Source of the DNA: Alternaria dauci
Lineage: Eukaryota > Ascomycota > Dothideomycetes > Pleosporales > Pleosporaceae
Assembly: GCF_042100115.1 (NCBI RefSeq)
Contig: NC_091273.1
Span: forward strand, 3,844,001-3,908,000
DNA length: 64,000 nt
Reading direction: 5' to 3'
Program-made: the position numbers and the translations under genes
The notes under the pieces: model-generated
Database searches by the model: none
What the model was told of the DNA's origin: nothing
The model's input: only the letters and a program-made list of their open reading frames with translations
Shown here: positions 1-64,000 of the stretch, one piece after another
How the letters are laid out: each line of letters begins with the position of its first letter
Position numbering within the stretch: position 1 is the stretch's first letter

Positions 1-26
1 TACCAATCTCTCGTTTCACTTCACGC

Positions 27-590
27 ATGTGCATTGAGCTAGAGCGGATGAGCCAAGTACCATATGGCAAAGCCCGAGCCTTCCAACTCGCTTTCATGTT
101 TCGTTTGGAATTTTTAAGATTCGAAAAGATGGGCACGGTTTGGTGGCGAGAGGGGCTCTACAAAACAGATGCATTGCTTCTCGTTTTGCTAAGTCAGGAG
201 CAGAACGATAGGTACCCTGAGCATCCGCTCGACTGTGCCCACGCCTTCCTCTTCCTGACGACCTACATCATACAAGATAATAGGAGGGCCTTCTTTGTGC
301 TACCCGATCAGACCGCAATTGAAAACCTACATCGACATTTAGGTTACAGGATCCTTCATCATCTCAAGTCTGTGTTGGACGAGATTTTATCGCTCGTAGT
401 GCGAGATTTGAGACGCGAATATCGACGCGACCTCTACCTAGCTTTTGGCCAACGACTACCAGCTGACATCTACGAAGGTATATTGGACTGGGTTGAGGCC
501 GCACATGACATTCCAGAAACTGTAGAAGAGTATGCGATGGGACTGTGCCGCTCTACGAACGCACTAAATCTTGAAATGAAGATGGGCTGA
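27..590 (+). CDS. hypothetical protein, 5' end probably outside window
   Basis: This is an open frame of 187 codons ending in TGA at 590. The frame stays open upstream of the first ATG to the window edge, so the true start or an earlier exon may be missing. The product is soluble, without signal peptide or membrane segment, rich in Leu, Arg and Glu, and likely helical. I do not recognise the family. The style (DIYEGILDWV near the C-terminus, many Leu/Arg helices) resembles the lineage-specific F-box-like proteins common in Pleosporales, but no F-box is seen. It could also be the last exon of a larger protein. Confidence 0.45.
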   Translation: MCIELERMSQVPYGKARAFQLAFMFRLEFLRFEKMGTVWWREGLYKTDALLLVLLSQEQNDRYPEHPLDCAHAFLFLTTYIIQDNRRAFFVLPDQTAIENLHRHLGYRILHHLKSVLDEILSLVVRDLRREYRRDLYLAFGQRLPADIYEGILDWVEAAHDIPETVEEYAMGLCRSTNALNLEMKMG

Positions 591-815
591 AAACGATATG
601 AGTATTGGATTTCTAGAAAGACAGATGATATGTTACGATTTATTTGTTCTGATACAGTCTCGCACCGCATCCACCAGGCAAACAGAAAGGTCAAAAGTGT
701 TCCACTATGAGAACAGTACCTGAGAAAACAATGCTATGCTAATGCAACGCTTCGCTTCTAGACACAAAGAATGAAAGATATAAACAAGTTCTCGACCAAG
801 TCCAGGCACACAAGC

Positions 816-1796
816 TTAGTTGATGCACTGCGAGTACCACTCGTTGGCAGCCTTGCAAGTACCAGCAGAGCAGCACTTGGCACCAGAGAAGCCCTTTCCA
901 CCGCATTGTCCGTACAGAGCAGCACAGCCAGCGCCACCAGCAGCCTTGGTAGGTGCAGCAGGAGCAGGAGCGACAACAGTGGCCATGGTAGTCTTAGCAG
1001 GGGCGGCAGGAGCTGCAGAGGAAACCACCTTGGCGGGAGTGGTGGCACCACCGGCGCTGCTAGCACCACCAGTCCAGACAGCAGGACCAGGGAAGGGGAA
1101 GTCCTTCTTGCCATTGTAGATGCTGAAGTTGGCATACGGGTCGGTGGCCTTGTAGGCGCCAGGGAACTTGACCATGGGGCCAGGGGTACCGCTACCGCCA
1201 CCCTGGACCTTGACCTGCATGCAGGAGACGTAGTGCTCAGGCTGGTTGACGTGGGAGCGATGGACACCAATGTGCTCAACGCGGACGAGGTACTCGCCGT
1301 TGGGAGTGTCCTTGGGGATCTTGGCCGCGACCCAGTCACGGTTGTAGGTGCACCAGGCGTCGCTGGTGAAGTCACCGTTGCCGCAGACACCCTCCTGGAA
1401 GATCTTGAACCAGTCACCAGATCCATCATACGAAGTCACACTGCTGGGAGCCTTGGACATGTAGACCAGGGCAGGGCCAGGGTGCTGGAACTTGGCTCCG
1501 ACGCCCAACCTGAGACGGATCTCCTCGCCAGCGTTGACGGTCATGACCTGGGTCTTGCCGGCTTTCTGCGCTCCCTGGTTGCACACGATATCGGGGCTAT
1601 CGGCGGTAGATCCATCACGGATATCGGCAGCTGGGTTGGAGGAGAACTTGATGGGGTTGTACTTGGTGGCACGGGTCGACTCGCGGACGTATTTGAATTG
1701 AGGCTGCGCAACACCAGCAACGATGTTGGTGTCGAAAAAGTAATGGGCGGAGGCCACTTGGGCGACGGCGCTGAGGACGAGGGCGTTGAACTTCAT
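816..1796 (-). CDS. secreted AA9 lytic polysaccharide monooxygenase with C-terminal CBM1
   Basis: This intronless gene encodes 326 aa. Residues 1-17 form a signal peptide cut before His18, which becomes the N-terminal copper ligand. The second histidine-brace His is H105 in FQHPGP, and Y189 fits the axial Tyr. Family knowledge says AA9 enzymes oxidatively cleave cellulose or xyloglucan outside the cell using copper and O2/H2O2. A Pro/Ala/Thr/Ser linker (about 245-288) leads to a CBM1 (about 289-326) with its usual cysteines and aromatic residues (Y295, W320, Y321). The canonical Q-x-Y near the C-terminus of the catalytic domain reads E187-H-Y here. A TATAAG at about 1944-1949 lies 150 bp upstream. 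The long open frame on the opposite strand is a shadow. Confidence 0.95.
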
Positions 1797-3705
1797 TCTG
1801 GCTAGCAGTAATGAAACTTGTGTATTTGGTAAAAAGAGTGTTGATAAACGAATGTAAAGGCTGAAAGAAGAGAATGTAGAAAGCGACTGAAACGAATGTA
1901 TTGCTTGCTGGTGAGTTGTAAATGTTGGGCGTTGTCTTGGTTCTTATATCAGAGCGGAGAGCGCGCAATCCAAAACGGCTTCATGCTGCTAGCGCCTAGC
2001 TTCCGATGACTTGGTACAAGCGGAAATGAGTTTCCTACAGAAGGCAATACGGGAGATAGCAATGCAGGTTCCGTCGACAACACCATCCTTCCTTCTGTGA
2101 TTGTAGGCGTTCTGGATCCCTTGGGAAGTGGACATGCCATTATCCATTAGACCGTTCTGAGCATAGCACCACTTGTGAAAACATCCGAATCATCTTAGTA
2201 GGCAACAGAAATACTTGTTTGGTAAACCAATGTCAATGCGGTGGTGATTTCTTCGGGTCCTGCCAAGGTCGCCTGCTAACATGCCGTTCCAGTTCACGAA
2301 GTGGCGAAACGCTGGTGTGCTTGTTTTTACGCTTGACAGACGTAGCGTTGTTTCGTTTAGAAACTTTTGACGCCTTGTTTGCCTCGATAAGTGCTAGAAA
2401 GTGGGATTCAATGGCTGTGATTCGACGTTTGGGGCGCACGGACTGTGTATACAGAACCGGTGGTTATAACGGACGGGCCGCTGTCTGACAACAGTAGCTC
2501 CACTGGGCCCGAGGCTAGCATGCCTTATGGAAGTTTGCGCGACCACCGTTGTTGCCAGTGTGTCGGACCCGCCGGTGGAGCTGGCTGTGGGCATCGTGGC
2601 CTGCGCGTAAGCCTGGCCACGGCCGGTCGTTCAGAAAGTGAACGCTGTACATACTGGAAAACATGTGACAGCTTGATCATGCTGTACAATATCTCTCAGT
2701 GCTCCTTGAGGATACGTGTCGAGTGGTTGAAATCCAGCCCCTGCAAGAGATCCCTGGTAACCAAGAATCCGCTGCATGTTGAGTGAAGGGGCAGATCGGA
2801 CAAGTCCAGCCGAGCAAGCCTCATCTAGCGATGAGACAAGATAGAAGGAAGACAAAGGGTAGAGATGATGCTAGTGACGTCATGTAGAGAAGTTAATGTT
2901 GGCGAAAAGGAGAACTGCCTGTTGTTCGGTTTGCTGCCTCGGTGCTTAGGTTGTGCAGAACCGAGTGGAGCTCTCTGTTCCATTTAGCTCGAATATTTGA
3001 TCTGTGGAAGTCTAGTAGGTCTGTACCGACGAGCGATACGCTGTGCCACATCAGGCGTCTCACTCATACCGGGCTGTGAGGTGGAGTCGATTTACTGTAG
3101 CTTAGGCCCGTTGGGAAAGGGGCAGGTGATGATGTAGTCGCGTAATTACACGAGATCATGATGAGCAACGGACCTATATCTGGTGTGTTGGCAGTAATTC
3201 TTGGGGAGGCAACCTCATGGTTGATAAAGAGTTGCTGTTGATGTGGTTCGTGGCTCCCAATAATGATACCACTAGGCTGTATTTGGCTAGTCTATTTTCG
3301 ACCAACAGCATTGGAAGGCAGGACAGGTCTATACACACTTCCCCGTGAAGCCAAGATCCAAGTAGAATGGGAAAAAAAGACATCAAATCGGTTGACGGGC
3401 TCTGCTCAGACGCAAAGAACCGTAGATATGCTCTAGGAAAGGTTGTTGCTGTCTAAGTAACGTCGACTGCCATGTAGCCAGAAGGCATGCTGCAAAAAGG
3501 TACTTCGTCGAGCAGGTGCCAAGATGGAACAACTCAATAGAACAGAAAACCAAACGAACAAGAAACATGTACTGCTCAACGCCAGCTAAGAGTGGTGGTG
3601 TATATAGCAACGCCTAGAATACGCATACGAAATTCATGATAAAGCAACATAGTCTAATGAGCAATGACGATACTGGCATACGTCGTGCTTCCTTCAAGTG
3701 TCAAT
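1797..3705. other. intergenic region, no supported gene
   Basis: About 1.9 kb lies between the LPMO promoter and the 3' end of ugo1. Short frames occur on both strands (the longest about 113 codons), but none has a family match, a signal peptide or convincing splice extensions. The left 300 bp should hold the LPMO promoter. No repeat or RNA gene was recognised. Confidence 0.6.
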
Positions 3706-5345
3706 CTAGAATTCGCCGCCGCCGCCTCCAAGGGCAGCAGCGCCCCAGATGCCGACCAAACCCCAAACACCCACTCTCCATCCTCTCCATAGACCATGCA
3801 CACCCTGACCCTTCCTTGTGCGTGGCGGCCTTGAGAAGCCCATTGCCTTTGCACTTGCGGCCTTGGCAGCATTTGCGGTCTGAACTGAGATGCCTTCCTC
3901 GCGAGCGATGAACCACATAGTACCCAGAACGCCCCTATATTGACCCGGCTCCACGATTGTCTTGAAGCTCTGGTCGGAGCTCGGCTTATCCAGACCGTAG
4001 GCTGGACTCTTAGCACGGCTAGGAGGTACTTGGTACTCTGAAGCTAGACGTTGGGTCTCGTGGTCCTGTAGGGCAGCGACCTGGCCGCGGCGCAGGACGG
4101 TTTCGAGAGGCAGGCGGACGAAGAGTTCAGTTGTGGAGGCGAGGAATGTGCTGAAGGAGTAGGTGGTAGGCGTAAGGATCGGGTCGATGCTTAGTGTTGA
4201 GCGGAGGAAGAGGGGTGTTGAGGAGGAGATGAGTGTGGGCACACAGGCGTGCATTATGGTAGCCGGAAGGAGGCTGGGCGTGACAGAAAAGGAGGGCAGA
4301 AGAGAGAGGCAAGGGTATATAGATCGTGGGGATGAGGAGATGGGTGTAATGATGAGGCGGGTGCGCACCATATCGAGGGGCGCAAGAAGAGTGGCCGCGA
4401 TGGCCGTGGCGGCGACAGCAACGCCGAGTGAGGTCAGCGGGCTTGGGCTGTCCAGTATATCCAAGCCTCCTATGCCGCTTCCTGCTGATCCTACTAGGCC
4501 TGGGTCTGGTATGTTCAGCAGGGCGGAGATCAGACTCCTGAACCATCCCTCAGTTGTCTTGAGCAGGAAATTGTAGATGAAGGTGCAGTTTGTAGCCTTC
4601 CACACGCCCCACGCCGACTCCTTCTGCCACAGCTGTGCTATCACTTCAAGCAGGGAGTCTGGTCGCTTGAGGTCTAGTCTGCTTATGGCGGATGGCGGGG
4701 GTCGTGTGGGTGTTCGTGACCGTGACCGGCTATCGAGACGTCTCTGGCGCCGCCGTGGGGATCTCGATTGCTCGACAGAAGGGGAGTAGGGCGAGGGCGA
4801 GACAGGGGTCATGCGCGGTGCAGTGGATGTGAAGTATGAGGGCGAGTCCTCGTCAGACTCCTCATCCGAGGGCGGGTACTGCGTCCATTAGCCCACATTC
4901 ACATGTCAGACCCCGCCCAGCGTCTGATACATACATCCTCAAACTTTCCGCTCGCGAAGCTCTGGGGCCTGCTCTTGTGGCCGAAGACATCTCCGTCCAA
5001 GCCGGCGAGTTGTCCCTTGGCCTCGTGTATCTGCAGTATCGTCTTCGCAACCTCGAATGGTTGGGCTAACAGGACGCTGGTGTAGTTCCACAAGGCATGG
5101 TCGAGCAGCTTTTTTGCATGCCCGGCTACTGATGGCGACGTCTCGGGAAAGTACGAGTCGTAGTCGAGATCAGAGAGAATGTCGCGTGCCTGGCTGCCGA
5201 GACTCGATTTACTACTGGCACTGGGCTTGAAAGCGGGCGGGAGTGACGAGCTTGTCTGGTTCTGCGGGACATCGGGAGGTGGGCCAATAGATGGCGGGAT
5301 GTAGTAGGGTCTTAGAGGGTTTGGGGCATCACGAGAGGTCGCCAT
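3706..5345 (-). CDS. ugo1: mitochondrial fusion protein Ugo1 (outer-membrane carrier-like)
   Basis: Two exons (5345-4935 and 4878-3706) are joined over a 56-nt intron (GTATGT...CAG, 4879-4934), giving 527 aa in frame. The N-terminus has the Pro-rich PNPLRPYYIPPSIGPPP found in filamentous-fungal Ugo1. It is followed by an LLDHALWNYTSVLLAQPFEVAKTILQ segment with the degenerate Px(D/E)xxK carrier signature. An acidic loop (DYPPSDEESDEDSPSY) crosses the splice site, and further carrier-like hydrophobic stretches follow. In yeast, Ugo1 is a modified mitochondrial carrier of the outer membrane that links Fzo1 and Mgm1 in mitochondrial fusion. The gene is head-to-head with yah1 (261 bp between starts). 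Identity rests on recalled family features, not on a search. Confidence 0.85.
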
Positions 5346-5606
5346 TGTATCTCTTGTTTTTGGGGCAGAGATTACGTGAGGCTGGAGATGTTGATCGTTT
5401 TCTTACCCGCGGTGGTGGATGCGCTGTGAAGATCGACCGGGGTCATGCCTGGTCTGTGCGCCAACATTTCTGACGTCTCACAGCATTCGGAATTATCGTC
5501 GCGTTCATTCTTGGTGACACTGCAAACACTGCAGGTCTTTCACCTCTGCACGTCCTTCTCCCTTTCCCCTTCAAGTCCAGTCGATTAGCGAGCTTTCATT
5601 CCTGTC

Positions 5607-6276
5607 ATGGCTGTTAGGAGAGCCTGTTTGAGTGCTTTGGAGGGGAGGATAGCGGGCGCAAGAGGTGCATCATCGAGTCCGCAAAGGTTCGCCAGCAATT
5701 GGACCGCGTCGACGTGGCAGAAGTCCATGCACACACGTACGATGACATCGCCTCTTCTATCACAACCGAGTGCCATCAAAGCCACATGCCCGCCATGGCT
5801 CAGAAACCGCCGCCACTTCTCCTCGTCTCCCACGTCCCGCCACGGTCACCTGGACCCACCCCGACCGGGTGAAGAGTGCGTCAGATGCACTCAACTGGAG
5901 CAATATGAGATGACTGACGCCTTCCAGACGCAAAGTAACCTTTATAGATAAAGACGGTCACGCCACAACATTCGAAGTAGCCGACGGCGACAACCTCCTC
6001 GACATCGCCCAAGCCAACGACATAGAGATGGAAGGCGCGTGTGGCGGATCCTGCGCCTGCTCAACATGCCACGTCATAGTAGAAGATGAAGCCTACTACG
6101 ACAAGATGGAGGAGCCGGACGATGACGAGAACGACATGCTGGATCTGGCGTTTGGTCTGACCGAGACCAGCCGCCTGGGATGCCAGGTTAAGATGAGCAA
6201 GGAGCTTGATGGCCTGGTCGTGCGGTTACCGAGCATGACGAGGAACCTGCAGGCTAGCGATTTCGACAGCAAGTGA
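5607..6276 (+). CDS. yah1: mitochondrial [2Fe-2S] adrenodoxin-type ferredoxin (Yah1)
   Basis: Exons 5607-5875 and 5928-6276 are separated by a 52-nt intron (GTGCGT...CAG) and encode 205 aa. The junction rebuilds the frame ...PRPGEE|RKVTFIDKDG, the usual start of the ferredoxin fold. Cluster ligands are C128, C134, C137 and C175 (C-x5-C-x2-C...C), with the acidic partner-binding helix after them. The Arg/Ser-rich N-terminus ending near RRHFSSS is a mitochondrial presequence. Yah1 passes electrons from Arh1 to Fe-S cluster assembly and to haem A and CoQ synthesis in the matrix. Reading straight through the intron hits a stop, so splicing is required. The ATG at 5607 is the first in frame, but the presequence length is uncertain. 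Confidence 0.93.
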
Positions 6277-6543
6277 GTCAAGTGAAGAAGACGGAAGTGT
6301 GGTATCGAGAGGAGACGTAGTAGCGATAAGAATATTTCATCGCACACGGTCGTATCGGTAGCGCTTAGGGATAACTTCGCATACTCGGCATCTGAGACGA
6401 CATGTATTATACGAAAACTCCGCTTGCAGATGGCCTGGCGTCGAGTACGACTCTGAATTTATGTATAGTATATGGTATCATGAACACACTGAAACTGCGT
6501 CTCTTTTGTCCCAAACGCCGAAATTATGCATACCGATGTGTCT

Positions 6544-7614
6544 TTACGCCTCGACGCTGCCCTCCTTTTTCTGCCCTCCGGTGATCATGTCTAGGAAACC
6601 CTGCTTGCTCATTTCCTTGACCTTCTCCTCCCTCTTGTCCATGCCAACTACCATGCCCGCTTTGCTCTCCCTCTCGGCCTGTTCACCCTTGACCTGAGCC
6701 GCCCTGACAGCGTTGAACAGCTTGATGACACCCTTCTGCGCCGTCCGCCTGAGCTCCTTCTCCTTTGCCGATGTGGCAGCCGTGCTGACGTTTGGGTCGT
6801 TGAGGCCCAAGACATCCTTGACCCGGCCTTTCTCTTGTGCGGCCTTGCGCTCAGCAACAATTTGTCGGCGCGCCTTCTCCGAGAGTTTCGAGTCGGCGAG
6901 CTCGCGGTTGGCGGTTGCGGCGTCCTTGCTGCGGGCCAGGATAGGCTCGGAACGTTTCGAGCTTGTCAATTTGGAGCCCAAGATTTTAGAAATCGAGTTG
7001 GCGAAGGCCCCGGGGTCGTTTCGCTTTCGTACTTTGCGCGCGGCGGTGGTGGACGTCTCGGATGCAGATGAGGCATTTGAAGCATCCGATTCGGAGTCGG
7101 CGATGGAGAACTCGTCGGCTTCAGGCTCCGAGTCGTCTTGGTCATCCTCGGCGTCGCTGGGTAACGGGGCTTCGTGGTCGACGGGCGCAGTCTTCTTCAG
7201 GGCAGACTTTGCTGGCGCCTTTGCTGGTATGCTAGCTTTGAACTTGGGCTCAGGCTTTTTGGGTGGCGCCGCCTCAACTTTCTGTTCTTCGTCCTCGTCG
7301 TCGCTGGCTGAAGACTCCTCTGCTGCCGCCGCTTGTTGCGCTGCTTTCTTGGCCTCAAACTTTGCCTGCTTCCTCAGCTGTTGCTTTGACAGCTCTTGCT
7401 TTCCGGGTAACGTCGCATTGGCCCCCGAAGGCTGGAAGGGCTCGTCTGGCTCTAGGCTGCTGCCGCGCCGGGGAGCATCGCGCGCGGCGCCCTCTTCTTC
7501 GTCGCTCGAGCTGTGGTAGTTCTTCTGCTTCTTGACCTTTCTCTTCTCCTTCTTGGGCACCTTTCCGCGCAGCTGCTCCTCGGTCCGTCTCCGTTTCAGC
7601 GATGTGTTGACCAT
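6544..7614 (-). CDS. rrp15: ribosome biogenesis protein Rrp15
   Basis: This single exon encodes 356 aa from the ATG at 7614, read as MVNTSLKRRRTEEQ. An in-frame upstream ATG at 7680 would add 22 unlike residues and is less likely. The N-terminal half is low complexity: Lys/Arg-rich nuclear signals, then Ser/Asp/Glu tracts (DDEDEEQ, DAEDDQDDSEPEADE). The conserved C-terminal half holds NDPGAFANSISKILGSKL and LRRTAQKGVIKLFNAVRAAQ, characteristic of the Rrp15 family. Rrp15 is a nucleolar factor of pre-60S particles needed for 27S/25S rRNA processing. The gene is head-to-head with SRP54 across 229 bp, both being growth-linked, which suggests a shared promoter. Confidence 0.9.
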   Translation of the reverse strand: MVNTSLKRRRTEEQLRGKVPKKEKRKVKKQKNYHSSSDEEEGAARDAPRRGSSLEPDEPFQPSGANATLPGKQELSKQQLRKQAKFEAKKAAQQAAAAEESSASDDEDEEQKVEAAPPKKPEPKFKASIPAKAPAKSALKKTAPVDHEAPLPSDAEDDQDDSEPEADEFSIADSESDASNASSASETSTTAARKVRKRNDPGAFANSISKILGSKLTSSKRSEPILARSKDAATANRELADSKLSEKARRQIVAERKAAQEKGRVKDVLGLNDPNVSTAATSAKEKELRRTAQKGVIKLFNAVRAAQVKGEQAERESKAGMVVGMDKREEKVKEMSKQGFLDMITGGQKKEGSVEA

Positions 7615-7764
7615 TGTGGTTGTGAATGTCGCGATTTGTGAATGCTGCAAGTCAATCGCGGTCGCAGAAAAAAGTTCCACGGGCGATCGGCGTTAGCAGC
7701 TCGAATCACCGACGACGGCACGCGCGCCCCGCCATACTGCATTCCCCACAGAACACCGCGAGAG

Positions 7765-7792
7765 ACCACCACCACCACCACCACCACCACCA
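7765..7792. repeat. (ACC)n trinucleotide microsatellite
   Basis: About nine tandem ACC units lie between rrp15 and SRP54, in the likely 5' leader or promoter of SRP54. Length polymorphism is expected at such a tract. Confidence 0.9.
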
Positions 7793-7843
7793 AACACCCT
7801 ACAACCTCACCCACCCCCTCATATCCCCCCAACAACCGCCGCT

Positions 7844-9510
7844 ATGGTGCTTCAGGATCTCGGGCGGCGCATCAATGCCGCCGTCACTGACCTCACGAGG
7901 TCGCCCAACCTCGATGAGAAGGTGTGTGCCACGGGGGGCGCGACATAATGATAGGTGGCTAACATGCGCAGGCCTTTGAAGCCATGGTCAAGGAGATCTC
8001 CAACGCCCTCGTCGAAGCCGATGTCAACGTCAAACTCGTCATGAACCTGCGACAATCGATCAAAAAGGCCGTCGACTTCAAGCATCTCGCGCCGGGCGTC
8101 AACAAGAAGCGCCTCATCCAGAAAGCCGTCTTCGACGAACTCGTCAAGATGGTCGACCCCCACGCCGAACCCTTCAAGCCCCGCAAGGGCAAGTCGAACG
8201 TCATCATGTTTGTTGGTCTGCAGGGTGCGGGTAAGACGACAACGTGTACCAAGCTGGCGAGATGGTACCAGGCACGAGGCTTCAAGGCCTGTCTGGTGTG
8301 CGCCGATACCTTCCGTGCCGGTGCCTTTGATCAACTGAAGCAGAACGCGACCAAGGCGAAGATCCCGTACTACGGTAGCCATACCCAGACCGATCCCGTT
8401 GTCGTGGCAGCCGAGGGTGTGGACAAGTTCAAGAAGGAGCGCTTCGAGATCATCATTGTGGACACCTCTGGACGTCACAGGCAGGAGAAGGACCTCTTCG
8501 ACGAGATGGTGCAGATTCAGAATGCCGTGACCCCCGACCAGACAATCATGGTGCTGGATGGAACAATCGGTCAGGCTGCCGAGTCGCAAGCGCGCGCTTT
8601 CAAGGAGGCTGCAGACTTCGGAGCCATCGTCATCACCAAGACCGACGGTGCAGCAGCAGGAGGTGGTGCCATCTCCGCTGTCGCCGCGACACACACGCCT
8701 ATTGTATTCCTTGGAAACGGAGAGCACATGCTGGACCTTGAGCGCTTCGCACCACAGGCTTTCGTCTCGAAACTGCTCGGCATGGGAGACGTTCAGGGAC
8801 TTGTCGAACACGTACAATCGCTCAAACTCGACCAAAAGGACACCATGAAGCACATCACCCAGGGAATTTTCACCATCAAGGATCTGCGGGATCAGCTTTC
8901 CAACATCATGAAGATGGGACCATTGTCCAAGATGGCAGGCATGATTCCCGGTCTCAGCAGTATGATGGGTGGCATGGATGACGAGGAGGGTGGCACCAAG
9001 CTCAAGCGCATGATCTACATCTGCGACAGTATGACCGAGAAAGAGCTGGAGTCAGATGGGAAGATGTTCGTTGACCAGCCCACACGTATGACACGTATCG
9101 CTCGTGGCTCCGGAACCTCAGTGCGTGAAGTCGAGGAACTGCTTACCCAACACCGCATGATGGCCGGTATGGCCAAGAAGATGAAGGGTGGAATGGCGAA
9201 CATGCAGAAAGCACAGGGTGCCATGGGAGGAGGAAACAAGCAACAACAACTCGCGGCCATGCAGAAGCGCATGCAAAGTATGGGAGGAGGCGCAGGCGGT
9301 GCCGGCGGTGGTATGCCGGATATCGGTGCTATGATGAAGATGCTCGGTGGAGGCGGCGCTGGTGGGGGTATGCCCGACATGTCAGCCCTGGGCGGAATGG
9401 GAGGCATGCCTGACATGAGTGCCATGATGAAGATGATGGGCGGTATGGGCGGTATGCCCGGTATGGGCGGAGGTGGTGCTGGCGCGGGACAAGGCAAGGG
9501 GAGGAGGTAG
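7844..9510 (+). CDS. srp54: signal recognition particle 54 kDa subunit
   Basis: Exons 7844-7921 and 7972-9510 flank a 50-nt intron (GTGTGT...CAG) and encode 538 aa. Exon 1 gives the N-domain start [17 protein letters not shown]. The GTPase motifs follow: P-loop [10 protein letters not shown] at 108-117, DTSGR at 190-194 and TKTDG at 248-252. The Met-rich M domain (from about 330) ends in a Gly/Met-rich tail and a basic GKGRR. SRP54 binds signal sequences and SRP RNA and delivers ribosomes to the ER receptor through paired GTPases. Length and motif order are normal for the eukaryotic protein. An ATG at 7984 inside exon 2 would lose the start of the N domain and is not the likely start. Confidence 0.97.
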
Positions 9511-9855
9511 TGTCAAAGCTATGAGGATATCAGTTTGCGATTTTTGATGCATAGCCGCGGCGTTTGGGTTTGTTATCACATCTGGGGGGTTCTCTGCGTT
9601 GAGGTACACATCGTATGTTACTTCTCCTACCTGCTTTCCCTTTGACCTTCTCCCTACCTAGAAGTTTCCATCGTCATGTTTGACCACCATGCTAGCTGGT
9701 TTCAGATTATGGGTTTGTTGTTCCTAGCATTCTTACAGCAGTGCCTTTAGCACTGTTTGGTTTGTTGGAATGTCTACATATAACTTGGTACAGGAGCTTG
9801 CTCAGCTCCTGCTATTGTTTTGCCCTACTCACGATCACTCTACTGATATACAAAC
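9511..9855. other. intergenic, 3' region of SRP54
   Basis: This stretch of 345 bp probably holds the SRP54 3' UTR and the promoter of the next gene. A short inverted sequence CAGGAGCTTGCTCAGCTCCTG near 9790 could form a hairpin. Nothing else is recognised. Confidence 0.5.
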
Positions 9856-10539
9856 ATGCAATCTCTACTGGGCCAACCCCGCGAAATTCGCAACATGATG
9901 TTCGCACACCTGATTGATGCGTCACAAGATCTCTCTGCCATACTCAAAGTCAACCATCAGCTAGCTGCAGAATGTATTGAGGAAGTTACATTCCATCACC
10001 AGGTGCACCTGCGACACATGATATCCGACCTTCACACCCGCTTCCCAGAAATAGAATTCGACATTGACGTTCCGCCCAAAGGCGCTGGACGGCCCGTTCT
10101 TAGTACCATGACACTCACACTTCCTGTTGGTCCACGAAATATCCGTAATCGAGACACAGTAGCCACGTTCTTGACGGAAGTGCTGTGGATGCGTGCGTTG
10201 CCTCTTACAGACACGCTCAAGATTGTTCTGCAGCCGCAGTGGATGCCAGCGTCTCAGCGGATGCCGGAGAAGGTACCCCTGGAAGGATACCAAGTATCTA
10301 GTGATAACTTGGTTCGTCACTTGAGGAACTCGATTGTGAACAAATTTACCGGCAGCAATTATGGTGTTAGGAGGGTGATTGTTTGTTGGCAAGGGGGTGC
10401 AAGTGAAGCAGCGATATGGAGGGACCTTTTGAGCTATTCACTAGCATTGACTGCGCCGTGGGCGCGCCACTTTGAGAAATGTGACTGGAATCCGCATGGG
10501 GAGGACAAAGTTGTGTGGCGGAGGAATGACGATGCCTGA
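9856..10539 (+). CDS. hypothetical F-box-like protein
   Basis: This intronless frame encodes 227 aa. The first 45 residues (LLGQPREIRNMMFAHLI...ILKVNHQLAAECIEE) follow the pattern LPxEIRNxIFxHL...LLxVNxQIxxE seen in many fungal F-box-like or DUF proteins. The rest is a mixed alpha/beta region of unknown function. There is no signal peptide and no membrane segment. The gene is convergent with the flavin monooxygenase, with 162 bp between stops. A role as a substrate adaptor of an SCF ubiquitin ligase would be inference from the N-terminal pattern only. Confidence 0.7.
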   Translation: MQSLLGQPREIRNMMFAHLIDASQDLSAILKVNHQLAAECIEEVTFHHQVHLRHMISDLHTRFPEIEFDIDVPPKGAGRPVLSTMTLTLPVGPRNIRNRDTVATFLTEVLWMRALPLTDTLKIVLQPQWMPASQRMPEKVPLEGYQVSSDNLVRHLRNSIVNKFTGSNYGVRRVIVCWQGGASEAAIWRDLLSYSLALTAPWARHFEKCDWNPHGEDKVVWRRNDDA

Positions 10540-10701
10540 AAGTCGATTCGTTGCTCTGGATTCATTACGACAACAGTGCTTAGAAGCGCAAAACTTTGTA
10601 CGCTAGCACTGCATGAAGAGAAGTTATCTCTGACCATAGTTCTATCTCCCTGTGGCTTTCTCCCCCTTCTAAGTATTTCCCATATCAGCTCTCCATCTTC
10701 C

Positions 10702-12381
10702 TTATTCCTTTTGGCCATTTCTCTGTTCTGCTTGCTCTTTCCGGTATTCTTCAAAGTCAAAGCCTAGTTCTTTCACATGCCTAATTTCTCTTCTCTTTTC
10801 CCCCATCTTGCCAAAAGCCTGTCGTATCTTTGGGAAATTCTCACGACACCAGTATTCCCACTCGCCCCAGACTGGTGGTATCTTTCCTTTACCTTCATTT
10901 TCTAGACCCTCTTTCTTCTCGGCGCTCAATGCCCATTTACCCATTGCATTGATGTAGTTTGCATCTTTAGGAAAAGGCAAGAGATGAAAGTTTCGCCCAG
11001 CGCCCATCTCTTCTTCTACACTCTTTTCCCAATCGCGCATGTCGGACAGTGGTGGTAGAGGAAGCCGGCCGGAATACACGCGTGCGAGGACGGCGGACTG
11101 TGCTTCTGCTACTGGGAAAGGGATTACACGCTGGTTTAGGGCCAAGAAGCTTAACGTAGGTCGTGGCGCGTAAAAAAGGTGCTGGTAGGTATTGTTTACT
11201 CTCTCCCCAGTAGTGATGAGTTCAGGCTTCACATTTTGCAGGAAAGGCAGACTGTAAAAGTAACCTGTAGCAAAGACGATAGCATCGATGTCATGCTCTT
11301 CAGTTCCATCCTCGAACATGACGCCCCTACTATTGGGGAGAAACTTTTTGATTGGCGGAACTTCTCGTCGCCTTTGGTCTTCTCCTGCTGTTCCATGCGT
11401 AGCGCTAAACATGGACTGTGAGCGTGTAGACCACAGCAGCGGCTTTTGACAGAACTCGGCAATCTGGGCGCTGATGTCTGCGCCTGATGCCGAGTTGCCT
11501 ACAACGATTACTTTTTTCCCACTAAAGTCCTCGGGCTTGCGGTAGTATTTCGAATGAATAATGCGACCAGGGTGCTGTGTGGCCCATTCCTTGATACCAG
11601 CCATTGGAGGAATGTAGGGTACTATGAAATGGCCGTTTGCTACAATCACTGCATCATAGACCTCGGAAGTGTCTTCGTTCGTGATTAGATCCCGTGTTGT
11701 GATGGTCCAGGAGCTGCTGGTTTTATTCGGATCGACTGGGTGAACACTGGTCACTTGTGTGCAATATCGCACAAGATCTTGGACGTCAGCAGAGTAGTCG
11801 TCGATGTATTTGAGGACCGTCTCGTGTGTAGGAAACAATTGGCTATCAGATGGCCAGTCCAGATCCTGGAAGCCCATCAGCCCGCGAGGTATGTTGGTTT
11901 CCAGGTTCTCGTACATTGGTGATAAGAACGAAGGTATCTTTGATGCGCAGTTTGTCCCATTAGTATTGCTGCTTCCGTTCGCTGCTGCTTCTCTGGATTG
12001 CCATTCCGGCTTTTGGACATCCTTGTTCGGATTCGTCTGGGGTATGTCGAAGAGATTCTCGTCTCGTTGTTCGCCTGTATATATCCATATCCCTCCTGGT
12101 CTACTTCGTTGTTCAAACAAGACAATCTTGTCAAATGCTTTCTCTGCACGGAGATATTTCGCTGCCACCACACCTGAAGGCCCCGCGCCCACTATTGCGA
12201 TCCTCCGAGCTCTTACTGATATTTTGTCGCTGTCGGAAGACATTCTACAAGATTCTAGAGTGGCAAAGAAACGAGCCAAAAGAGAAGGTAGGGAAGCGCG
12301 CGCCGATCGAATGCGAACTGTAGATCGAGAGTATCGAGCCAAAACAAAAGAGATCAGAGGAAAGGAACGATGATGCGACAT
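10702..12381 (-). CDS. flavin-containing monooxygenase (FMO type)
   Basis: This single exon encodes 559 aa. The FAD Rossmann motif is GAGPSG at 65-70. A second dinucleotide motif is VIVVGNSASGADI, and HPGRIIHSKYYR just before it occupies the place of the FMO fingerprint. FATGYFYSLPF is the C-terminal FATGY-type motif. The family oxygenates soft nucleophiles or carbonyl carbons with NADPH and O2; the substrate here is unknown. The first 46 residues are rich in Arg/Ser and carry almost no acidic residues, so they may be a mitochondrial presequence. Alternatively translation starts at M47 (MSSDSDK), which most relatives would favour. The gene is head-to-head with the PBP-like gene at 12623. Confidence 0.88.
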   Translation of the reverse strand: MSHHRSFPLISFVLARYSRSTVRIRSARASLPSLLARFFATLESCRMSSDSDKISVRARRIAIVGAGPSGVVAAKYLRAEKAFDKIVLFEQRSRPGGIWIYTGEQRDENLFDIPQTNPNKDVQKPEWQSREAAANGSSNTNGTNCASKIPSFLSPMYENLETNIPRGLMGFQDLDWPSDSQLFPTHETVLKYIDDYSADVQDLVRYCTQVTSVHPVDPNKTSSSWTITTRDLITNEDTSEVYDAVIVANGHFIVPYIPPMAGIKEWATQHPGRIIHSKYYRKPEDFSGKKVIVVGNSASGADISAQIAEFCQKPLLWSTRSQSMFSATHGTAGEDQRRREVPPIKKFLPNSRGVMFEDGTEEHDIDAIVFATGYFYSLPFLQNVKPELITTGERVNNTYQHLFYAPRPTLSFLALNQRVIPFPVAEAQSAVLARVYSGRLPLPPLSDMRDWEKSVEEEMGAGRNFHLLPFPKDANYINAMGKWALSAEKKEGLENEGKGKIPPVWGEWEYWCRENFPKIRQAFGKMGEKRREIRHVKELGFDFEEYRKEQAEQRNGQKE

Positions 12382-12622
12382 GACGCCGAGATGTTGAGAT
12401 GGAAGCAGCGAGATTCGGGGCTTATCGGAATTGTCTTCCGATCGGAACTACGCGAGGCTGTTCGGCATCATCGACCTTGGGGGGCAGCTACATCATCCGC
12501 CTGCGAGACTCACACCACCGGCTGTATAGTGACGATTCGGCCCTACAACGCGTCCGTCCTCCCCCATTAATTGGGTTCCCCTCACTGTGTCCCGCTGCCC
12601 ATACTCTGAAACCCACTCAGCA

Positions 12623-13679
12623 ATGCTGCGCACACTGCGACTCGCACGTCTTGCATCAGCACCGCGACCAGTCCGAAGCTTCTCAACCCACAGTGCAGCC
12701 ATGGCGCGACTGCGCATCGGATTCGTACCAGGTAAGCGCGCCCTTGTCCACACCAGAGGTCCGGCTGACGGCAACAGAACACTTCTCCACTCCGCTCGAG
12801 TTCGCGAAGAAACACTATGGCCTCGATGCAAAGCTCATTCCTTACCCCAGCGGTACAGGCCACATGGTCACCGCTCTGCAATCCGACGAGATCGACATCG
12901 GTGTTGGCCTTACCGAAGGCTGGATAGCGGCACTGGGAAAAGCACAGGCAGCCAAAGAGGACGCTGGCTTCAGTATCGTCGGCACGTATGTCGAGACACC
13001 ACTTTGCTGGGCCATATCCACGGGTGCCCGCAGAAACGAGCTCAATGGCATCCAGGACCTGAAGGGCAAGAAGGTCGGCGTGTCACGAATCGGAAGCGGA
13101 AGCTACGTCATGAGCTTCGTGCTGGCTGACCAACAGGGGTGGCTGGACACCACGTCAGACAGCCCCCCGTTTCCAGTCGAGCCGTTGAACACGTTTGCAA
13201 ACCTCCGCGATGGCGTCAATGACGGCACTGTAGACTTCTTTATGTGGGAGCACTTTACGTCGAAGCGCTACTACGACAACGGCGAGATCAAGCGCATTGG
13301 TGAGATCTACACACCATGGTCCTCGTGGAAGATCGTCGCTGCAAACCATCTATTGAACCCAAAGAACTGGAGTTTGTCACCCAACGCAAGCAAGCCAGTG
13401 CTTACTGGCGAACTCGAAGACGTCATGGATAAAGTCAACAAAGGCATTCGACACTTTGAAGAGAACCAGGAAGAAGCTGTGCAGTACATCAGCACCAAGC
13501 TCGATTACTCGGAAGAGGACGCGAGAGAGTGGCTGAAGACTGTTGGCTTCGCCAAAGATGTCAAGGGTGTAGACAAGGAGGTGGTCGACAAGACCGTTGG
13601 TACACTGCAGAAGGCGGGCGTGTTGGGCGGGCAGGTCGATCAAAAGATTATGATCGGACTCGAACGACGTCTGGCATGA
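12623..13679 (+). CDS. periplasmic-binding-protein-like (type II) protein, Ca3427-like
   Basis: Exons 12623-12731 and 12778-13679 join over a 46-nt intron (GTAAGC...CAG) to give 336 aa. The junction reads LRIGFVP-E-HFSTPLEFAKKHYGLDAKL, the normal start of this fold. It resembles the substrate-binding subunits of bacterial sulfonate/taurine/nitrate ABC importers and the fungal Ca3427 group. Visible elements are YPSGTGHMVTALQSDEIDIGVGLTEG, DLKGKKVGVSRIGSGSY and the C-terminal helical hinge. Fungi lack the matching importer, so the ligand and role are unknown. The N-terminus (MLRTLRLARL...RSFST) looks like a mitochondrial presequence, with M27 as a possible second start. Confidence 0.85.
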
Positions 13680-14181
13680 ACCTAATCTGCTTGGACCGCT
13701 GGTTGTCATACCATACAATCGACGACAGTTTGCAGCCCGTGCTCAATAGCTTCAGCCCCATCAAGCACTCCGTGTGATAGGATCGCCAGCGCATGTTGAG
13801 AACCATGTCATAGCTCGGAGATCAAAGCAATGTGCTTTTTGCTTGTCTTTTGTCGCATATCAATCGCAGCAGCACCCGTTTGCAAGTAGGACCAACCAAG
13901 ATGCCTTCACCTGTACTATCACGTCAAGGTGTGACTGCACAGCACAAAGCGATGCATTCATCTGGGCTACACCGTCAGAGTCCAACTTCACAGAACCGCG
14001 AAGTATTTATACTAGCCGGACGATTTTCCTGGAACCCTCTTGAAAATTCCCGCAATTCCACCAACCACAACTCAACTATCGACATCCCTCTAGAGCGGAC
14101 CTTGAAGGCTTTCGCGTCAGAAAAGGACCAAAAACGGAAACCACCTACTTTTGTAAACTTCTCTAGGCCTCTTTCACCAAA
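13680..14181. other. intergenic, promoter of acyltransferase
   Basis: About 500 bp without a supported gene. A TATA-like TATTTATAC lies at about 14003-14011, 170 bp before the acyltransferase ATG. A 125-codon frame crosses the region but has no family features and runs into the next gene in another frame. Confidence 0.5.
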
Positions 14182-15885
14182 ATGCCAGCCGACACCACGA
14201 AAGAGCTAGAGCTATCTCACCTCGACCAACAACCTCATATACGCGTATACGGCCGCTACTACATCATCTTTCCATTTCCAGACATCATTTACGCATACGT
14301 AGCCAAAGAAGCGCTGCACACTGGCTTCAAGGAGGTCTTGCGACGATTTCCCTACCTTGCCGGCACGGTGGACATTCCCGACCCTACTACAGACCTTCGA
14401 GTACGCTACCCCGACCCCATCGATCTCGAAGCGGAAGCCCGTCGCGTCTTCACGATTAGCTACGATGACGTACAACACGACTACGATGCCCTTGCCCAGG
14501 ACGCGTTCACACCAGAAGAATTGCCAGCTACCGTATTTTGCCCGAATGAGCTGAAATATCACACTGGATTGGGCAACGACCCATACGGCGAGAAGATGAC
14601 TTCATTGCAAAAAGGGCCAGTTCCGGTCTTCGCGACCCAGGCTACGTTCATCCCTGGAGGCTTGGTGCTGAGCGCCTGGTTCTATCACGCTGTTCTTGAC
14701 GGGACGGGAAACGCAAGAATTCAGAAGATATGGAGTGACGCCGTACGAGCCTTGCATCCTCAAGCAAGCAGACCATCGCTCAGGATTCCCAAATTCTACC
14801 GAGCACCTAGCTACAAAGATCAGCTTCAACCACTGAAGGCGATTATCAAAGAGTGGAACGACATTCCAGACCCGTCATCAGCACGAGGCGCGCTTGCAAC
14901 CCTAGTCCAAGAAGCTGATGTAGCAGACAGCTGTGCAGACGGTTTAGTGTACCCGCCGCTTACAAAACGCTACGAACTGCGGAATGGACCGGATGAAGGA
15001 CTACAAAAGGTCATCACGAAGATGTTTCGCTTCTCATCCCCAGCTCTCAATGAATTCCGCAACCAGCTATGCACCAAGACCGGCAAAAAAATCTCCATCT
15101 TCACTGCACTGTCAGCAATCATCTGGGGGAATATTATACGAGCTCGATCGGCATCGCTCGCTGCTTCAGGCAACAGGCAGTCGACACTCGCCGTTGTTGT
15201 GGATCTCCGAAAATATCTTCCTCCGCCTTTCTCATCGCCCGATTACCTCGGAAACCTTGTACTGTCTGCCCTGCCTACCCTCAGTCTTGAGAATGGAATA
15301 CCCGACTGCGTAATTCCCCTGCGAAAGGGACCACCTCATGCCCCAGACAGCCTTTTCCCGGCAATGACCGTTCCTTCGGATCAGCAGAGCTTTTGCCTTG
15401 AGGACCTTGCAGTCAAGATCACAGATGCTCTACATGCTATTGACGCGGCGTGGGCAATCACCCAAATCAAAAGCGTTCTCACTAACCCTACTGAAGCCCA
15501 GCAAGCTCGTCTCAAATACCCCAAAGGTCCGGACCTGTACATCACTAGTTGGCAGAGGATGGGTGCCGACCGTGAGTGGTACATTCCTGGAACTAGTACG
15601 CCAAACGCAACTGCCATCCGAAGGGCGGCCTGGGTTAGCGAAGGTGGTATCGTGGTCTTGCCCAGGGAAGAAGACAAAGCAGGGCAAGAAGGAGAGCCGT
15701 ATGAGGTCATGCTCAGTCTTACCCAAGCCGATATGAAAAGGTTCGAGCACGGTTTGCAGAGTGCCGGGTGGTTAGTAGATCCCCCAGTTGACAACATCCT
15801 CGACACTCTGAGTGACCTCAAACTTCTTGATCATCAGAGACCTGAGGCGAAGCCGTCTGTTGGGCATGCGAGGGCGTCCTTGTAG
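14182..15885 (+). CDS. BAHD/TRI101-type acyltransferase
   Basis: This intronless gene encodes 567 aa. The catalytic HxxxD is H169-AVL-D173 within FYHAVLDGTG, and the N-terminal VYGRYYIIFPFPD and LRRFPYLAGTV segments match the transferase family (PF02458) that includes trichothecene 3-O-acetyltransferase. Such enzymes move an acyl group from CoA to an alcohol or amine. The second family motif DFGWG is not visible; its region reads TSWQRMGADREWYIPG, which happens in fungal members. There is no signal peptide, so it is probably cytosolic. Neighbours are a PBP-like protein and an MFS carrier. The acceptor is unknown and no polyketide or peptide synthase lies in the window. Confidence 0.87.
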   Translation: MPADTTKELELSHLDQQPHIRVYGRYYIIFPFPDIIYAYVAKEALHTGFKEVLRRFPYLAGTVDIPDPTTDLRVRYPDPIDLEAEARRVFTISYDDVQHDYDALAQDAFTPEELPATVFCPNELKYHTGLGNDPYGEKMTSLQKGPVPVFATQATFIPGGLVLSAWFYHAVLDGTGNARIQKIWSDAVRALHPQASRPSLRIPKFYRAPSYKDQLQPLKAIIKEWNDIPDPSSARGALATLVQEADVADSCADGLVYPPLTKRYELRNGPDEGLQKVITKMFRFSSPALNEFRNQLCTKTGKKISIFTALSAIIWGNIIRARSASLAASGNRQSTLAVVVDLRKYLPPPFSSPDYLGNLVLSALPTLSLENGIPDCVIPLRKGPPHAPDSLFPAMTVPSDQQSFCLEDLAVKITDALHAIDAAWAITQIKSVLTNPTEAQQARLKYPKGPDLYITSWQRMGADREWYIPGTSTPNATAIRRAAWVSEGGIVVLPREEDKAGQEGEPYEVMLSLTQADMKRFEHGLQSAGWLVDPPVDNILDTLSDLKLLDHQRPEAKPSVGHARASL

Positions 15886-16213
15886 CCGGGCGTTAGGCGA
15901 CGGTAGTTCTACGAGGAAGTCAATTCTTGCACATAGCTTGCTCTAAGGGAATGATCCTGTACAGTGGAGATGGTACTTTGTTTGGTAGATTTAGTAATGA
16001 AGATTAGCCCCAAAGATTTGTTTCTCGTGTTCCAACCAACGCTTTCACCGCTCGGACCCGTACCTGCAGATTTATGACTAAAAATGACGATCGACCGCGG
16101 CAACTACACACTAGCGCCCATCGAAGAGCCTAAGAAAAACAAGTTGCGTCCCCAACAAACGGGTACTGCTACTCACAGATCCCAGAAATCCCCAAGCGGA
16201 ATCTCAAAAAAAA
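15886..16213. other. intergenic, promoter of MFS gene
   Basis: This 328-bp gap holds the 3' flank of the acyltransferase and the leader of the transporter. No motif or gene was recognised apart from a short A tract just before the ATG at 16214. Confidence 0.5.
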
Positions 16214-17589
16214 ATGGCGGACGAAAGAGAGCCGTTGCTTTCTTACCATGAGGTGCAGCGTGAAAGAACGGAACAACTACTCGCGCATGAGATCACAGCA
16301 AGTGCGCAGCCAAATGAAGACTACCCTATTGATCATGGGAAAGTGGCGTGGATGCAGGTATTGGGTGGATTTATCCTGTTTGCGAATAGCTGGTGAGTGT
16401 TCCCGGAGTCTACCAACACGCCTTGACAAAGTCGCTAACAGGACAAAGGGGTTTGCCAAACGCATTTGGTGTCTTCCAAACCTATTACGTTGACTCTCTG
16501 CTTCCGGAGCAAGACGCGGCGCGCATCGCATGGATTGGATCGATCCAGCTATTCTTCACTACCATCGGGTGTTTGCCTGGCGGTGTACTGCTTGATCGAG
16601 GATACCTCAAATGTATCATCGTAGTCGGCACGGCGCTAGAAGTACTTGGACTGATTCTGACCTCCTTCTTCAAGAGCTACTGGTCCATCTTCTTCGCCCA
16701 AGGAGTGTGTATGGGTGTTGGCAGCGGCCTGATGGCGATCGTCCCTGTCGCGGTGCTAGCCATGTTCTTCGAGAAGAAACGTATGCTGGCTACTGGTCTT
16801 GCGTCGACTGGTGCTAGTGTGGCTGGCATCGCCTTTACCCTTTCCTTGCGCTCGCTGTTCCTCAGCGTGGGCTTTGCATGGGCCGTCCGCGTCTTCGCGC
16901 TCATCATCCTCGTCACGAACGCCATCGCCTTTTTCGTGATGCGATTGCAGCTCCAATATGGATCCAAGGGCTCCAGCTTCGGCTTTCATCACTTCAAGGA
17001 CCTGCCATACACGGTGTTCGTCATCGCATTTACACTGTTTGTTGCATCATCCTTTGTGCCATTCTTCTTCATCCAGGAGTATGCCATCAAATTGGGTGTG
17101 TCAAAAGACATGGCATTCAATTTGCTTTCTATCATGAACGCTGCCAACATATTTGGGCGTTTTGTGCCGAACTTCATTGCTGATCGGTACGGTGGTGTCA
17201 ATACCCTGCTTCCTCTTACCATCGCATGTATCATCACTCTCTGCATGCTTCCTCTCGTCCGAGAACTCAATGGTCTTATCGCCATCAGCATCGTATACGG
17301 TTTCCTCTCTGGCGGTGTCATCATCATTCCTGGACCTACCATCACTGACCTCTCGCCGAACAAAGCTGAGATTGGCGTTCGACTTGGGCTTGCGTACCTC
17401 GTCGCTGCTTTCGGCGGACTGTTCGGTAATCCTGCTACTGGTGCTATCAAAGGAGAAGGCAACAGTGCGGTAGAGAACTTCAAAGGTGTATGGTTCTGTG
17501 CGGCAGCCGTTATGGGTGCGGGTGTCGTGGCGCTTGTTGCCACAAGGTGGTTGAAATTGGGCAGCGCGTGGGCAGCAGGAAAAGTATGA
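16214..17589 (+). CDS. MFS transporter, monocarboxylate (MCT/SLC16-like) type
   Basis: Exons 16214-16392 and 16449-17589 are joined over a 56-nt intron (GTGAGT...AAG) to give 439 aa. The junction restores ILFANSW-GLPNAFGVFQTYY, the conserved helix 1 of fungal MCT-like carriers. Using the earlier CAG at 16439-16441 would shift the frame. About 12 hydrophobic segments follow, with the DRGYLK loop after helix 2 and a long central cytosolic loop. Fungal members move small acids or metabolites by proton symport or export; the substrate cannot be read from sequence. The short N-terminus carries the acidic REPLLSY-type cytosolic tail common in such carriers. Confidence 0.9.
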
Positions 17590-17950
17590 GTGGTGGTCAG
17601 CCCCGCCAACCTGTAAGCAGCCTGACAGTGGTAAACTTCGAGCAGGTGGCGAGCGAATGCCAGCTCAATTTGGCTTATCTAATCACGACGAATCTTCCAC
17701 AACGGGTTGGTTATGCACGATCCAGCCAATGGGCTGTTTGCACCGACCAGGTCTCAGTTCTGGCCGCAGATCAGGCGTTATGCTGAAGACTAGAGCACTC
17801 GGTAGCTGCAGTGTAACACAAAACATACGGAACAGGAATTATTCCCAACACGACCCAGGAATACAAGCGGATATAAGACAGCCTCTCCTCTGCGCACCCA
17901 ATGTCGTTCTCATTTTTAGTTATAGCATGTATTTCTCGGTGACAGCCACA
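17590..17950. promoter_or_regulatory. upstream region of peroxidase with TATA-like box and possible uORF
   Basis: GATATAAG at about 17870-17877 is a plausible TATA box. A transcript starting about 30 bp downstream would carry a 13-codon upstream frame beginning at 17901 and an in-frame ATG at 17927 before the preferred start at 17951. Function is inference. Confidence 0.35.
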
Positions 17951-19629
17951 ATGCTCCCAGCTAATCTTCTTTTCGTTTTTTACACGCTTCCACTCACGCA
18001 CGCTGCCCTTTACTATCCTACGCCGGCTCTCTCCTTCATCGAACACATCCTCATCGACAACTGGGGAGCATACGCATCAAACTTCTCTTCTGCTATAACT
18101 CCTTGCACACGCTATGTCTCGCAGACTGGCACTATGGCGCTGACAAGCGGCCGCACGACAGCGGCACAATGGATGCGCGTCATGTTTCACGACTTCATCA
18201 CTGCGAATGTGAGTGCAGGCACGGGTGGTATTGATGCCAGTATTGGCTACGAAACGGCAAGAGAGGAGAACAAAGGGAGTGCTTTCAACGACAGTTTTTG
18301 GTTTTGGAGACCATTCGTCAGCGATGGGGTTTCTAGTAAGTTTAGGCTCGAGAAAGGGTGGCTGGTAGTGCTGATGAGTTGGTAGTGGCAGATCTCATTG
18401 CACTCGCTACCGTCATGTCCAATAACCTGTGCGGAGGTGAGCAGATGCCTTACCGCGCTGGACGTATCGATGCCATAGAGGCTGGAATTACTACTGGGGT
18501 GCCCGCGCCGGAAACCAATCTCGAAGAGACCTTGCTATTCTTCGAACGCGCTGGGTTCGACAAGGTAGATGCTATCGGCCTTACGGCATGTGGACATACG
18601 ATAGGATCTGTTCATCACGTACGTATACACAAAGCGTTGAGATCAGCTGTCGATTGCTAAACCCTATAGGGCGGTTTTCCTGAAGTCGTAGACGAGAGTT
18701 TCGTGACACCCGATAACACGAATGGCGGTAGCAATTTTGACACTACACATGACGTGTTTGACCCCAATGTCCTCGGCGAATACCTGAATGGAACAGGGAA
18801 TAGAGGGGGACCGTTAGTCACCTCATACAACGACACGATGAACTCCGATCTACGGTTATACGAAAGCGACAACAACGCCACTATGCATGCCCTGTTCGCC
18901 CAAGGCGTGGGTTTTTTGAAAACGTGTGTCGGGCTCATGGGTCGTGCCATTGATACCGTGCCTACTGGTGTTCAGCTGAGCAAGCCAGTTACAGCCATCC
19001 TTGTTAAGCCAGTCAACGTAACATACGACTTCAATGAAGACGGGAATTTGACGCTTAGCGGAAAGATCAGAATCCTTACACCAGCGGGTATTTCTCCGCC
19101 AGCGTCTTTCAACATCCGCATCAACCAACACGAGACGAAATTGGAGCCGGAAGCAGAGACTGGAAGCTCCGTGTTCGGTCGTAGAGGCAGTATGTACGGA
19201 ACCACGTCGTACTTTCCATTTTCGTTATCTGGGCCCATCGTTCGTGATGCAACGTCTTTCTTGGTATATGGATCGGGTATATCGGAATCGACTTTCCACA
19301 TCGATAGCGAAGTCTTTTTTGTACCCAGTTTGACAGAGTTGGAGGGTTCATCGACCAGGGTCACGATTGCCATAACCGGTTCGAAGTCTTGTGGTGATCT
19401 AGCAGTGCGTCTCGCCGTACCGTTTACACAACACGGCACGCTGGCGCCAAAGATGGTTGAGAGTAGTACAACTGTTGGGGAGGCAGCAGCAGTGTTGGAT
19501 GGTTATACGCTTTGCCATGGCCTCGCCGTTTTACAAGATATTCCAACTGGTCTAGTTAGAGCTGAGGCGTTGCTAGGAGGGGAAGTTCTTGATATACTCA
19601 TGATCAACGGGGGAACGGCCGGGTGGTAG
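17951..19629 (+). CDS. secreted haem peroxidase, plant/fungal class II-like (AA2)
   Basis: Three exons (17951-18335, 18386-18618, 18670-19629; introns of 50 and 51 nt) encode 525 aa. Residues 1-18 form a signal peptide. The distal site is R76-VMF-H80-D, followed by GGIDASIGYE. The junction at 18335/18386 gives DGVS-MADLIALATV, and the proximal haem ligand is H199 in LTACGHTIG. These are the hallmarks of the secretory plant/fungal peroxidase fold. About 200 residues follow the peroxidase core (from about 320), which is longer than usual; I do not recognise that extension. Several N-glycosylation sequons fit a secreted protein. The reducing substrate (lignin, Mn or phenols) cannot be stated. 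The in-frame ATG at 17927 would spoil the signal peptide less cleanly. Confidence 0.87.
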
Positions 19630-20309
19630 TATGATGGAAGATATCGAATGCTCTTCTCATTTTTCAGTGCCCGTACGGACAAAAAGGTTATCTCCATCAT
19701 CGAACTGACATTGGTGAGTTATCCTCTTTCTCTCTCATGTCAACTTGCGTACTGTTATCACGTGAATTACTCGACGTCCCAAATAACGTTGAATCTTTTC
19801 AAATCATGCACTCGGATCACACAAAGGATTGATGACGCTCAATATCGATGCATGTCTCGGTGCCTTCCCCGGTGGTCGACTTTAGCGAGCGGGGTGAGCG
19901 GCGAATACATGCGGAGAAACATTAAACGATATTAATGTGCTCCCCTCCGTGTCGAATCAGACATAGCCGGACGACAGATGCGTCGACCATGCTCAGATGT
20001 ACGCATGAGCGCACAATGCAACCTAGTGTACCACCACGCTATACAAGGGAAAAATCAAACACCCTACTAGGCAACTACAGGGGACTAATTAATCTTTCTT
20101 TGTAGAGCGATACTCTATCTAGACGACTACAGGGGTGGCGTTCGATTTTTCCCTTGCATGGCGTGCTACTATCTGAAAACTGGGGTAGGGTACCTAGGTA
20201 GATCGCCGTGCTAGGTCCTCCAGTGGAACGAGGCTCCAGCACGGCTATAAGAAGCAACCATGGTACGGTAAAGTAAAGTTCAGGAGGATCAAGATCCATC
20301 CCAGTTGAC
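19630..20309. other. intergenic between peroxidase and esterase
   Basis: This 680-bp gap contains one copy of the MITE-like element (20035-20165) and the esterase promoter. The stretch before the element has no supported gene. Confidence 0.6.
20035..20165 (-). mobile_element. MITE-like element, copy 1 (131 bp)
   Basis: The ends are near-perfect terminal inverted repeats of about 30 bp: CACGCTATACAAGGGAAAAA on the left, and CACGCCATGCAAGGGAAAAA on the reverse complement of the right end. Between them lies one internal unit carrying CTGTAGTYG-YCTAG motifs. Its reverse complement aligns along its whole length with the element at 40555-40792. It has no coding capacity, so it is non-autonomous. 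A target-site duplication is not evident. It lies 145 bp before the esterase start codon. Confidence 0.85.
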
Positions 20310-21382
20310 ATGATGTTTCCTTCAATTGCCATCTTTCACGTGCTTTGCGCAGCCGTCGCATCGGCGCAGCTCACCTCCCAACTCACCGAAATCGTCGACT
20401 TTGGCCCAAATCCGCGGAATGTTTCCATGTTCATTTACGTACCGGCAAATCTACCGCAAAACGCTCCCATACTCGTTTCGCCACATTGGTGTCACGGCAC
20501 GGCACAGCAGGTGAGTTACGACCGTTCTGCACACGTCTTCGACACATGCTGACTTGATCCTTCAACCTCAAGGTCTTTGACTACAGACCTTGGGCTTCTC
20601 TTGGTGACGAGTACGGCTTCATAACGATCTATCCCAACGCTTCAACATTAAATACGGACCAATGCTGGGATGTCAGTAGCCAGCAATCGCTTACCCACAA
20701 CGGCGGAGGCGATGCGCTCGGCATTGTATCCATGGTACGGTGGACTTTGGAAAAATATCATGCAGACAAAGACCGCGTTTTTGTCACCGGCACGAGGTTA
20801 GTTAGGCCGTACAAAATGCATCTGTGACATACGCTAACCTCGCATCTTCACGTCTGCAGTTCAGGCGCAATGATGACGAACGTGCTCATCGGGAGCTATC
20901 CAGACGTCTTTGCGGCAGGAAGCGCATGGGCGGGTGTGCCCTTCGGGTGCTTTTCCGGCGACGGCTTCGATGTCTGGAGTGAAGCATGTGCCACTGGCCG
21001 GATCATCAAGAACGGGCCCCAATGGGCAGCTCTCGTGCGCAACGCATACCCTTCATATCGCGGCTTCCGTCCTAAGTTCCAGACTCTTCATGGCACGGCG
21101 GACACGATCCTTGATCCACAAAACTTCCTCGAGCAGATCAAACAATGGACAAGTGTATTCGATGTGAGCCAGAAACCGACTGAAATCACGCAAGACGTTC
21201 CGTTCAAAGGCTGGACGAGGTTTCGGTATGGCGACAAGTTCGAAGCGTATGAAGCTGGCAGTGTAGATCACAACATTCCGACGGATGCCGACACCGTGAT
21301 GGATTTCTTCGACTTGAAGTGCAGCGGGCCGAGCTGCTTCTCGAGGCCTAGGTCAGGTAACAGTACTAGGCACCATGGTTAG
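20310..21382 (+). CDS. secreted CE1 esterase (acetylxylan/feruloyl esterase, PHB-depolymerase-like)
   Basis: Exons 20310-20510, 20573-20796 and 20860-21382 (introns of 62 and 63 nt) encode 315 aa. A signal peptide (about 1-20) is followed by LTEIVDFGPNPRNVSMFIYVP, the normal CE1 start. The nucleophile motif is G-T-S-S-G-A-M-M, rebuilt exactly across the second intron. LHGTADTILDPQNF and the final VDHNIPTDADTVMDFF supply the acid and His of the triad. These enzymes remove acetyl or feruloyl groups from xylan outside the cell. There is no CBM1. Both introns carry the shared block described in the findings. The MITE-like copy lies in the promoter. Confidence 0.92.
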
Positions 21383-22185
21383 GGCACTGTTGAATCTCGC
21401 TCCAGCCGCTCAGAATCTTACAAAATAGCAAGAAAAGTTATTGCAGTATGTTGAGTAGCTATGGATGGGAAGTGGTGGCTAAGTGAGGCGGCAGGGATTC
21501 AAGGATGGAGGTGGAGACAAGAAGGTATCGGAGGACTTTAGATGTCGAATCAAGCTAGGGAGGTAAGACGTGAAGGTGTATGGTACCACTTGGTGTTGAG
21601 CGTGCTGAAGGTCGCGTATATGTGTGGGTAGGGGACGATTCTTTGGGCGGCGAAGAAGGAGATAGATATCTCAAGGACGCGCGTGCATCCGCAATCGCTC
21701 CTTCACTTCCGTAGATTGGGCCAGCGGACCCACTTGACGTTGCTGACTGCCCAATACAAACGAGGACTTCACGGCTACCAATATCATCTACTCGTCAATC
21801 TCTCATACGGTGATTTGTGGGTCTAAACAAGTGAAAGACGCAGGTGCGCGAGATTGCCTAACCAAACAGCGACTCACGCGTTCTGCCCACGCTAAGCCCA
21901 TCAACCGCTCCGATAGCAACCCGACTTCTGACTAAGATCCTCTGCTGGAGCCTGGCAATTGTCCTAGTAGTTCGCATTCCACAATATTTCACAACACTGT
22001 TACCAACTTTAGCAGTCTTCTCAAGCGCACTTCAACTCTACCCTGTCCCCCAACGACATCCAGACGCGTAGCCAGGAAGCATCTCAACCCCAGGGCTGAT
22101 AGCTTTGGCCCACGGCGAATCTCCTTAATCATATCAACCTTTTTTCACGACATATCACCCTTCAATCGAAGGCTTTCCAATAGAC
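21383..22185. other. intergenic region, no supported gene
   Basis: About 800 bp without a frame worth calling. No repeat or RNA gene was recognised. Confidence 0.5.
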
Positions 22186-22743
22186 CTACGCTGGTTCACC
22201 GATGTACGTCCAACCTTCACGTGTCTTCCCTATGTGTCTTGATCCCATTATATCCCACCCCAACGTCTCTTGGTCACAGTCCATCCAGTAGTTCACTTCG
22301 TCCTCTGAAGTGCAAGTAACTAACGTGCTTAGATACCCACTCATCGTACCGAACACCATCTCGATATGCCGCACCTCCCACCCGGAACACCACACAACGT
22401 CTTGGCCATGATGACACCGGAGACATGGGCGAGTGCGATAGATGGCGCGACTCTCCACGGTCCACCCGATAACACGCAGGTTGGCATCATCAACACGAGC
22501 TTCCACTTCACCAGCGCATTTCGGAACCACGATTTCACAAAGGGCATATCTTGTCGAATCATCCGCAGTCAAAAAGATGCCAATGGCTTGTATCAGTCCC
22601 TGATCAATGCTCCTGGTACCACGGAGTATCGTGACCCTACCACTAATCAGTTGCACGAGAAATGGAAGAAGCCGTCTGGGAACTAGACCTGGGCCGGAAG
22701 CGTGCTCGGGAGAATTGTTCAACAGCTCATCAAGGCCATGCAT
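22186..22743 (-). CDS. hypothetical ORF, strand uncertain
   Basis: A 185-codon frame with no recognised family, no signal peptide and no splice support. The opposite strand at 22366-22686 carries a 106-codon frame (starting MPHLPPGTPHNVLAMM) with an equally protein-like composition, so at most one of the two is likely real. It may be a remnant or a lineage-specific gene. Confidence 0.25.
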   Translation of the reverse strand: MHGLDELLNNSPEHASGPGLVPRRLLPFLVQLISGRVTILRGTRSIDQGLIQAIGIFLTADDSTRYALCEIVVPKCAGEVEARVDDANLRVIGWTVESRAIYRTRPCLRCHHGQDVVWCSGWEVRHIEMVFGTMSGYLSTLVTCTSEDEVNYWMDCDQETLGWDIMGSRHIGKTREGWTYIGEPA

Positions 22744-22938
22744 ACGGACTCAGCAGACTTCATGAGCAGTGGGGGAAGTTTCTCTCATGCTCGCAGAGTC
22801 GTGGTTTATACAACCACGGTACCACGACGACAACCACTGTACTACGCTGTGGACTACGGTACAGCGGTGACTTAGATGAAGCAGACCTAGCAAAATAAAA
22901 CTAAAGCTATATAATTAACTGTTCTCTAAATCTTCAAC

Positions 22939-23196
22939 CTATTGATTGTCCTGATGTAGTAGGGTACCGATGCGCATTTCTCCGCTGTTGACCCGCTGCA
23001 TTAGAGTTGAGTATAAGATCTCCCATGGACCTTTGGAGGGCCTGTCTTCTGGAAGGGCGGTGCAGTTCGCCATGGCCCAAACATGGCCCAGAGGCACTCG
23101 ACCACTACCTACTTCGTGATTAGAAGCTAAAGCAATCGAAAGAGCTTGAGATGACCGGAGGCACAAATCCTTAGAACTCAATCGACCTTGCGCCAT
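22939..23196 (-). CDS. short hypothetical ORF
   Basis: An 85-codon frame from a true ATG. The composition is plausible (GHVWAMANCTALPEDRPSKG), but it has no domain. It could be the last exon of a spliced gene with upstream sequence to about 23450. No function can be given. Confidence 0.25.
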   Translation of the reverse strand: MAQGRLSSKDLCLRSSQALSIALASNHEVGSGRVPLGHVWAMANCTALPEDRPSKGPWEILYSTLMQRVNSGEMRIGTLLHQDNQ

Positions 23197-23596
23197 ACAT
23201 TACTGTGACTGTTAGTCGTAGTCCGACTTCTCAAACCAACCAGAGACGATGAATCAGGAGAGGTTGGTAAGCTCCAAGGAAGGCTCAAGTCAGGGATCGT
23301 GGGTGATGTCGTCACCATCCTCAGTATGAACGAAGATGTGAACTCGCCATCGATCTGCCGCACGCATCGGTAATCATTGAGTATGCGCATTAACACTAAT
23401 GCGTGGAAAGAATGCGAGACAAAGAAAGGTGGCTGGAAGATGAGATGCAAAAGCAGGTCATGTTCGGTGATAGCACGTACATAACCGGAAATACCGATAG
23501 CGACGGTCAGCCGACATGTTCACATCGCATTCGCAGCGCACAGACCCCCGCGTTTTCCTGCCGTCTCAACCCTATCATTCATTCGTCTCGCACGCC

Positions 23597-25213
23597 TCAC
23601 AGTTGGCCGTGCGACAACCCAGAGCTGGACTCGTTCTTTCCTACCAGTCTGATGGCCATAGTATCATGTCGCTCGACCACCGCCTCGTACCGCCCCTTGA
23701 AGTCTCCCTGCTCTTTTCCCGTCCACGAGTCAAAAACGGTATACACACCGTCAGCTTCCAGCTCCGGTACCTCCGCGAAATCAATGACCTTGGTCTGAGT
23801 CGTATTCAGTGTGTTCAACGCGAAAACATGTACTCCCTTCGAAGACAACCCACTCCAATACTCAGCCGGATGAGTCTGGTTCCAGGTGAAGTCCGCGTTG
23901 ACACCCCATTTGTAAGGTTTGGCCGCTGCACCAACAACTGGGTCTTGATTAAAGCTGATGAGCTCCGGGTTACTCAAAATCTCCAGGATTTCCGGCTCTA
24001 TACCATGAAGGGGAGTACCGATGATAAGCGGCGACTTGAGAGCAGCCCAAAGAGCGAAATGAGAGCGGCTTTCTTGGACGGTAAGGTTTCCATTGCCCAC
24101 TTCGAGCATATCCCAGTCGCCATGTCCCCAGAAGTCGGTATCGTTGTTGTAGAAGGATGCCTAAAGGTCGGTGCATGAGGTTAGTACCTGTCTCACGCGC
24201 TGTTCGTGCTAGGAGAATCACTGACATGATTGAGGATAGGCATGAGTCCCCAGGACCACTAAAAAGATAGCAGTATAATGTCAGCGTATGCCACGGATGA
24301 ATCGCATACGCCAAAGACTCACTTGGTGTTTGTCATACCACTCCGGGTAGATGTCACCCCACATCCTCCAGCTGTGGCCGGTACTGTTACCCCATTGCTC
24401 GATGTGGGCATGGCCCCAGGCACATTGCGAGTATTCAATAGTACGGTTCGTCGCAATGAGAGCGTCGCTCATAACCTTGTAACGCACGAAGCTCTTGGAT
24501 GTCGTCCAGTCGTAGCCTGTGGGCGCGGCAACAGGTCTAGCCTCCCCATCACCACCTGCGGTTTGATTCTCAGCTGGCGGGCCACCTAACCAGTTCTCTG
24601 GCCACCATCTGTACTCGTCGTCCCATTCATCGGGGACAGCACAATTGTCATACTTGAGATCTGCATCAAATTAGTGGATAACCGCTGATTATCATGAGAG
24701 GCGACCCACAGTCGATTCCCCAGTCGGCAAAAGTCTTCGCATCGACTTGCTCGTGTCCAAGAGAGCCAGCATACCCGCCACATGTTTTGTCTCCCGCATC
24801 ACCATAGATCCCAAGTTTCAGTCCAAGCTTGTGGATTTCGTCTGCTGTGTGTTTGATGCCGTATGGGAACTTGATGTAATCTGGACGAATTCTTCCTGTG
24901 ATATTATCGCGCTGGTATGCTTTGTCACTCCAGCTGCAGAAGTGAAGATACAAGGTCAGCGTATATCTCGCACGCAATTCTTCAAAACTTCTTACCAATC
25001 GTCAATGTTCACATAATTGTAACCAAGATCTTTCAATCCCAGGGAGATAAGGAGCGCACCAGTATCCAGAAAGACGGTTTCGTTAATTGCGCATTCATAC
25101 TCGTTCCAGCTACTCCAACCCATAGCGGGTAGACGGCCTGTCCCATCTCGCGACACTAGCGCGTAGCTGGAGCCGACGAGTGCCAGCCCAACGAACACTG
25201 AAGGTAGTACCAT
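23597..25213 (-). CDS. secreted alpha-galactosidase, GH27
   Basis: Five exons (25213-24996, 24933-24710, 24660-24323, 24258-24226, 24160-23597; introns of 62, 49, 64 and 65 nt) encode 458 aa. A signal peptide precedes LPAMGWSSWNEYECAINE, the standard GH27 start. The catalytic nucleophile is D152 in YLKYDNC, itself completed across intron 2. D250 in HSWRMWGDIYPEW is the likely acid/base. The C-terminal half has WDMLEVGN and the LKSPLIIG segment, then a beta-sandwich. GH27 removes terminal alpha-1,6-galactose from galactomannan and raffinose sugars. Exon 4 has only 11 codons. A TTATATAG lies about 60 bp upstream. Introns 1 and 3 carry the shared block, and intron 4 a degenerate form. Confidence 0.94.
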
Positions 25214-25776
25214 ATTTGATAGTAATAACAAGACAGTTTGTTCCCGTTTGAAATTACTGATGTAACGACCTATATAACACATGCCATGCTCCAAGGATTG
25301 TGAGGAAGGATTGCCATTCTTGAAACGGGGCTCGCCCCCGCAACCGCTTTAGGCAAGCACTATAGCGACGGGCGTGAATAATTGCAGGATCTACGACTAG
25401 CGGAAATTCCAATGTAGTTTCTCCGAAGACTCGAGAAGTCGTTGGATAAGCTTCAACAGCCAGTCAGTCGTTCGACGACATTACCTTCGTAGCCTCAACA
25501 ATCCAACCAATGGAGTCAGTCTGTCAGATAGAACCATGGATAAGCTGCCTGGTTCTTTCGGACAACTGTATAGGTGTTTTATTCTTTGTATCAAATAGTC
25601 CATCTCTCAATGCTCATCTAGAAAGCCTATGCAGAAAGGAACTAGAATGCTGGCAAGTGATGATCACCAGCGGGATCTTCGGATAGAAGCTCCCCTAGCG
25701 TGGATGACATCACGGCTAGCGTCCGCATCCTGCCATACATTCTGCAACTTGATACTGTCCAAGCCCACATCGTTGC
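25214..25776. other. intergenic, GH27 promoter and CobW 3' flank
   Basis: This 563-bp gap holds the alpha-galactosidase promoter on its left side. Nothing else is recognised. Confidence 0.5.
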
Positions 25777-27810
25777 TTAGTACTTGTGGCCATGGTGGTG
25801 AGCGTGATCATGCTCCTGTTCATCTTGCATGCAAGGCCATTCGGCCCAATAGGCATCGTCCCATATCTCCTGCAGAGTCTCTTCCTTCTCCTCATCGTCT
25901 AGTTTCTCGTCTTGCATAATCTTCTCCCATCTCTTCATTTCACTGCGAGTAAGCAGACATGCGTCCAGTCTCTTCGTCAGCCCATCGATATTGAGCTTCT
26001 CTCCAATGAACACAATCTCCTGTCGCCTGTCACCCCATTCGCCCTCAAAGTCATTCCTAATGGCCTTCAGTGTATCGTCGTCGGCGCCCCAGTCCTCTTC
26101 GGGTACACAACAGAACCATGGCATCTCAGATCCGAGTGTTAGCATTGCGCCTGCACTGCTCCATGAGCCCATCTGGTTGGGACGCGTTGCGAGCCAGAAT
26201 ATGCCCTTACTTCGGTGTAAGCCACCGAAGTAAGCACATGCCTTCTTGTTGGCCAGAATTTGCTCGTCATCCATCGGAGGCGCTGCATCGTCGTCGCTCA
26301 TCTTATCGGAATCATTTCCAGAGACGCTGGCTCTTCCGGATTCAGATGAACCGTCAACCATATTCTCAACACCCTCTTCTTCTTCTTCGTCGTCGTTGCC
26401 ATCTTCGTCGTCATCCAAGTCTTCAACCTCTTCTTGTAGAAGGATGAATTTGCCCTCGATGAGCCGGTATAGTTTCAGGGGATTAAATGGCTTGCGGGCG
26501 CGATACACGAAAGATCCGATGCCGTACCTGAATGCGAATCAGCCAAAGCACGACGTCGGATGGAGGGTGGCTTACTCTAGTGTTTCCGGCTTAGGCGCAA
26601 TACGCTTCTTGCCATGAACGTCCATGACTGTCATCTCGTGTAAAGACTGAAGCCACCCAACGCTTGCGACAGCCTCACCGAAGTTGAAAATCCCTGTGTT
26701 CTACAGACATGGAGATACCAAGTTAGTATATTTCCCACTTACATTGCATATGACCACAACTTACCAGCATCTCGCGGACGTCTACCTTGGAATACCTGGC
26801 TTCGATGATCTTGGCTTTGGGGTTGAGCGACTTAATGTAGGCTCTGACACGCCCTAGAGTTTCTACATCTGCCCTGTCGATCTTGTTGACAATGACAACA
26901 TTGGCAAACTCAATCTGGTCGGCGAAGAGATCGGAGATAGTCCGCTGATCTTCGTCTGGTACCTGCTCCCTTCCAAACCGGTCTTGTAGGAACTCGGCAG
27001 TATCGAACTCGGAAAAGAAGCGGAAGGCATCTACCACGGTCACCATGGTATCGACGGTCGCAATGGTTTTCAACCCGCCGAGCTTCGCACTGTGACGCAA
27101 GTTAGCGATAGCCTCGGAGCAACATCTGCTAGTGACTTACACTTTGGCAAACACTTCCTTCTCGTCAGGCTCCATTCCTTCGGCATCAATCATGGCCTCA
27201 GTGAGCTCTGTTGTGAAAGTCTCGGCGACCTGCTGCGGCTCACTTATGCCGGAGCTCTCAATGAGCACATGATCAAACCCTTGCTCATTCCAAGCAAGGC
27301 GTGCTAGTTCAACGAGTAAGTCGCTTCGCAATGTGCAGCAGATGCAACCATTCTCCATCTATAGTGGTGGAAATACGAAGTCAGCGTGTATCTTCAGTGA
27401 CTTCATTACGGTTGCAACTTACCTGGATCATCTTTTCTTTGACGCGGATTTCCCCGCTGTTGCTCTTGCTAATTCTACGGCTGATAAGATTCGCGTCGAC
27501 ATTCACGGAAGCCATATCTTAATGCGGATATGCGTGGTCAGCGTATGTCTCACATGCTCTTCGTACAGGGCCATTCATTACCATTGACGATAATGGCGAT
27601 TCTCAATTCATGGTCTGGTGATTGCAGGATGTGCTTCAGCAGGGTCGTCTTCCCACTTCCCTACAATTCTTAGCACATGGGTTTGCAGGTCTGACTGTCA
27701 CTTACCAGAAATCCAGACAAAACAGTCACTGGGAGTGGCTTTCGTTCACTCGATTTCGTCTTCATCTTCATCTCCGCACCGCCAGTCTTTCTACGCTTCG
27801 CAGGTGGCAT
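25777..27810 (-). CDS. CobW/COG0523 GTPase metallochaperone
   Basis: Seven exons (27810-27706, 27660-27582, 27517-27423, 27358-27141, 27089-26765, 26700-26576, 26527-25777) encode 565 aa. The Walker A motif GFLGSGKTT (33-41) is completed across intron 1. The metal-binding GCICC is at 97-101, and NKID at 234-237 is the guanine-specificity loop. The CobW C-terminal domain follows ([10 protein letters not shown], then [15 protein letters not shown]). An Asp/Glu-rich insert sits between the two halves of that domain. The protein ends [11 protein letters not shown], a likely metal-binding tail. Eukaryotic relatives such as ZNG1 deliver zinc; the metal here is inference. Introns 2, 3 and 5 carry the shared intron block or a degenerate form. 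Confidence 0.92.
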
Positions 27811-28537
27811 AGAGAATGGTTATGGTCGTTTCAAGGTGTTCATAGATTTTGAACTCCTCTCAAAACAGATTGAATGGTTTTTGTATCTGTCTCGTTGCTG
27901 TTGTGCGCTCGGCCAATTGAGCACCTCGATGGCTAGGTCGCATCAGCACCAAAGCAACGCACGTTATTCGTCGGCAACGCGAGAGATACCAACGTGGTAA
28001 CTACCAACCTGGTTACAGTATCCCGTGTTCATCTCGGTGTCGGTACGGAAGTCCAGGTAAATCCTTGATTGGATAGAGTATTTGAAGTAAGTGCCGTTCT
28101 AACCCATGATTGTGAACCATGCCCTTCGTATGTACTCCAGCGAGATTTCCTACAGACCTCATTCAGCAGTACTCTTGAAACTTCTTGGATATCATCATCT
28201 AAAACCCTTATATATATCTTTCGCAATCCGGCATTTACGGCTCGGGCGCCGCCCACGAGCATGATAAGTCTCCGAGGTTGACTTGGACTTCGGGGTCATG
28301 TATTCCAAACGTTCTGGATAATCGAGACCATTCAGATTCACCTGATATATGATATTAGGGTCGTTGTGTTGTTCAGAGCGATCTTGTTGTTGAGCTGCAG
28401 AAGGACCCCTAGAAGCCGTGTGCTTATCATGTTGATGAAATCATCAGTCGCACCGCGTTTTCCCCTGCAGTCATCCTTGTCCTTAATACCTCGTGCAAAA
28501 GTCTAATACACTTTTTTCAATTGCTGTTGCCCTAGGC
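27811..28537. other. intergenic, CobW promoter
   Basis: About 730 bp without a supported gene. CAAGGT at 27832-27837 matches the short core reported for ZafA zinc regulators, but a six-base match is expected by chance. Confidence 0.45.
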
Positions 28538-29756
28538 TCAGATATTGGGACCGGGTTTCGTCTTTGCGGTCATGCGATCACTGTCCTTCGTTCTGCCGAA
28601 GCCAGCACCATATTCCGTTGTAGCATTCAACCTTTCCAGAATATACTCTCCGGCCTTTATTGGTCTCCACCGAGTAGTCTCACCCTCTTTTAGGCATGTC
28701 GGCAACGTCTCGATCACTGTATCATAGTTGCAACTGAAGAAAAAAGGCACAGAATACCTCGCCTCTGTGCTTCTATTCACGACCCGATGCACCGTACTTT
28801 TGTAGAGCCCATTGGTCCAGCGCATCAGGAAGTCAGCGACGTTTACAATGAGGGCACCAGGGACTCGCGAAGCAATGTGCCATTGTCCGGAAGGTTTCAG
28901 GATTTCGAGACCTGGAGTTTCGGAAGTGAGGAGCAGCGTGAAGCACTCGTAATCTGAGTGAGCGCCGAGCCCAACCTGCTCCTCCTGCGTTGATACGAGA
29001 TTATCTTTTCGACAGGTTTTAGGAGGTGGGTAGTAAAGGAGTCGTGCGATACCACCAGGGTGCGTGGTCATAGAGTCGAAGTAGCCTTCAGGAAGATCAA
29101 GCGAGAGAGCAAACAACCGGAACAAATGACGGGCGAGACTAAGGACCTATACGCCCCTGATTAGCATGCCCGTGTGTCTCGCTGATAATGTAAGCAAAAT
29201 TACTTACAGCGCCGTAGTAATCTTTTACGCCAGCATAAAATCCAGGCAAGTCTTGCTCGTTTGGCCACATATTGGCATTCTCTGTCGACCCGTCCAGGTT
29301 TTTGTATTTTCCATCGCCCCCAGTAGGGTCAAGCGCCGCTTCGTACGCGAAGTTGAACACCTCTTTCTCTTCTTTGTCACCAGCAATAGACGTGTATTCA
29401 CTTGGCTCCCACCCTAGGCCGAACTTGTTATTCTTCAGATGTAGCTCTTCCTTCTTGCTCTGAGGGAGCTCATGCACAAAGCGTTCAGCTTGGCGCAAGA
29501 CTTCGTTACAGGCTGCTTCGGGGATTTGGTGGTTGGTGATATAGAAGAACCCGACGGTTTCACACGATTGGCGGATTTGGGCTGCGACTGCTTTACGTTT
29601 TTCGAGAGACACGGAAAATGAGGGTGTCAAATCAATTATGGGTATCTGAAAGTCCTCATCGGCGACACGATCCTTTGCTGAAAGTCTCGATTGGAGATAC
29701 TCAGCGGCGCCATTCCGGGCTTCATCGTATGTTGTTTTGTCTGGTACACTTGCCAT
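28538..29756 (-). CDS. 2-oxoglutarate/Fe(II) oxygenase, isopenicillin-N-synthase-like
   Basis: Exons 29756-29208 and 29146-28538 (intron of 61 nt, GTAAGT...TAG) encode 385 aa. The N-terminal DIOX_N region reads FQIPIIDLTPSF...GFFYITNHQIP. The Fe(II) ligands are H246, D248 (GAHSDYE) and H303 (STVHRVV), and R313-Y-S315 binds 2-oxoglutarate. Members hydroxylate, desaturate or close rings on small molecules; the substrate is unknown. It has no signal peptide. It is head-to-head with the amidohydrolase (211 bp apart), so co-regulation is possible. Confidence 0.92.
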
Positions 29757-29967
29757 GATCAATCTGGAGGGCCTGTTTGCGTCTCGAATTCAAGGTGAGA
29801 GCAAAGGGTGGGATGCTAAGGCGTAGGGCGGCGCAAGCCTGATAAGGATAGCTAAAGTGGGGTAGGCGCCGGTGATGAACCGGATCTAAGACTTCGCATG
29901 CACGTCCATCAGATACCTACCCCGCGTCACTCGTGCCACACAATCTTCTCGCGTTACAGTCCCAGTC

Positions 29968-31713
29968 ATGCCTGATACTCAAAACACTATGCTGTTTACC
30001 AACGGCCGGTTCTTCAGTAGCGGTGCAGTGCAATCGGAAGCACGGTTTCACACAACGTTGGCCATTCAAAATGGCAAGGTCAGCTTTATTGGCGATTCTG
30101 ACGATCCAATCGTCCAATCATACCGAGATGCTGGTGCGAAAATGACCGATCTTGGTGGAAAGCATGTGCTTCCTGGATTCATCGATGCACACATGCAAGT
30201 GATCTCCCACTGTCTGTTTGTTGGGAAAGCGCTGACTTCGCACACCAAATATCAGGCACTTTTTGATGCTTGGTCAGTCGCTACACAAAGTTGATTTAGA
30301 TCACGCGAAGGATCTGGACGAGATTCGATCGCGTATTCTAAACTACGCAAAAGCAAACCCGGACAAACCGCGCATAATGTGTAAAGGCTGGATGCATTCC
30401 ATGACTAACGGGGAGGCCAAGGCGAGCATGCTGGACGATCTTGACGTTGGCGGAAGACCCATATACATAGATTCCAAGGACATTCATTCGTGCTGGTGTA
30501 ACAGCGCAGCTTTAAGAGAGATGGGTGTTCAGGATATGGAGGCGCCGGCCGGCGGAACAATCGAAAGGGACGCAGACGGCAATGCTTCGGGTCTTTTGAG
30601 CGAAGCTTGCGTGCTTTTAATCGTCTGGCCATATCTGGCAAAGGTCACGCCATTAGACGAGAAAATGGCAGCTTTGAGAACTGCAATCAAAGCATACCAT
30701 GCGGTTGGCTGTACCGGCTGCATTGACATGGCGATGGATGAGAATGCCTGGGACGCTATTCTTGCTTTACGATCCGCCGAAGGACTGCCACTGCGAGTCG
30801 CTGCTCACTGGTGCATCATGCCAGGCGATGGAGAGGAGCATCGATTGCGGCAGGTTGAGCGTGCTATCAAGCTGAGTCAAGAGTTCAATAACAACACGAG
30901 CCCGGATTTGAGAATCGTTGGTATCAAGGTCATCTGTGATGGAGGTAAATTACGACAAGATACATATGATAGACACATGCTGACTTTGTATCAGTTATCG
31001 ATGCCTGCACTGCTGCATTAGCGGAACCTTATACGTCCAATGGTCATTTCGAGGGTCCTATCTGGACGCCTGAAATGCTCGATCCCGTGGTCAAAAAAGC
31101 CATCGATGGCGGATTGCAATGCGCATTGCATGCAATCGGCGATCAAGCCGTTCACAATGCAGTCAATGTCCTCGAAAAGTATGGCAATCGTGGTCAAAGG
31201 CACCGTATCGAACATCTCGAACTCACCGCGCCGGAAGATGCAAAGCGACTTGGTCAGCTGGGCATTACAGCGAGCATACAGCCGGTACACTCCGATCCTG
31301 CCATTCTTCGTGCTTGGCCAAAACTCCTTGGCCCCGAACGAGTGAAGCGGGCATTCGCATACTCTGACTTCGCAGACCATGGCGCACCACTCGCTATTGG
31401 CTCAGATACACCTACAGCACCCTACGCACCTTTGCCAAATTTGTACGTTGCAACCACCCGTAGATCAGCGAGACAACCGCAGGCTGGTGACGAGCCTGTC
31501 AATGAGAACTTCAAGCTTGAGTTGACCCAGGCAGTAGCTGCTGTAACAGAGGGCGCAGCTTATTCTTCTTTCGCCGAAGGTCGTGTAGGTAGTCTGGAAG
31601 TTGGAAAGATGGCGGACTTCTGCGTGGTGGACATGGAGTGGAAAGGGGAAGAGTTACTCAAGGCCAAGGTATTGGAAACGTGGTTCGAAGGAAATCAGGT
31701 GTATAGTGCGTAG
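29968..31713 (+). CDS. amidohydrolase family 3 (metal-dependent hydrolase)
   Basis: Exons 29968-30194, 30256-30944 and 30995-31713 encode 544 aa. Intron 1 (30195-30255, 61 nt) is a GC-AG intron with donor GCAAGT. Only this donor keeps the frame and rebuilds PGFIDAHMHFLMLGQSLHKVDL, with metal ligands H75 and H77. A GT donor one codon later breaks the frame unless a far acceptor removes the second His. Intron 2 is an ordinary 50-nt GTAAAT...CAG. Later motifs include ALHAIGDQAVHNAV, HRIEHLEL, IGSDTPTAPYAPL and the C-terminal VGKMADFCVVD. The family hydrolyses amides or other C-N bonds; the substrate is unknown. Confidence 0.9.
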
Positions 31714-32572
31714 ACGTCGCTACCATTTGGGTAGAAAGTTTACCGTACAAACACGAGAAACGATGCTGTGGCACGATTCCGGGCGCCCGCCACAGGATTG
31801 ACTTTCAGACGTCATGGTGACCAAGCACATGTCAAATACTAGTCGAGTCTAGTCGCTGCTATGATTACACCAACATAGTGATAACTGCCGAACACAACCC
31901 TGTGAGTGAATTCATGTAACAGCACAATGCGCATACGTAGGAATGATCTCATGGGCCCTGGGAATGCCTGAGAAAACTTCAAGGATAGTTACACAGGAGC
32001 AACCGCCATGTGCCGCTTATGGCCATCACGACCGCAGCGATGCGCATGCAATGGCTTTGCACTTCACTATATCTAAAGATTTTTTTTTCCAATACTGGCA
32101 GTCACATACTATCCACGTATCAGCGGTGGGCCTGAAACACCAGGTGCAACCCTGCAACTTCGCATGTTTCATCACCTCGACTCGACCTACCCAGACAACG
32201 TCTCGAACTCAAGTGCGGTATGCCTCTCCGCATCTCTGCCATGATGATTTACTCGCAAAAGACGGCTTAATTTCCGTCACGTTGTTGCACGTCATTCCTG
32301 TCCGTTTTAGCAGCTCTTATCGAGGTTTGACATGCATCTGAATAGCCTTACGTGGTGAGGCATGATCCTCTGTGTTTCGAAATCCGATGGATGCCATCAT
32401 GGGTCGTACTTGGATAAATTGGTCGATTGCCGCCTTCCGTCGTTCGCAGATCCACTTGCACATCTCGCACGCTATATCGACATCAGCACTCGTTCTATAA
32501 CCACTCTGATCTTCTCATCTTGTGTAGCGGTCGCATCCCAGATACATCCGCATTCTCGAACCAGTCGAGAAG
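31714..32572. other. intergenic region, no supported gene
   Basis: About 860 bp. A 132-codon frame at 31943-32341 has no family features. No motif was recognised. Confidence 0.5.
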
Positions 32573-33091
32573 ATGTTGACGAACCGTCGCTCGACCATGA
32601 TGGTCCCTCCCAATCGCATGCCCAGCTGGCATCCCCACTCGAAAGGCACCATGCCGCAACAGCCTGCATCTGCGCCTCTTGCGATCGATACCGAAGCGCC
32701 CTTAAGTCGTACGCCTGCCATTCTGATATCTACGATAAATGACCTGCCAGGTCATCGCGTTATCCGCGTTCTTGGTGCTGTCCACGGAACCACGAGCGCG
32801 ACGCGCAAGGACACAAAATCTTTCATCAAGAACATCGCAAGCACGTTCAGCAGTAATTGGGGAGAGGCAAAGAGCGTAACAAGTATCGTGTATCAAGCAC
32901 GCGATCAAGCACTTGATAGGCTCGTGAAAGAGGCGATAAGCAAAGGTGCCAATGCAATTGTCGGATTGGACGTTAGAGAAAGTGAAATACTGGGATGCAT
33001 TGTGGTAAGCGTTAGCGGAACAGCCGCTTGGGTTGAGAAAGAGAGTCCGATCAAAAGGGATAGTGCGCAAGAGGCTGATCCCTTTCGATGA
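32573..33091 (+). CDS. YbjQ/UPF0145-family protein
   Basis: This intronless frame encodes 172 aa. After a Pro/Met-rich N-terminal 45 residues comes the YbjQ fold: ISTINDLPGHRVIRVLGAVHG, a central helix QARDQALDRLVKEAISKGANAIVGLDV, and the final VVSVSGTAAWV. The bacterial family forms pentamers and is annotated as putative heavy-metal-binding, but its real function is unknown. The gene stands alone, with wide intergenic gaps on both sides. The first ATG (32573) is used; later Met residues at 9, 10, 16 and 27 are possible starts. Confidence 0.85.
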   Translation: MLTNRRSTMMVPPNRMPSWHPHSKGTMPQQPASAPLAIDTEAPLSRTPAILISTINDLPGHRVIRVLGAVHGTTSATRKDTKSFIKNIASTFSSNWGEAKSVTSIVYQARDQALDRLVKEAISKGANAIVGLDVRESEILGCIVVSVSGTAAWVEKESPIKRDSAQEADPFR

Positions 33092-34263
33092 CAATGTATA
33101 CAAGGCGGAAGGCTTTGGTGTGCAGTATGGCTAAAAGGGATTTTGAGCAGGTAATGGAACAATGCAGCACTACCGATAGATTGCGACTTGAAAACGTTGA
33201 TTTTCTTCGAGAGCGTGGTATTTGGGACCAGGTATCCACTTTTTCTTCCCCTCGGGACTCTCACTGATTCGAACGACTCTTTTGCTTTTTCGCGGGACTC
33301 ATTCAAGACGACTACACTGATCAGGCAAAGAAGCTGCCGTCATCGTTGGTCTGGCAGTAATTGAACTTTTCCTCGCAAAGCGACTTTCCGCAACGGAAAT
33401 TAATCACCCGAGCTATGGAAGCGCTGACTTGCCCCACATCGGATTGCTTCACCGTCTTGCCTTGGGAACCAGCATTAAGCTCCGCGAGTTGCTTGCTATC
33501 GTGAGCATCTTTCGAGGGCGAACGCAAAGACGGGGTTTCTGGGCGCCAAATTCTCTCATATCCGTACCGCTCGGACACTGGCGGGCGCTAGTACCAGAGT
33601 AGCATTTTAGCCGCGTCTGAGGCCGATGCGACATTTGACGGCGAAAGCACCGAGCCGCGATGAAGCGGAGACCCCAGCATGCCCCAGATCATTTCCGCAG
33701 CCTCGGCAAGCAAGTGGAGACGTCTTATGCCACCGGTCAAGCTCCACAAGACGGATGGTAGTTGAACATAGATAGTAGGGCCAATGCCACTTGAGAGTCT
33801 TTAGCATAGCAACCAGATGCTATTTACCTAGCAACAATTTTCGCACATCGTGGATTGAAGCACGGCATATCGCCTGCTTTCCACGAGCCAAGAAGTCGGA
33901 CCTCGCATCATGCCAGGTCGAGAGGGGTCGCTGCATCCCCCGACATGGATGCATGGATCGTCAGGAACTAACCCTCGACTTCATCCAATTCTTCCGCTCG
34001 TTGACGCCAAAATCCTCCAATGACGGGTGGCGCACCCCAAGCTCTCTTGCCTACCCGCCACTGAACCGGGAAATGTCATGACGAATGTACCGGCACCAGG
34101 TGTGGATATTACACGATTCTCCCTGTGGCCAAGACCCGGCGTGGCTGGTAAGCCCGTGATTCTAGGGAACGGTTAGTGAACTGGGAGACGAGTGGAAGTA
34201 TAAGGTTGGCAGGAAGGTCGTTTGTTGGAGTTACCAGCAATCCATCGTCTTTTGATCGCAAAG
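33092..34263. other. intergenic region, GH51 promoter
   Basis: About 1.2 kb. A weak minus-strand frame at 33321-33578 (GYERIWRPETPSLRSPSKDAH) has protein-like composition but no ATG and no domain. The right part should hold the arabinofuranosidase promoter. Nothing firmer was seen. Confidence 0.45.
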
Positions 34264-36458
34264 ATGGTGCTTTTCAGGGGAATTGCAGCTGCAGCCTGCG
34301 CTACTTCTGCGCTTGCTGCCGACATCATCGTCCAATTGTCAGGTGTGTCTCTGTATGAACTGAATGTGAGACGTATACTAACCCGGCATAAGGTGGAAAC
34401 TTGACTGGTAAATTCGGACACTCTTACGGCTACGGTTTCCTCCACGAGGTATTTCATCCTAGTCGATGACTACATGTCGTATGCTCACTATTGCTCAGGA
34501 TATCAACAACTCCGGCGATGGCGGAATCTACGCCGAGCTGATCCAAAACCGTGCTTTCCAGTACAGCCAAAACTTTAGTGTTTCAACCGACCACTATTTC
34601 TCTATCAATGGTGCTGCGCTCAGCATTGAGATGTTGGATGAGCCACTTTCCGAGCAACTGCCGGCATCTATGCGTGTATCTGCAGGCAATGGCACTTCCA
34701 ACTCCAGCAAGATTGGTTTCAAGAACGAGGGTTACTGGGGTATGGACGTTCGTGTGCAGACCTACACCGGATCTTTCTGGGTCAAGGGCGCATACAATGG
34801 CGTTTTCACCGCATCGCTCGAATCAAACTTGACAAGCGATGTATTTGGATCCGTTGAGATTCCCTCCAAGTCCGTTGCGGATGACTGGACCGAGCATACC
34901 TTCGAGCTCGTCCCCGAGAAGGATGCGCCCAACTCGAACAACACCTTTTCCATCACCTTTGACAGTGCCGCAGCCAGCGCACTCGACTTCAACCTCATCT
35001 CCCTCTTCCCGCCCACTTACAAGAACCGCAAGAACGGTCTCCGTATCGACATTGCTGAGGCTCTTGCGGACATGAACCCTACCTTCCTCCGCTTCCCTGG
35101 CGGCAACATGCTTGAGGGTCTCCGAAACGACTCGTACTGGGACTGGAAGGATTCTCTTGGTCCTCTGAGGTATCGCCCTGGTTTCCAGGGTGTATGGGGA
35201 TACCAGCAGACTCACGGTCTCGGTCTCATGGAGTACCTTGAGTGGGCGGAGGACATGGGTCTCGAGATCGTGCTCGGTGTCTGGGCTGGGTAAGTTCTGG
35301 TTCTACGCAATGCATATGAGACATGTACTGACTTGGTTTCTTCACTTCTGCAGCCTTGCTCTAGATGGTGGTGTTACACCCCAGCAGGATCTCCAACCCT
35401 TCATCGACGATGCTCTCAACGAGATTGAGTTTGTTCGCGGTCCAGTCAACTCCACTTGGGGTGCTCGCCGTGCTGAACTTGGACATCCCGAGCCTTTTGA
35501 GCTGAACTATGTCGAAATCAGTAACGAGGACTGGCTTGCTGGTTATCCCGGTGGCTGGGAATCTTACCGAGCATACCGCTTCCCGCTCTTCTACAATGCC
35601 ATCAGCAAAGCCTACCCTGACATCCAGGTCATTTCTTCAGCCGCTTCTAGCGATCCCGCTGGCGAGGCGCCTATCTTCGGCCCCAACAACGTCAATGGCC
35701 AGGTGTTGCCTCTTGACGCAATTGGTGACTACCACCCATACCGCGAGCCAGACGAGCTTGTTTACGAGTTCTCCCGCTTCGACAATGACGCTGGACATAT
35801 TGTTGGCGAAGTTGCAGCTACCCACGTCAATGGTGGTATCCGCTGGGAAGGCGACCTGTACCCCTTTCCATGGTGGCAAGGTGCCGTCGGCGAGGCCGTA
35901 TCTCTGATCGGTTACGAGCGCAACTCTGACCGCATCCCTGGTACTTTTTATGCCCCGGTTCTAAAAAACAATAACAGATACCAGTGGCCAATCACACTCA
36001 TCCAGTTTGATGCTGACCCGAAGCGCACCACCAAAGCCGTTACCTGGTACTGCTGGAGTCTCTTCGCCCACCACCCCATCTCGCACACACTCCCCACGCA
36101 CTCCAACTCTTCCTACGGACCGCTCTACTGGGGTGCTGGATACGACGAGAAGCGTGGTGGTGCCATGGTGTGGAAGGGTGCAGTGTACAACACCACCAAC
36201 CACGTGGACGTGCCTGTAAGCGTCCAGTTCCAAGGTGTTGCTCCAGGAGCTTTGGCCAACCTCACCTACCTCACCAACTCTGTCGGCGACCCATACATGT
36301 ACAATGACCCGTTCACTGGAGTCAACATCGTCAACACTACCAACATAATTCTCACTGCTGGAAGTGATGGCGCATTCCGCTTCACTCTGCCCGAACTCAG
36401 TGTCGCAGTGTTGGACACCGAGATTTCTGGTGGAAACAGCACTCAGAGACGGTTATAG
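34264..36458 (+). CDS. secreted alpha-L-arabinofuranosidase, GH51
   Basis: Four exons (34264-34342, 34393-34448, 34499-35289, 35354-36458; introns of 50, 50 and 64 nt) encode 676 aa. The signal peptide (about 1-19) is followed by IIVQLSGGNLTGKFGHSYGYGFLHEDINNSGDGGIYAEL, the typical fungal AbfA start. The acid/base is E367 in YVEISNED, and E461 in HIVGEVAAT fits the nucleophile. LRFPGGNMLEG is the conserved barrel motif. The C-terminus is the usual beta domain. GH51 enzymes release arabinose side chains from arabinan and arabinoxylan. Many sequons fit secretion. Intron 3 carries the shared block in the form GAGACATGTACTGACTTGG. Confidence 0.95.
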
Positions 36459-36850
36459 AGTTCTATCTAGAGATTAGTCATAGTGCGATGTCATAAATGA
36501 AGCAGTTTTTGATGATACGATAACAGAATTCAAACATGAGGTATTTGCCAAGAGTGAATTTGTCAATATGGAAGTTGACATTGATGGTTTTGGTGTTTGT
36601 CCTGCTGGCAGTCATATCGCAAGATATCCTATGCACCTGCAGATTGGCCAATTGAACTCTGCTTGCACGTCAGGCCAAAAAGAGCACGAGCAGACGGTAT
36701 CCTGTGCGAAAGCACAGTGATTTCCTCTTTTCCCTTCCAACATGCGATATATTGTTCTCACGCTGATCTATCTAGAGACCATTGTCAGTAGATTTCCATC
36801 GATATTCGAATTGCACTACGACTCCAAATGCGAGCGATCTTGAAGCGGTT
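36459..36850. other. intergenic between convergent GH51 and GH115 genes
   Basis: This 392-bp gap should hold both 3' UTRs. No gene or repeat was recognised. Confidence 0.55.
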
Positions 36851-39800
36851 TCAACCATCGTAGACTCCGCCGATGGGCATGTACCCTGGCGGTCCTAAAT
36901 AGCTGTCCTTGACCCCGCCCCTGGTATCCAAAACAAGCTTCTCCAAGTAAACCTCAGGACTATTAACACTCCAACGGAGCGTATGAGTCCCTTCCGTTGT
37001 CGCGCCGAGACTGACTTTCTTTGTCCATACCTGGTTCATTACGTTGTTCGTCCATTCCGGTGGCACATCGCCTGCATCTTTCGGATCGCCTAGCACACGT
37101 GTGAAGTTTTGAGGAGCGTCATCAAGAGAGAGCGAGAATTCCATGAGAAGGTTGGGGTCTGTGTCTAAACCAGCGTTGATGTAGATGGTGGCGTTGAGGG
37201 CAGAGGTGTCTTTGAAGAGGTAGATATCGTATTCAACATATGCAGATTTCGAGCCGATAAGAGAAGCCCGAGCAGCGTGGAAAGGCCGCAGAGCGATGGA
37301 GCCGGACTCAGTACGCGTTCCAAGGTATGGGACGTGGGCAAATGCTACAGCATCCCTCGTAGTTTCGTTGTTTAGCGAGGAGGAAGAGCGCTGGAAGTGC
37401 GGGCTTTCAATCGATATGTAACCGGCTGTTTCCGGGAAACCGCGGAAATTGGTGGGTACTTTCTTATTTTGTACCGGAATACGTATGATATCGTAATACG
37501 GATAAAATGACGGTGTTGATGTCAAGCCAACCTTTACCGTATCGTTGTATCCCTCCGGTACCCGTGTCCAGTCAATGGCGACGTTGAGGCGTTGCTCGTC
37601 GGCTGTATAGTTAAGTCGACCCGAGCTAGGAGTGATTGACAGCCAATCCACTGGGATATCACCAAGTTGCCAGTCGAGTGGGACGCGGTAGTCGCCTCGC
37701 ATGAACAGATCTATAGTTCGCCTGGATGGTCCATAGGGACTCATTTCTGGGAGCTGGGCTGGGGATTTGGTGAAAGGCATCGATGGATCGATGGACTCAG
37801 CCCACCGACCCTGGTCGAGTGGACTGTTAGAGCCCTCTGCATAGATGCCGAGGTTGCCAACGGAGAACTGCATGTTCTGGCGCAGTTGAACAAAGGAAAG
37901 GTTTGAGATTATGTCGCGAGAGGGATTCATCCAGTTCTTTGGCTTTCCGATATCGAATGTTTCAAGCTTGGCCTGAGACATGATGTTTTTCCATTTGCCG
38001 TCGAGGAGGGCATCGAAACCTTCAACCAGATCGTAGTCATATTCGAAGTCTGTAAGAACCTGGTGGGCAAGTGCGTTCGCCGAGTTCCTCCGTTCCATGG
38101 CATGTCGGTAGTTGAGTCCCGTACTGTAAAAGCGGAGGAGGTATGTGGTCAGTGTGTATCTTCCAGGCATCTCTTAGAGCCACAACTTACCCGATGTTTA
38201 CTGCGTAGTATGTAGCGCCCGATACTATAGGATAGAAAACGAGCTCATAATACGTGGCTTTGTACGTCTCCGGGATGCGGTCAAATAATGTTTTGGTTTG
38301 ATCAGCGAGCATGTTCCATCTTGCTAGAATCCTTTCCGCTTCATGGTAATTCAATACCGAGTACGTGTCTGGCTGGACCATCTCAAAGCGGCGCATCCCG
38401 ATGAGGTGGTTAAATTCCATCAGTAGAGCTGCGACATCCGCATATTCGGTTCCGAACTCCCGCTCAGAGTAGAGGCGCAGATATTCTGGTATCATGTCGA
38501 AGTCAAACTTCGAGATATCCCAAGCTAAGTCCATGGCGAAGCCAAAGGGTTGCTCCAGGGGCTTGATATCGCCTACGTTGAAGACCCAGACCTCGCTTGC
38601 CTCGCGCCAGTAAGCTTGCAAAAGTTCCTTCAAAACTTTCGGCTACGCTTGTCAGCTATTGACGCCCTTCGTGAGAAGTGGTTACTAACCAAGCTGTTGG
38701 TGTTTGACCACTTGTACGATCGTGGCCTACCAAAATACTCGAAGTGGAAGTAAACACCAGCACCACCTTCTCTAGCAGTCTCATTACCAGTGGGCAGCCG
38801 CAAAATCTGGCCATGGTTGTCGTCGGGCATGATGATGGTAACCTGAACACGGGTATATAGAAGTCAGCATATATCTCACGTGCAGTCTGTATGGAGAGAT
38901 TACGTACGTCATCAGGCGGACTTAGTCCAGCAGCATAGTAGGTCGCGACTTCCTTGTAAATTGTCCATGCCTCTACATCTCATTAGCATGCCTCCCACCT
39001 GATTTGTCAACTGTGTTACTTACGGTTCACTTTCTGGTCACCCAGAACTTCTTTGAAGATCTGGCGCTCGACTTCAAACACTTCTCGGAGGATCTCTAGA
39101 GCATCGTCTCCCACAATGGCGCTATCACTAGGACCACGCATGCCCAGAGTCACATAGCTCTCGTTGTTTCCCATTCTGCGAATGCCCTCTTCCATGAAGC
39201 GTGTGACGTTGTCTTTGTTCAATCTCCAATCCCATGGCCCAGTTAGAGTCGCGTTCCACTCATTTGTTGCTCTTTGCATCGGCTCATGATGGCTCGTGGA
39301 GACTACGATGCTGTAGTTATCTGCAAGCTGCTGGTTTCCTGGGTCATCGGTGAAGAAGATGTTGCCCGGGGCTGGCGTTGATGATCCCCACATGGCAGGC
39401 CACAAATAATTGGCTTTCAGTCGAAGAAGTAGATCGAAAACATGCGAGTAAAACTCGGTGTCTAGGGGACGGTAGGAGGAGTTGTGCTGCGCGGCCCACC
39501 AAGTGACAAGCGCTGGAGCTTCATCATTAATGAAAAGCCCTCTGTATTTGACTGACGGTGGGCCATGGACAGTGGCTTTTGGTAAAGCAAAAATGGCGGT
39601 GTGTTTCTTCGTGGGTACATCTGCCCACCAATGGTATCTGATTCAGATCATTAACAGACGTCTACATGCACAAGACGTACACACTTACGGAGATTGCCCA
39701 CTCTGTTCTGCGAGTGTGTGTATTCCGAAGATAGTTCCGCGTTTATCGCTACCCACAATGACCAACGCCCGTTCTACTCCAGCTATCGGATTGGCGATAA

Positions 39801-40173
39801 CAACAGTCTTAAAAACTTCCCACCTCCCCTCGACATCTGAGATGTCGAGACCTTTCTCGGCGGATATTTGACGAATAAGTTTCGATCCCACAGAGCCAGC
39901 GATGACTCCGGTTGCTGATGTTGAGACTGTAGAGTTGGTGGTGACATTGTTAAGCGCGGGTCGGGTCCCAGTGATCTGTTCGAAGTCATCCGCTAGACTT
40001 CTGAGCGCGATGTGAATACCTAAAAAGTCATCCGCATCGGCTATGAGGGTGGCACCAGCAATATCCAAGGTTTGATCTCCAGCCTCGAAGCCTACAAACT
40101 TTTCCTCAAGCAGCGCATACACTGTGAAATTTGAAAAGGCACAAATGGCCACGAAAAGATTCAGTATCCACAT
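36851..40173 (-). CDS. secreted GH115 xylan alpha-1,2-glucuronidase
   Basis: Six exons (40173-39689, 39637-39024, 38972-38908, 38842-38690, 38642-38191, 38123-36851; introns of 51, 51, 65, 47 and 67 nt) encode 1013 aa, the normal length. A signal peptide is followed by the N-terminal alpha/beta domain with VGSDKRGTIFGIHTLAEQSGQSPYHWWADV. The barrel carries KYRGLFINDEAP and LKANYLWPAMWG, then the junction-dependent DDVTIIMPDDNHGQILRLP and SLPKVLKELL, and VFNVGDIKPLE. A C-terminal beta-sandwich (from about 600) completes it. GH115 removes 4-O-methylglucuronic acid from internal and terminal xylose of glucuronoxylan. Introns 3 and 5 carry the shared block. A MITE-like copy lies 380 bp upstream. 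Confidence 0.94.
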
Positions 40174-42342
40174 TGCTGGAGAACAAAAACTGGGCGTAGG
40201 TACCTAGCTGAGCTACGAAGGCGCTTGACCTGAAGATTATAACATTACCTTCGGTGTAATGAAAGATGGGCGGGGAAGTACCCCGGACTGGAAATGCTCC
40301 CTGCGGAGAGGACGCACAACCGCGTACGGTTTTCCTGCTTCCCCATGAGAAACTCGCCAACTATTGGCCTCGCGGCGGATGGTCCTGATCATCCTTGAAC
40401 TGCATGCTAGGGGAGCTGGAGCGATCATCTGGGGTCGCTAAGCCCAGAGTGGAACTCAGCCTGTCGGTCGAAAGTACATCTGCAAGCTCGGGTCAAAGTC
40501 ATCCGCGTCCAGTACGTACTGCAGAGAGCGGAGATCGCGGACGCCGCATCTGAGCACGCCATACAAGGAAAAAACCGACCGCCACCTCTGTAGTTGTCTA
40601 GGTAGAGTATTGCTACACAAGAGAGATTGATTGCTCTTCCTGTAGTTGCTTTAGTAGAGTGTTATAATGTAAGAGGTATTAAAAATGCTACTCCTGTAGT
40701 TGTTTAGGTAGGGCATCGCTACACAAGAAGGATTAATTACTCTTCCTGTAGCTGCCTAAGTAGGGTGTTCAATTTTTCTCTTGTATAGCGTGGGAGCATA
40801 ACTTTGTCCTAACGTGGATTGCGAAGCTGTGGCCGTACGGCACCGCGTATTTAGCGTGTCTTCCCCGCATCACGCTCGATGGCAGCTACGGAGTAACCTC
40901 GGATGCTAGCAGTATTCTGACTGAGCTTCGCGTGTACTGGATTGATACTTGCCTTGATTAAATGACATTCATGGACAATTTTCCATTACATATCCAGCGT
41001 TGTTCAGTGCAACTGGGCCGAGATCGCGTGTGTGGATGATGACGTCACGTATCTTAGCGCTGATTCCCTTACTGACGCGCTTTCCCACAAGCAAACTCCT
41101 GTCTCGACAACAGTGTCTTCAGCATATCACTGAGCATGTCTTTATAATGTCTCCATTTTATTTTTTGTTTTTCCCTCGTTTGATCTTCACTGCGATTTGT
41201 TTGCTGCATCGTTACAAATCGTTCCCCAAAGCTCAAACCCAATGACTATCGTGACACAGTAGGCCTCCCAGGAGACCAAAAAAAGCGACTTTACACTCTC
41301 GTACTCGTACATGTGTCCTCAACCTCCGTTTTCACTTGGGGCTTCTGAGATGCACAGCGTATATACTATCCTCACCTTTGATCCACAGCGTCACGAAGCA
41401 ATACCATAGTACACCCATCCCACCCATGGTACAGCAATGACCCATAAACGATGAGCGACTCACAATTACTGAACCACTATTGCCACCATAGCCACCATAG
41501 CCAAAGACCATATATGATTCATATATGTGTCCAGGACCACAATTCTCTCACCTGGGGCTTCTTGCCCACGCGGCGTTTCTTGTTGCATTGCGCCGCCTTC
41601 TTCACCGCGAGAGCTTTACGGCGTTGCGCAGGCGCGCGTACGAGTTCTACAACTAATTTGATGAGTTAGTTGTCTAATACAGGTTATTAAGATAAGCTCT
41701 CTGGTTGCCCTTGCCCTGACCTGACACGCTGGACATCGACTTCTTGTGTGCACGAGGCACCGGCGAAGAAACACGACTGTAAACCATAAGTCCACGAGAG
41801 TATAGAATTCGCTTTCTTAGTCTCAGTAGAGGCCTGATCATGCTTAGAGAACGCGTGTCAGCCTCTTACCTTGCCGCAAATTTCATACGAACTCCATGAG
41901 ATACGCTGTGGTGGATCATTGTCCCGTTCCTCGGCTTGTTCGTGTTCACGCCCAACCTGTTTCTGCTCTGGTGGAGCTGGTCCCTTGAACCTGATATGAA
42001 TTCTACCCAGTATCAAGGAGGAGCAGCTAGTTTTCCTGATTCGTAGAACGCGTATTCACTAGCCAAGGGGATTTCAGCACGCATCTTCAATGCCTTCAAC
42101 GACTTATATTACACTGGGTATTTCTTTCCTCATAGTAAGGCTCCCTTTTGGTCTCTCAATGTCTAGTTACGTCGACTGAAAAGCAAGATAACGCAAATGT
42201 CGATCAAAAACACACCCTATCAGCGGTGAACGCAGACATACAACGAAAACCGACATCCAGCAAGCTTCCCACCACCATGTCCGCCTGGCCCAGCCAGAGT
42301 ATGGGCATCCATTGGCATCGACTCTTCCGATGACCCAAGGAT
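40174..42342. other. intergenic, GH115 promoter and PiT 3' flank
   Basis: This 2.2-kb gap holds the second MITE-like element at 40555-40792. The stretch 40800-42340 has many stops on both strands and no supported gene. Confidence 0.55.
40555..40792 (+). mobile_element. MITE-like element, copy 2 (238 bp)
   Basis: The terminal inverted repeats begin CACGCCATACAAGGAAAAAA (left) and CACGCTATACAAGAGAAAAA (reverse complement of the right end). Inside are two tandem units of about 75 bp, each reading CTGTAGTTG-TYTAGGTAG ... GCTACACAAGARRGATTRAT. They are separated by an AT-rich spacer (TATAATGTAAGAGGTATTAA). Copy 1 has a single such unit and runs in the opposite orientation. It is non-coding, and no clear target-site duplication is seen. 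Confidence 0.85.
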
Positions 42343-44254
42343 CTACACACCGCCACCCCACCTCGGCGCATTCAGGATTATGCCCATCAAACACCCAGAA
42401 ATGAGACCAGCGGAAGGGAGAGTGATGATCCAGCCCATATAAATCCAAGCAACCATGCGCCAGTTGATCGTCCTCCAGGTACCATTGCAAAGACCGACGC
42501 CGACAGTGGCGCCAGTGATACACTGAGTAGTCGAGACAGGGAGGGCAAGCTTGGTAGCCAAGATCACAGTAATTGCCGCGCCCAACTCCATCGAAAATCC
42601 ACGTGCTGGCGAGTGCAGAGTAATCTTATTTCCGAGCGCTCGCATGATGTTGTAGCCGTAGGTCCAGAGACCAGCAACAATACCGGCACCTCCAAAGGCG
42701 AGAATCCAGACAGGAACAGGCACCTTGCTGGAGATCTCGCCGGTTGACCAGATGAAATAGATGGCGGTGTATGGGCCAATGGCGTTGGAAACGTCGTTGG
42801 CCCCATGAGCAAAAGAGGCAGTGGATGCAGTCATGATTTGCAGGAAAGAGTAGGTGTATTCAGCCCTGTTGTCGTAATGCTCACCAGTAGCATGGATCTT
42901 TTCAATATCGCCAGACAGAAAATCCTTGTGGCTTTGTTGAGAAACAACGTCTTGTTCAACACCGTGGAATATGGCAAATCTGATCCACCAGAAAGCGACG
43001 GCAGGAGTGTACCACGGCCCTGGGGGAGGCTGCTTCTTGGGTGTGGAGAGTTGCCTCGCGGGAGTGGCAGTAACTGGATGAGGAGATTCGACAGGAACGA
43101 TATCAGAGTCGGAGCTAGTGGCCTTTGGGTTTGTAGATTGAATCGCACTCTTCTCGATGTCATCGTGTACTGGTTGACCTTCTCCAGCCCGCTTTGCCTC
43201 GAGCTCCTCAGCGGTAAGATGTCCGGCATAGAAGTCCGGAATGTTGCCAACAGGCATGCCCTCTGGGCATGGGGCGGGTTCGGGGCGGCGGAGGAGGAGA
43301 GGACCTTGGATTAGTTGCCAGTTCTTGAGTTCCCAGTCGTCCTTGATGATGCGACGGTACAGGAAGGGGATGAAAACTTCAATTTGAAGGTTAGCAGAGT
43401 AACCATCCAACTTCAGGGATTTGGAAACTTACATGTAGCAACCACGAGGGCAACAACTACACCAACAACGATAGAAACCCACACAGCTTGGACGTTGGTA
43501 AGGTCTATCTTCGCAGAGCCACCCTTCCAGCAAATAAGGAGGGATAGTAGGAAGGAGGTGACGAAGAAATAGATGGGAACCATGATGAAGGCCTTGTACA
43601 CTGGGTTTTTGCGGCGCATTACACCGTACTTGGTGATCAAGAATATGATAGCACCAAAACAGCCGGAGATACCAGGCGCGATACCCCAGGCGGCGAAGAC
43701 CTGAGACACACCCTTGAATGACCAGTTGACGCCTTCGGGGCCAGAAGCGGCAATACCAACACCGATGACACCGCCCATGATTGAGTGGGTTGTGGATACA
43801 GGCATCGTGCACCGAGTTGCGATAGTGAGATAGGTTGCGGATCCGACAATTGCGCACATCATGGCCAACATGAGCACCGATGGGTCCTAAATGATCGGTT
43901 AAAGAATTAGCCCATGATCAACATGTATTCTGTTGGGGGATACTACTTACACTTTCAAACAGGTCTATGCTGATGACTTTGGTGCGGATGGTATCAGTGA
44001 CGCGGGAACCGACCAGCATCGCTCCAGCGAACTCCATCACCGAAGCAATGCACATAGCTTGCTTGAGAGTCAAAGAACGACTGGCCACAGATGTAGCAAA
44101 TGAGTTGGCCACATCATTGGCTAGAGTTCATGGTCAGTGAAGTTTACTCGTGTGCTTGATATGTTTTAAACAAACCTCCAATGTTCCACGCATCCAGGAA
44201 CGCGAAGATGGTGCCAATGGCAAAAATGTAATCGAACTGTGGAAGGGCCGACAT
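42343..44254 (-). CDS. PiT-family (Pho89-type) phosphate transporter
   Basis: Four exons (44254-44176, 44120-43951, 43886-43433, 43376-42343; introns of 55, 64 and 56 nt) encode 578 aa. The first PiT signature is completed across intron 1 as [15 protein letters not shown] (about 25-39). The second, [14 protein letters not shown], lies in the C-terminal half. About ten membrane helices flank a long hydrophilic loop of roughly 180 residues rich in Pro, Ser and Lys. PiT carriers import phosphate with Na+ or H+ across the plasma membrane. A CACGTG at 45292-45297 fits the Pho4/NUC-1 core but is about 1 kb upstream, so its role is doubtful. Confidence 0.94.
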
Positions 44255-46336
44255 CTTGATAGTCCGTGGTCACACTGGACTGGTCGTGCTGAACGAGTAC
44301 TGCTTGAGTTTCATCTCAACGAGACACGACACAATCTATATACCTACTATCTCAACACATGTGAGATCTCACCATTCAGCGACGGAGAATCTTGTAACGC
44401 AACACTCGGGACAGGCATCCAACCAGCGCTCGTAGTGGTCTCATGTGCGCCTCCAAAACACCATGTTGGGATTGGCACGGTGTCCAGAAGGCCTTGTCGG
44501 ATAGGACCAGCTTCTAGGCAGCTTGGAAGATGTGATTATCACTGATATCTGGAGACTGGTTGGCGATTCCGACGACGGGTGCTGTCCCATTCGGCATCTC
44601 CGCCGATATGCAATTGTGTGGGATGGAAGCATTCGCTTGGCGCCAGGATTCCGCTGGAGACTAGTGTCCACTTTAGGTTAGCGGTAATGACGACGATGAG
44701 CCAATCACAGTCACCCTCTGGAGCACGGGTTGGCCATGATGGTCATGGACGGTGTTGAAGGTTGAAAGAACGCCGGAGCGGGGATCTTGGAGCCAAGGTG
44801 ATTTCGAAACTAAGGAGCCACTCAAGCGTCGTACACTTGCCGAACTTCCGTCTCCTCAATACTGGGCTCCACGACAGCGGCCGCGAATACCAAGGGAGGT
44901 CCATTAACTGAATGAACAGAAGGTGTCTAGAAATGCATGAGATGTCTCCTGCTCCACATATGCCGCCACACTACTTGCGTGCTCGATTGTCGGCCCTGGA
45001 ACCTTACGAGTTGATCGGAAACTATGTCTACATCAGGAAGGCTGTATGTTCCGCTCCCAAATTGAAGACTTGAGTGCTTTCCCTAGTCCGACCCAAAGAG
45101 CTTCTCAACGATTCCCTGATCGAAACGAGGTTGAGATTGGGATTCTCATCGTCTGTCTTTGTCTTCGATGTGACCATGGACGCCTGAAGCCTGAGAATTG
45201 GTGCGATGTACGACCAGAGCACGCGAGCTCAGATGAATATTGGCAAAGACGGCAAAAGATGGCTATGAGCAATCAGAGGCATGACAAAGCCCACGTGTAT
45301 ACGCCAGGCCACTCATACGAACATGCCACAGACGACAAGAGATGCCGATGTGACTCTCTTGTCAGCACAAGCGCGCTTGGTAGGAACGCCCTGCTAGGAA
45401 TGATACCCAGCCAACATACAATATGCGCTTATTTAGTGGACCGATGCTCTATTTTCGAGAACTTGTGGGCCCTGAGGCGCATGCTGGTTAAGGCGTATAT
45501 GTCTTGGAATGTTCGATAGCCGTCGATGCCCGATCGCCGGGGATTCATTCGGTCATATACGAAAGGAAGAACGGCGGCCAGTTCGCGACTCATTGGATGG
45601 TTCTCCATATTCCTTGCTTGATGTGAATCAACGCGGGCATTGTAAAGTATGTAGATGCCAGTGTATAAAGAATCGGTCCAACCAGCTGCACAAGCTCCTC
45701 GAGGACGAGAAGTATACTTGTTTAGTCTGTTTCCAGACATGAAAAAGGTTTAGAACCTCGCAGGGATACCGTTGTAGATGGACATCTACCGGCCTTCGTT
45801 GGGATGCTCCGAACTATAGAGCGGGGTGGTGAGATACAACGCTGGAACTAGCGAGCACGCAACGGCGCCGTAGGGTCGCTCGTGTATTGTTCCGCAGTGA
45901 TCTTGGTTGGCCAGAAAACGGAGATGCGACCATGTTTGGGTCAAGGTGGCAAAGGGTCCTGGCAAGAGCAAAAGTGTTATGTCGTCTTATTCAGGGGATT
46001 GGCGAAGACGAAGAAACTCGCTTTCGAGACCCCACGGAAAGCATGCCGGGCAGGTGTATGCATGATCATACGTTTTGTTAGTCTATTGGGGCAGAGACCA
46101 GACAGTATCGTTCGCGCAGCTGGTACGAGGTATATTGCAGAAGGAATACAGTCAGTTAGACGATGTTTGAGAAGAGTTGTAGGCGGGGAGCGCTAGGCCC
46201 AAGACGGGTGGAAAATGGAAAGCGCGCGGCCTAGCGCGAAATCGCGAGGAAAGCGCGTCCTTGTCTCCCCTAGCGACGACGTGCTTGCCCCTCAAGCAAC
46301 ACGCACCCTTACGACTGACGACCGACGACTAACAGA
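44255..46336. other. intergenic between PiT and mcm5
   Basis: About 2.1 kb between divergent genes. Several frames of 60-157 codons exist on both strands without family features, signal peptides or coherent splicing. The promoters of both genes should lie at its ends. Confidence 0.5.
46235..46241 (+). promoter_or_regulatory. SCB/E2F-like site CGCGAAA upstream of mcm5
   Basis: CGCGAAA matches the SBF core CRCGAAA and sits in a run of GCGCG words about 95 bp before the mcm5 ATG. MCM genes are classic G1/S targets of SBF/MBF in fungi. Assignment here is inference from the motif and its position. Confidence 0.4.
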
Positions 46337-48608
46337 ATGGCGGACAGACAAACACCTTTTTCCATCAGCCTCTTCGGTAGCCAAGCCGGCGATGGCCCTC
46401 AAGATGCAGCTGCACCTTCGCGCGTACAGCAGGCGCTCGTCGACTTTATCATGGACTTTACTCTTGACAACATATTTGTCTACAGGTAGAGAAGATTGTC
46501 GAATGCACCGCATGCGCTCCTCTGACCAGTTGCAGAGATCAAATACGCGAGAACGTGCTCCTGAAGCAGTACTACTGCGATATTGATGTCGCGCATCTCA
46601 TCAGCTACAGTCCAGAGCTTGCACACGATCTCCGACAGAATCCAGCGGAAATCATACCCCTCGTACGTCGCATAGCTCAGCATTGCATGCGCATGCTGAC
46701 AAAGACTAGTTCGAGTCGGCATTGAAGGCGTGTACACAGCGCATTGTTTACCCCTCACAAAAGAACATCCAGCTTCCCGAGCACCAACTGCTCCTCCATT
46801 CGAACGCTTCCGAACTTTCAATTCGCGACCTGACCGCAACCAACGTTTCCCAACTTGTTCGCATACCCGGCATCATCATTGGTGCCTCGACGCTCTCGTC
46901 CAAATCGACCGCGCTCGCTATACGATGCAGAAATTGCCAGCACGAAGAGATCTTGCCCGTATCAGGTGGCTTCTCAGGTGTGTCCCTTCCAAGGACATGT
47001 GGACGGAAGCGAGGAGAGGGTGAGATTGGAGAACAATGTCCGCTGGATCCTTACTACGTCATGCACGAGCGCTGTCAGTTCATCGACCAGCAAGTGCTCA
47101 AGCTGCAGGAAGCGCCCGACCAGGTTCCAGTTGGCGAACTACCACGACACATAATGATATCCGCAGACCGCTATCTGGCGAATCGCGTCGTTCCAGGTAC
47201 ACGGTGTTCGGTCATGGGTGTCTTTTCCATTTATCAGCAAAAGGGGTCTAAACGTGCTGGCAACGCCGCAGTAGCTATCCGTAACCCATACATACGGGCA
47301 GTTGGCATTCATGCCGAAGTCGATCACGGCAGCAAAGGCAACGCTGTCTTCACCGAGGAGGAGGAGCAAGAGTTCTTGGAGATGAGCAGGAGACCCGATA
47401 TCTATGAAGTCTTTGCACGTTGCATCGCACCCTCCATCTACGGAAACCAGGATATCAAGAAGGCTATCGCTTGTCTACTGATGGGTGGTGCGAAGAAGAT
47501 CCTGCCGGACGGCATGAAGCTTCGTGGAGACATCAACGTACTCCTCCTAGGTGACCCTGGTACTGCCAAATCCCAACTCTTGAAGTTTGTTGAGAAGGTC
47601 TCGCCAATCGCAATCTACACTTCTGGCAAGGGATCTTCAGCAGCCGGTTTAACAGCATCTGTGCAGCGCGACCACAACACACGAGAGTTCTATCTCGAGG
47701 GTGGTGCCATGGTGCTAGCTGATGGTGGCGTAGTGTGCATCGACGAGTTCGACAAGATGCGCGATGAAGATCGAGTCGCCATTCACGAAGCCATGGAACA
47801 ACAAACCATTTCCATCGCCAAAGCAGGCATCACCACGATCCTCAACTCGCGAACCTCGGTGCTAGCAGCCGCTAACCCTATCTTTGGCCGCTACGACGAC
47901 ATGAAGACACCTGGCGAGAACATTGACTTCCAGACTACAATCTTGTCGCGTTTCGACATGATCTTCATCGTGCGCGACGAACACGACCGCGGTCGCGACG
48001 AGCGAATAGCAAAGCACGTCATGGGTATCGCGATGGGCGGCCGAGGTGTTGAAGAGACAGTACAGGCCGAGATTCCGATCGAGAAGATGAAGCGCTACAT
48101 CACATACTGTCGGCAAAAGTGCGCACCGCGTCTGTCGCCCGAGGCGGCCGAGAAGCTTTCCAGTCACTTTGTTAGCATTAGGCGGCAAGTGCACGCTTCG
48201 GAGATTAACGCAAACCAACGGTCCAGTATTCCCATTACTGTTCGTCAACTGGAAGCTATCATCCGTATTACCGAGTCGCTGGCGAAACTTTCGCTGTCGC
48301 CCATCGCAGACGAGTCGCATGTAGATGAGGCGATTCGCCTCTTCCTCGCTTCTACAATGGACGCAGTAAATCAGGGCGAAGGGCAAAGCTCGAAGGAGCT
48401 AATGGACGAAGTCAACAAAGTCGAAGAAGAACTTCGAAGACGTATGCCTATCGGATGGCAAGTCAATTTGTCTACGCTCAAGCGTGAGATGGTGGATGGA
48501 AAGGGTTACTCGGAGCAAGCGCTCGCTCGCGCACTGCATGTCATGAATGCTCGTGAGACGATTAGATGGAGACATGGCGGTAGTGTGGTGTTCAGGGCAA
48601 GCGCATAG
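46337..48608 (+). CDS. mcm5: MCM5 subunit of the replicative helicase
   Basis: Exons 46337-46485, 46536-46662 and 46710-48608 (introns of 50 and 47 nt) encode 724 aa. The N-terminus [14 protein letters not shown] and [17 protein letters not shown] match Mcm5. The zinc finger uses C165, C168, C189 and C202. The AAA+ core has Walker A GDPGTAKS (373-380), Walker B IDEFD (436-440) and the arginine finger SRFD (505-508). A C-terminal winged-helix region follows. Mcm5 is part of the Mcm2-7 ring loaded at origins and activated with Cdc45 and GINS. Length and motifs are complete. Reading through intron 1 would put the frame out, and both splice sites are standard. Confidence 0.97.
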
Positions 48609-49016
48609 GCCAAGGCCATGATTTGAGCGGGCGAAATGGCGTCTAGCGTTTGTGGTGTTTGCATACGTGCTGTGGGTGCTTTCAGGACAGGATGCACGCT
48701 GGAAGTGCTTCACAACTGGGTGCATAGGGTGTTGACAACGCAGGCCTGTATTACTCTTGACAATGCCATCAAACGTTTTCTCTCTCACGCGCCATGTGAG
48801 GTCCGATAAAGTCACTGTTGATTCTGCGGTGTGATCTTGCCGACAGTAGTGGGTAGACGGCTTGAATTGTCGGACAGCGGAGTTGATCCGATCCGCTCCG
48901 AGCTCGGCGTCGCTCGGGGCAAGAGGTCGGCTGATGGCTCGATCTGATAACCCAGGGATCTTCATCTGATAACACTCGTCCACCTCATTCGTACCGCACG
49001 CCTGCAGCAAGTCAAC
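48609..49016. other. intergenic, mcm5 3' flank and hapX-like promoter
   Basis: This 408-bp gap contains the GATA sites described separately. No gene is seen. Confidence 0.6.
48942..48972 (+). promoter_or_regulatory. two SreA-type GATA sites (ATCTGATAA) before hapX-like gene
   Basis: Exact ATCTGATAA copies lie at 48942-48950 and 48964-48972, spaced 22 bp start to start and 45-75 bp before the ATG at 49017. ATCWGATAA is the established motif of iron-sensing GATA repressors (SreA/Sre1), which repress hapX when iron is plentiful. The sites are seen directly; function is inferred from the known SreA-HapX loop. Confidence 0.7.
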
Positions 49017-50734
49017 ATGTCCAACGACGCTGCTGCACCCGAACACGCCAGCACTCCGGCTTCAGATCACAATTACAGTGCTGTCTCATCGCCTGCAGCG
49101 TCGCCCGAAGGCAGTGCATTTGGGGCTGCAGGCTCTGACGACCGCCGCTCTTCTACCAGCCGACGTAAGTAGAGGAGCGCTTTTGCTTTTCCCGGCTGCC
49201 ATGTGCCTGCGGTTCGCCGCGGCAGTCGGCTGCAAGACATGTCGCAACCGCATGCCCGACACTCGCCCGCTTCGCAACAACTGACAGCCACCCAGACCTC
49301 ATCCCAAAGGCCCCGCCAACCTCATCGACCGCCGCCACGTTGTCTACCGCCAGCAACACAAATGGCCCCTGCCTGTCGGGCGGGGGCCCTGCGAGCAAGC
49401 ACCACACCGTCCCGCCCCGCCCCAAGCCCGGCCGCAAGCCTGCGACTGAGGAGCCCGAATCCAGGCGTAAGGCCCAGAACCGTGCATCGCAGCGCAACTT
49501 CCGCGAACGCAAGCAGAAGAATGTGCAATGCCTGATAGAGACTGTCAACAGAATAACGCAAGAGATGAAGGACAACAACAGCGCGTATGAACGCTCCCTA
49601 CAACAAATGCAAGAACAAGTGCACTACCTCGAAAACCGTAACAGGGCGCTAGAGGAAGAGTTGAAGATGTATAGACAAGCCGGCACCCCAGAGACGCAGG
49701 GCCTTTCCATGAATCCTCAGCATGCGTCTCACGAGGAAAAGCACGACTTCGGCATGCTGCGGGAAATCCCACGTCACGATCAACCACTCGAGAACATGCA
49801 GTCGGGCTGTGACCGGTGCACCCCCGAACATTGCGCATGCCTCGCCGACCTCACCCACGACCTGCAATTCTCGGGCGACGCCATGACCGGAGTTCTCCGC
49901 GATGGTCAAGTAGACTTGGACGACGAGAAGCACCCCCACGTGGAATACGAGGTCGACTTTACTGAGAAGTTCAAGACGAAGCCCCACCCTGCTGCGTTCG
50001 CGCCTGCGGCAGAAGAGCACAAGATCACAGACTGTGGTTTCTGCGAGGGACAGAAGGACATTTGTATATGCGACCCTCCTACTCGTGTAGACAGTGCCGA
50101 CGAGTCCGGCTCATTGGCACACAAGGCGAGCGGCTCCTCGGCCAAAGACGTCAAGCCCAAGATGGTCATGACTGGGCCAGGTTCCTGCGCTGACTGCCAG
50201 TCAAATCCCCAGCAGCGAGCATGGTGTCAGAGGGTTGCTCAGCTCCGAGCTGACGAAACTCCTTCGAGCTCACGCCGCAGTTCAAGCAAGAGCAGCTCGT
50301 TCGACATCATGGAACCCAAGGCCTCCACCAGCATTGATATGAGGGCTGGCTTGTCATCCCCTGTGGGCACTGGAAGAACGGTCGGTTGCAGCGAAGCCTT
50401 CAAGTTGCTCGACGGCCGCGTCTCAACGGACCCGAACGATATGGACTGGCGTCAACTGAAGCCCGTCCCACAGACATTTGCACGACAAGAGGCTCGCAGA
50501 GACACGTTCACCATGGAACCCGGCATGTACAGTGCAATGGAGCTAGATGCGAGCAGCATCCTCACTACTCTTCAACACGCCCAGCGCCCCCTGCGGCCAC
50601 GCCCGTCCGACGGTCCCCATGCACCACTAATCGAGGAAGCTGAGGAACGACGCCGAGCGTCTTTTTCGCCCATGACCAAGATTGAGGACCATGCCATGCT
50701 TGATGCTGTCTCGCACTACAACATTGGCCGATAG
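49017..50734 (+). CDS. hapX: HapX-like bZIP iron-homeostasis regulator
   Basis: Exon 49017-49164, a 131-nt intron (GTAAGT...CAG) and exon 49296-50734 encode 528 aa. PPRPKPGRKP (about 89-98) corresponds to the Hap4-like CBC-binding stretch. The basic region NRASQRNFRERK (about 111-122) and a coiled coil follow. Cysteine-rich clusters are CDRCTPEHCAC (about 220-230), CGFCEGQKDICIC (about 296-308) and GPGSCADC...WC (about 345-360), with a further Cys at 414. Together these match HapX, which with the CCAAT-binding complex represses iron-consuming genes under starvation and senses Fe-S clusters through the Cys regions. Two SreA-type sites in the promoter agree. The intron is longer than its neighbours, so the N-terminal 60 residues are less certain. 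Confidence 0.82.
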
Positions 50735-51717
50735 CACTCTGCTCGCTTCAGTGTTTGATTTGCCATACTTCTTTCCTTTAGCACTTCTGTCCATCATTTG
50801 CGGTGTTGGCATGCACTGTAACTCGTATGCCGTCTCGCATCATATCTCATGTGCATGGAGACATGAGCAAACTCCCGGGTCCTAACGCTCTTCACGATGC
50901 CAGGACGGGGATGATACCCTTTTCCTTTTAAAAATATTTTCTACTAGTTCTGTAGAATTTTGAGATGGCTACTGCAGCCAACGACTAGATTAATGACGAA
51001 TTAAGACAACAGGCCCAACGCACTCGGCGTTGATGGTCGCATGATACTCTACACTCGACACTTGTTCTTGCTTGTGATTATCACTCTATTGCCTCTTGCT
51101 CTCAATTCTTGAGCAACAGGCCGAACAACCGTCCGTGCTCCGTTTTGCGGCTTGGCTAATCAGGTTACGACACTGGCAATCGTACCACTAAGGAACTTGC
51201 ACTTGCACCTTCCGAGTTCAGACCGTCAATCTGACTCGACACCAGCCACTCAAAACGACTTTGTCTACACGTACACTATAAAGTTTTCACCGCCGATATA
51301 GGCTGGAGATGGTTCGGGACTGGCGTCGGGCTGTGAGTGGTGGCATTGGATGCCGGCCCGCATCTTATCTGATGATCTGATAAAATTTTGCTGCGCTAGT
51401 CCTGGAAGAAGCAAAGCGGGCTGCGTGCGGGGAGAGCTTTCACCCGCGCTTTTGTTCGCCCTGAGAAATACAATGAGAATAACGTGGCACCATGCCAGCA
51501 ACTCAAGGGGTCAAGAACAAGTGAGCATTTCATCATTGTCAAATTCTGATAAGCGTTCTCAAGATTCACGATCTTCTCAACTTCCCTTCTGTACTACACT
51601 CCGCTGCGCTGGGCGATCGTCTCGCCTTGCTGATATTCAGCATTGGACTGTCCGTATTCCTGTGCATATGCTGTCATCACGCATCTACTTTCTTCTTTCT
51701 CTCCTTCAACACTGCCG
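50735..51717. other. intergenic region with second GATA pair
   Basis: About 980 bp beyond the hapX-like stop. AT-rich around 50930-50960. No supported gene. It holds the paired GATA sites at 51365-51383. Confidence 0.5.
51365..51383. promoter_or_regulatory. paired SreA-type GATA sites in opposite orientation
   Basis: TTATCTGAT at 51365-51373 (ATCAGATAA on the minus strand) is followed one base later by ATCTGATAA at 51375-51383. Both fit ATCWGATAA. No iron-related gene with a nearby start is recognised on either side. Confidence 0.45.
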
Positions 51718-52029
51718 CTACTTCTTCGCTCCATTAACAACAACCTCGTTTCCTTGCCCAACCCATTGGCCGTTCGGCCCAGCCCGTACAGCAACCTGCA
51801 GTACCATGTTATTTCACATTCCAGGCACACTCATCGTTCAAGCAAGGGAGTCGCGTACCTGTATGTCAACACCCCATCGCTGTGCATTTGCAAGTGCAAC
51901 ATTGGCCGCTTCTTGCTCGAGAGTCGTCGCGGCCTGTGCTAGCTTGCCGCCTATTGTGCATAGTTCTCCGCCTAGTTTGTTGAGGTCGGCGGCGAGCTTG
52001 AGGAGGTTGTCGGGGGTGTTCTGAGACAT
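51718..52029 (-). CDS. small hypothetical protein
   Basis: Exons 52029-51859 and 51795-51718 with a 63-nt intron (GTACGC...CAG) give 82 aa. It starts MSQNTPDNLLKLAADLNKLG, then an Ala/Gly/Glu-rich helical part, and ends VVVNGAKK. The helix shows a heptad-like pattern of Leu and Ala. Without splicing the frame ends six codons into the intron. No family is recognised. It looks like a compact, conserved-style small protein rather than a chance frame, but this needs transcript support. Confidence 0.55.
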
Positions 52030-52548
52030 TCTTAGGAATCTAGGTGAGAGCTTCGTGAAGTTGTGAATATGACTACTAATCGACTCGAGTTTGAGCTATC
52101 AACGTGCTGATTATAGACTCTGATCGAGGATGAATATGTCAAGGCTGGTCGACAGTCGAGAATTAGAAAATCAAGAACACCCACATGTAGTGGGTCGGTC
52201 TGGGGATATATGTAGCAGCGGTGATATAGAGTGCTGGGTGTGTTTGCCCAACTAGTTTGCGGCGCCTGTCAATGACCGAGCATTCCATGTTGGCGCGAAC
52301 AGTGCCGAGACAACGATGCTGGAATTCATAGACGGGTAAATCTACCAGTGTCGTATTCCAGCGTTTCAATAGATGGATCGTTGTCCAGTCTTCACATGCA
52401 GTCTTCGCTACGTACGTGTTACTGTCAGTACAATTTTTACGGGTAGTATATGAGCTTTCGATTTAATCCAAATCTTTGGTAAGACATCGAAGATCCCGAC
52501 TCTTATCTTCTCCAGATCTTGCCCTTGAACAATTCTCACGCATACACA
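52030..52548. other. intergenic between divergent small genes
   Basis: About 520 bp between the starts of two small divergent genes. No motif was recognised. Confidence 0.5.
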
Positions 52549-52900
52549 ATGTCGTCTTCCTCGACCAGACACCCACTCGCACCCACCGCCGCACAGCACG
52601 ATGCAAATTACCGATATAGCAAGCAGCTCACAGATTTGCTCAACGACATTGTCGAACTCAACAAGCCTATTGATGAGACAGCTGCGGAACACAAAAGTCA
52701 GCCGATTCCGCCATGTCTGTTGCTACTGCTGACGCATACTAGGCGCAATCTCGGTACAAGCCCGAGCGATGACATGTCTCAATATGAAGATGATGTGGAT
52801 TGCGTACAAACTTGATCCAATCATCAAGGTGGACGCTATCACAGCGGAAAGGATGAGCAGGATGTTTCCTGAGATTGCAGGCTACTTCCTACTTGATTGA
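52549..52900 (+). CDS. small hypothetical protein
   Basis: Exons 52549-52696 and 52743-52900 with a 46-nt intron (GTCAGC...TAG, branch site GCTGAC) give 101 aa. The product begins MSSSSTRHPLAPTAAQHD, has a helical LTDLLNDIVELNKPIDETAAEHK, and ends with an amphipathic segment finishing MFPEIAGYFLLD. The spliced frame stays open and ends cleanly, whereas the unspliced frame turns into low-quality sequence. The family is not recognised. Confidence 0.5.
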
Positions 52901-53009
52901 GGTATGGAAGGTAGTTGAGAGCACATTTTGTGGATACTAAGACTTGACATGTATGATGAAGATAAACTCCAAGTGGATAGGATGGTGCTGTATCTTCATA
53001 ACATAACTA

Positions 53010-53657
53010 TCAACCAAGTCTAGGATCGTTTTTGAATAAAGCAAGCCGCGCAAGTCGCCTTCGCTCTGGTGCACTAACTGGGATAACATTCTCCTCTTTA
53101 GCTTCTTCCAATTGCTGCGAGTTCTCTGTTGCTTGATTCGTGTCTTTGCCAGCCATCTCTATGTTTGCTTGTACTCTTCTCTGTACGTCGCGCATGTACA
53201 ATCCCTCTTTGATATCTTCATCCTGGTCTCTGACAGCCATCTCGCGCATTTCTTCATCGAGTCTCATGTTGGTCTCTCGTGTAATTTCCGCTTTTCGTTC
53301 TAGAAGTGCAGCTTCACGTCGGTCCAGCGCTTCGCGGGTCGATTTGCATTTCGCCAATTCTGTTTCTATGATGCGGAATTCCTCGTCCAGGGTAAGAGAC
53401 AGTGGAGCTAGCATAGCAGCTACTTGAGGGGGACTGCTGGGTACATTGAGTGTCGGAGGTGGAGAGACACCATCTTCCGGTGATCCTTGAGGCATGTTAA
53501 GAACAGGGAGTGGGCCATTCGGGTTTTCTTCCTGTCGAAGCGCCGTGTTTCGCTTCTTGGGCAAAGGTTCCAGAACGCCGTCCTTTGCATGTTGCTCGCC
53601 TTCGGTTAAAGCGGGTGACATGATGGAGTGAACGAGGTATGCGAACGAGATGGTCAT
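53010..53657 (-). CDS. hypothetical coiled-coil protein
   Basis: This intronless frame encodes 215 aa. Residues 1-80 are Pro/Ser/Asn-rich and disordered. Residues 85-150 form a charged coiled coil (LDEEFRIIETELAKCKSTREALDRREAALLERKAEI). The C-terminus is basic (PERRRLARLALFKNDPRLG). No signal peptide and no family are recognised. M13 (53621, MSPALTEGEQ) may be the true start, because the first 12 residues are unlike the rest. The gene lies between a small gene and the PhyH gene with short spacers. Confidence 0.65.
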   Translation of the reverse strand: MTISFAYLVHSIMSPALTEGEQHAKDGVLEPLPKKRNTALRQEENPNGPLPVLNMPQGSPEDGVSPPPTLNVPSSPPQVAAMLAPLSLTLDEEFRIIETELAKCKSTREALDRREAALLERKAEITRETNMRLDEEMREMAVRDQDEDIKEGLYMRDVQRRVQANIEMAGKDTNQATENSQQLEEAKEENVIPVSAPERRRLARLALFKNDPRLG

Positions 53658-53911
53658 GAGTTCTGGTTTATAACGCTGGCTGTAGGATTGATGATCTCGA
53701 ACGCTTGAACAATCCGAGGAGTCGGTTTGTGTTTGCCTTGACTGTTGGTGACTGTCAATACATCGATTTCCGAGGTCATCAATTCGCTGTCACAATTCGT
53801 CATTATAGTATGTTTGCTCAAACTGGAATTCGTGTACATTGATTTATATCACAATCCGAAGGCCGTGGCGTCTTCATGTGAATCGCGTGGGGACCGTCGC
53901 AAATACGGCAT

Positions 53912-55317
53912 CTAAGCCATAGACTCTTTTCGCATCGTCGTCAGTGCATCCAACACAATCTGTCTTGTGCTGTTCATCTCTAGATGTTTGAGCAAGACAT
54001 CCTGCTCGCTATCGGGTGCCATGCCGGCAGTTTCAGGCACCCTTCTATCAAGATTGGTCGGGAAAGGGTCTGAATGTAAGTGCACCAAGTCAGTATATGT
54101 CTCGAACGCAGTCGTATGGGGAGATTACTCACATCCTTCTGCAACAACGCTCACGAGGGCTTTGAGCTCGTCGCTTAGCCCTTTCTTCCCATGCATCGCG
54201 GACATCGCGTCCCACGTCTTTTCGACGAGTGCATGTGTATCAACTGACTCCATTGGTTTGCCAAAGGCTGACCTATATGTACACGCATGAAATCAGTGCA
54301 TGTATCATATGTGATTCGTACAAGGAGATCTCTTACGATATTTGTAGCAAGTTGGCAGATCGCTGAACGTCGGCCGAGTCATTCTGTCCCGCAGCATGAA
54401 ATAAAGCTGGATTGAAGAACAACCCGTCGCCCATTTCTAGTGACATAGACACGTACTTCTCCAAGAAGTATTCTGCGAACTCTGGAAGGCGATACGCCAT
54501 GTACCCCTCCTCGAACTTCTGGCTGAACGGCAAAAGCCTTGTCGGCCCACTCTCTACAGGCATAGCAGAGTGTGCGACTGCTCCCTGAAGCGTAAGAAAC
54601 TGCGATGCAACCTGCATTGCTTTGGGAAACCTCTCGCACGATTGGTTGTCTTGAAACCCAATATGGTAGTCCCTGTGAGAGATTTGAGCCTTTGCGCCCG
54701 GCTTCACGATGTTGACTTGTGAAGTGAGGCGATGGTGTGGGCCCAGCCATGCTTCAGAAATGAGCGGCAACCATGGGTTCGAGTAATACTTTGCGAATGA
54801 TTCCGGATCTTGCAAGCAATGCTTCGAGAGTGAGTTCCAGATACGGTCATTTGCTCCGGCTCCGGCAAAGTGGTCACCGCGTTTGCCAACCACTTTCTTT
54901 TCTTCCGCGATGATGTTTGCGTATACGCTGTTTACTTGCTCAAGAAGAGACGTGTTTTTGTAAAGACCCTTGGTGACGAACACTCCTGGCCCTGAAAGCA
55001 GGATGTGATACCACCTGTAGTGCGGGGCATACAATCAGTCCATGTCTCGAATTCAACTCACAAGTAAAAGGTACGTACTCATCCTGAAGCGCAGAGCGCT
55101 CCTCTGGACTGAGCGAGTGGTAGTCGGGAAGATCGTAAATAGGTACATTCAACTCGACACCTTTTGCAAGCGGATAATAACAAGACACAGACTCCGTTGT
55201 GAGCTTCTTGAAGTCGTCCAACGATGGTGGGTTCTTGACGGAGAACAGCCGAGGTCCGATTGGCGGATGGTCATGACTTCTTTGACCGTTGGACTGTTTA
55301 TCATTCGTGGAGTGCAT
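53912..55317 (-). CDS. phytanoyl-CoA dioxygenase (PhyH) family protein
   Basis: Four exons (55317-55079, 55014-54337, 54272-54133, 54069-53912; introns of 64, 64 and 63 nt) encode 404 aa. The Fe(II) site is H193-R-D195 (QISHRDYH) with the distal H286 in FFNPALFHAAGQN, and R239 is a candidate 2-oxoglutarate ligand. PhyH-type fungal enzymes oxidise small molecules, often in secondary metabolism or lipid turnover; the substrate is unknown. There is no peroxisomal SKL-type end (the C-terminus is KESMA) and no signal peptide. All three introns carry the shared branch-region block and are of almost equal length. Confidence 0.9.
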
Positions 55318-56364
55318 TATGAATAATATGCTGATTTATTGTGATACGTGCCCAGGTGTGGAGATGAATGATGTGTATGTCTACCGAGCTAGCTAAGATA
55401 GGACAGGACCCATGTATACCCGGCATGAGCCATGCTTGGCATCATGTGACATTTACTCAGATGGAGAAAGCATCCTACTCTAGTATGTAAAAGGGTGTGT
55501 TTAGAATTATATCTAAGAGAGATTATATGCTCGTAGAATACAAGCTATATAAGAAAGACAGCTGATAGAGAACTTAAGGAAAGCACGAAGTCGCATACCA
55601 GGTACTAAACTTGGTAGAGCTTCTACTTGTTACTTTGACAGTTCCTTAGATATCTTCTGTCTGTCTTAAACCTGTTGTTAACTACCTATGTACGTAATCA
55701 GCTGCCTCAACAGCGCTAGGTAAGGCCCGTACCGAGGAAGGTTCCGAAAAGCTTAAAAAGAAACAACAACAGCGGGATGTACAGCGGGATATGCATCGGG
55801 AAGTCGAAATTTGGTCAGTTGACTAGAACCAGACCGAAAATTCCAACGCATGCCTAGGTGAGCTATTACTAGTGTAACCTTTGTTATCTAAATGGGTTTC
55901 TCGCGAAAGTCTGCTCGTCGCACACAACCTCCAGGGCTATGTTCAAGATAGAGTCCCTTTTTAGCACCCAATCCTAAATATTCCTTGCTCCACGAGGTTC
56001 TTTTCTAAGCTCAAATTAGAATTATTACAGAACACAAGATGATGTGCAAGTGAGGAAGTATGTGCAAAACGCGAGGATAGATACTGAGCGGATGCAAGGC
56101 CTCGAACAAAAAGTGTCGAAAAGAAAGCGTCCGAAAAGCATGTAGAGCGTTTCCACGACTTTACCACCACGCCAGATGCATTGCCTGCAATCGGAAAGAC
56201 TTCTGCACATCTCAGTTGATGGGTTGCTGCCTGCATGCATTAGTGGGAATGGGGTTGAGGAAGTGAATGAGAAACTGACAGTATAAAGCCGCAGCCACGG
56301 AAGACTTTATGCCTCACAATCTCATCCTCACTCCTCAAACCATACTCATCCAACCGTGTCTACA
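55318..56364. other. intergenic, AT-rich, possible degraded transposon remnant
   Basis: About 1 kb. The stretch 55486-55682 is AT-rich, begins TGTAAAAGGGTGTG, has a TATATAAG near its middle and ends near TTGTTAAC, reminiscent of a short decayed LTR. No duplicate copy or target duplication is seen, so this is weak. The right end holds the promoter of the WSC gene. Confidence 0.35.
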
Positions 56365-57139
56365 ATGAAGTCTTCGTGGATATTTCTCATTCCCACCCTC
56401 TGTACTACCGTCTACACCTATGACATTCCAGAAGTTATCGGCTCGCTCAACCTTTCCGGCAACTCGTACAGGTGCGAGAATGGTAAGCAGATCGAATAGC
56501 GACAGAACGTAGCACAGCTAACATGGAACACTAGACGTGAAGCCCTCTATCGCGTGTACGGATCCATTGTTGAGCAACCACAAATGCTCGTGCACTTGCA
56601 CAAACGTCATCATGTTTGAGCAACTGCTTTCTTTGTCTTCTTAGCCTAGCGGAAGCACCGACTCTTCTCTCGTCGACTGCTATGCAGGCAAAAACGAATG
56701 TCTTTTGCGCGAGCAGAAGCTAGTCGATGAACTCAAAGCGAAACAAGAGGAGCACATTCAACGCGAGCAAGAGCTAATGGATGAACTCGACGCGAAAGAA
56801 AAGGAGCACGCTCAACGCGAGCAAGACCTGTCCGCACGATTGAGTCAATGCCAGGGCAAAACTTTCCGTTACCAGGGTTGCTACACCGACGGTGCGAAAC
56901 GAGTGCTAGCTGATAGCCTTGTAAGAGATCCAGCAATGACGGTCGAAAAATGCGCAACTATCTGTCAGGATTTTACACATTATGGACTGCAGAATGGCTA
57001 TGCTTGCCTATGTGGGAATGAATTCAAACAAACTACGGAAAAGGTCGAAGAAAAAGAGTGTAGTACGAAGTGTGCTGGTAACGCCAACCAGAAGTGTGGA
57101 GGACCAGGGAAAAATTCTTTATATTCAAAAACGTTTTGA
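56365..57139 (+). CDS. secreted coiled-coil protein with C-terminal WSC domain
   Basis: Proposed exons are 56365-56482, 56535-56605 and 56645-57139, giving 227 aa. A signal peptide (about 1-18) leads to a Cys-rich N-terminal part (CTDPLLSNHKCSCTC). A charged coiled coil follows, with two near-identical heptad units of the form EHxQREQxLxDELxAK. A WSC domain (FRYQGCYTD...YACLCGNEF...CGGPGKNSLYS) ends the protein. WSC domains bind carbohydrate and occur in wall sensors and secreted proteins. No membrane anchor is seen. The second intron is only 39 nt with a weak GTCATC donor. It is needed solely because an in-frame TAG lies at 56642-56644, so this may be a real mini-intron, a stop mutation or an error. 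Confidence 0.7.
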
Positions 57140-58230
57140 ATGGGTTATGTTCCTTGAGATGGAGCGACAACCGTATCGCAATATGCTAGTTGCGTAGACA
57201 TGGGTCAACGCAAAGGGAGGGTACTATGGGCGTATGGTGGCGTGTGACGTCTTGAAGGTGGGGTAATTTGGCAAATAATGGATGAAGAGGGAGGGTAGAT
57301 AGGTTGGTGGTGAAATTCAGGGAGCAAAAATAGATAACTGTCCAATGACGCCGAAGGATGCTGTGAACCATGCTGACATGTCGACCAATGCCCACTACAT
57401 CTTCAATCGCCTCATCGTTAGCTGTGCGGTTATCGGTAGCCTTTGAGAAATGACCATGTGTTTACCTCCATTTGAGCATTTTTGGTGTTGGTGATGGGCT
57501 GGGTGATGGAGATTTGGTGCCCAATGCAGACATGTTAGCACAGCATCTGGATCGTGATCAGCCCGCCTGTATGTTCGAGTGGCGTGCTGAGCTATGGCAA
57601 GGCGACAAGTTGTGCGCGACTATGGCTGTTAGATCGCTCCTAGCAGGAGAGCTAGAGGCCTGTCCATGTTAGCGTACATGAAGAGTGAGTAGTTGCGAAC
57701 ATCTGTTCGGGAGTGCAGTAGTGTTATAGTTGTCGCGAAGCATAACAGACAGGCGAGTAGACATGGCGTGCATGATCGGGCGCCGAACAAAGTACTATTG
57801 TGCAAGGCGCATGCCCAAAATGGAGCAAACTTGGACATGTCGCGGTGTAGAGCTGGAGATTGAGGTGACGTGGTGGGCAAAAGTGGGACCGCATTCTGGC
57901 CGGTGCGCAGCGGTTGCCGGGGGAGCGGTCGACTGAATCGTGTTTACCCAACCCAGACGAGACATCAGGCCGCGATAGGCCCTGCTTAGCTTTACACATA
58001 CCACATCCCCGCTATCCATCGGGGCGTGACTACAGAGAAGTGCTCTCTGCTATTGCTACCATCGACTGCTGTCTTTCGCTGGAGGTTTCTTGCGCGTTCC
58101 ACACCTAATCTACGCCGTCTCTCACTCTAGGTAGTCGACGCATGTCACCCACCCGCCGTGCATGTCCCGAACAAGTTGCAGGTCAACCACGAATTAATAC
58201 TACGACTACAACCACCGAATAACACCGGAC
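57140..58230. other. intergenic region, no supported gene
   Basis: About 1.1 kb between the WSC gene and the cyk3-like gene. Short frames on both strands have no domain features. The right end should hold the cyk3 promoter. Confidence 0.5.
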
Positions 58231-61200
58231 ATGGCCGTCGGCCAGGCGCTGCCGGTGCGTTTTCCGTGCTGGTGCAAAGCTGTGTATTCATGGGGAGGAG
58301 AGGTAAGTTGCATCCGAAGCCGGCTTGCTGCAGCACCTGACCTGACCGCTCTTCTAGACAAAACGCGACCTCGGATTCATAGAAGGCGATCTAATCGAGG
58401 TCCTGAATGCCGGTGATGGGTCTTGGTGGATGGGCCGGCTGAAGCGCGACAGGCGCATGGTCGGACTGTTTCCATCCAACTTTGTCGAACTTCTCAGCGA
58501 AGATTACCAACCGTGGGCGCGCAATGGCAGCGGAGGAAGCATGTCGAGGCAAAACAGTGCCCAGGAGCAGCCCAAGCCGGCACCGCAGAAGCAGAAGAGC
58601 ACCTTCAGGAAGCCCTTCACGGCTTACGCGGCTGCAGGTGCCCCGAATCCTGCTGCTGCAGCGCGAGAGAGGCTCAAGGCAGGCGGCATCAACTCGCCAA
58701 ACGGCACTGTCAAGACCAAGTCTCCCTTTTCGTCGATGAAGCGGTCGTCTACCGAGAGCCGTGAGAGCCCGCCGCCTGCGTCTTCCACAAGAAAACAGTC
58801 AAACCTGCGCGCAGTATCACCACGACCTTCTTCCAAGAGAACACCCGTAGCTCGCGCCATCTCGCCAGCACCACCGTCACGCCATGGTTCCCATACACGC
58901 GCACCCTCGTCTCCCGCACCGCCTGCCGACTATCGCTACCAGCCTCGCGCCGTATCGCCCGCTCCTCCCATCCGACGCGGCTCGTATATCCCACCACAAT
59001 CGCATGCGCCTCCAGCCCAATACCAGTACCAACCCCGTGGTGTGTCGCCTGCACCTCCCATACAACATCGCAACTACGCCCCAGCAGCATCTCCCGCTCC
59101 TCCACAACAGATACAAGACTTGTACCGAACAGCTTCACCAGCTCCGCCGAGACACAGTCAAGATGTTTACAGGGCAGCATCGCCAGCTCCGCCAAGACAA
59201 AGTCAAGATATTTACAGGGCAGCATCGCCAGCTCCTCACAGACAAAGTCAGGACTACTACCGGGCAGCCTCTCCAGCGCCCCCAGTCCACTACCAGCAGC
59301 ATTCACGGGCTGTGTCACCCGCGCCGTCTTTTCAGTACCGAGCATACGACCGTGGACCTTCGCCAGCGCCATCGTTCCAAGAACGTTCACGTGCGGCTTC
59401 GCCAGCTCCCTCATTCCAGTACCGCGCATACGATCGAGGTCCATCGCCTTCTCCGTACCAGATGCAATTGGACGATGACGAGCAGAGCCGCGGCCCATCA
59501 CCCGCGCCTTACAACGAAGAATACCAAGAAGACCCTGTTGACTCGCCTCCTCCGCCTCCACCACCGCATCGCGTCGCTTACGACCCAAGCAGAGCTCCGT
59601 CACCCGCACCTCCTTCGCATAATGGCTTCATCACACCCGAACCGCCTTCCCCTGACCCTAGAGCACGCGGAGGACACTTCACACCCTCTCCTCTTACCAC
59701 AGCAATGAACGATGTCATGTCGTCTCTGCAGGATATGACAACATCAAGGGACGATGAGTCGCCAGAAGAGCCTCCGACCCCATCGAACCCATGGTCTCCG
59801 GAAGCATTTGACCAAGTGTACCAGGAGTCGGCTAAGAAGGTCAGAGCGCAGTCTGCAATGAGCCGTGGTGACGACGACGAAGAAGAAGGCCTGCCAGATG
59901 TTAACAACTATATGAAGCGCATGGAAAGTCGTCTACGGCGCATGAAGCAACAGGAGCAAGCAAGGAACGGCGAACTTTTCATGGGTGATGATGAAGGACC
60001 AACCGTACCTCTGAAAAGCGCGCACCAGCGACCCGGTTCCTCGATGACAGATGCTGAGCCAGAGGTTCAGCGCAAGGGCTCCAAGCTACTCAACCACCGC
60101 AAATCTGCCTATAATGTTGGACGAAATGCCCTTGGACGAACGTTTACGAGCAAAACGAATTCTACGACTACGACACATACAAGCAGCAGCACCGATCGCA
60201 GTTTGATGTCCGGACACTCTGCTACGAACATGAGTGCTACAAGCGCAGGGAGCTATTATCGCAAGAAGTTTGGAAAAGATCGACCAAAGAGCCTTATGAA
60301 CACCAAAGACACGACTGGGAAGGGGTATGGGTTCGACGACGGACGACCAGAGACACCCTTCACTGGTGTTACCTATCATTCCAGCCATGCTTCGCAGCCG
60401 CAAGCCGGTTCCAGCGACAACCAACAAGCTGAAGTCAGCACCCCAGCCACGGACGACCCGGATCCTCTTGGTGGCTTGAGGCAGCCACTAAAGACGAAGC
60501 GCAGCGGCTTCTTCCGCAAGATGATTGACACTGCGAAAACCCAAGCAGCGAACGCACGCAGCACCATTGACACGATAAGTAGGCCGGGGTCCCGAGCTGC
60601 CAGCCGGGCTGCTGGTCGTTCCCAGAGCCGGGCCGCAAGCCGCATGGATAACTCTGAATCAACTGGCATAGAAGGGGGCAAATCGACCCACGCAGCGAAG
60701 GAATCCAGGGATACCGGTCTTGGCACGGTAGACTGGGTGCAGGTCCGGCGAGACGTGAATCGGTCCAATTCACTAAGCAGGAACGAGCGGACAGAGCGAG
60801 CCGAGCGATGCCAGGTGATGGAAATTCCTGTTTTGAACCCCATCGAGATCTTATATGAGTCAGCGGAAGGCGACGAGGGTCTCGACGGTCTCCCCATCAC
60901 TGAACCTACCGATTTCGCAGCTTGCAGTCTTGCTCATGTTGACAAGAGCGCGCGCTTTATCAACAGCATTCCTCTTGGAACGAATCCAGCGACTTTGGCA
61001 CAAGGCTATGTTTGTCGACCATACCGAAGCGATATCCAACGATTACGAGCTATCTTCACATGGGTCAGCGAGCGCATATCGTGGGAAGAAGACTTTGAGG
61101 GTCAGATGGATCCGAAGCATGTACTTCAAAGCAAGCGCGGATGCTCCGAAGAAATCGCCATGGTCGTGGCAGAGATGTGCGCCTCTGTTGGAATGCACGC

Positions 61201-62446
61201 TGAAGTTGTCCGTGGATATCTCAAGACACCGGGCGAACGCTTGGACCTAGAGAGCGTCGCACGCCCGAACCATTTCTGGAACGCCGTCATTGTGGAGGGT
61301 GAGTGGCGCATAATGGACTGCTCCCTTGCTGGACCGACAAATCCAAAGCGAGTTCACTACTCGACTGCGGGATCATCGGTGGCGGAGACATGGTACTTCC
61401 TTGCTCGCCCAATGGAGATTTGCTACTCTCATGTTCCACTCCTCCCCGAACAGCAGCACATTTGCCCACCTCAGCCACACGAGGTGCTGATGGCACTCCC
61501 ATGTGCAACACCTGCTTACTTCCGACACCATCTCAACGTAGTCGACTTTGATACCAGTCTGCTGAATCTAGACAATCTTGAGATGGCACATGTCTACATC
61601 AACGTACCGGAGGACGTAGAGTGTGTTGCGGAGGTTGAGGCACGAGCCTATGATCAAGATATGGACGGTGATCTTTTTGAGAGCGGCGAGATTGTCAAAA
61701 AGCCGGCATTGGCACAAGCCGAATGGTACGGTGGCCAGAAAAGATACACGGTCAAGGCTCTTCTTCCAGGTGATGGTGGTCAGGGTGTCCTGAAGATCTA
61801 TGCAGGACCCCGGGGACTCATGGTAAGCCTTTTCTCATCAGCTCTCTGAGACAGATGAACTAACGCCTGGCAGCACTCTAACAAGTTGAACCCTCACAAC
61901 CTGGCAATCGGCCTTCCAATGACGCATACCGGCACCAATCCTCCGTACTCGTTCTTGACTCTTCATCCTACGCCTCATGCCCAAAGACACGATCTATACG
62001 TCGTCCAGCCGCAGTGCGCTAATCTGGCTCTCAACAACACTTTTGTCTTCTGTGTCCGCCAACATCCATCATCCCTCACGAAATCCCCGGAACCCAGTCC
62101 TGCGATGCATGGCCGAGCGTCGCCGAATCCATTTGCCCGCCCTGCTTCCGCTATGAGCATGCAGAGTATTTCGGCAACTGGATCCAACTACACGAACCCG
62201 TCTCAAAGTTCTTCTGGGTCAGCAGGTAGTAGTAGCAACAAGCCCGCTAAGCTAGCCGTACAAACACCTTCTGGCAAAATCATACGCCTAACCAGGAAGA
62301 CGGAGCATATCAGCAGTACTAACGATGCTGATGGTACGGCTTGGGAGACGGTCATCAAGATTGGAGAGAAGGGCACATGGCGAGGTCTGGTGCTGGCCGA
62401 TCGAAGCGCGAGGTGGTGTGTTTTTGCTCAATGGGAGTGTACTTGA
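58231..62446 (+). CDS. cyk3: Cyk3-type cytokinesis protein (SH3 + transglutaminase-like)
   Basis: Exons 58231-58302, 58358-61822 and 61874-62446 (introns of 55 and 51 nt) encode 1369 aa. The SH3 domain spans about 6-66, completed across intron 1 (KAVYSWGGE-TKRDLGFIEGDLIEVL ... MVGLFPSNFVELL). A long disordered region rich in SPAPP repeats, about 120-420, offers many PxxP sites. A basic, Ser-rich part follows. The transglutaminase-like domain (about 920-1060) has C953 (KRGCSEE), H996 (NHFWNAV) and D1011 (IMDCSL), an apparently intact triad. Yeast Cyk3 acts at the bud neck with Inn1 and Hof1 in septum formation. The C-terminal beta-rich domain continues in exon 3. Confidence 0.9.
59126..59284 (+). 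repeat. 45-nt coding minisatellite in cyk3-like gene
   Basis: Three consecutive 45-nt units (59126-59170, 59171-59215, 59216-59260) plus a partial fourth encode R-A/T-A-SPAP-P/H-R-Q/H-SQD-x-Y. Units 2 and 3 are nearly identical in DNA, indicating recent slippage or unequal exchange. The period keeps the frame. Confidence 0.9.
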
Positions 62447-62794
62447 TCGCGTAGCGACGTTTGTGTTTTCGACTTCTCTTATGACTTGTAATGATAGCGT
62501 TTGGTTACTCGTATGACCGCCACGGCCGTTGTAGCGCTTTGCATTTCCCGGCGTTTTATTGTAGGATATAGGGTGTGAGAATACTACTACGGCGTATCTT
62601 GGTAATAACACGATCTCTAAATTGTCGTGGTGGAGCAGGCAGCCATGCAATGACTCGTACCTGCCAAGCTCCGTGTTGCCCCGCGTCATAGTTCACCCCA
62701 CTACGACTTTTTGCCATTACGAACGATCGCCCCAACGACCAGACACAGTCCAGATTCAACAACCCGTGGTAGACGCAAAGCAACTGTCGCCAAC
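62447..62794. other. intergenic, GluRS promoter
   Basis: This 348-bp gap holds the cyk3 3' flank and the promoter of the synthetase. No gene or motif was recognised. Confidence 0.5.
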
Positions 62795-64000
62795 ATGGAC
62801 GCGCAAATCGCCGAATGGCAACAGCGCTCCGAGGCCCTCAAGCCCCTCAACCTCAAGCAAATCGAACCCCACCTCCTCGAACTTGACGCACACCTCACTC
62901 TCCGCTCCCATGTTGTCGGCTACACACTCTCCGACGCGGATACCACAGTATGGAAGACTATCCGCGAGAACCGCGTTGCGCACGCATTCGTCAAGCAGGA
63001 CTTGATGAAGAACCTGTGCCGCTGGTTTAGGTACATTGAGGAGGCGTACCCCCAGAGCGTGGTTGTTGTCGGAGGACAAGGCAAGAAGGAGGATGGTGCC
63101 AAGGGCAAGGGCAAGAAAGAGGGAGGTAAGAACGACGATGCGAACTACGACATTGGCCTGCAGGATGTCGGTGATGGCACCGGCATTGTCACTAGGTTCC
63201 CACCTGAGCCTTCGTAAGTTGTTACTCTTCTTCGGCGATTTTCGCTGCTCTCCGCTAACCATATCGCAGAGGTTACCTTCACATCGGTCACGCCAAAGCA
63301 GCGCTGCTCAACGATTACTTCGCGCACGAAAAGTACAAGGGCAAGCTCCTGCTCCGATTCGACGACACCAACCCTACCAAGGAGAAGCAAGAGTTCCAGG
63401 ATGCCATCGTCGAGGACTGCGCCCTTCTCGGCATCAAGCCAGATCAGGTCTCCTACACCAGTGACTGGTTCGACCAGCTCTACGAGAGCTGTGTGCAGGC
63501 CATCAAGGATGGACTGGCGTACGCAGACGACACAGTGCAAGAGAAGATGCGTGACGAGCGTATGAACGGCATCGCCAGTGCTCGCAGGGACTCTAGCGTT
63601 GAAGACAACCTTGGGCGCTTCGAGGAGATGAAGACGGGCAGCGAGGAGGGCCTGAAGTGGTGCATTCGCGCCAAAATGTCTGTCGATGACCCCAACAAGG
63701 CCATGCGCGACCCTGTCATCTATCGCTGCAACCCCCAGGCGCATCACCGCACTGGCGACAAGTGGAAGATCTACCCTACCTATGACTTCTGCTGCCCTAT
63801 CGTCGACTCGCTCGAAGGCGTTACCCACGCGCTGCGTACAACCGAGTATAACGATCGCGACGCACAGTACCAATGGTTCATCAAGAACCTCAAACTTCGC
63901 AAGGTCCACAACTGGGGTTTCGCGCGTCTGAACTTTGTCCGCACTGTGTTGTCCAAGCGCAAGCTCACTAAGATTGTCGATGCTGGTATCGTATCGGGCT
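62795..64000 (+). CDS. cytosolic glutamyl-tRNA synthetase, 3' end outside window
   Basis: Exon 62795-63213, a 56-nt intron (GTAAGT...CAG) and exon 63270 onward encode the first 384 or so residues; the gene runs past the window edge. Residues 1-90 form a GST-like N-terminal domain as in yeast Gus1, which docks on Arc1. A Lys/Gly-rich linker follows. The class I catalytic domain has RFPPEPSGYLHIGHAKA, with HIGH at 144-147 completed across the intron. RFDDTNPTKE follows, and VLSKRKL at 366-372 is the KMSKS-type loop. The enzyme charges tRNA-Glu in the cytosol. The upstream in-frame extension lacks conserved features, so the ATG at 62795 is chosen. Confidence 0.95.

Follow-up and report, generated by a model that had tools for sequence, protein, structure and literature searches.

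A probable family of degenerate introner-like elements in Alternaria dauci

The multiplication of introns by copying is a known route to new introns whose mechanism is still unexplained. Alternaria is a well-sequenced genus, and introner-like elements (ILEs) were reportedly described by van der Burgt and co-workers in 2012 from Fulvia, Dothistroma, Zymoseptoria and other Dothideomycetes.

According to the accessible text of Collemare 2015 (PMC4457414), ILEs of Dothideomycetes are similar introns in unrelated genes that degenerate towards ordinary introns. Two elements may lie close together in one gene, and insertions may fall no more than 15 bp from the place of an ordinary intron in a relative. 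The intron family described here shares all of these traits: unrelated hosts, degeneration, close pairs and insertion near ordinary introns. Some published ILE families, as far as the accessible accounts go, are 98-99% identical and thought to be active, whereas the best pair from different genes reaches 97% here. A stable structure is also ascribed to ILEs in a statement quoted in the accessible part of PMC8469720, but is not seen in single copies of the present family. The same part describes the symmetrical stwintrons and cropped sister introns of Hypoxylaceae, which likewise show seamless sense insertion and no target duplication, and whose decaying terminal symmetry may have a counterpart here. 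Those stwintrons carry inverted repeats of 45-55 nt, whereas the consensus foldback found here is imperfect and at most ~17 nt long; the copies here are ~61-65 nt, with one donor, one branch site and one acceptor as predicted.

Introners are already known from Alternaria itself, and the present family adds to that kind. In the accessible text of Gozashti et al. 2022 (PMC9860276), the example of A. alternata introner family 1 spans 64 positions (LPVP01000001.1:1639687-1639750), and A. alternata introners are said to have no target-site duplication (TSD) or TIR and to replicate via direct insertion. The mobility of most introners is attributed there to DNA transposition, ascomycetes being excepted. 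Compared by length and TSD only, our family resembles family 1 in its 64-nt length (subtype A, see below) and lack of a TSD, besides the genus group. Unlike A. alternata, the present genome probably lies outside section Alternata: an exon of a peroxidase-like gene, so called after its relatives, shares 82% identity with the A. tenuissima cluster representative, and Cyk3 shares 90% with one from A. rosae. In the literature available without subscription, no introner report from Alternaria or Pleosporales was found beyond the accessible text of PMC9860276. The polymorphic histone H3 introns of A. alternata were considered as a possible further introner case but, at 52-54 nt in the accessible part of PMC7179870, were set aside on length.

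The window analysed here is a 64-kb stretch of A. dauci contig NC_091273.1, for which an initial annotation had claimed that introns of unrelated genes share a block at the branch site. Allowing up to three mismatches, the block GAGACATAYRCTGACYT has 14 matches in the window against 0.88 expected, a number reached in none of 100 shuffles. Every one of them is in sense orientation within a predicted intron, so the claim stands; also, the four introns quoted as examples run GT...AG with coordinates exactly as claimed. To call introns we wrote a gene predictor that relies solely on generic scores for splice sites, CTRAC and length; it yielded 45 introns in 22 predicted genes, 17 of them intron-bearing. 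These introns were scored with a profile built on 76 introns located outside the window. It derives from a seed set of 90 loci (79 unique introns), leaving out the window copies L027 and L056 as well as L015, in which GT is missing at the expected place.

Profile scores are two-peaked: 16 of the 45 window introns score at least 6.6 and the other 29 at most 1.3. Decoys preserving splice and branch sites have their 99.5% point at 6.0 and their maximum at 12.2, so that 13 of the 16 family introns lie above every decoy and three are marginal. Their hosts are seven of the 17 intron-bearing genes, a restriction with a permutation p of 0.012 in a post hoc test. Equal frequency in all introns, which the initial annotation had taken as the mark of a general branch-site consensus, is not what is seen: at the same three-mismatch limit the block is present in 14 of the 16 family introns, in none of the remaining 29 and in none of 161 introns scoring under the profile threshold. 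Since the profile contains the block, these counts per class are partly circular, which the two-peaked scores lessen but do not remove.

On the forward strand, the CE1-type esterase gene (Pfam Esterase_PHB in the spliced protein) holds a marginal 62-nt family intron at 20511..20572 (score 10.0), the CE1 example of the initial annotation, and a 63-nt one at 20797..20859 (36.3), which interrupts GTSSGAM and is subtype A-like by eye. The GH27 gene, on the reverse strand, has family introns at 24161..24225 (65 nt, 27.8) and 24934..24995 (62 nt, 33.2), and a possible, marginal one at 24259..24322 (64 nt, 6.6). Its intron at 24934..24995 interrupts YVNIDD/CW, is subtype A-like by eye and is 77% alike over 44 nt to GH51 intron 35290..35353. 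Three 64-nt copies lie in the CobW-domain gene on the same strand, at 26701..26764 (27.9) and 27359..27422 (20.1), both subtype A-like by eye, and at 27518..27581 (42.2), subtype B-like by eye. Shortened copies of 50 nt occur on the forward strand in the amidohydrolase gene at 30945..30994 (20.0) and in the GH51 gene at 34343..34392 (32.2). The second GH51 copy, 35290..35353 (forward strand, 64 nt, 44.3), belongs to subtype A and matches its consensus at 84% over 64/64 nt. All remaining copies are on the reverse strand: in the GH115 gene 38124..38190 (67 nt, 21.8; subtype A-like by eye) and 38843..38907 (65 nt, 31.9; subtype B-like by eye), and in the PhyH gene 54070..54132 (63 nt, 36.1), with an exact block match, 54268..54336 (predicted 69 nt, 37.7) and the marginal 55015..55078 (64 nt, 11.9). 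At 54268..54336 a TATAG 5 nt before the predicted end may be the true end. Removing family introns restores reading frames and protein families, and from the restored frames we infer that the copies are spliced out.

Fourteen of the 16 window copies thus measure 62-69 nt and two 50 nt. The initial annotation had contrasted them with housekeeping introns of 46-56 nt. Among the genes it named, the predicted introns measure 50 nt in SRP54, 51 and 103 nt in Cyk3 and 56 nt in the last gene (called GluRS there, a name not from our scan). For MCM5 no intron was predicted, in a gene model that may miss the 5' part, and Yah1 was not recognised in the scanned gene set. When the family copies are set against every other intron predicted in the window, their lengths do not differ significantly (p = 0.13), in part owing to some doubtful long introns among the predictions.

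The likeness between copies extends well beyond the block. In consensus searches, alignments among the matches listed cover up to 64/64 and 65/65 positions with ends at the splice sites and a best identity of 94%, part of the matches being partial. The nearest-neighbour identity of family introns (n = 115) has a median of 80%, a middle half of 73-85% and a top value of 97%, whereas for ordinary introns (n = 124) it is 55% at most. For some pairs in unrelated genes identity is 91-97%; the 97% pair joins a mitochondrial-carrier gene intron and a purine-permease gene intron with unrelated flanks. (The second-ranked pair in the identity listing, L047, is a single intron with two boundaries.) No pair from different genes exceeds 97%, which gives no sign of current activity. 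Copies at the same locus are slightly less alike than copies at different loci (0.536 against 0.580), which argues against copies arising in tandem inside one gene. The shared block first described is real, but what the copies have in common is the entire intron, both splice sites included, and the block is merely the most conserved segment of a full-length intron family of ~61-65 nt.

This family extends genome-wide, beyond the window. The block has 367 matches with up to two mismatches against 32 for a reversed control, and strict patterns give 108 against none; the extrapolated copy number of about 600-730 is widely uncertain. Of the 79 seed copies, 70 are sense in predicted genes and nine lie without a predicted gene. 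The suggestion that the family was seeded in accessory genes suits this window but is not general. Five family introns lie in a gene for class II fructose-bisphosphate aldolase (L002), whose protein without them can be aligned to an aldolase of solved structure with no gap at any of the five sites; a hexokinase-family gene carries one. P450 loci show no enrichment (a strict match is near 1 of 92, with 1.18 expected), and contig ends are poor: of 99 gene-merged strict matches, 5 fall in the outermost 10% at either end, against ~20 for a uniform spread. Two family introns of a GH35 gene (L004, L005) leave a 10-nt exon between them.

Site statistics, based on family introns scoring at least 15 (n = 104) and ordinary introns scoring below 3 with a length of at most 75 nt (n = 124), intermediates being left out, separate three subtypes. 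In subtype A (63-65 nt, ending in GCAG or GTAG) an exonic G precedes the intron in 24 of 25 copies, and in subtype B (63-66 nt, other ends) an exonic G follows it in 28 of 39. Subtype C (60-62 nt, other ends) follows neither pattern, with a G at -1 in 4/19 and at +1 in 5/19; the values for ordinary introns are 56/124 and 44/124. The other 21 of the 104 fall outside these subtypes. Foldback of the consensuses has uncorrected p values of 0.0025 (B), 0.0115 (C) and 0.20 (A), or 0.003, 0.035 and 0.16 with another control. We do not claim a consensus hairpin, given lack of covariation, mixed significance and no strengthening nearer the consensus (correlations -0.04, -0.06 and -0.18).

Judging from sequence, these introns very probably form a degenerate ILE family. 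An extended branch-site consensus of the species, with a spliceosome that prefers the block, would account for a block that ends in the branch site and for window matches that are all intronic. We consider it hardly credible, as the block occurs in just 14 of 45 predicted window introns and in none below threshold, the likeness runs to both intron ends, and ordinary introns (n = 120) are flat at branch positions -12 to -2 (0.05 bits or less). The full-length likeness, the two-peaked scores and the flat ordinary introns all favour the degenerate introner-like family that the initial annotation had suggested over such a consensus.

The copies might also descend from a non-autonomous, MITE-like DNA transposon with splice signals, moved by a transposase. 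In its favour, a foldback arm, TGTACGAA/TTCGTACA, is common to the subtype consensuses, and neighbouring gene-merged matches cluster locally (8 within 10 kb against 1.9 expected). Nonetheless such an origin appears improbable. Duplications of 4-5 nt at the target site number 0 or 1 per test among 104 family introns, equal to shuffles (a 1-nt duplication is indistinguishable from the splice consensus), no TIR consistent across the three subtypes was found, and 0/79 seed copies are antisense. Also, the consensus stems lack covariation and their paired columns are no more conserved than others, RNAalifold gives no consensus pairs for the first 28 introns, and the folding of individual copies does not surpass that of ordinary introns (mean z 0.10 against 0.22). 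Ascomycete introners are moreover reported without TSDs or TIRs in the accessible text of PMC9860276. As a further alternative, the introns might have entered long ago and been inherited by many relatives, with little recent gain. The middle half at 73-85% identity to the nearest relative fits this, as do copies shortened to 49-57 nt, but we hold it rather unlikely in view of the 91-97% identical pairs in unrelated genes and of the paralogues. When three paralogues each of an amine oxidase and of the GH35 gene in the same genome were compared by tblastn, the exon was uninterrupted at the family site in 20 of 21 comparisons, which are not independent since two GH35 sites are only 10 nt apart. 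The exception, L091, has an ordinary-looking intron (score -1.6) within ~1 nt of the residue 174 site, by eye; paralogue L096 has a stop-bearing insertion ~9 residues upstream of site 338. Ordinary introns of the same paralogue sets are mostly unshared, so empty sites alone do not prove gain.

For the ILE family we propose that one ancestral intron of ~64 nt, carrying its own donor and acceptor as well as a GAGACATAYRCTGAC branch region, multiplied, and that its copies entered exons of unrelated genes seamlessly on the sense strand and subsequently decayed. The route would run through RNA: a spliced intron would enter a transcript, or a strand exposed by transcription, through reverse splicing and would later be fixed in DNA. 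The weak foldback in subtypes B and C could be a trace of a symmetrical ancestor. Tentatively, the subtypes might have different target rules, the intron ends setting, under reverse splicing, which exon base the spliceosome accepts. If true, a fungal introner family would record the exon-recognition step of intron birth.

How spliceosomal introns originate has long been asked, and few families have been caught in the act. The present family combines small size, abundance and a division into subtypes, so that presence and absence could be scored directly at many sites, and its repeated insertion into single genes is relevant to the question of why some genes become targets.

The initial annotation reported that one branch-region block, GAGACATAYRCTGACYT, with the branch site at its end, recurs in the window across introns of several CAZyme and other accessory genes, and that these introns are longer than those of housekeeping genes. 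On the block it proves correct. At up to 3 mismatches the window holds 14 matches against 0.88 expected; none of 100 shuffles attained 14, and all 14 fall in predicted introns on the sense strand. The four introns quoted there (CE1, 20511-20572; GH27, 24934-24995; CobW, 27518-27581; GH51, 35290-35353) have exact coordinates. Introns were called with a gene predictor written for this analysis, of which the coding scores derive from 59 long ORFs and the splice-site, CTRAC and length scores are generic and hand-set; its output for the window comprises 45 introns and 22 genes. Pfam supports an esterase, GH27, CobW, amidohydrolase, GH51, GH115 and PhyH among the genes with block introns and SRP54, Rrp15 and MCM5 among the other genes. 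Cyk3 was recognised through homology; Yah1 was not found among the window genes scanned (the last gene lies outside the scan). Within 58231-64000 Cyk3 lies immediately upstream of a gene initially named GluRS, and several public relatives are annotated as a single protein that unites domains of Cyk3 and of glutamyl-tRNA synthetase, which may be a gene-model fusion. A repeat with 45-nt spacing occurs within the Cyk3 gene (59114-59409), and 56708-56815 holds two 54-nt repeats in tandem.

Where the block matches exactly elsewhere in the genome, the introns around it resemble one another throughout their length. They carry a second conserved stretch, TGTACGAA.TGCATRT, 5' of the block, and either GTA...CTTCACATCTGCAG or GTACAC.CACATCTTAG 3' of it. 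A genome search with two consensus introns gave at least 40 matches each; many span all 64 or 65 positions and others are partial, and they stop at the splice sites (best identity 94% among the matches listed). From 90 loci 79 unique introns were left as seeds, with lengths clustering at 61, 64 and 65 nt. A profile of 76 introns, none from the window, was used to score the 268 introns predicted in the window and at the loci; its independence is imperfect, as the seed loci came via patterns and consensuses partly taken from window introns. Scores are two-peaked (107 introns at 6 or more, 161 below), with a single intron between 3 and 8. The threshold was chosen after the histogram had been seen; decoys preserving splice and branch sites have their 99.5% point at 6.0 and their maximum at 12.2. 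The threshold is passed by 16 of the 45 window introns, 13 of which exceed every decoy, and by 23 of 155 non-seed locus introns.

Were the block simply the extended branch-site consensus of the species, it would be equally frequent in all introns. It is not common to all: a direct count, free of profile classes, places it in 14 of the 45 predicted window introns. By class, allowing up to 3 mismatches, 14 of 16 window family introns have it and none of the 161 introns below threshold, counts that are partly circular because the profile contains the block. Branch positions -12 to -2 carry at most 0.05 bits each in 120 introns scoring below 3 with a recognisable branch site, and 0.47 to 1.70 bits in 38 non-seed family introns.

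In 115 family introns, identity to the nearest neighbour has a median of 80%, against at most 55% for ordinary introns (those with a low profile score). The best pair, at 97%, joins an intron of a mitochondrial-carrier gene to one of a purine-permease gene, and the two differ in their flanks; locus L047 among the listed top pairs is a single intron called twice with differing boundaries. By eye, sets of family introns have derived changes in common, and pairs from one locus resemble each other slightly less than other pairs do. Seventy of the 79 seeds lie in sense inside a predicted gene, none in antisense and nine without a predicted gene; 63 were predicted with precisely these boundaries. 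At one locus (L015, 1474-1542), outside predicted genes, a copy reads CTAAGT where the 5' splice site GTAAGT is expected; it is possibly dead or non-coding.

At up to 2 mismatches the block has 367 matches in 34.9 Mb, where the reversed pattern has 32; two stricter patterns have 87 and 21 (control 0). The strict patterns recover 7 of 39 non-seed family introns and the 2-mismatch pattern recovers 18 of them, and the copy number can therefore be extrapolated to about 602 (351-1404) and 726 (544-1089), respectively. The 108 strict hits are clustered, with 9 neighbours within 3 kb (1 expected); merged hits give 8 within 10 kb (1.9 expected). Merged by gene, and unweighted for gene density, they number 4-5 per Mb on contigs C1 and C2 and about 1 on C5 and C8, and 5 of 99 lie in the terminal 10% at either contig end. 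The window holds 4 of the 108 and is thus family-rich, yet it was picked for this very family.

A scan of one exon each from 20 host genes picked from a list, hosts only, placed 14 in a Pfam family above cut-off, all enzymes or transporters. Since these include an aldolase and a hexokinase-family gene, accessory genes, initially suggested as the possible seat of the family, are common hosts, not the rule; P450 loci show no enrichment over background. The class II fructose-bisphosphate aldolase gene (C1:808511-811527) has five family introns of 49, 54, 55, 57 and 64 nt. After their excision its protein aligns to the solved aldolase 7rgn gap-free at all five sites; the two gaps in the alignment coincide with, or adjoin, two ordinary predicted introns, at residues 11 and 62. 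In a GH35 beta-galactosidase gene (C1:1846406-1846543) two family introns flank a 10-nt exon (TGCCGCTCCC), and the joined protein matches its paralogues in the conserved stretch GGTNWG...TSYDY.

Two genes, an amine oxidase with 3 family sites and the GH35 gene with 4 (two of them only 10 nt apart), were each compared with three paralogues at these sites. The exon is uninterrupted in 20 of 21 comparisons. In the exception, paralogue L091, an ordinary-looking intron lies no more than about 1 nt away from the residue-174 site of the amine oxidase; in paralogue L096 a stop-bearing insertion lies upstream of GH35 site 338, at a distance of about 9 residues. The empty sites are consistent with intron gain, short of proof because most ordinary introns in these genes are not shared either.

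Target duplications of 4-5 nt number 0 or 1 per test, as in shuffles. G precedes the intron in 24 of 25 copies of subtype A (63-65 nt, ending ...GCAG/GTAG), 23 of 39 of subtype B (63-66 nt, other ends) and 56 of 124 ordinary introns; it follows 28 of 39 in subtype B and 44 of 124 ordinary introns. Subtype C (60-62 nt, other ends) prefers G on neither side. Phases 0, 1 and 2 number 29, 37 and 29 in the family (9 unassigned) and 54, 32 and 26 in ordinary introns (12 unassigned). A consensus foldback is significant in subtypes B and C only (p uncorrected) and is not maintained in individual copies. An RNA-based route of insertion would match the seamless, sense-only, duplication-free sites; PMC9860276 and PMC8469720 discuss such a route for fungal introners, and outside ascomycetes the former paper favours DNA transposition as the route of most introners.

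At 20034-20165 and 40759-40793 lies a MITE-like repeat, about 132 bp long, whose inverted ends read CACGCTATACAAGGGAAAAATC; it looks unrelated to the introners. Its end has 75 genome matches at up to 2 mismatches (reversed control 0), among them about ten pairs that face each other over a span of roughly 130 bp. Two 83-nt direct repeats (40581-40769; 82% alike, starts 106 nt apart) adjoin one MITE-like end.

Introners are published for A. alternata, and PMC9860276 gives an example of 64 positions without TSD or TIR; the two families were compared in length and lack of TSD. The genome studied here is Alternaria-like and probably outside section Alternata. Whole-length likeness, two-peaked scores and the sense orientation of the seeds uphold the degenerate introner family proposed initially: it is a real introner-like family, added to a type already known.
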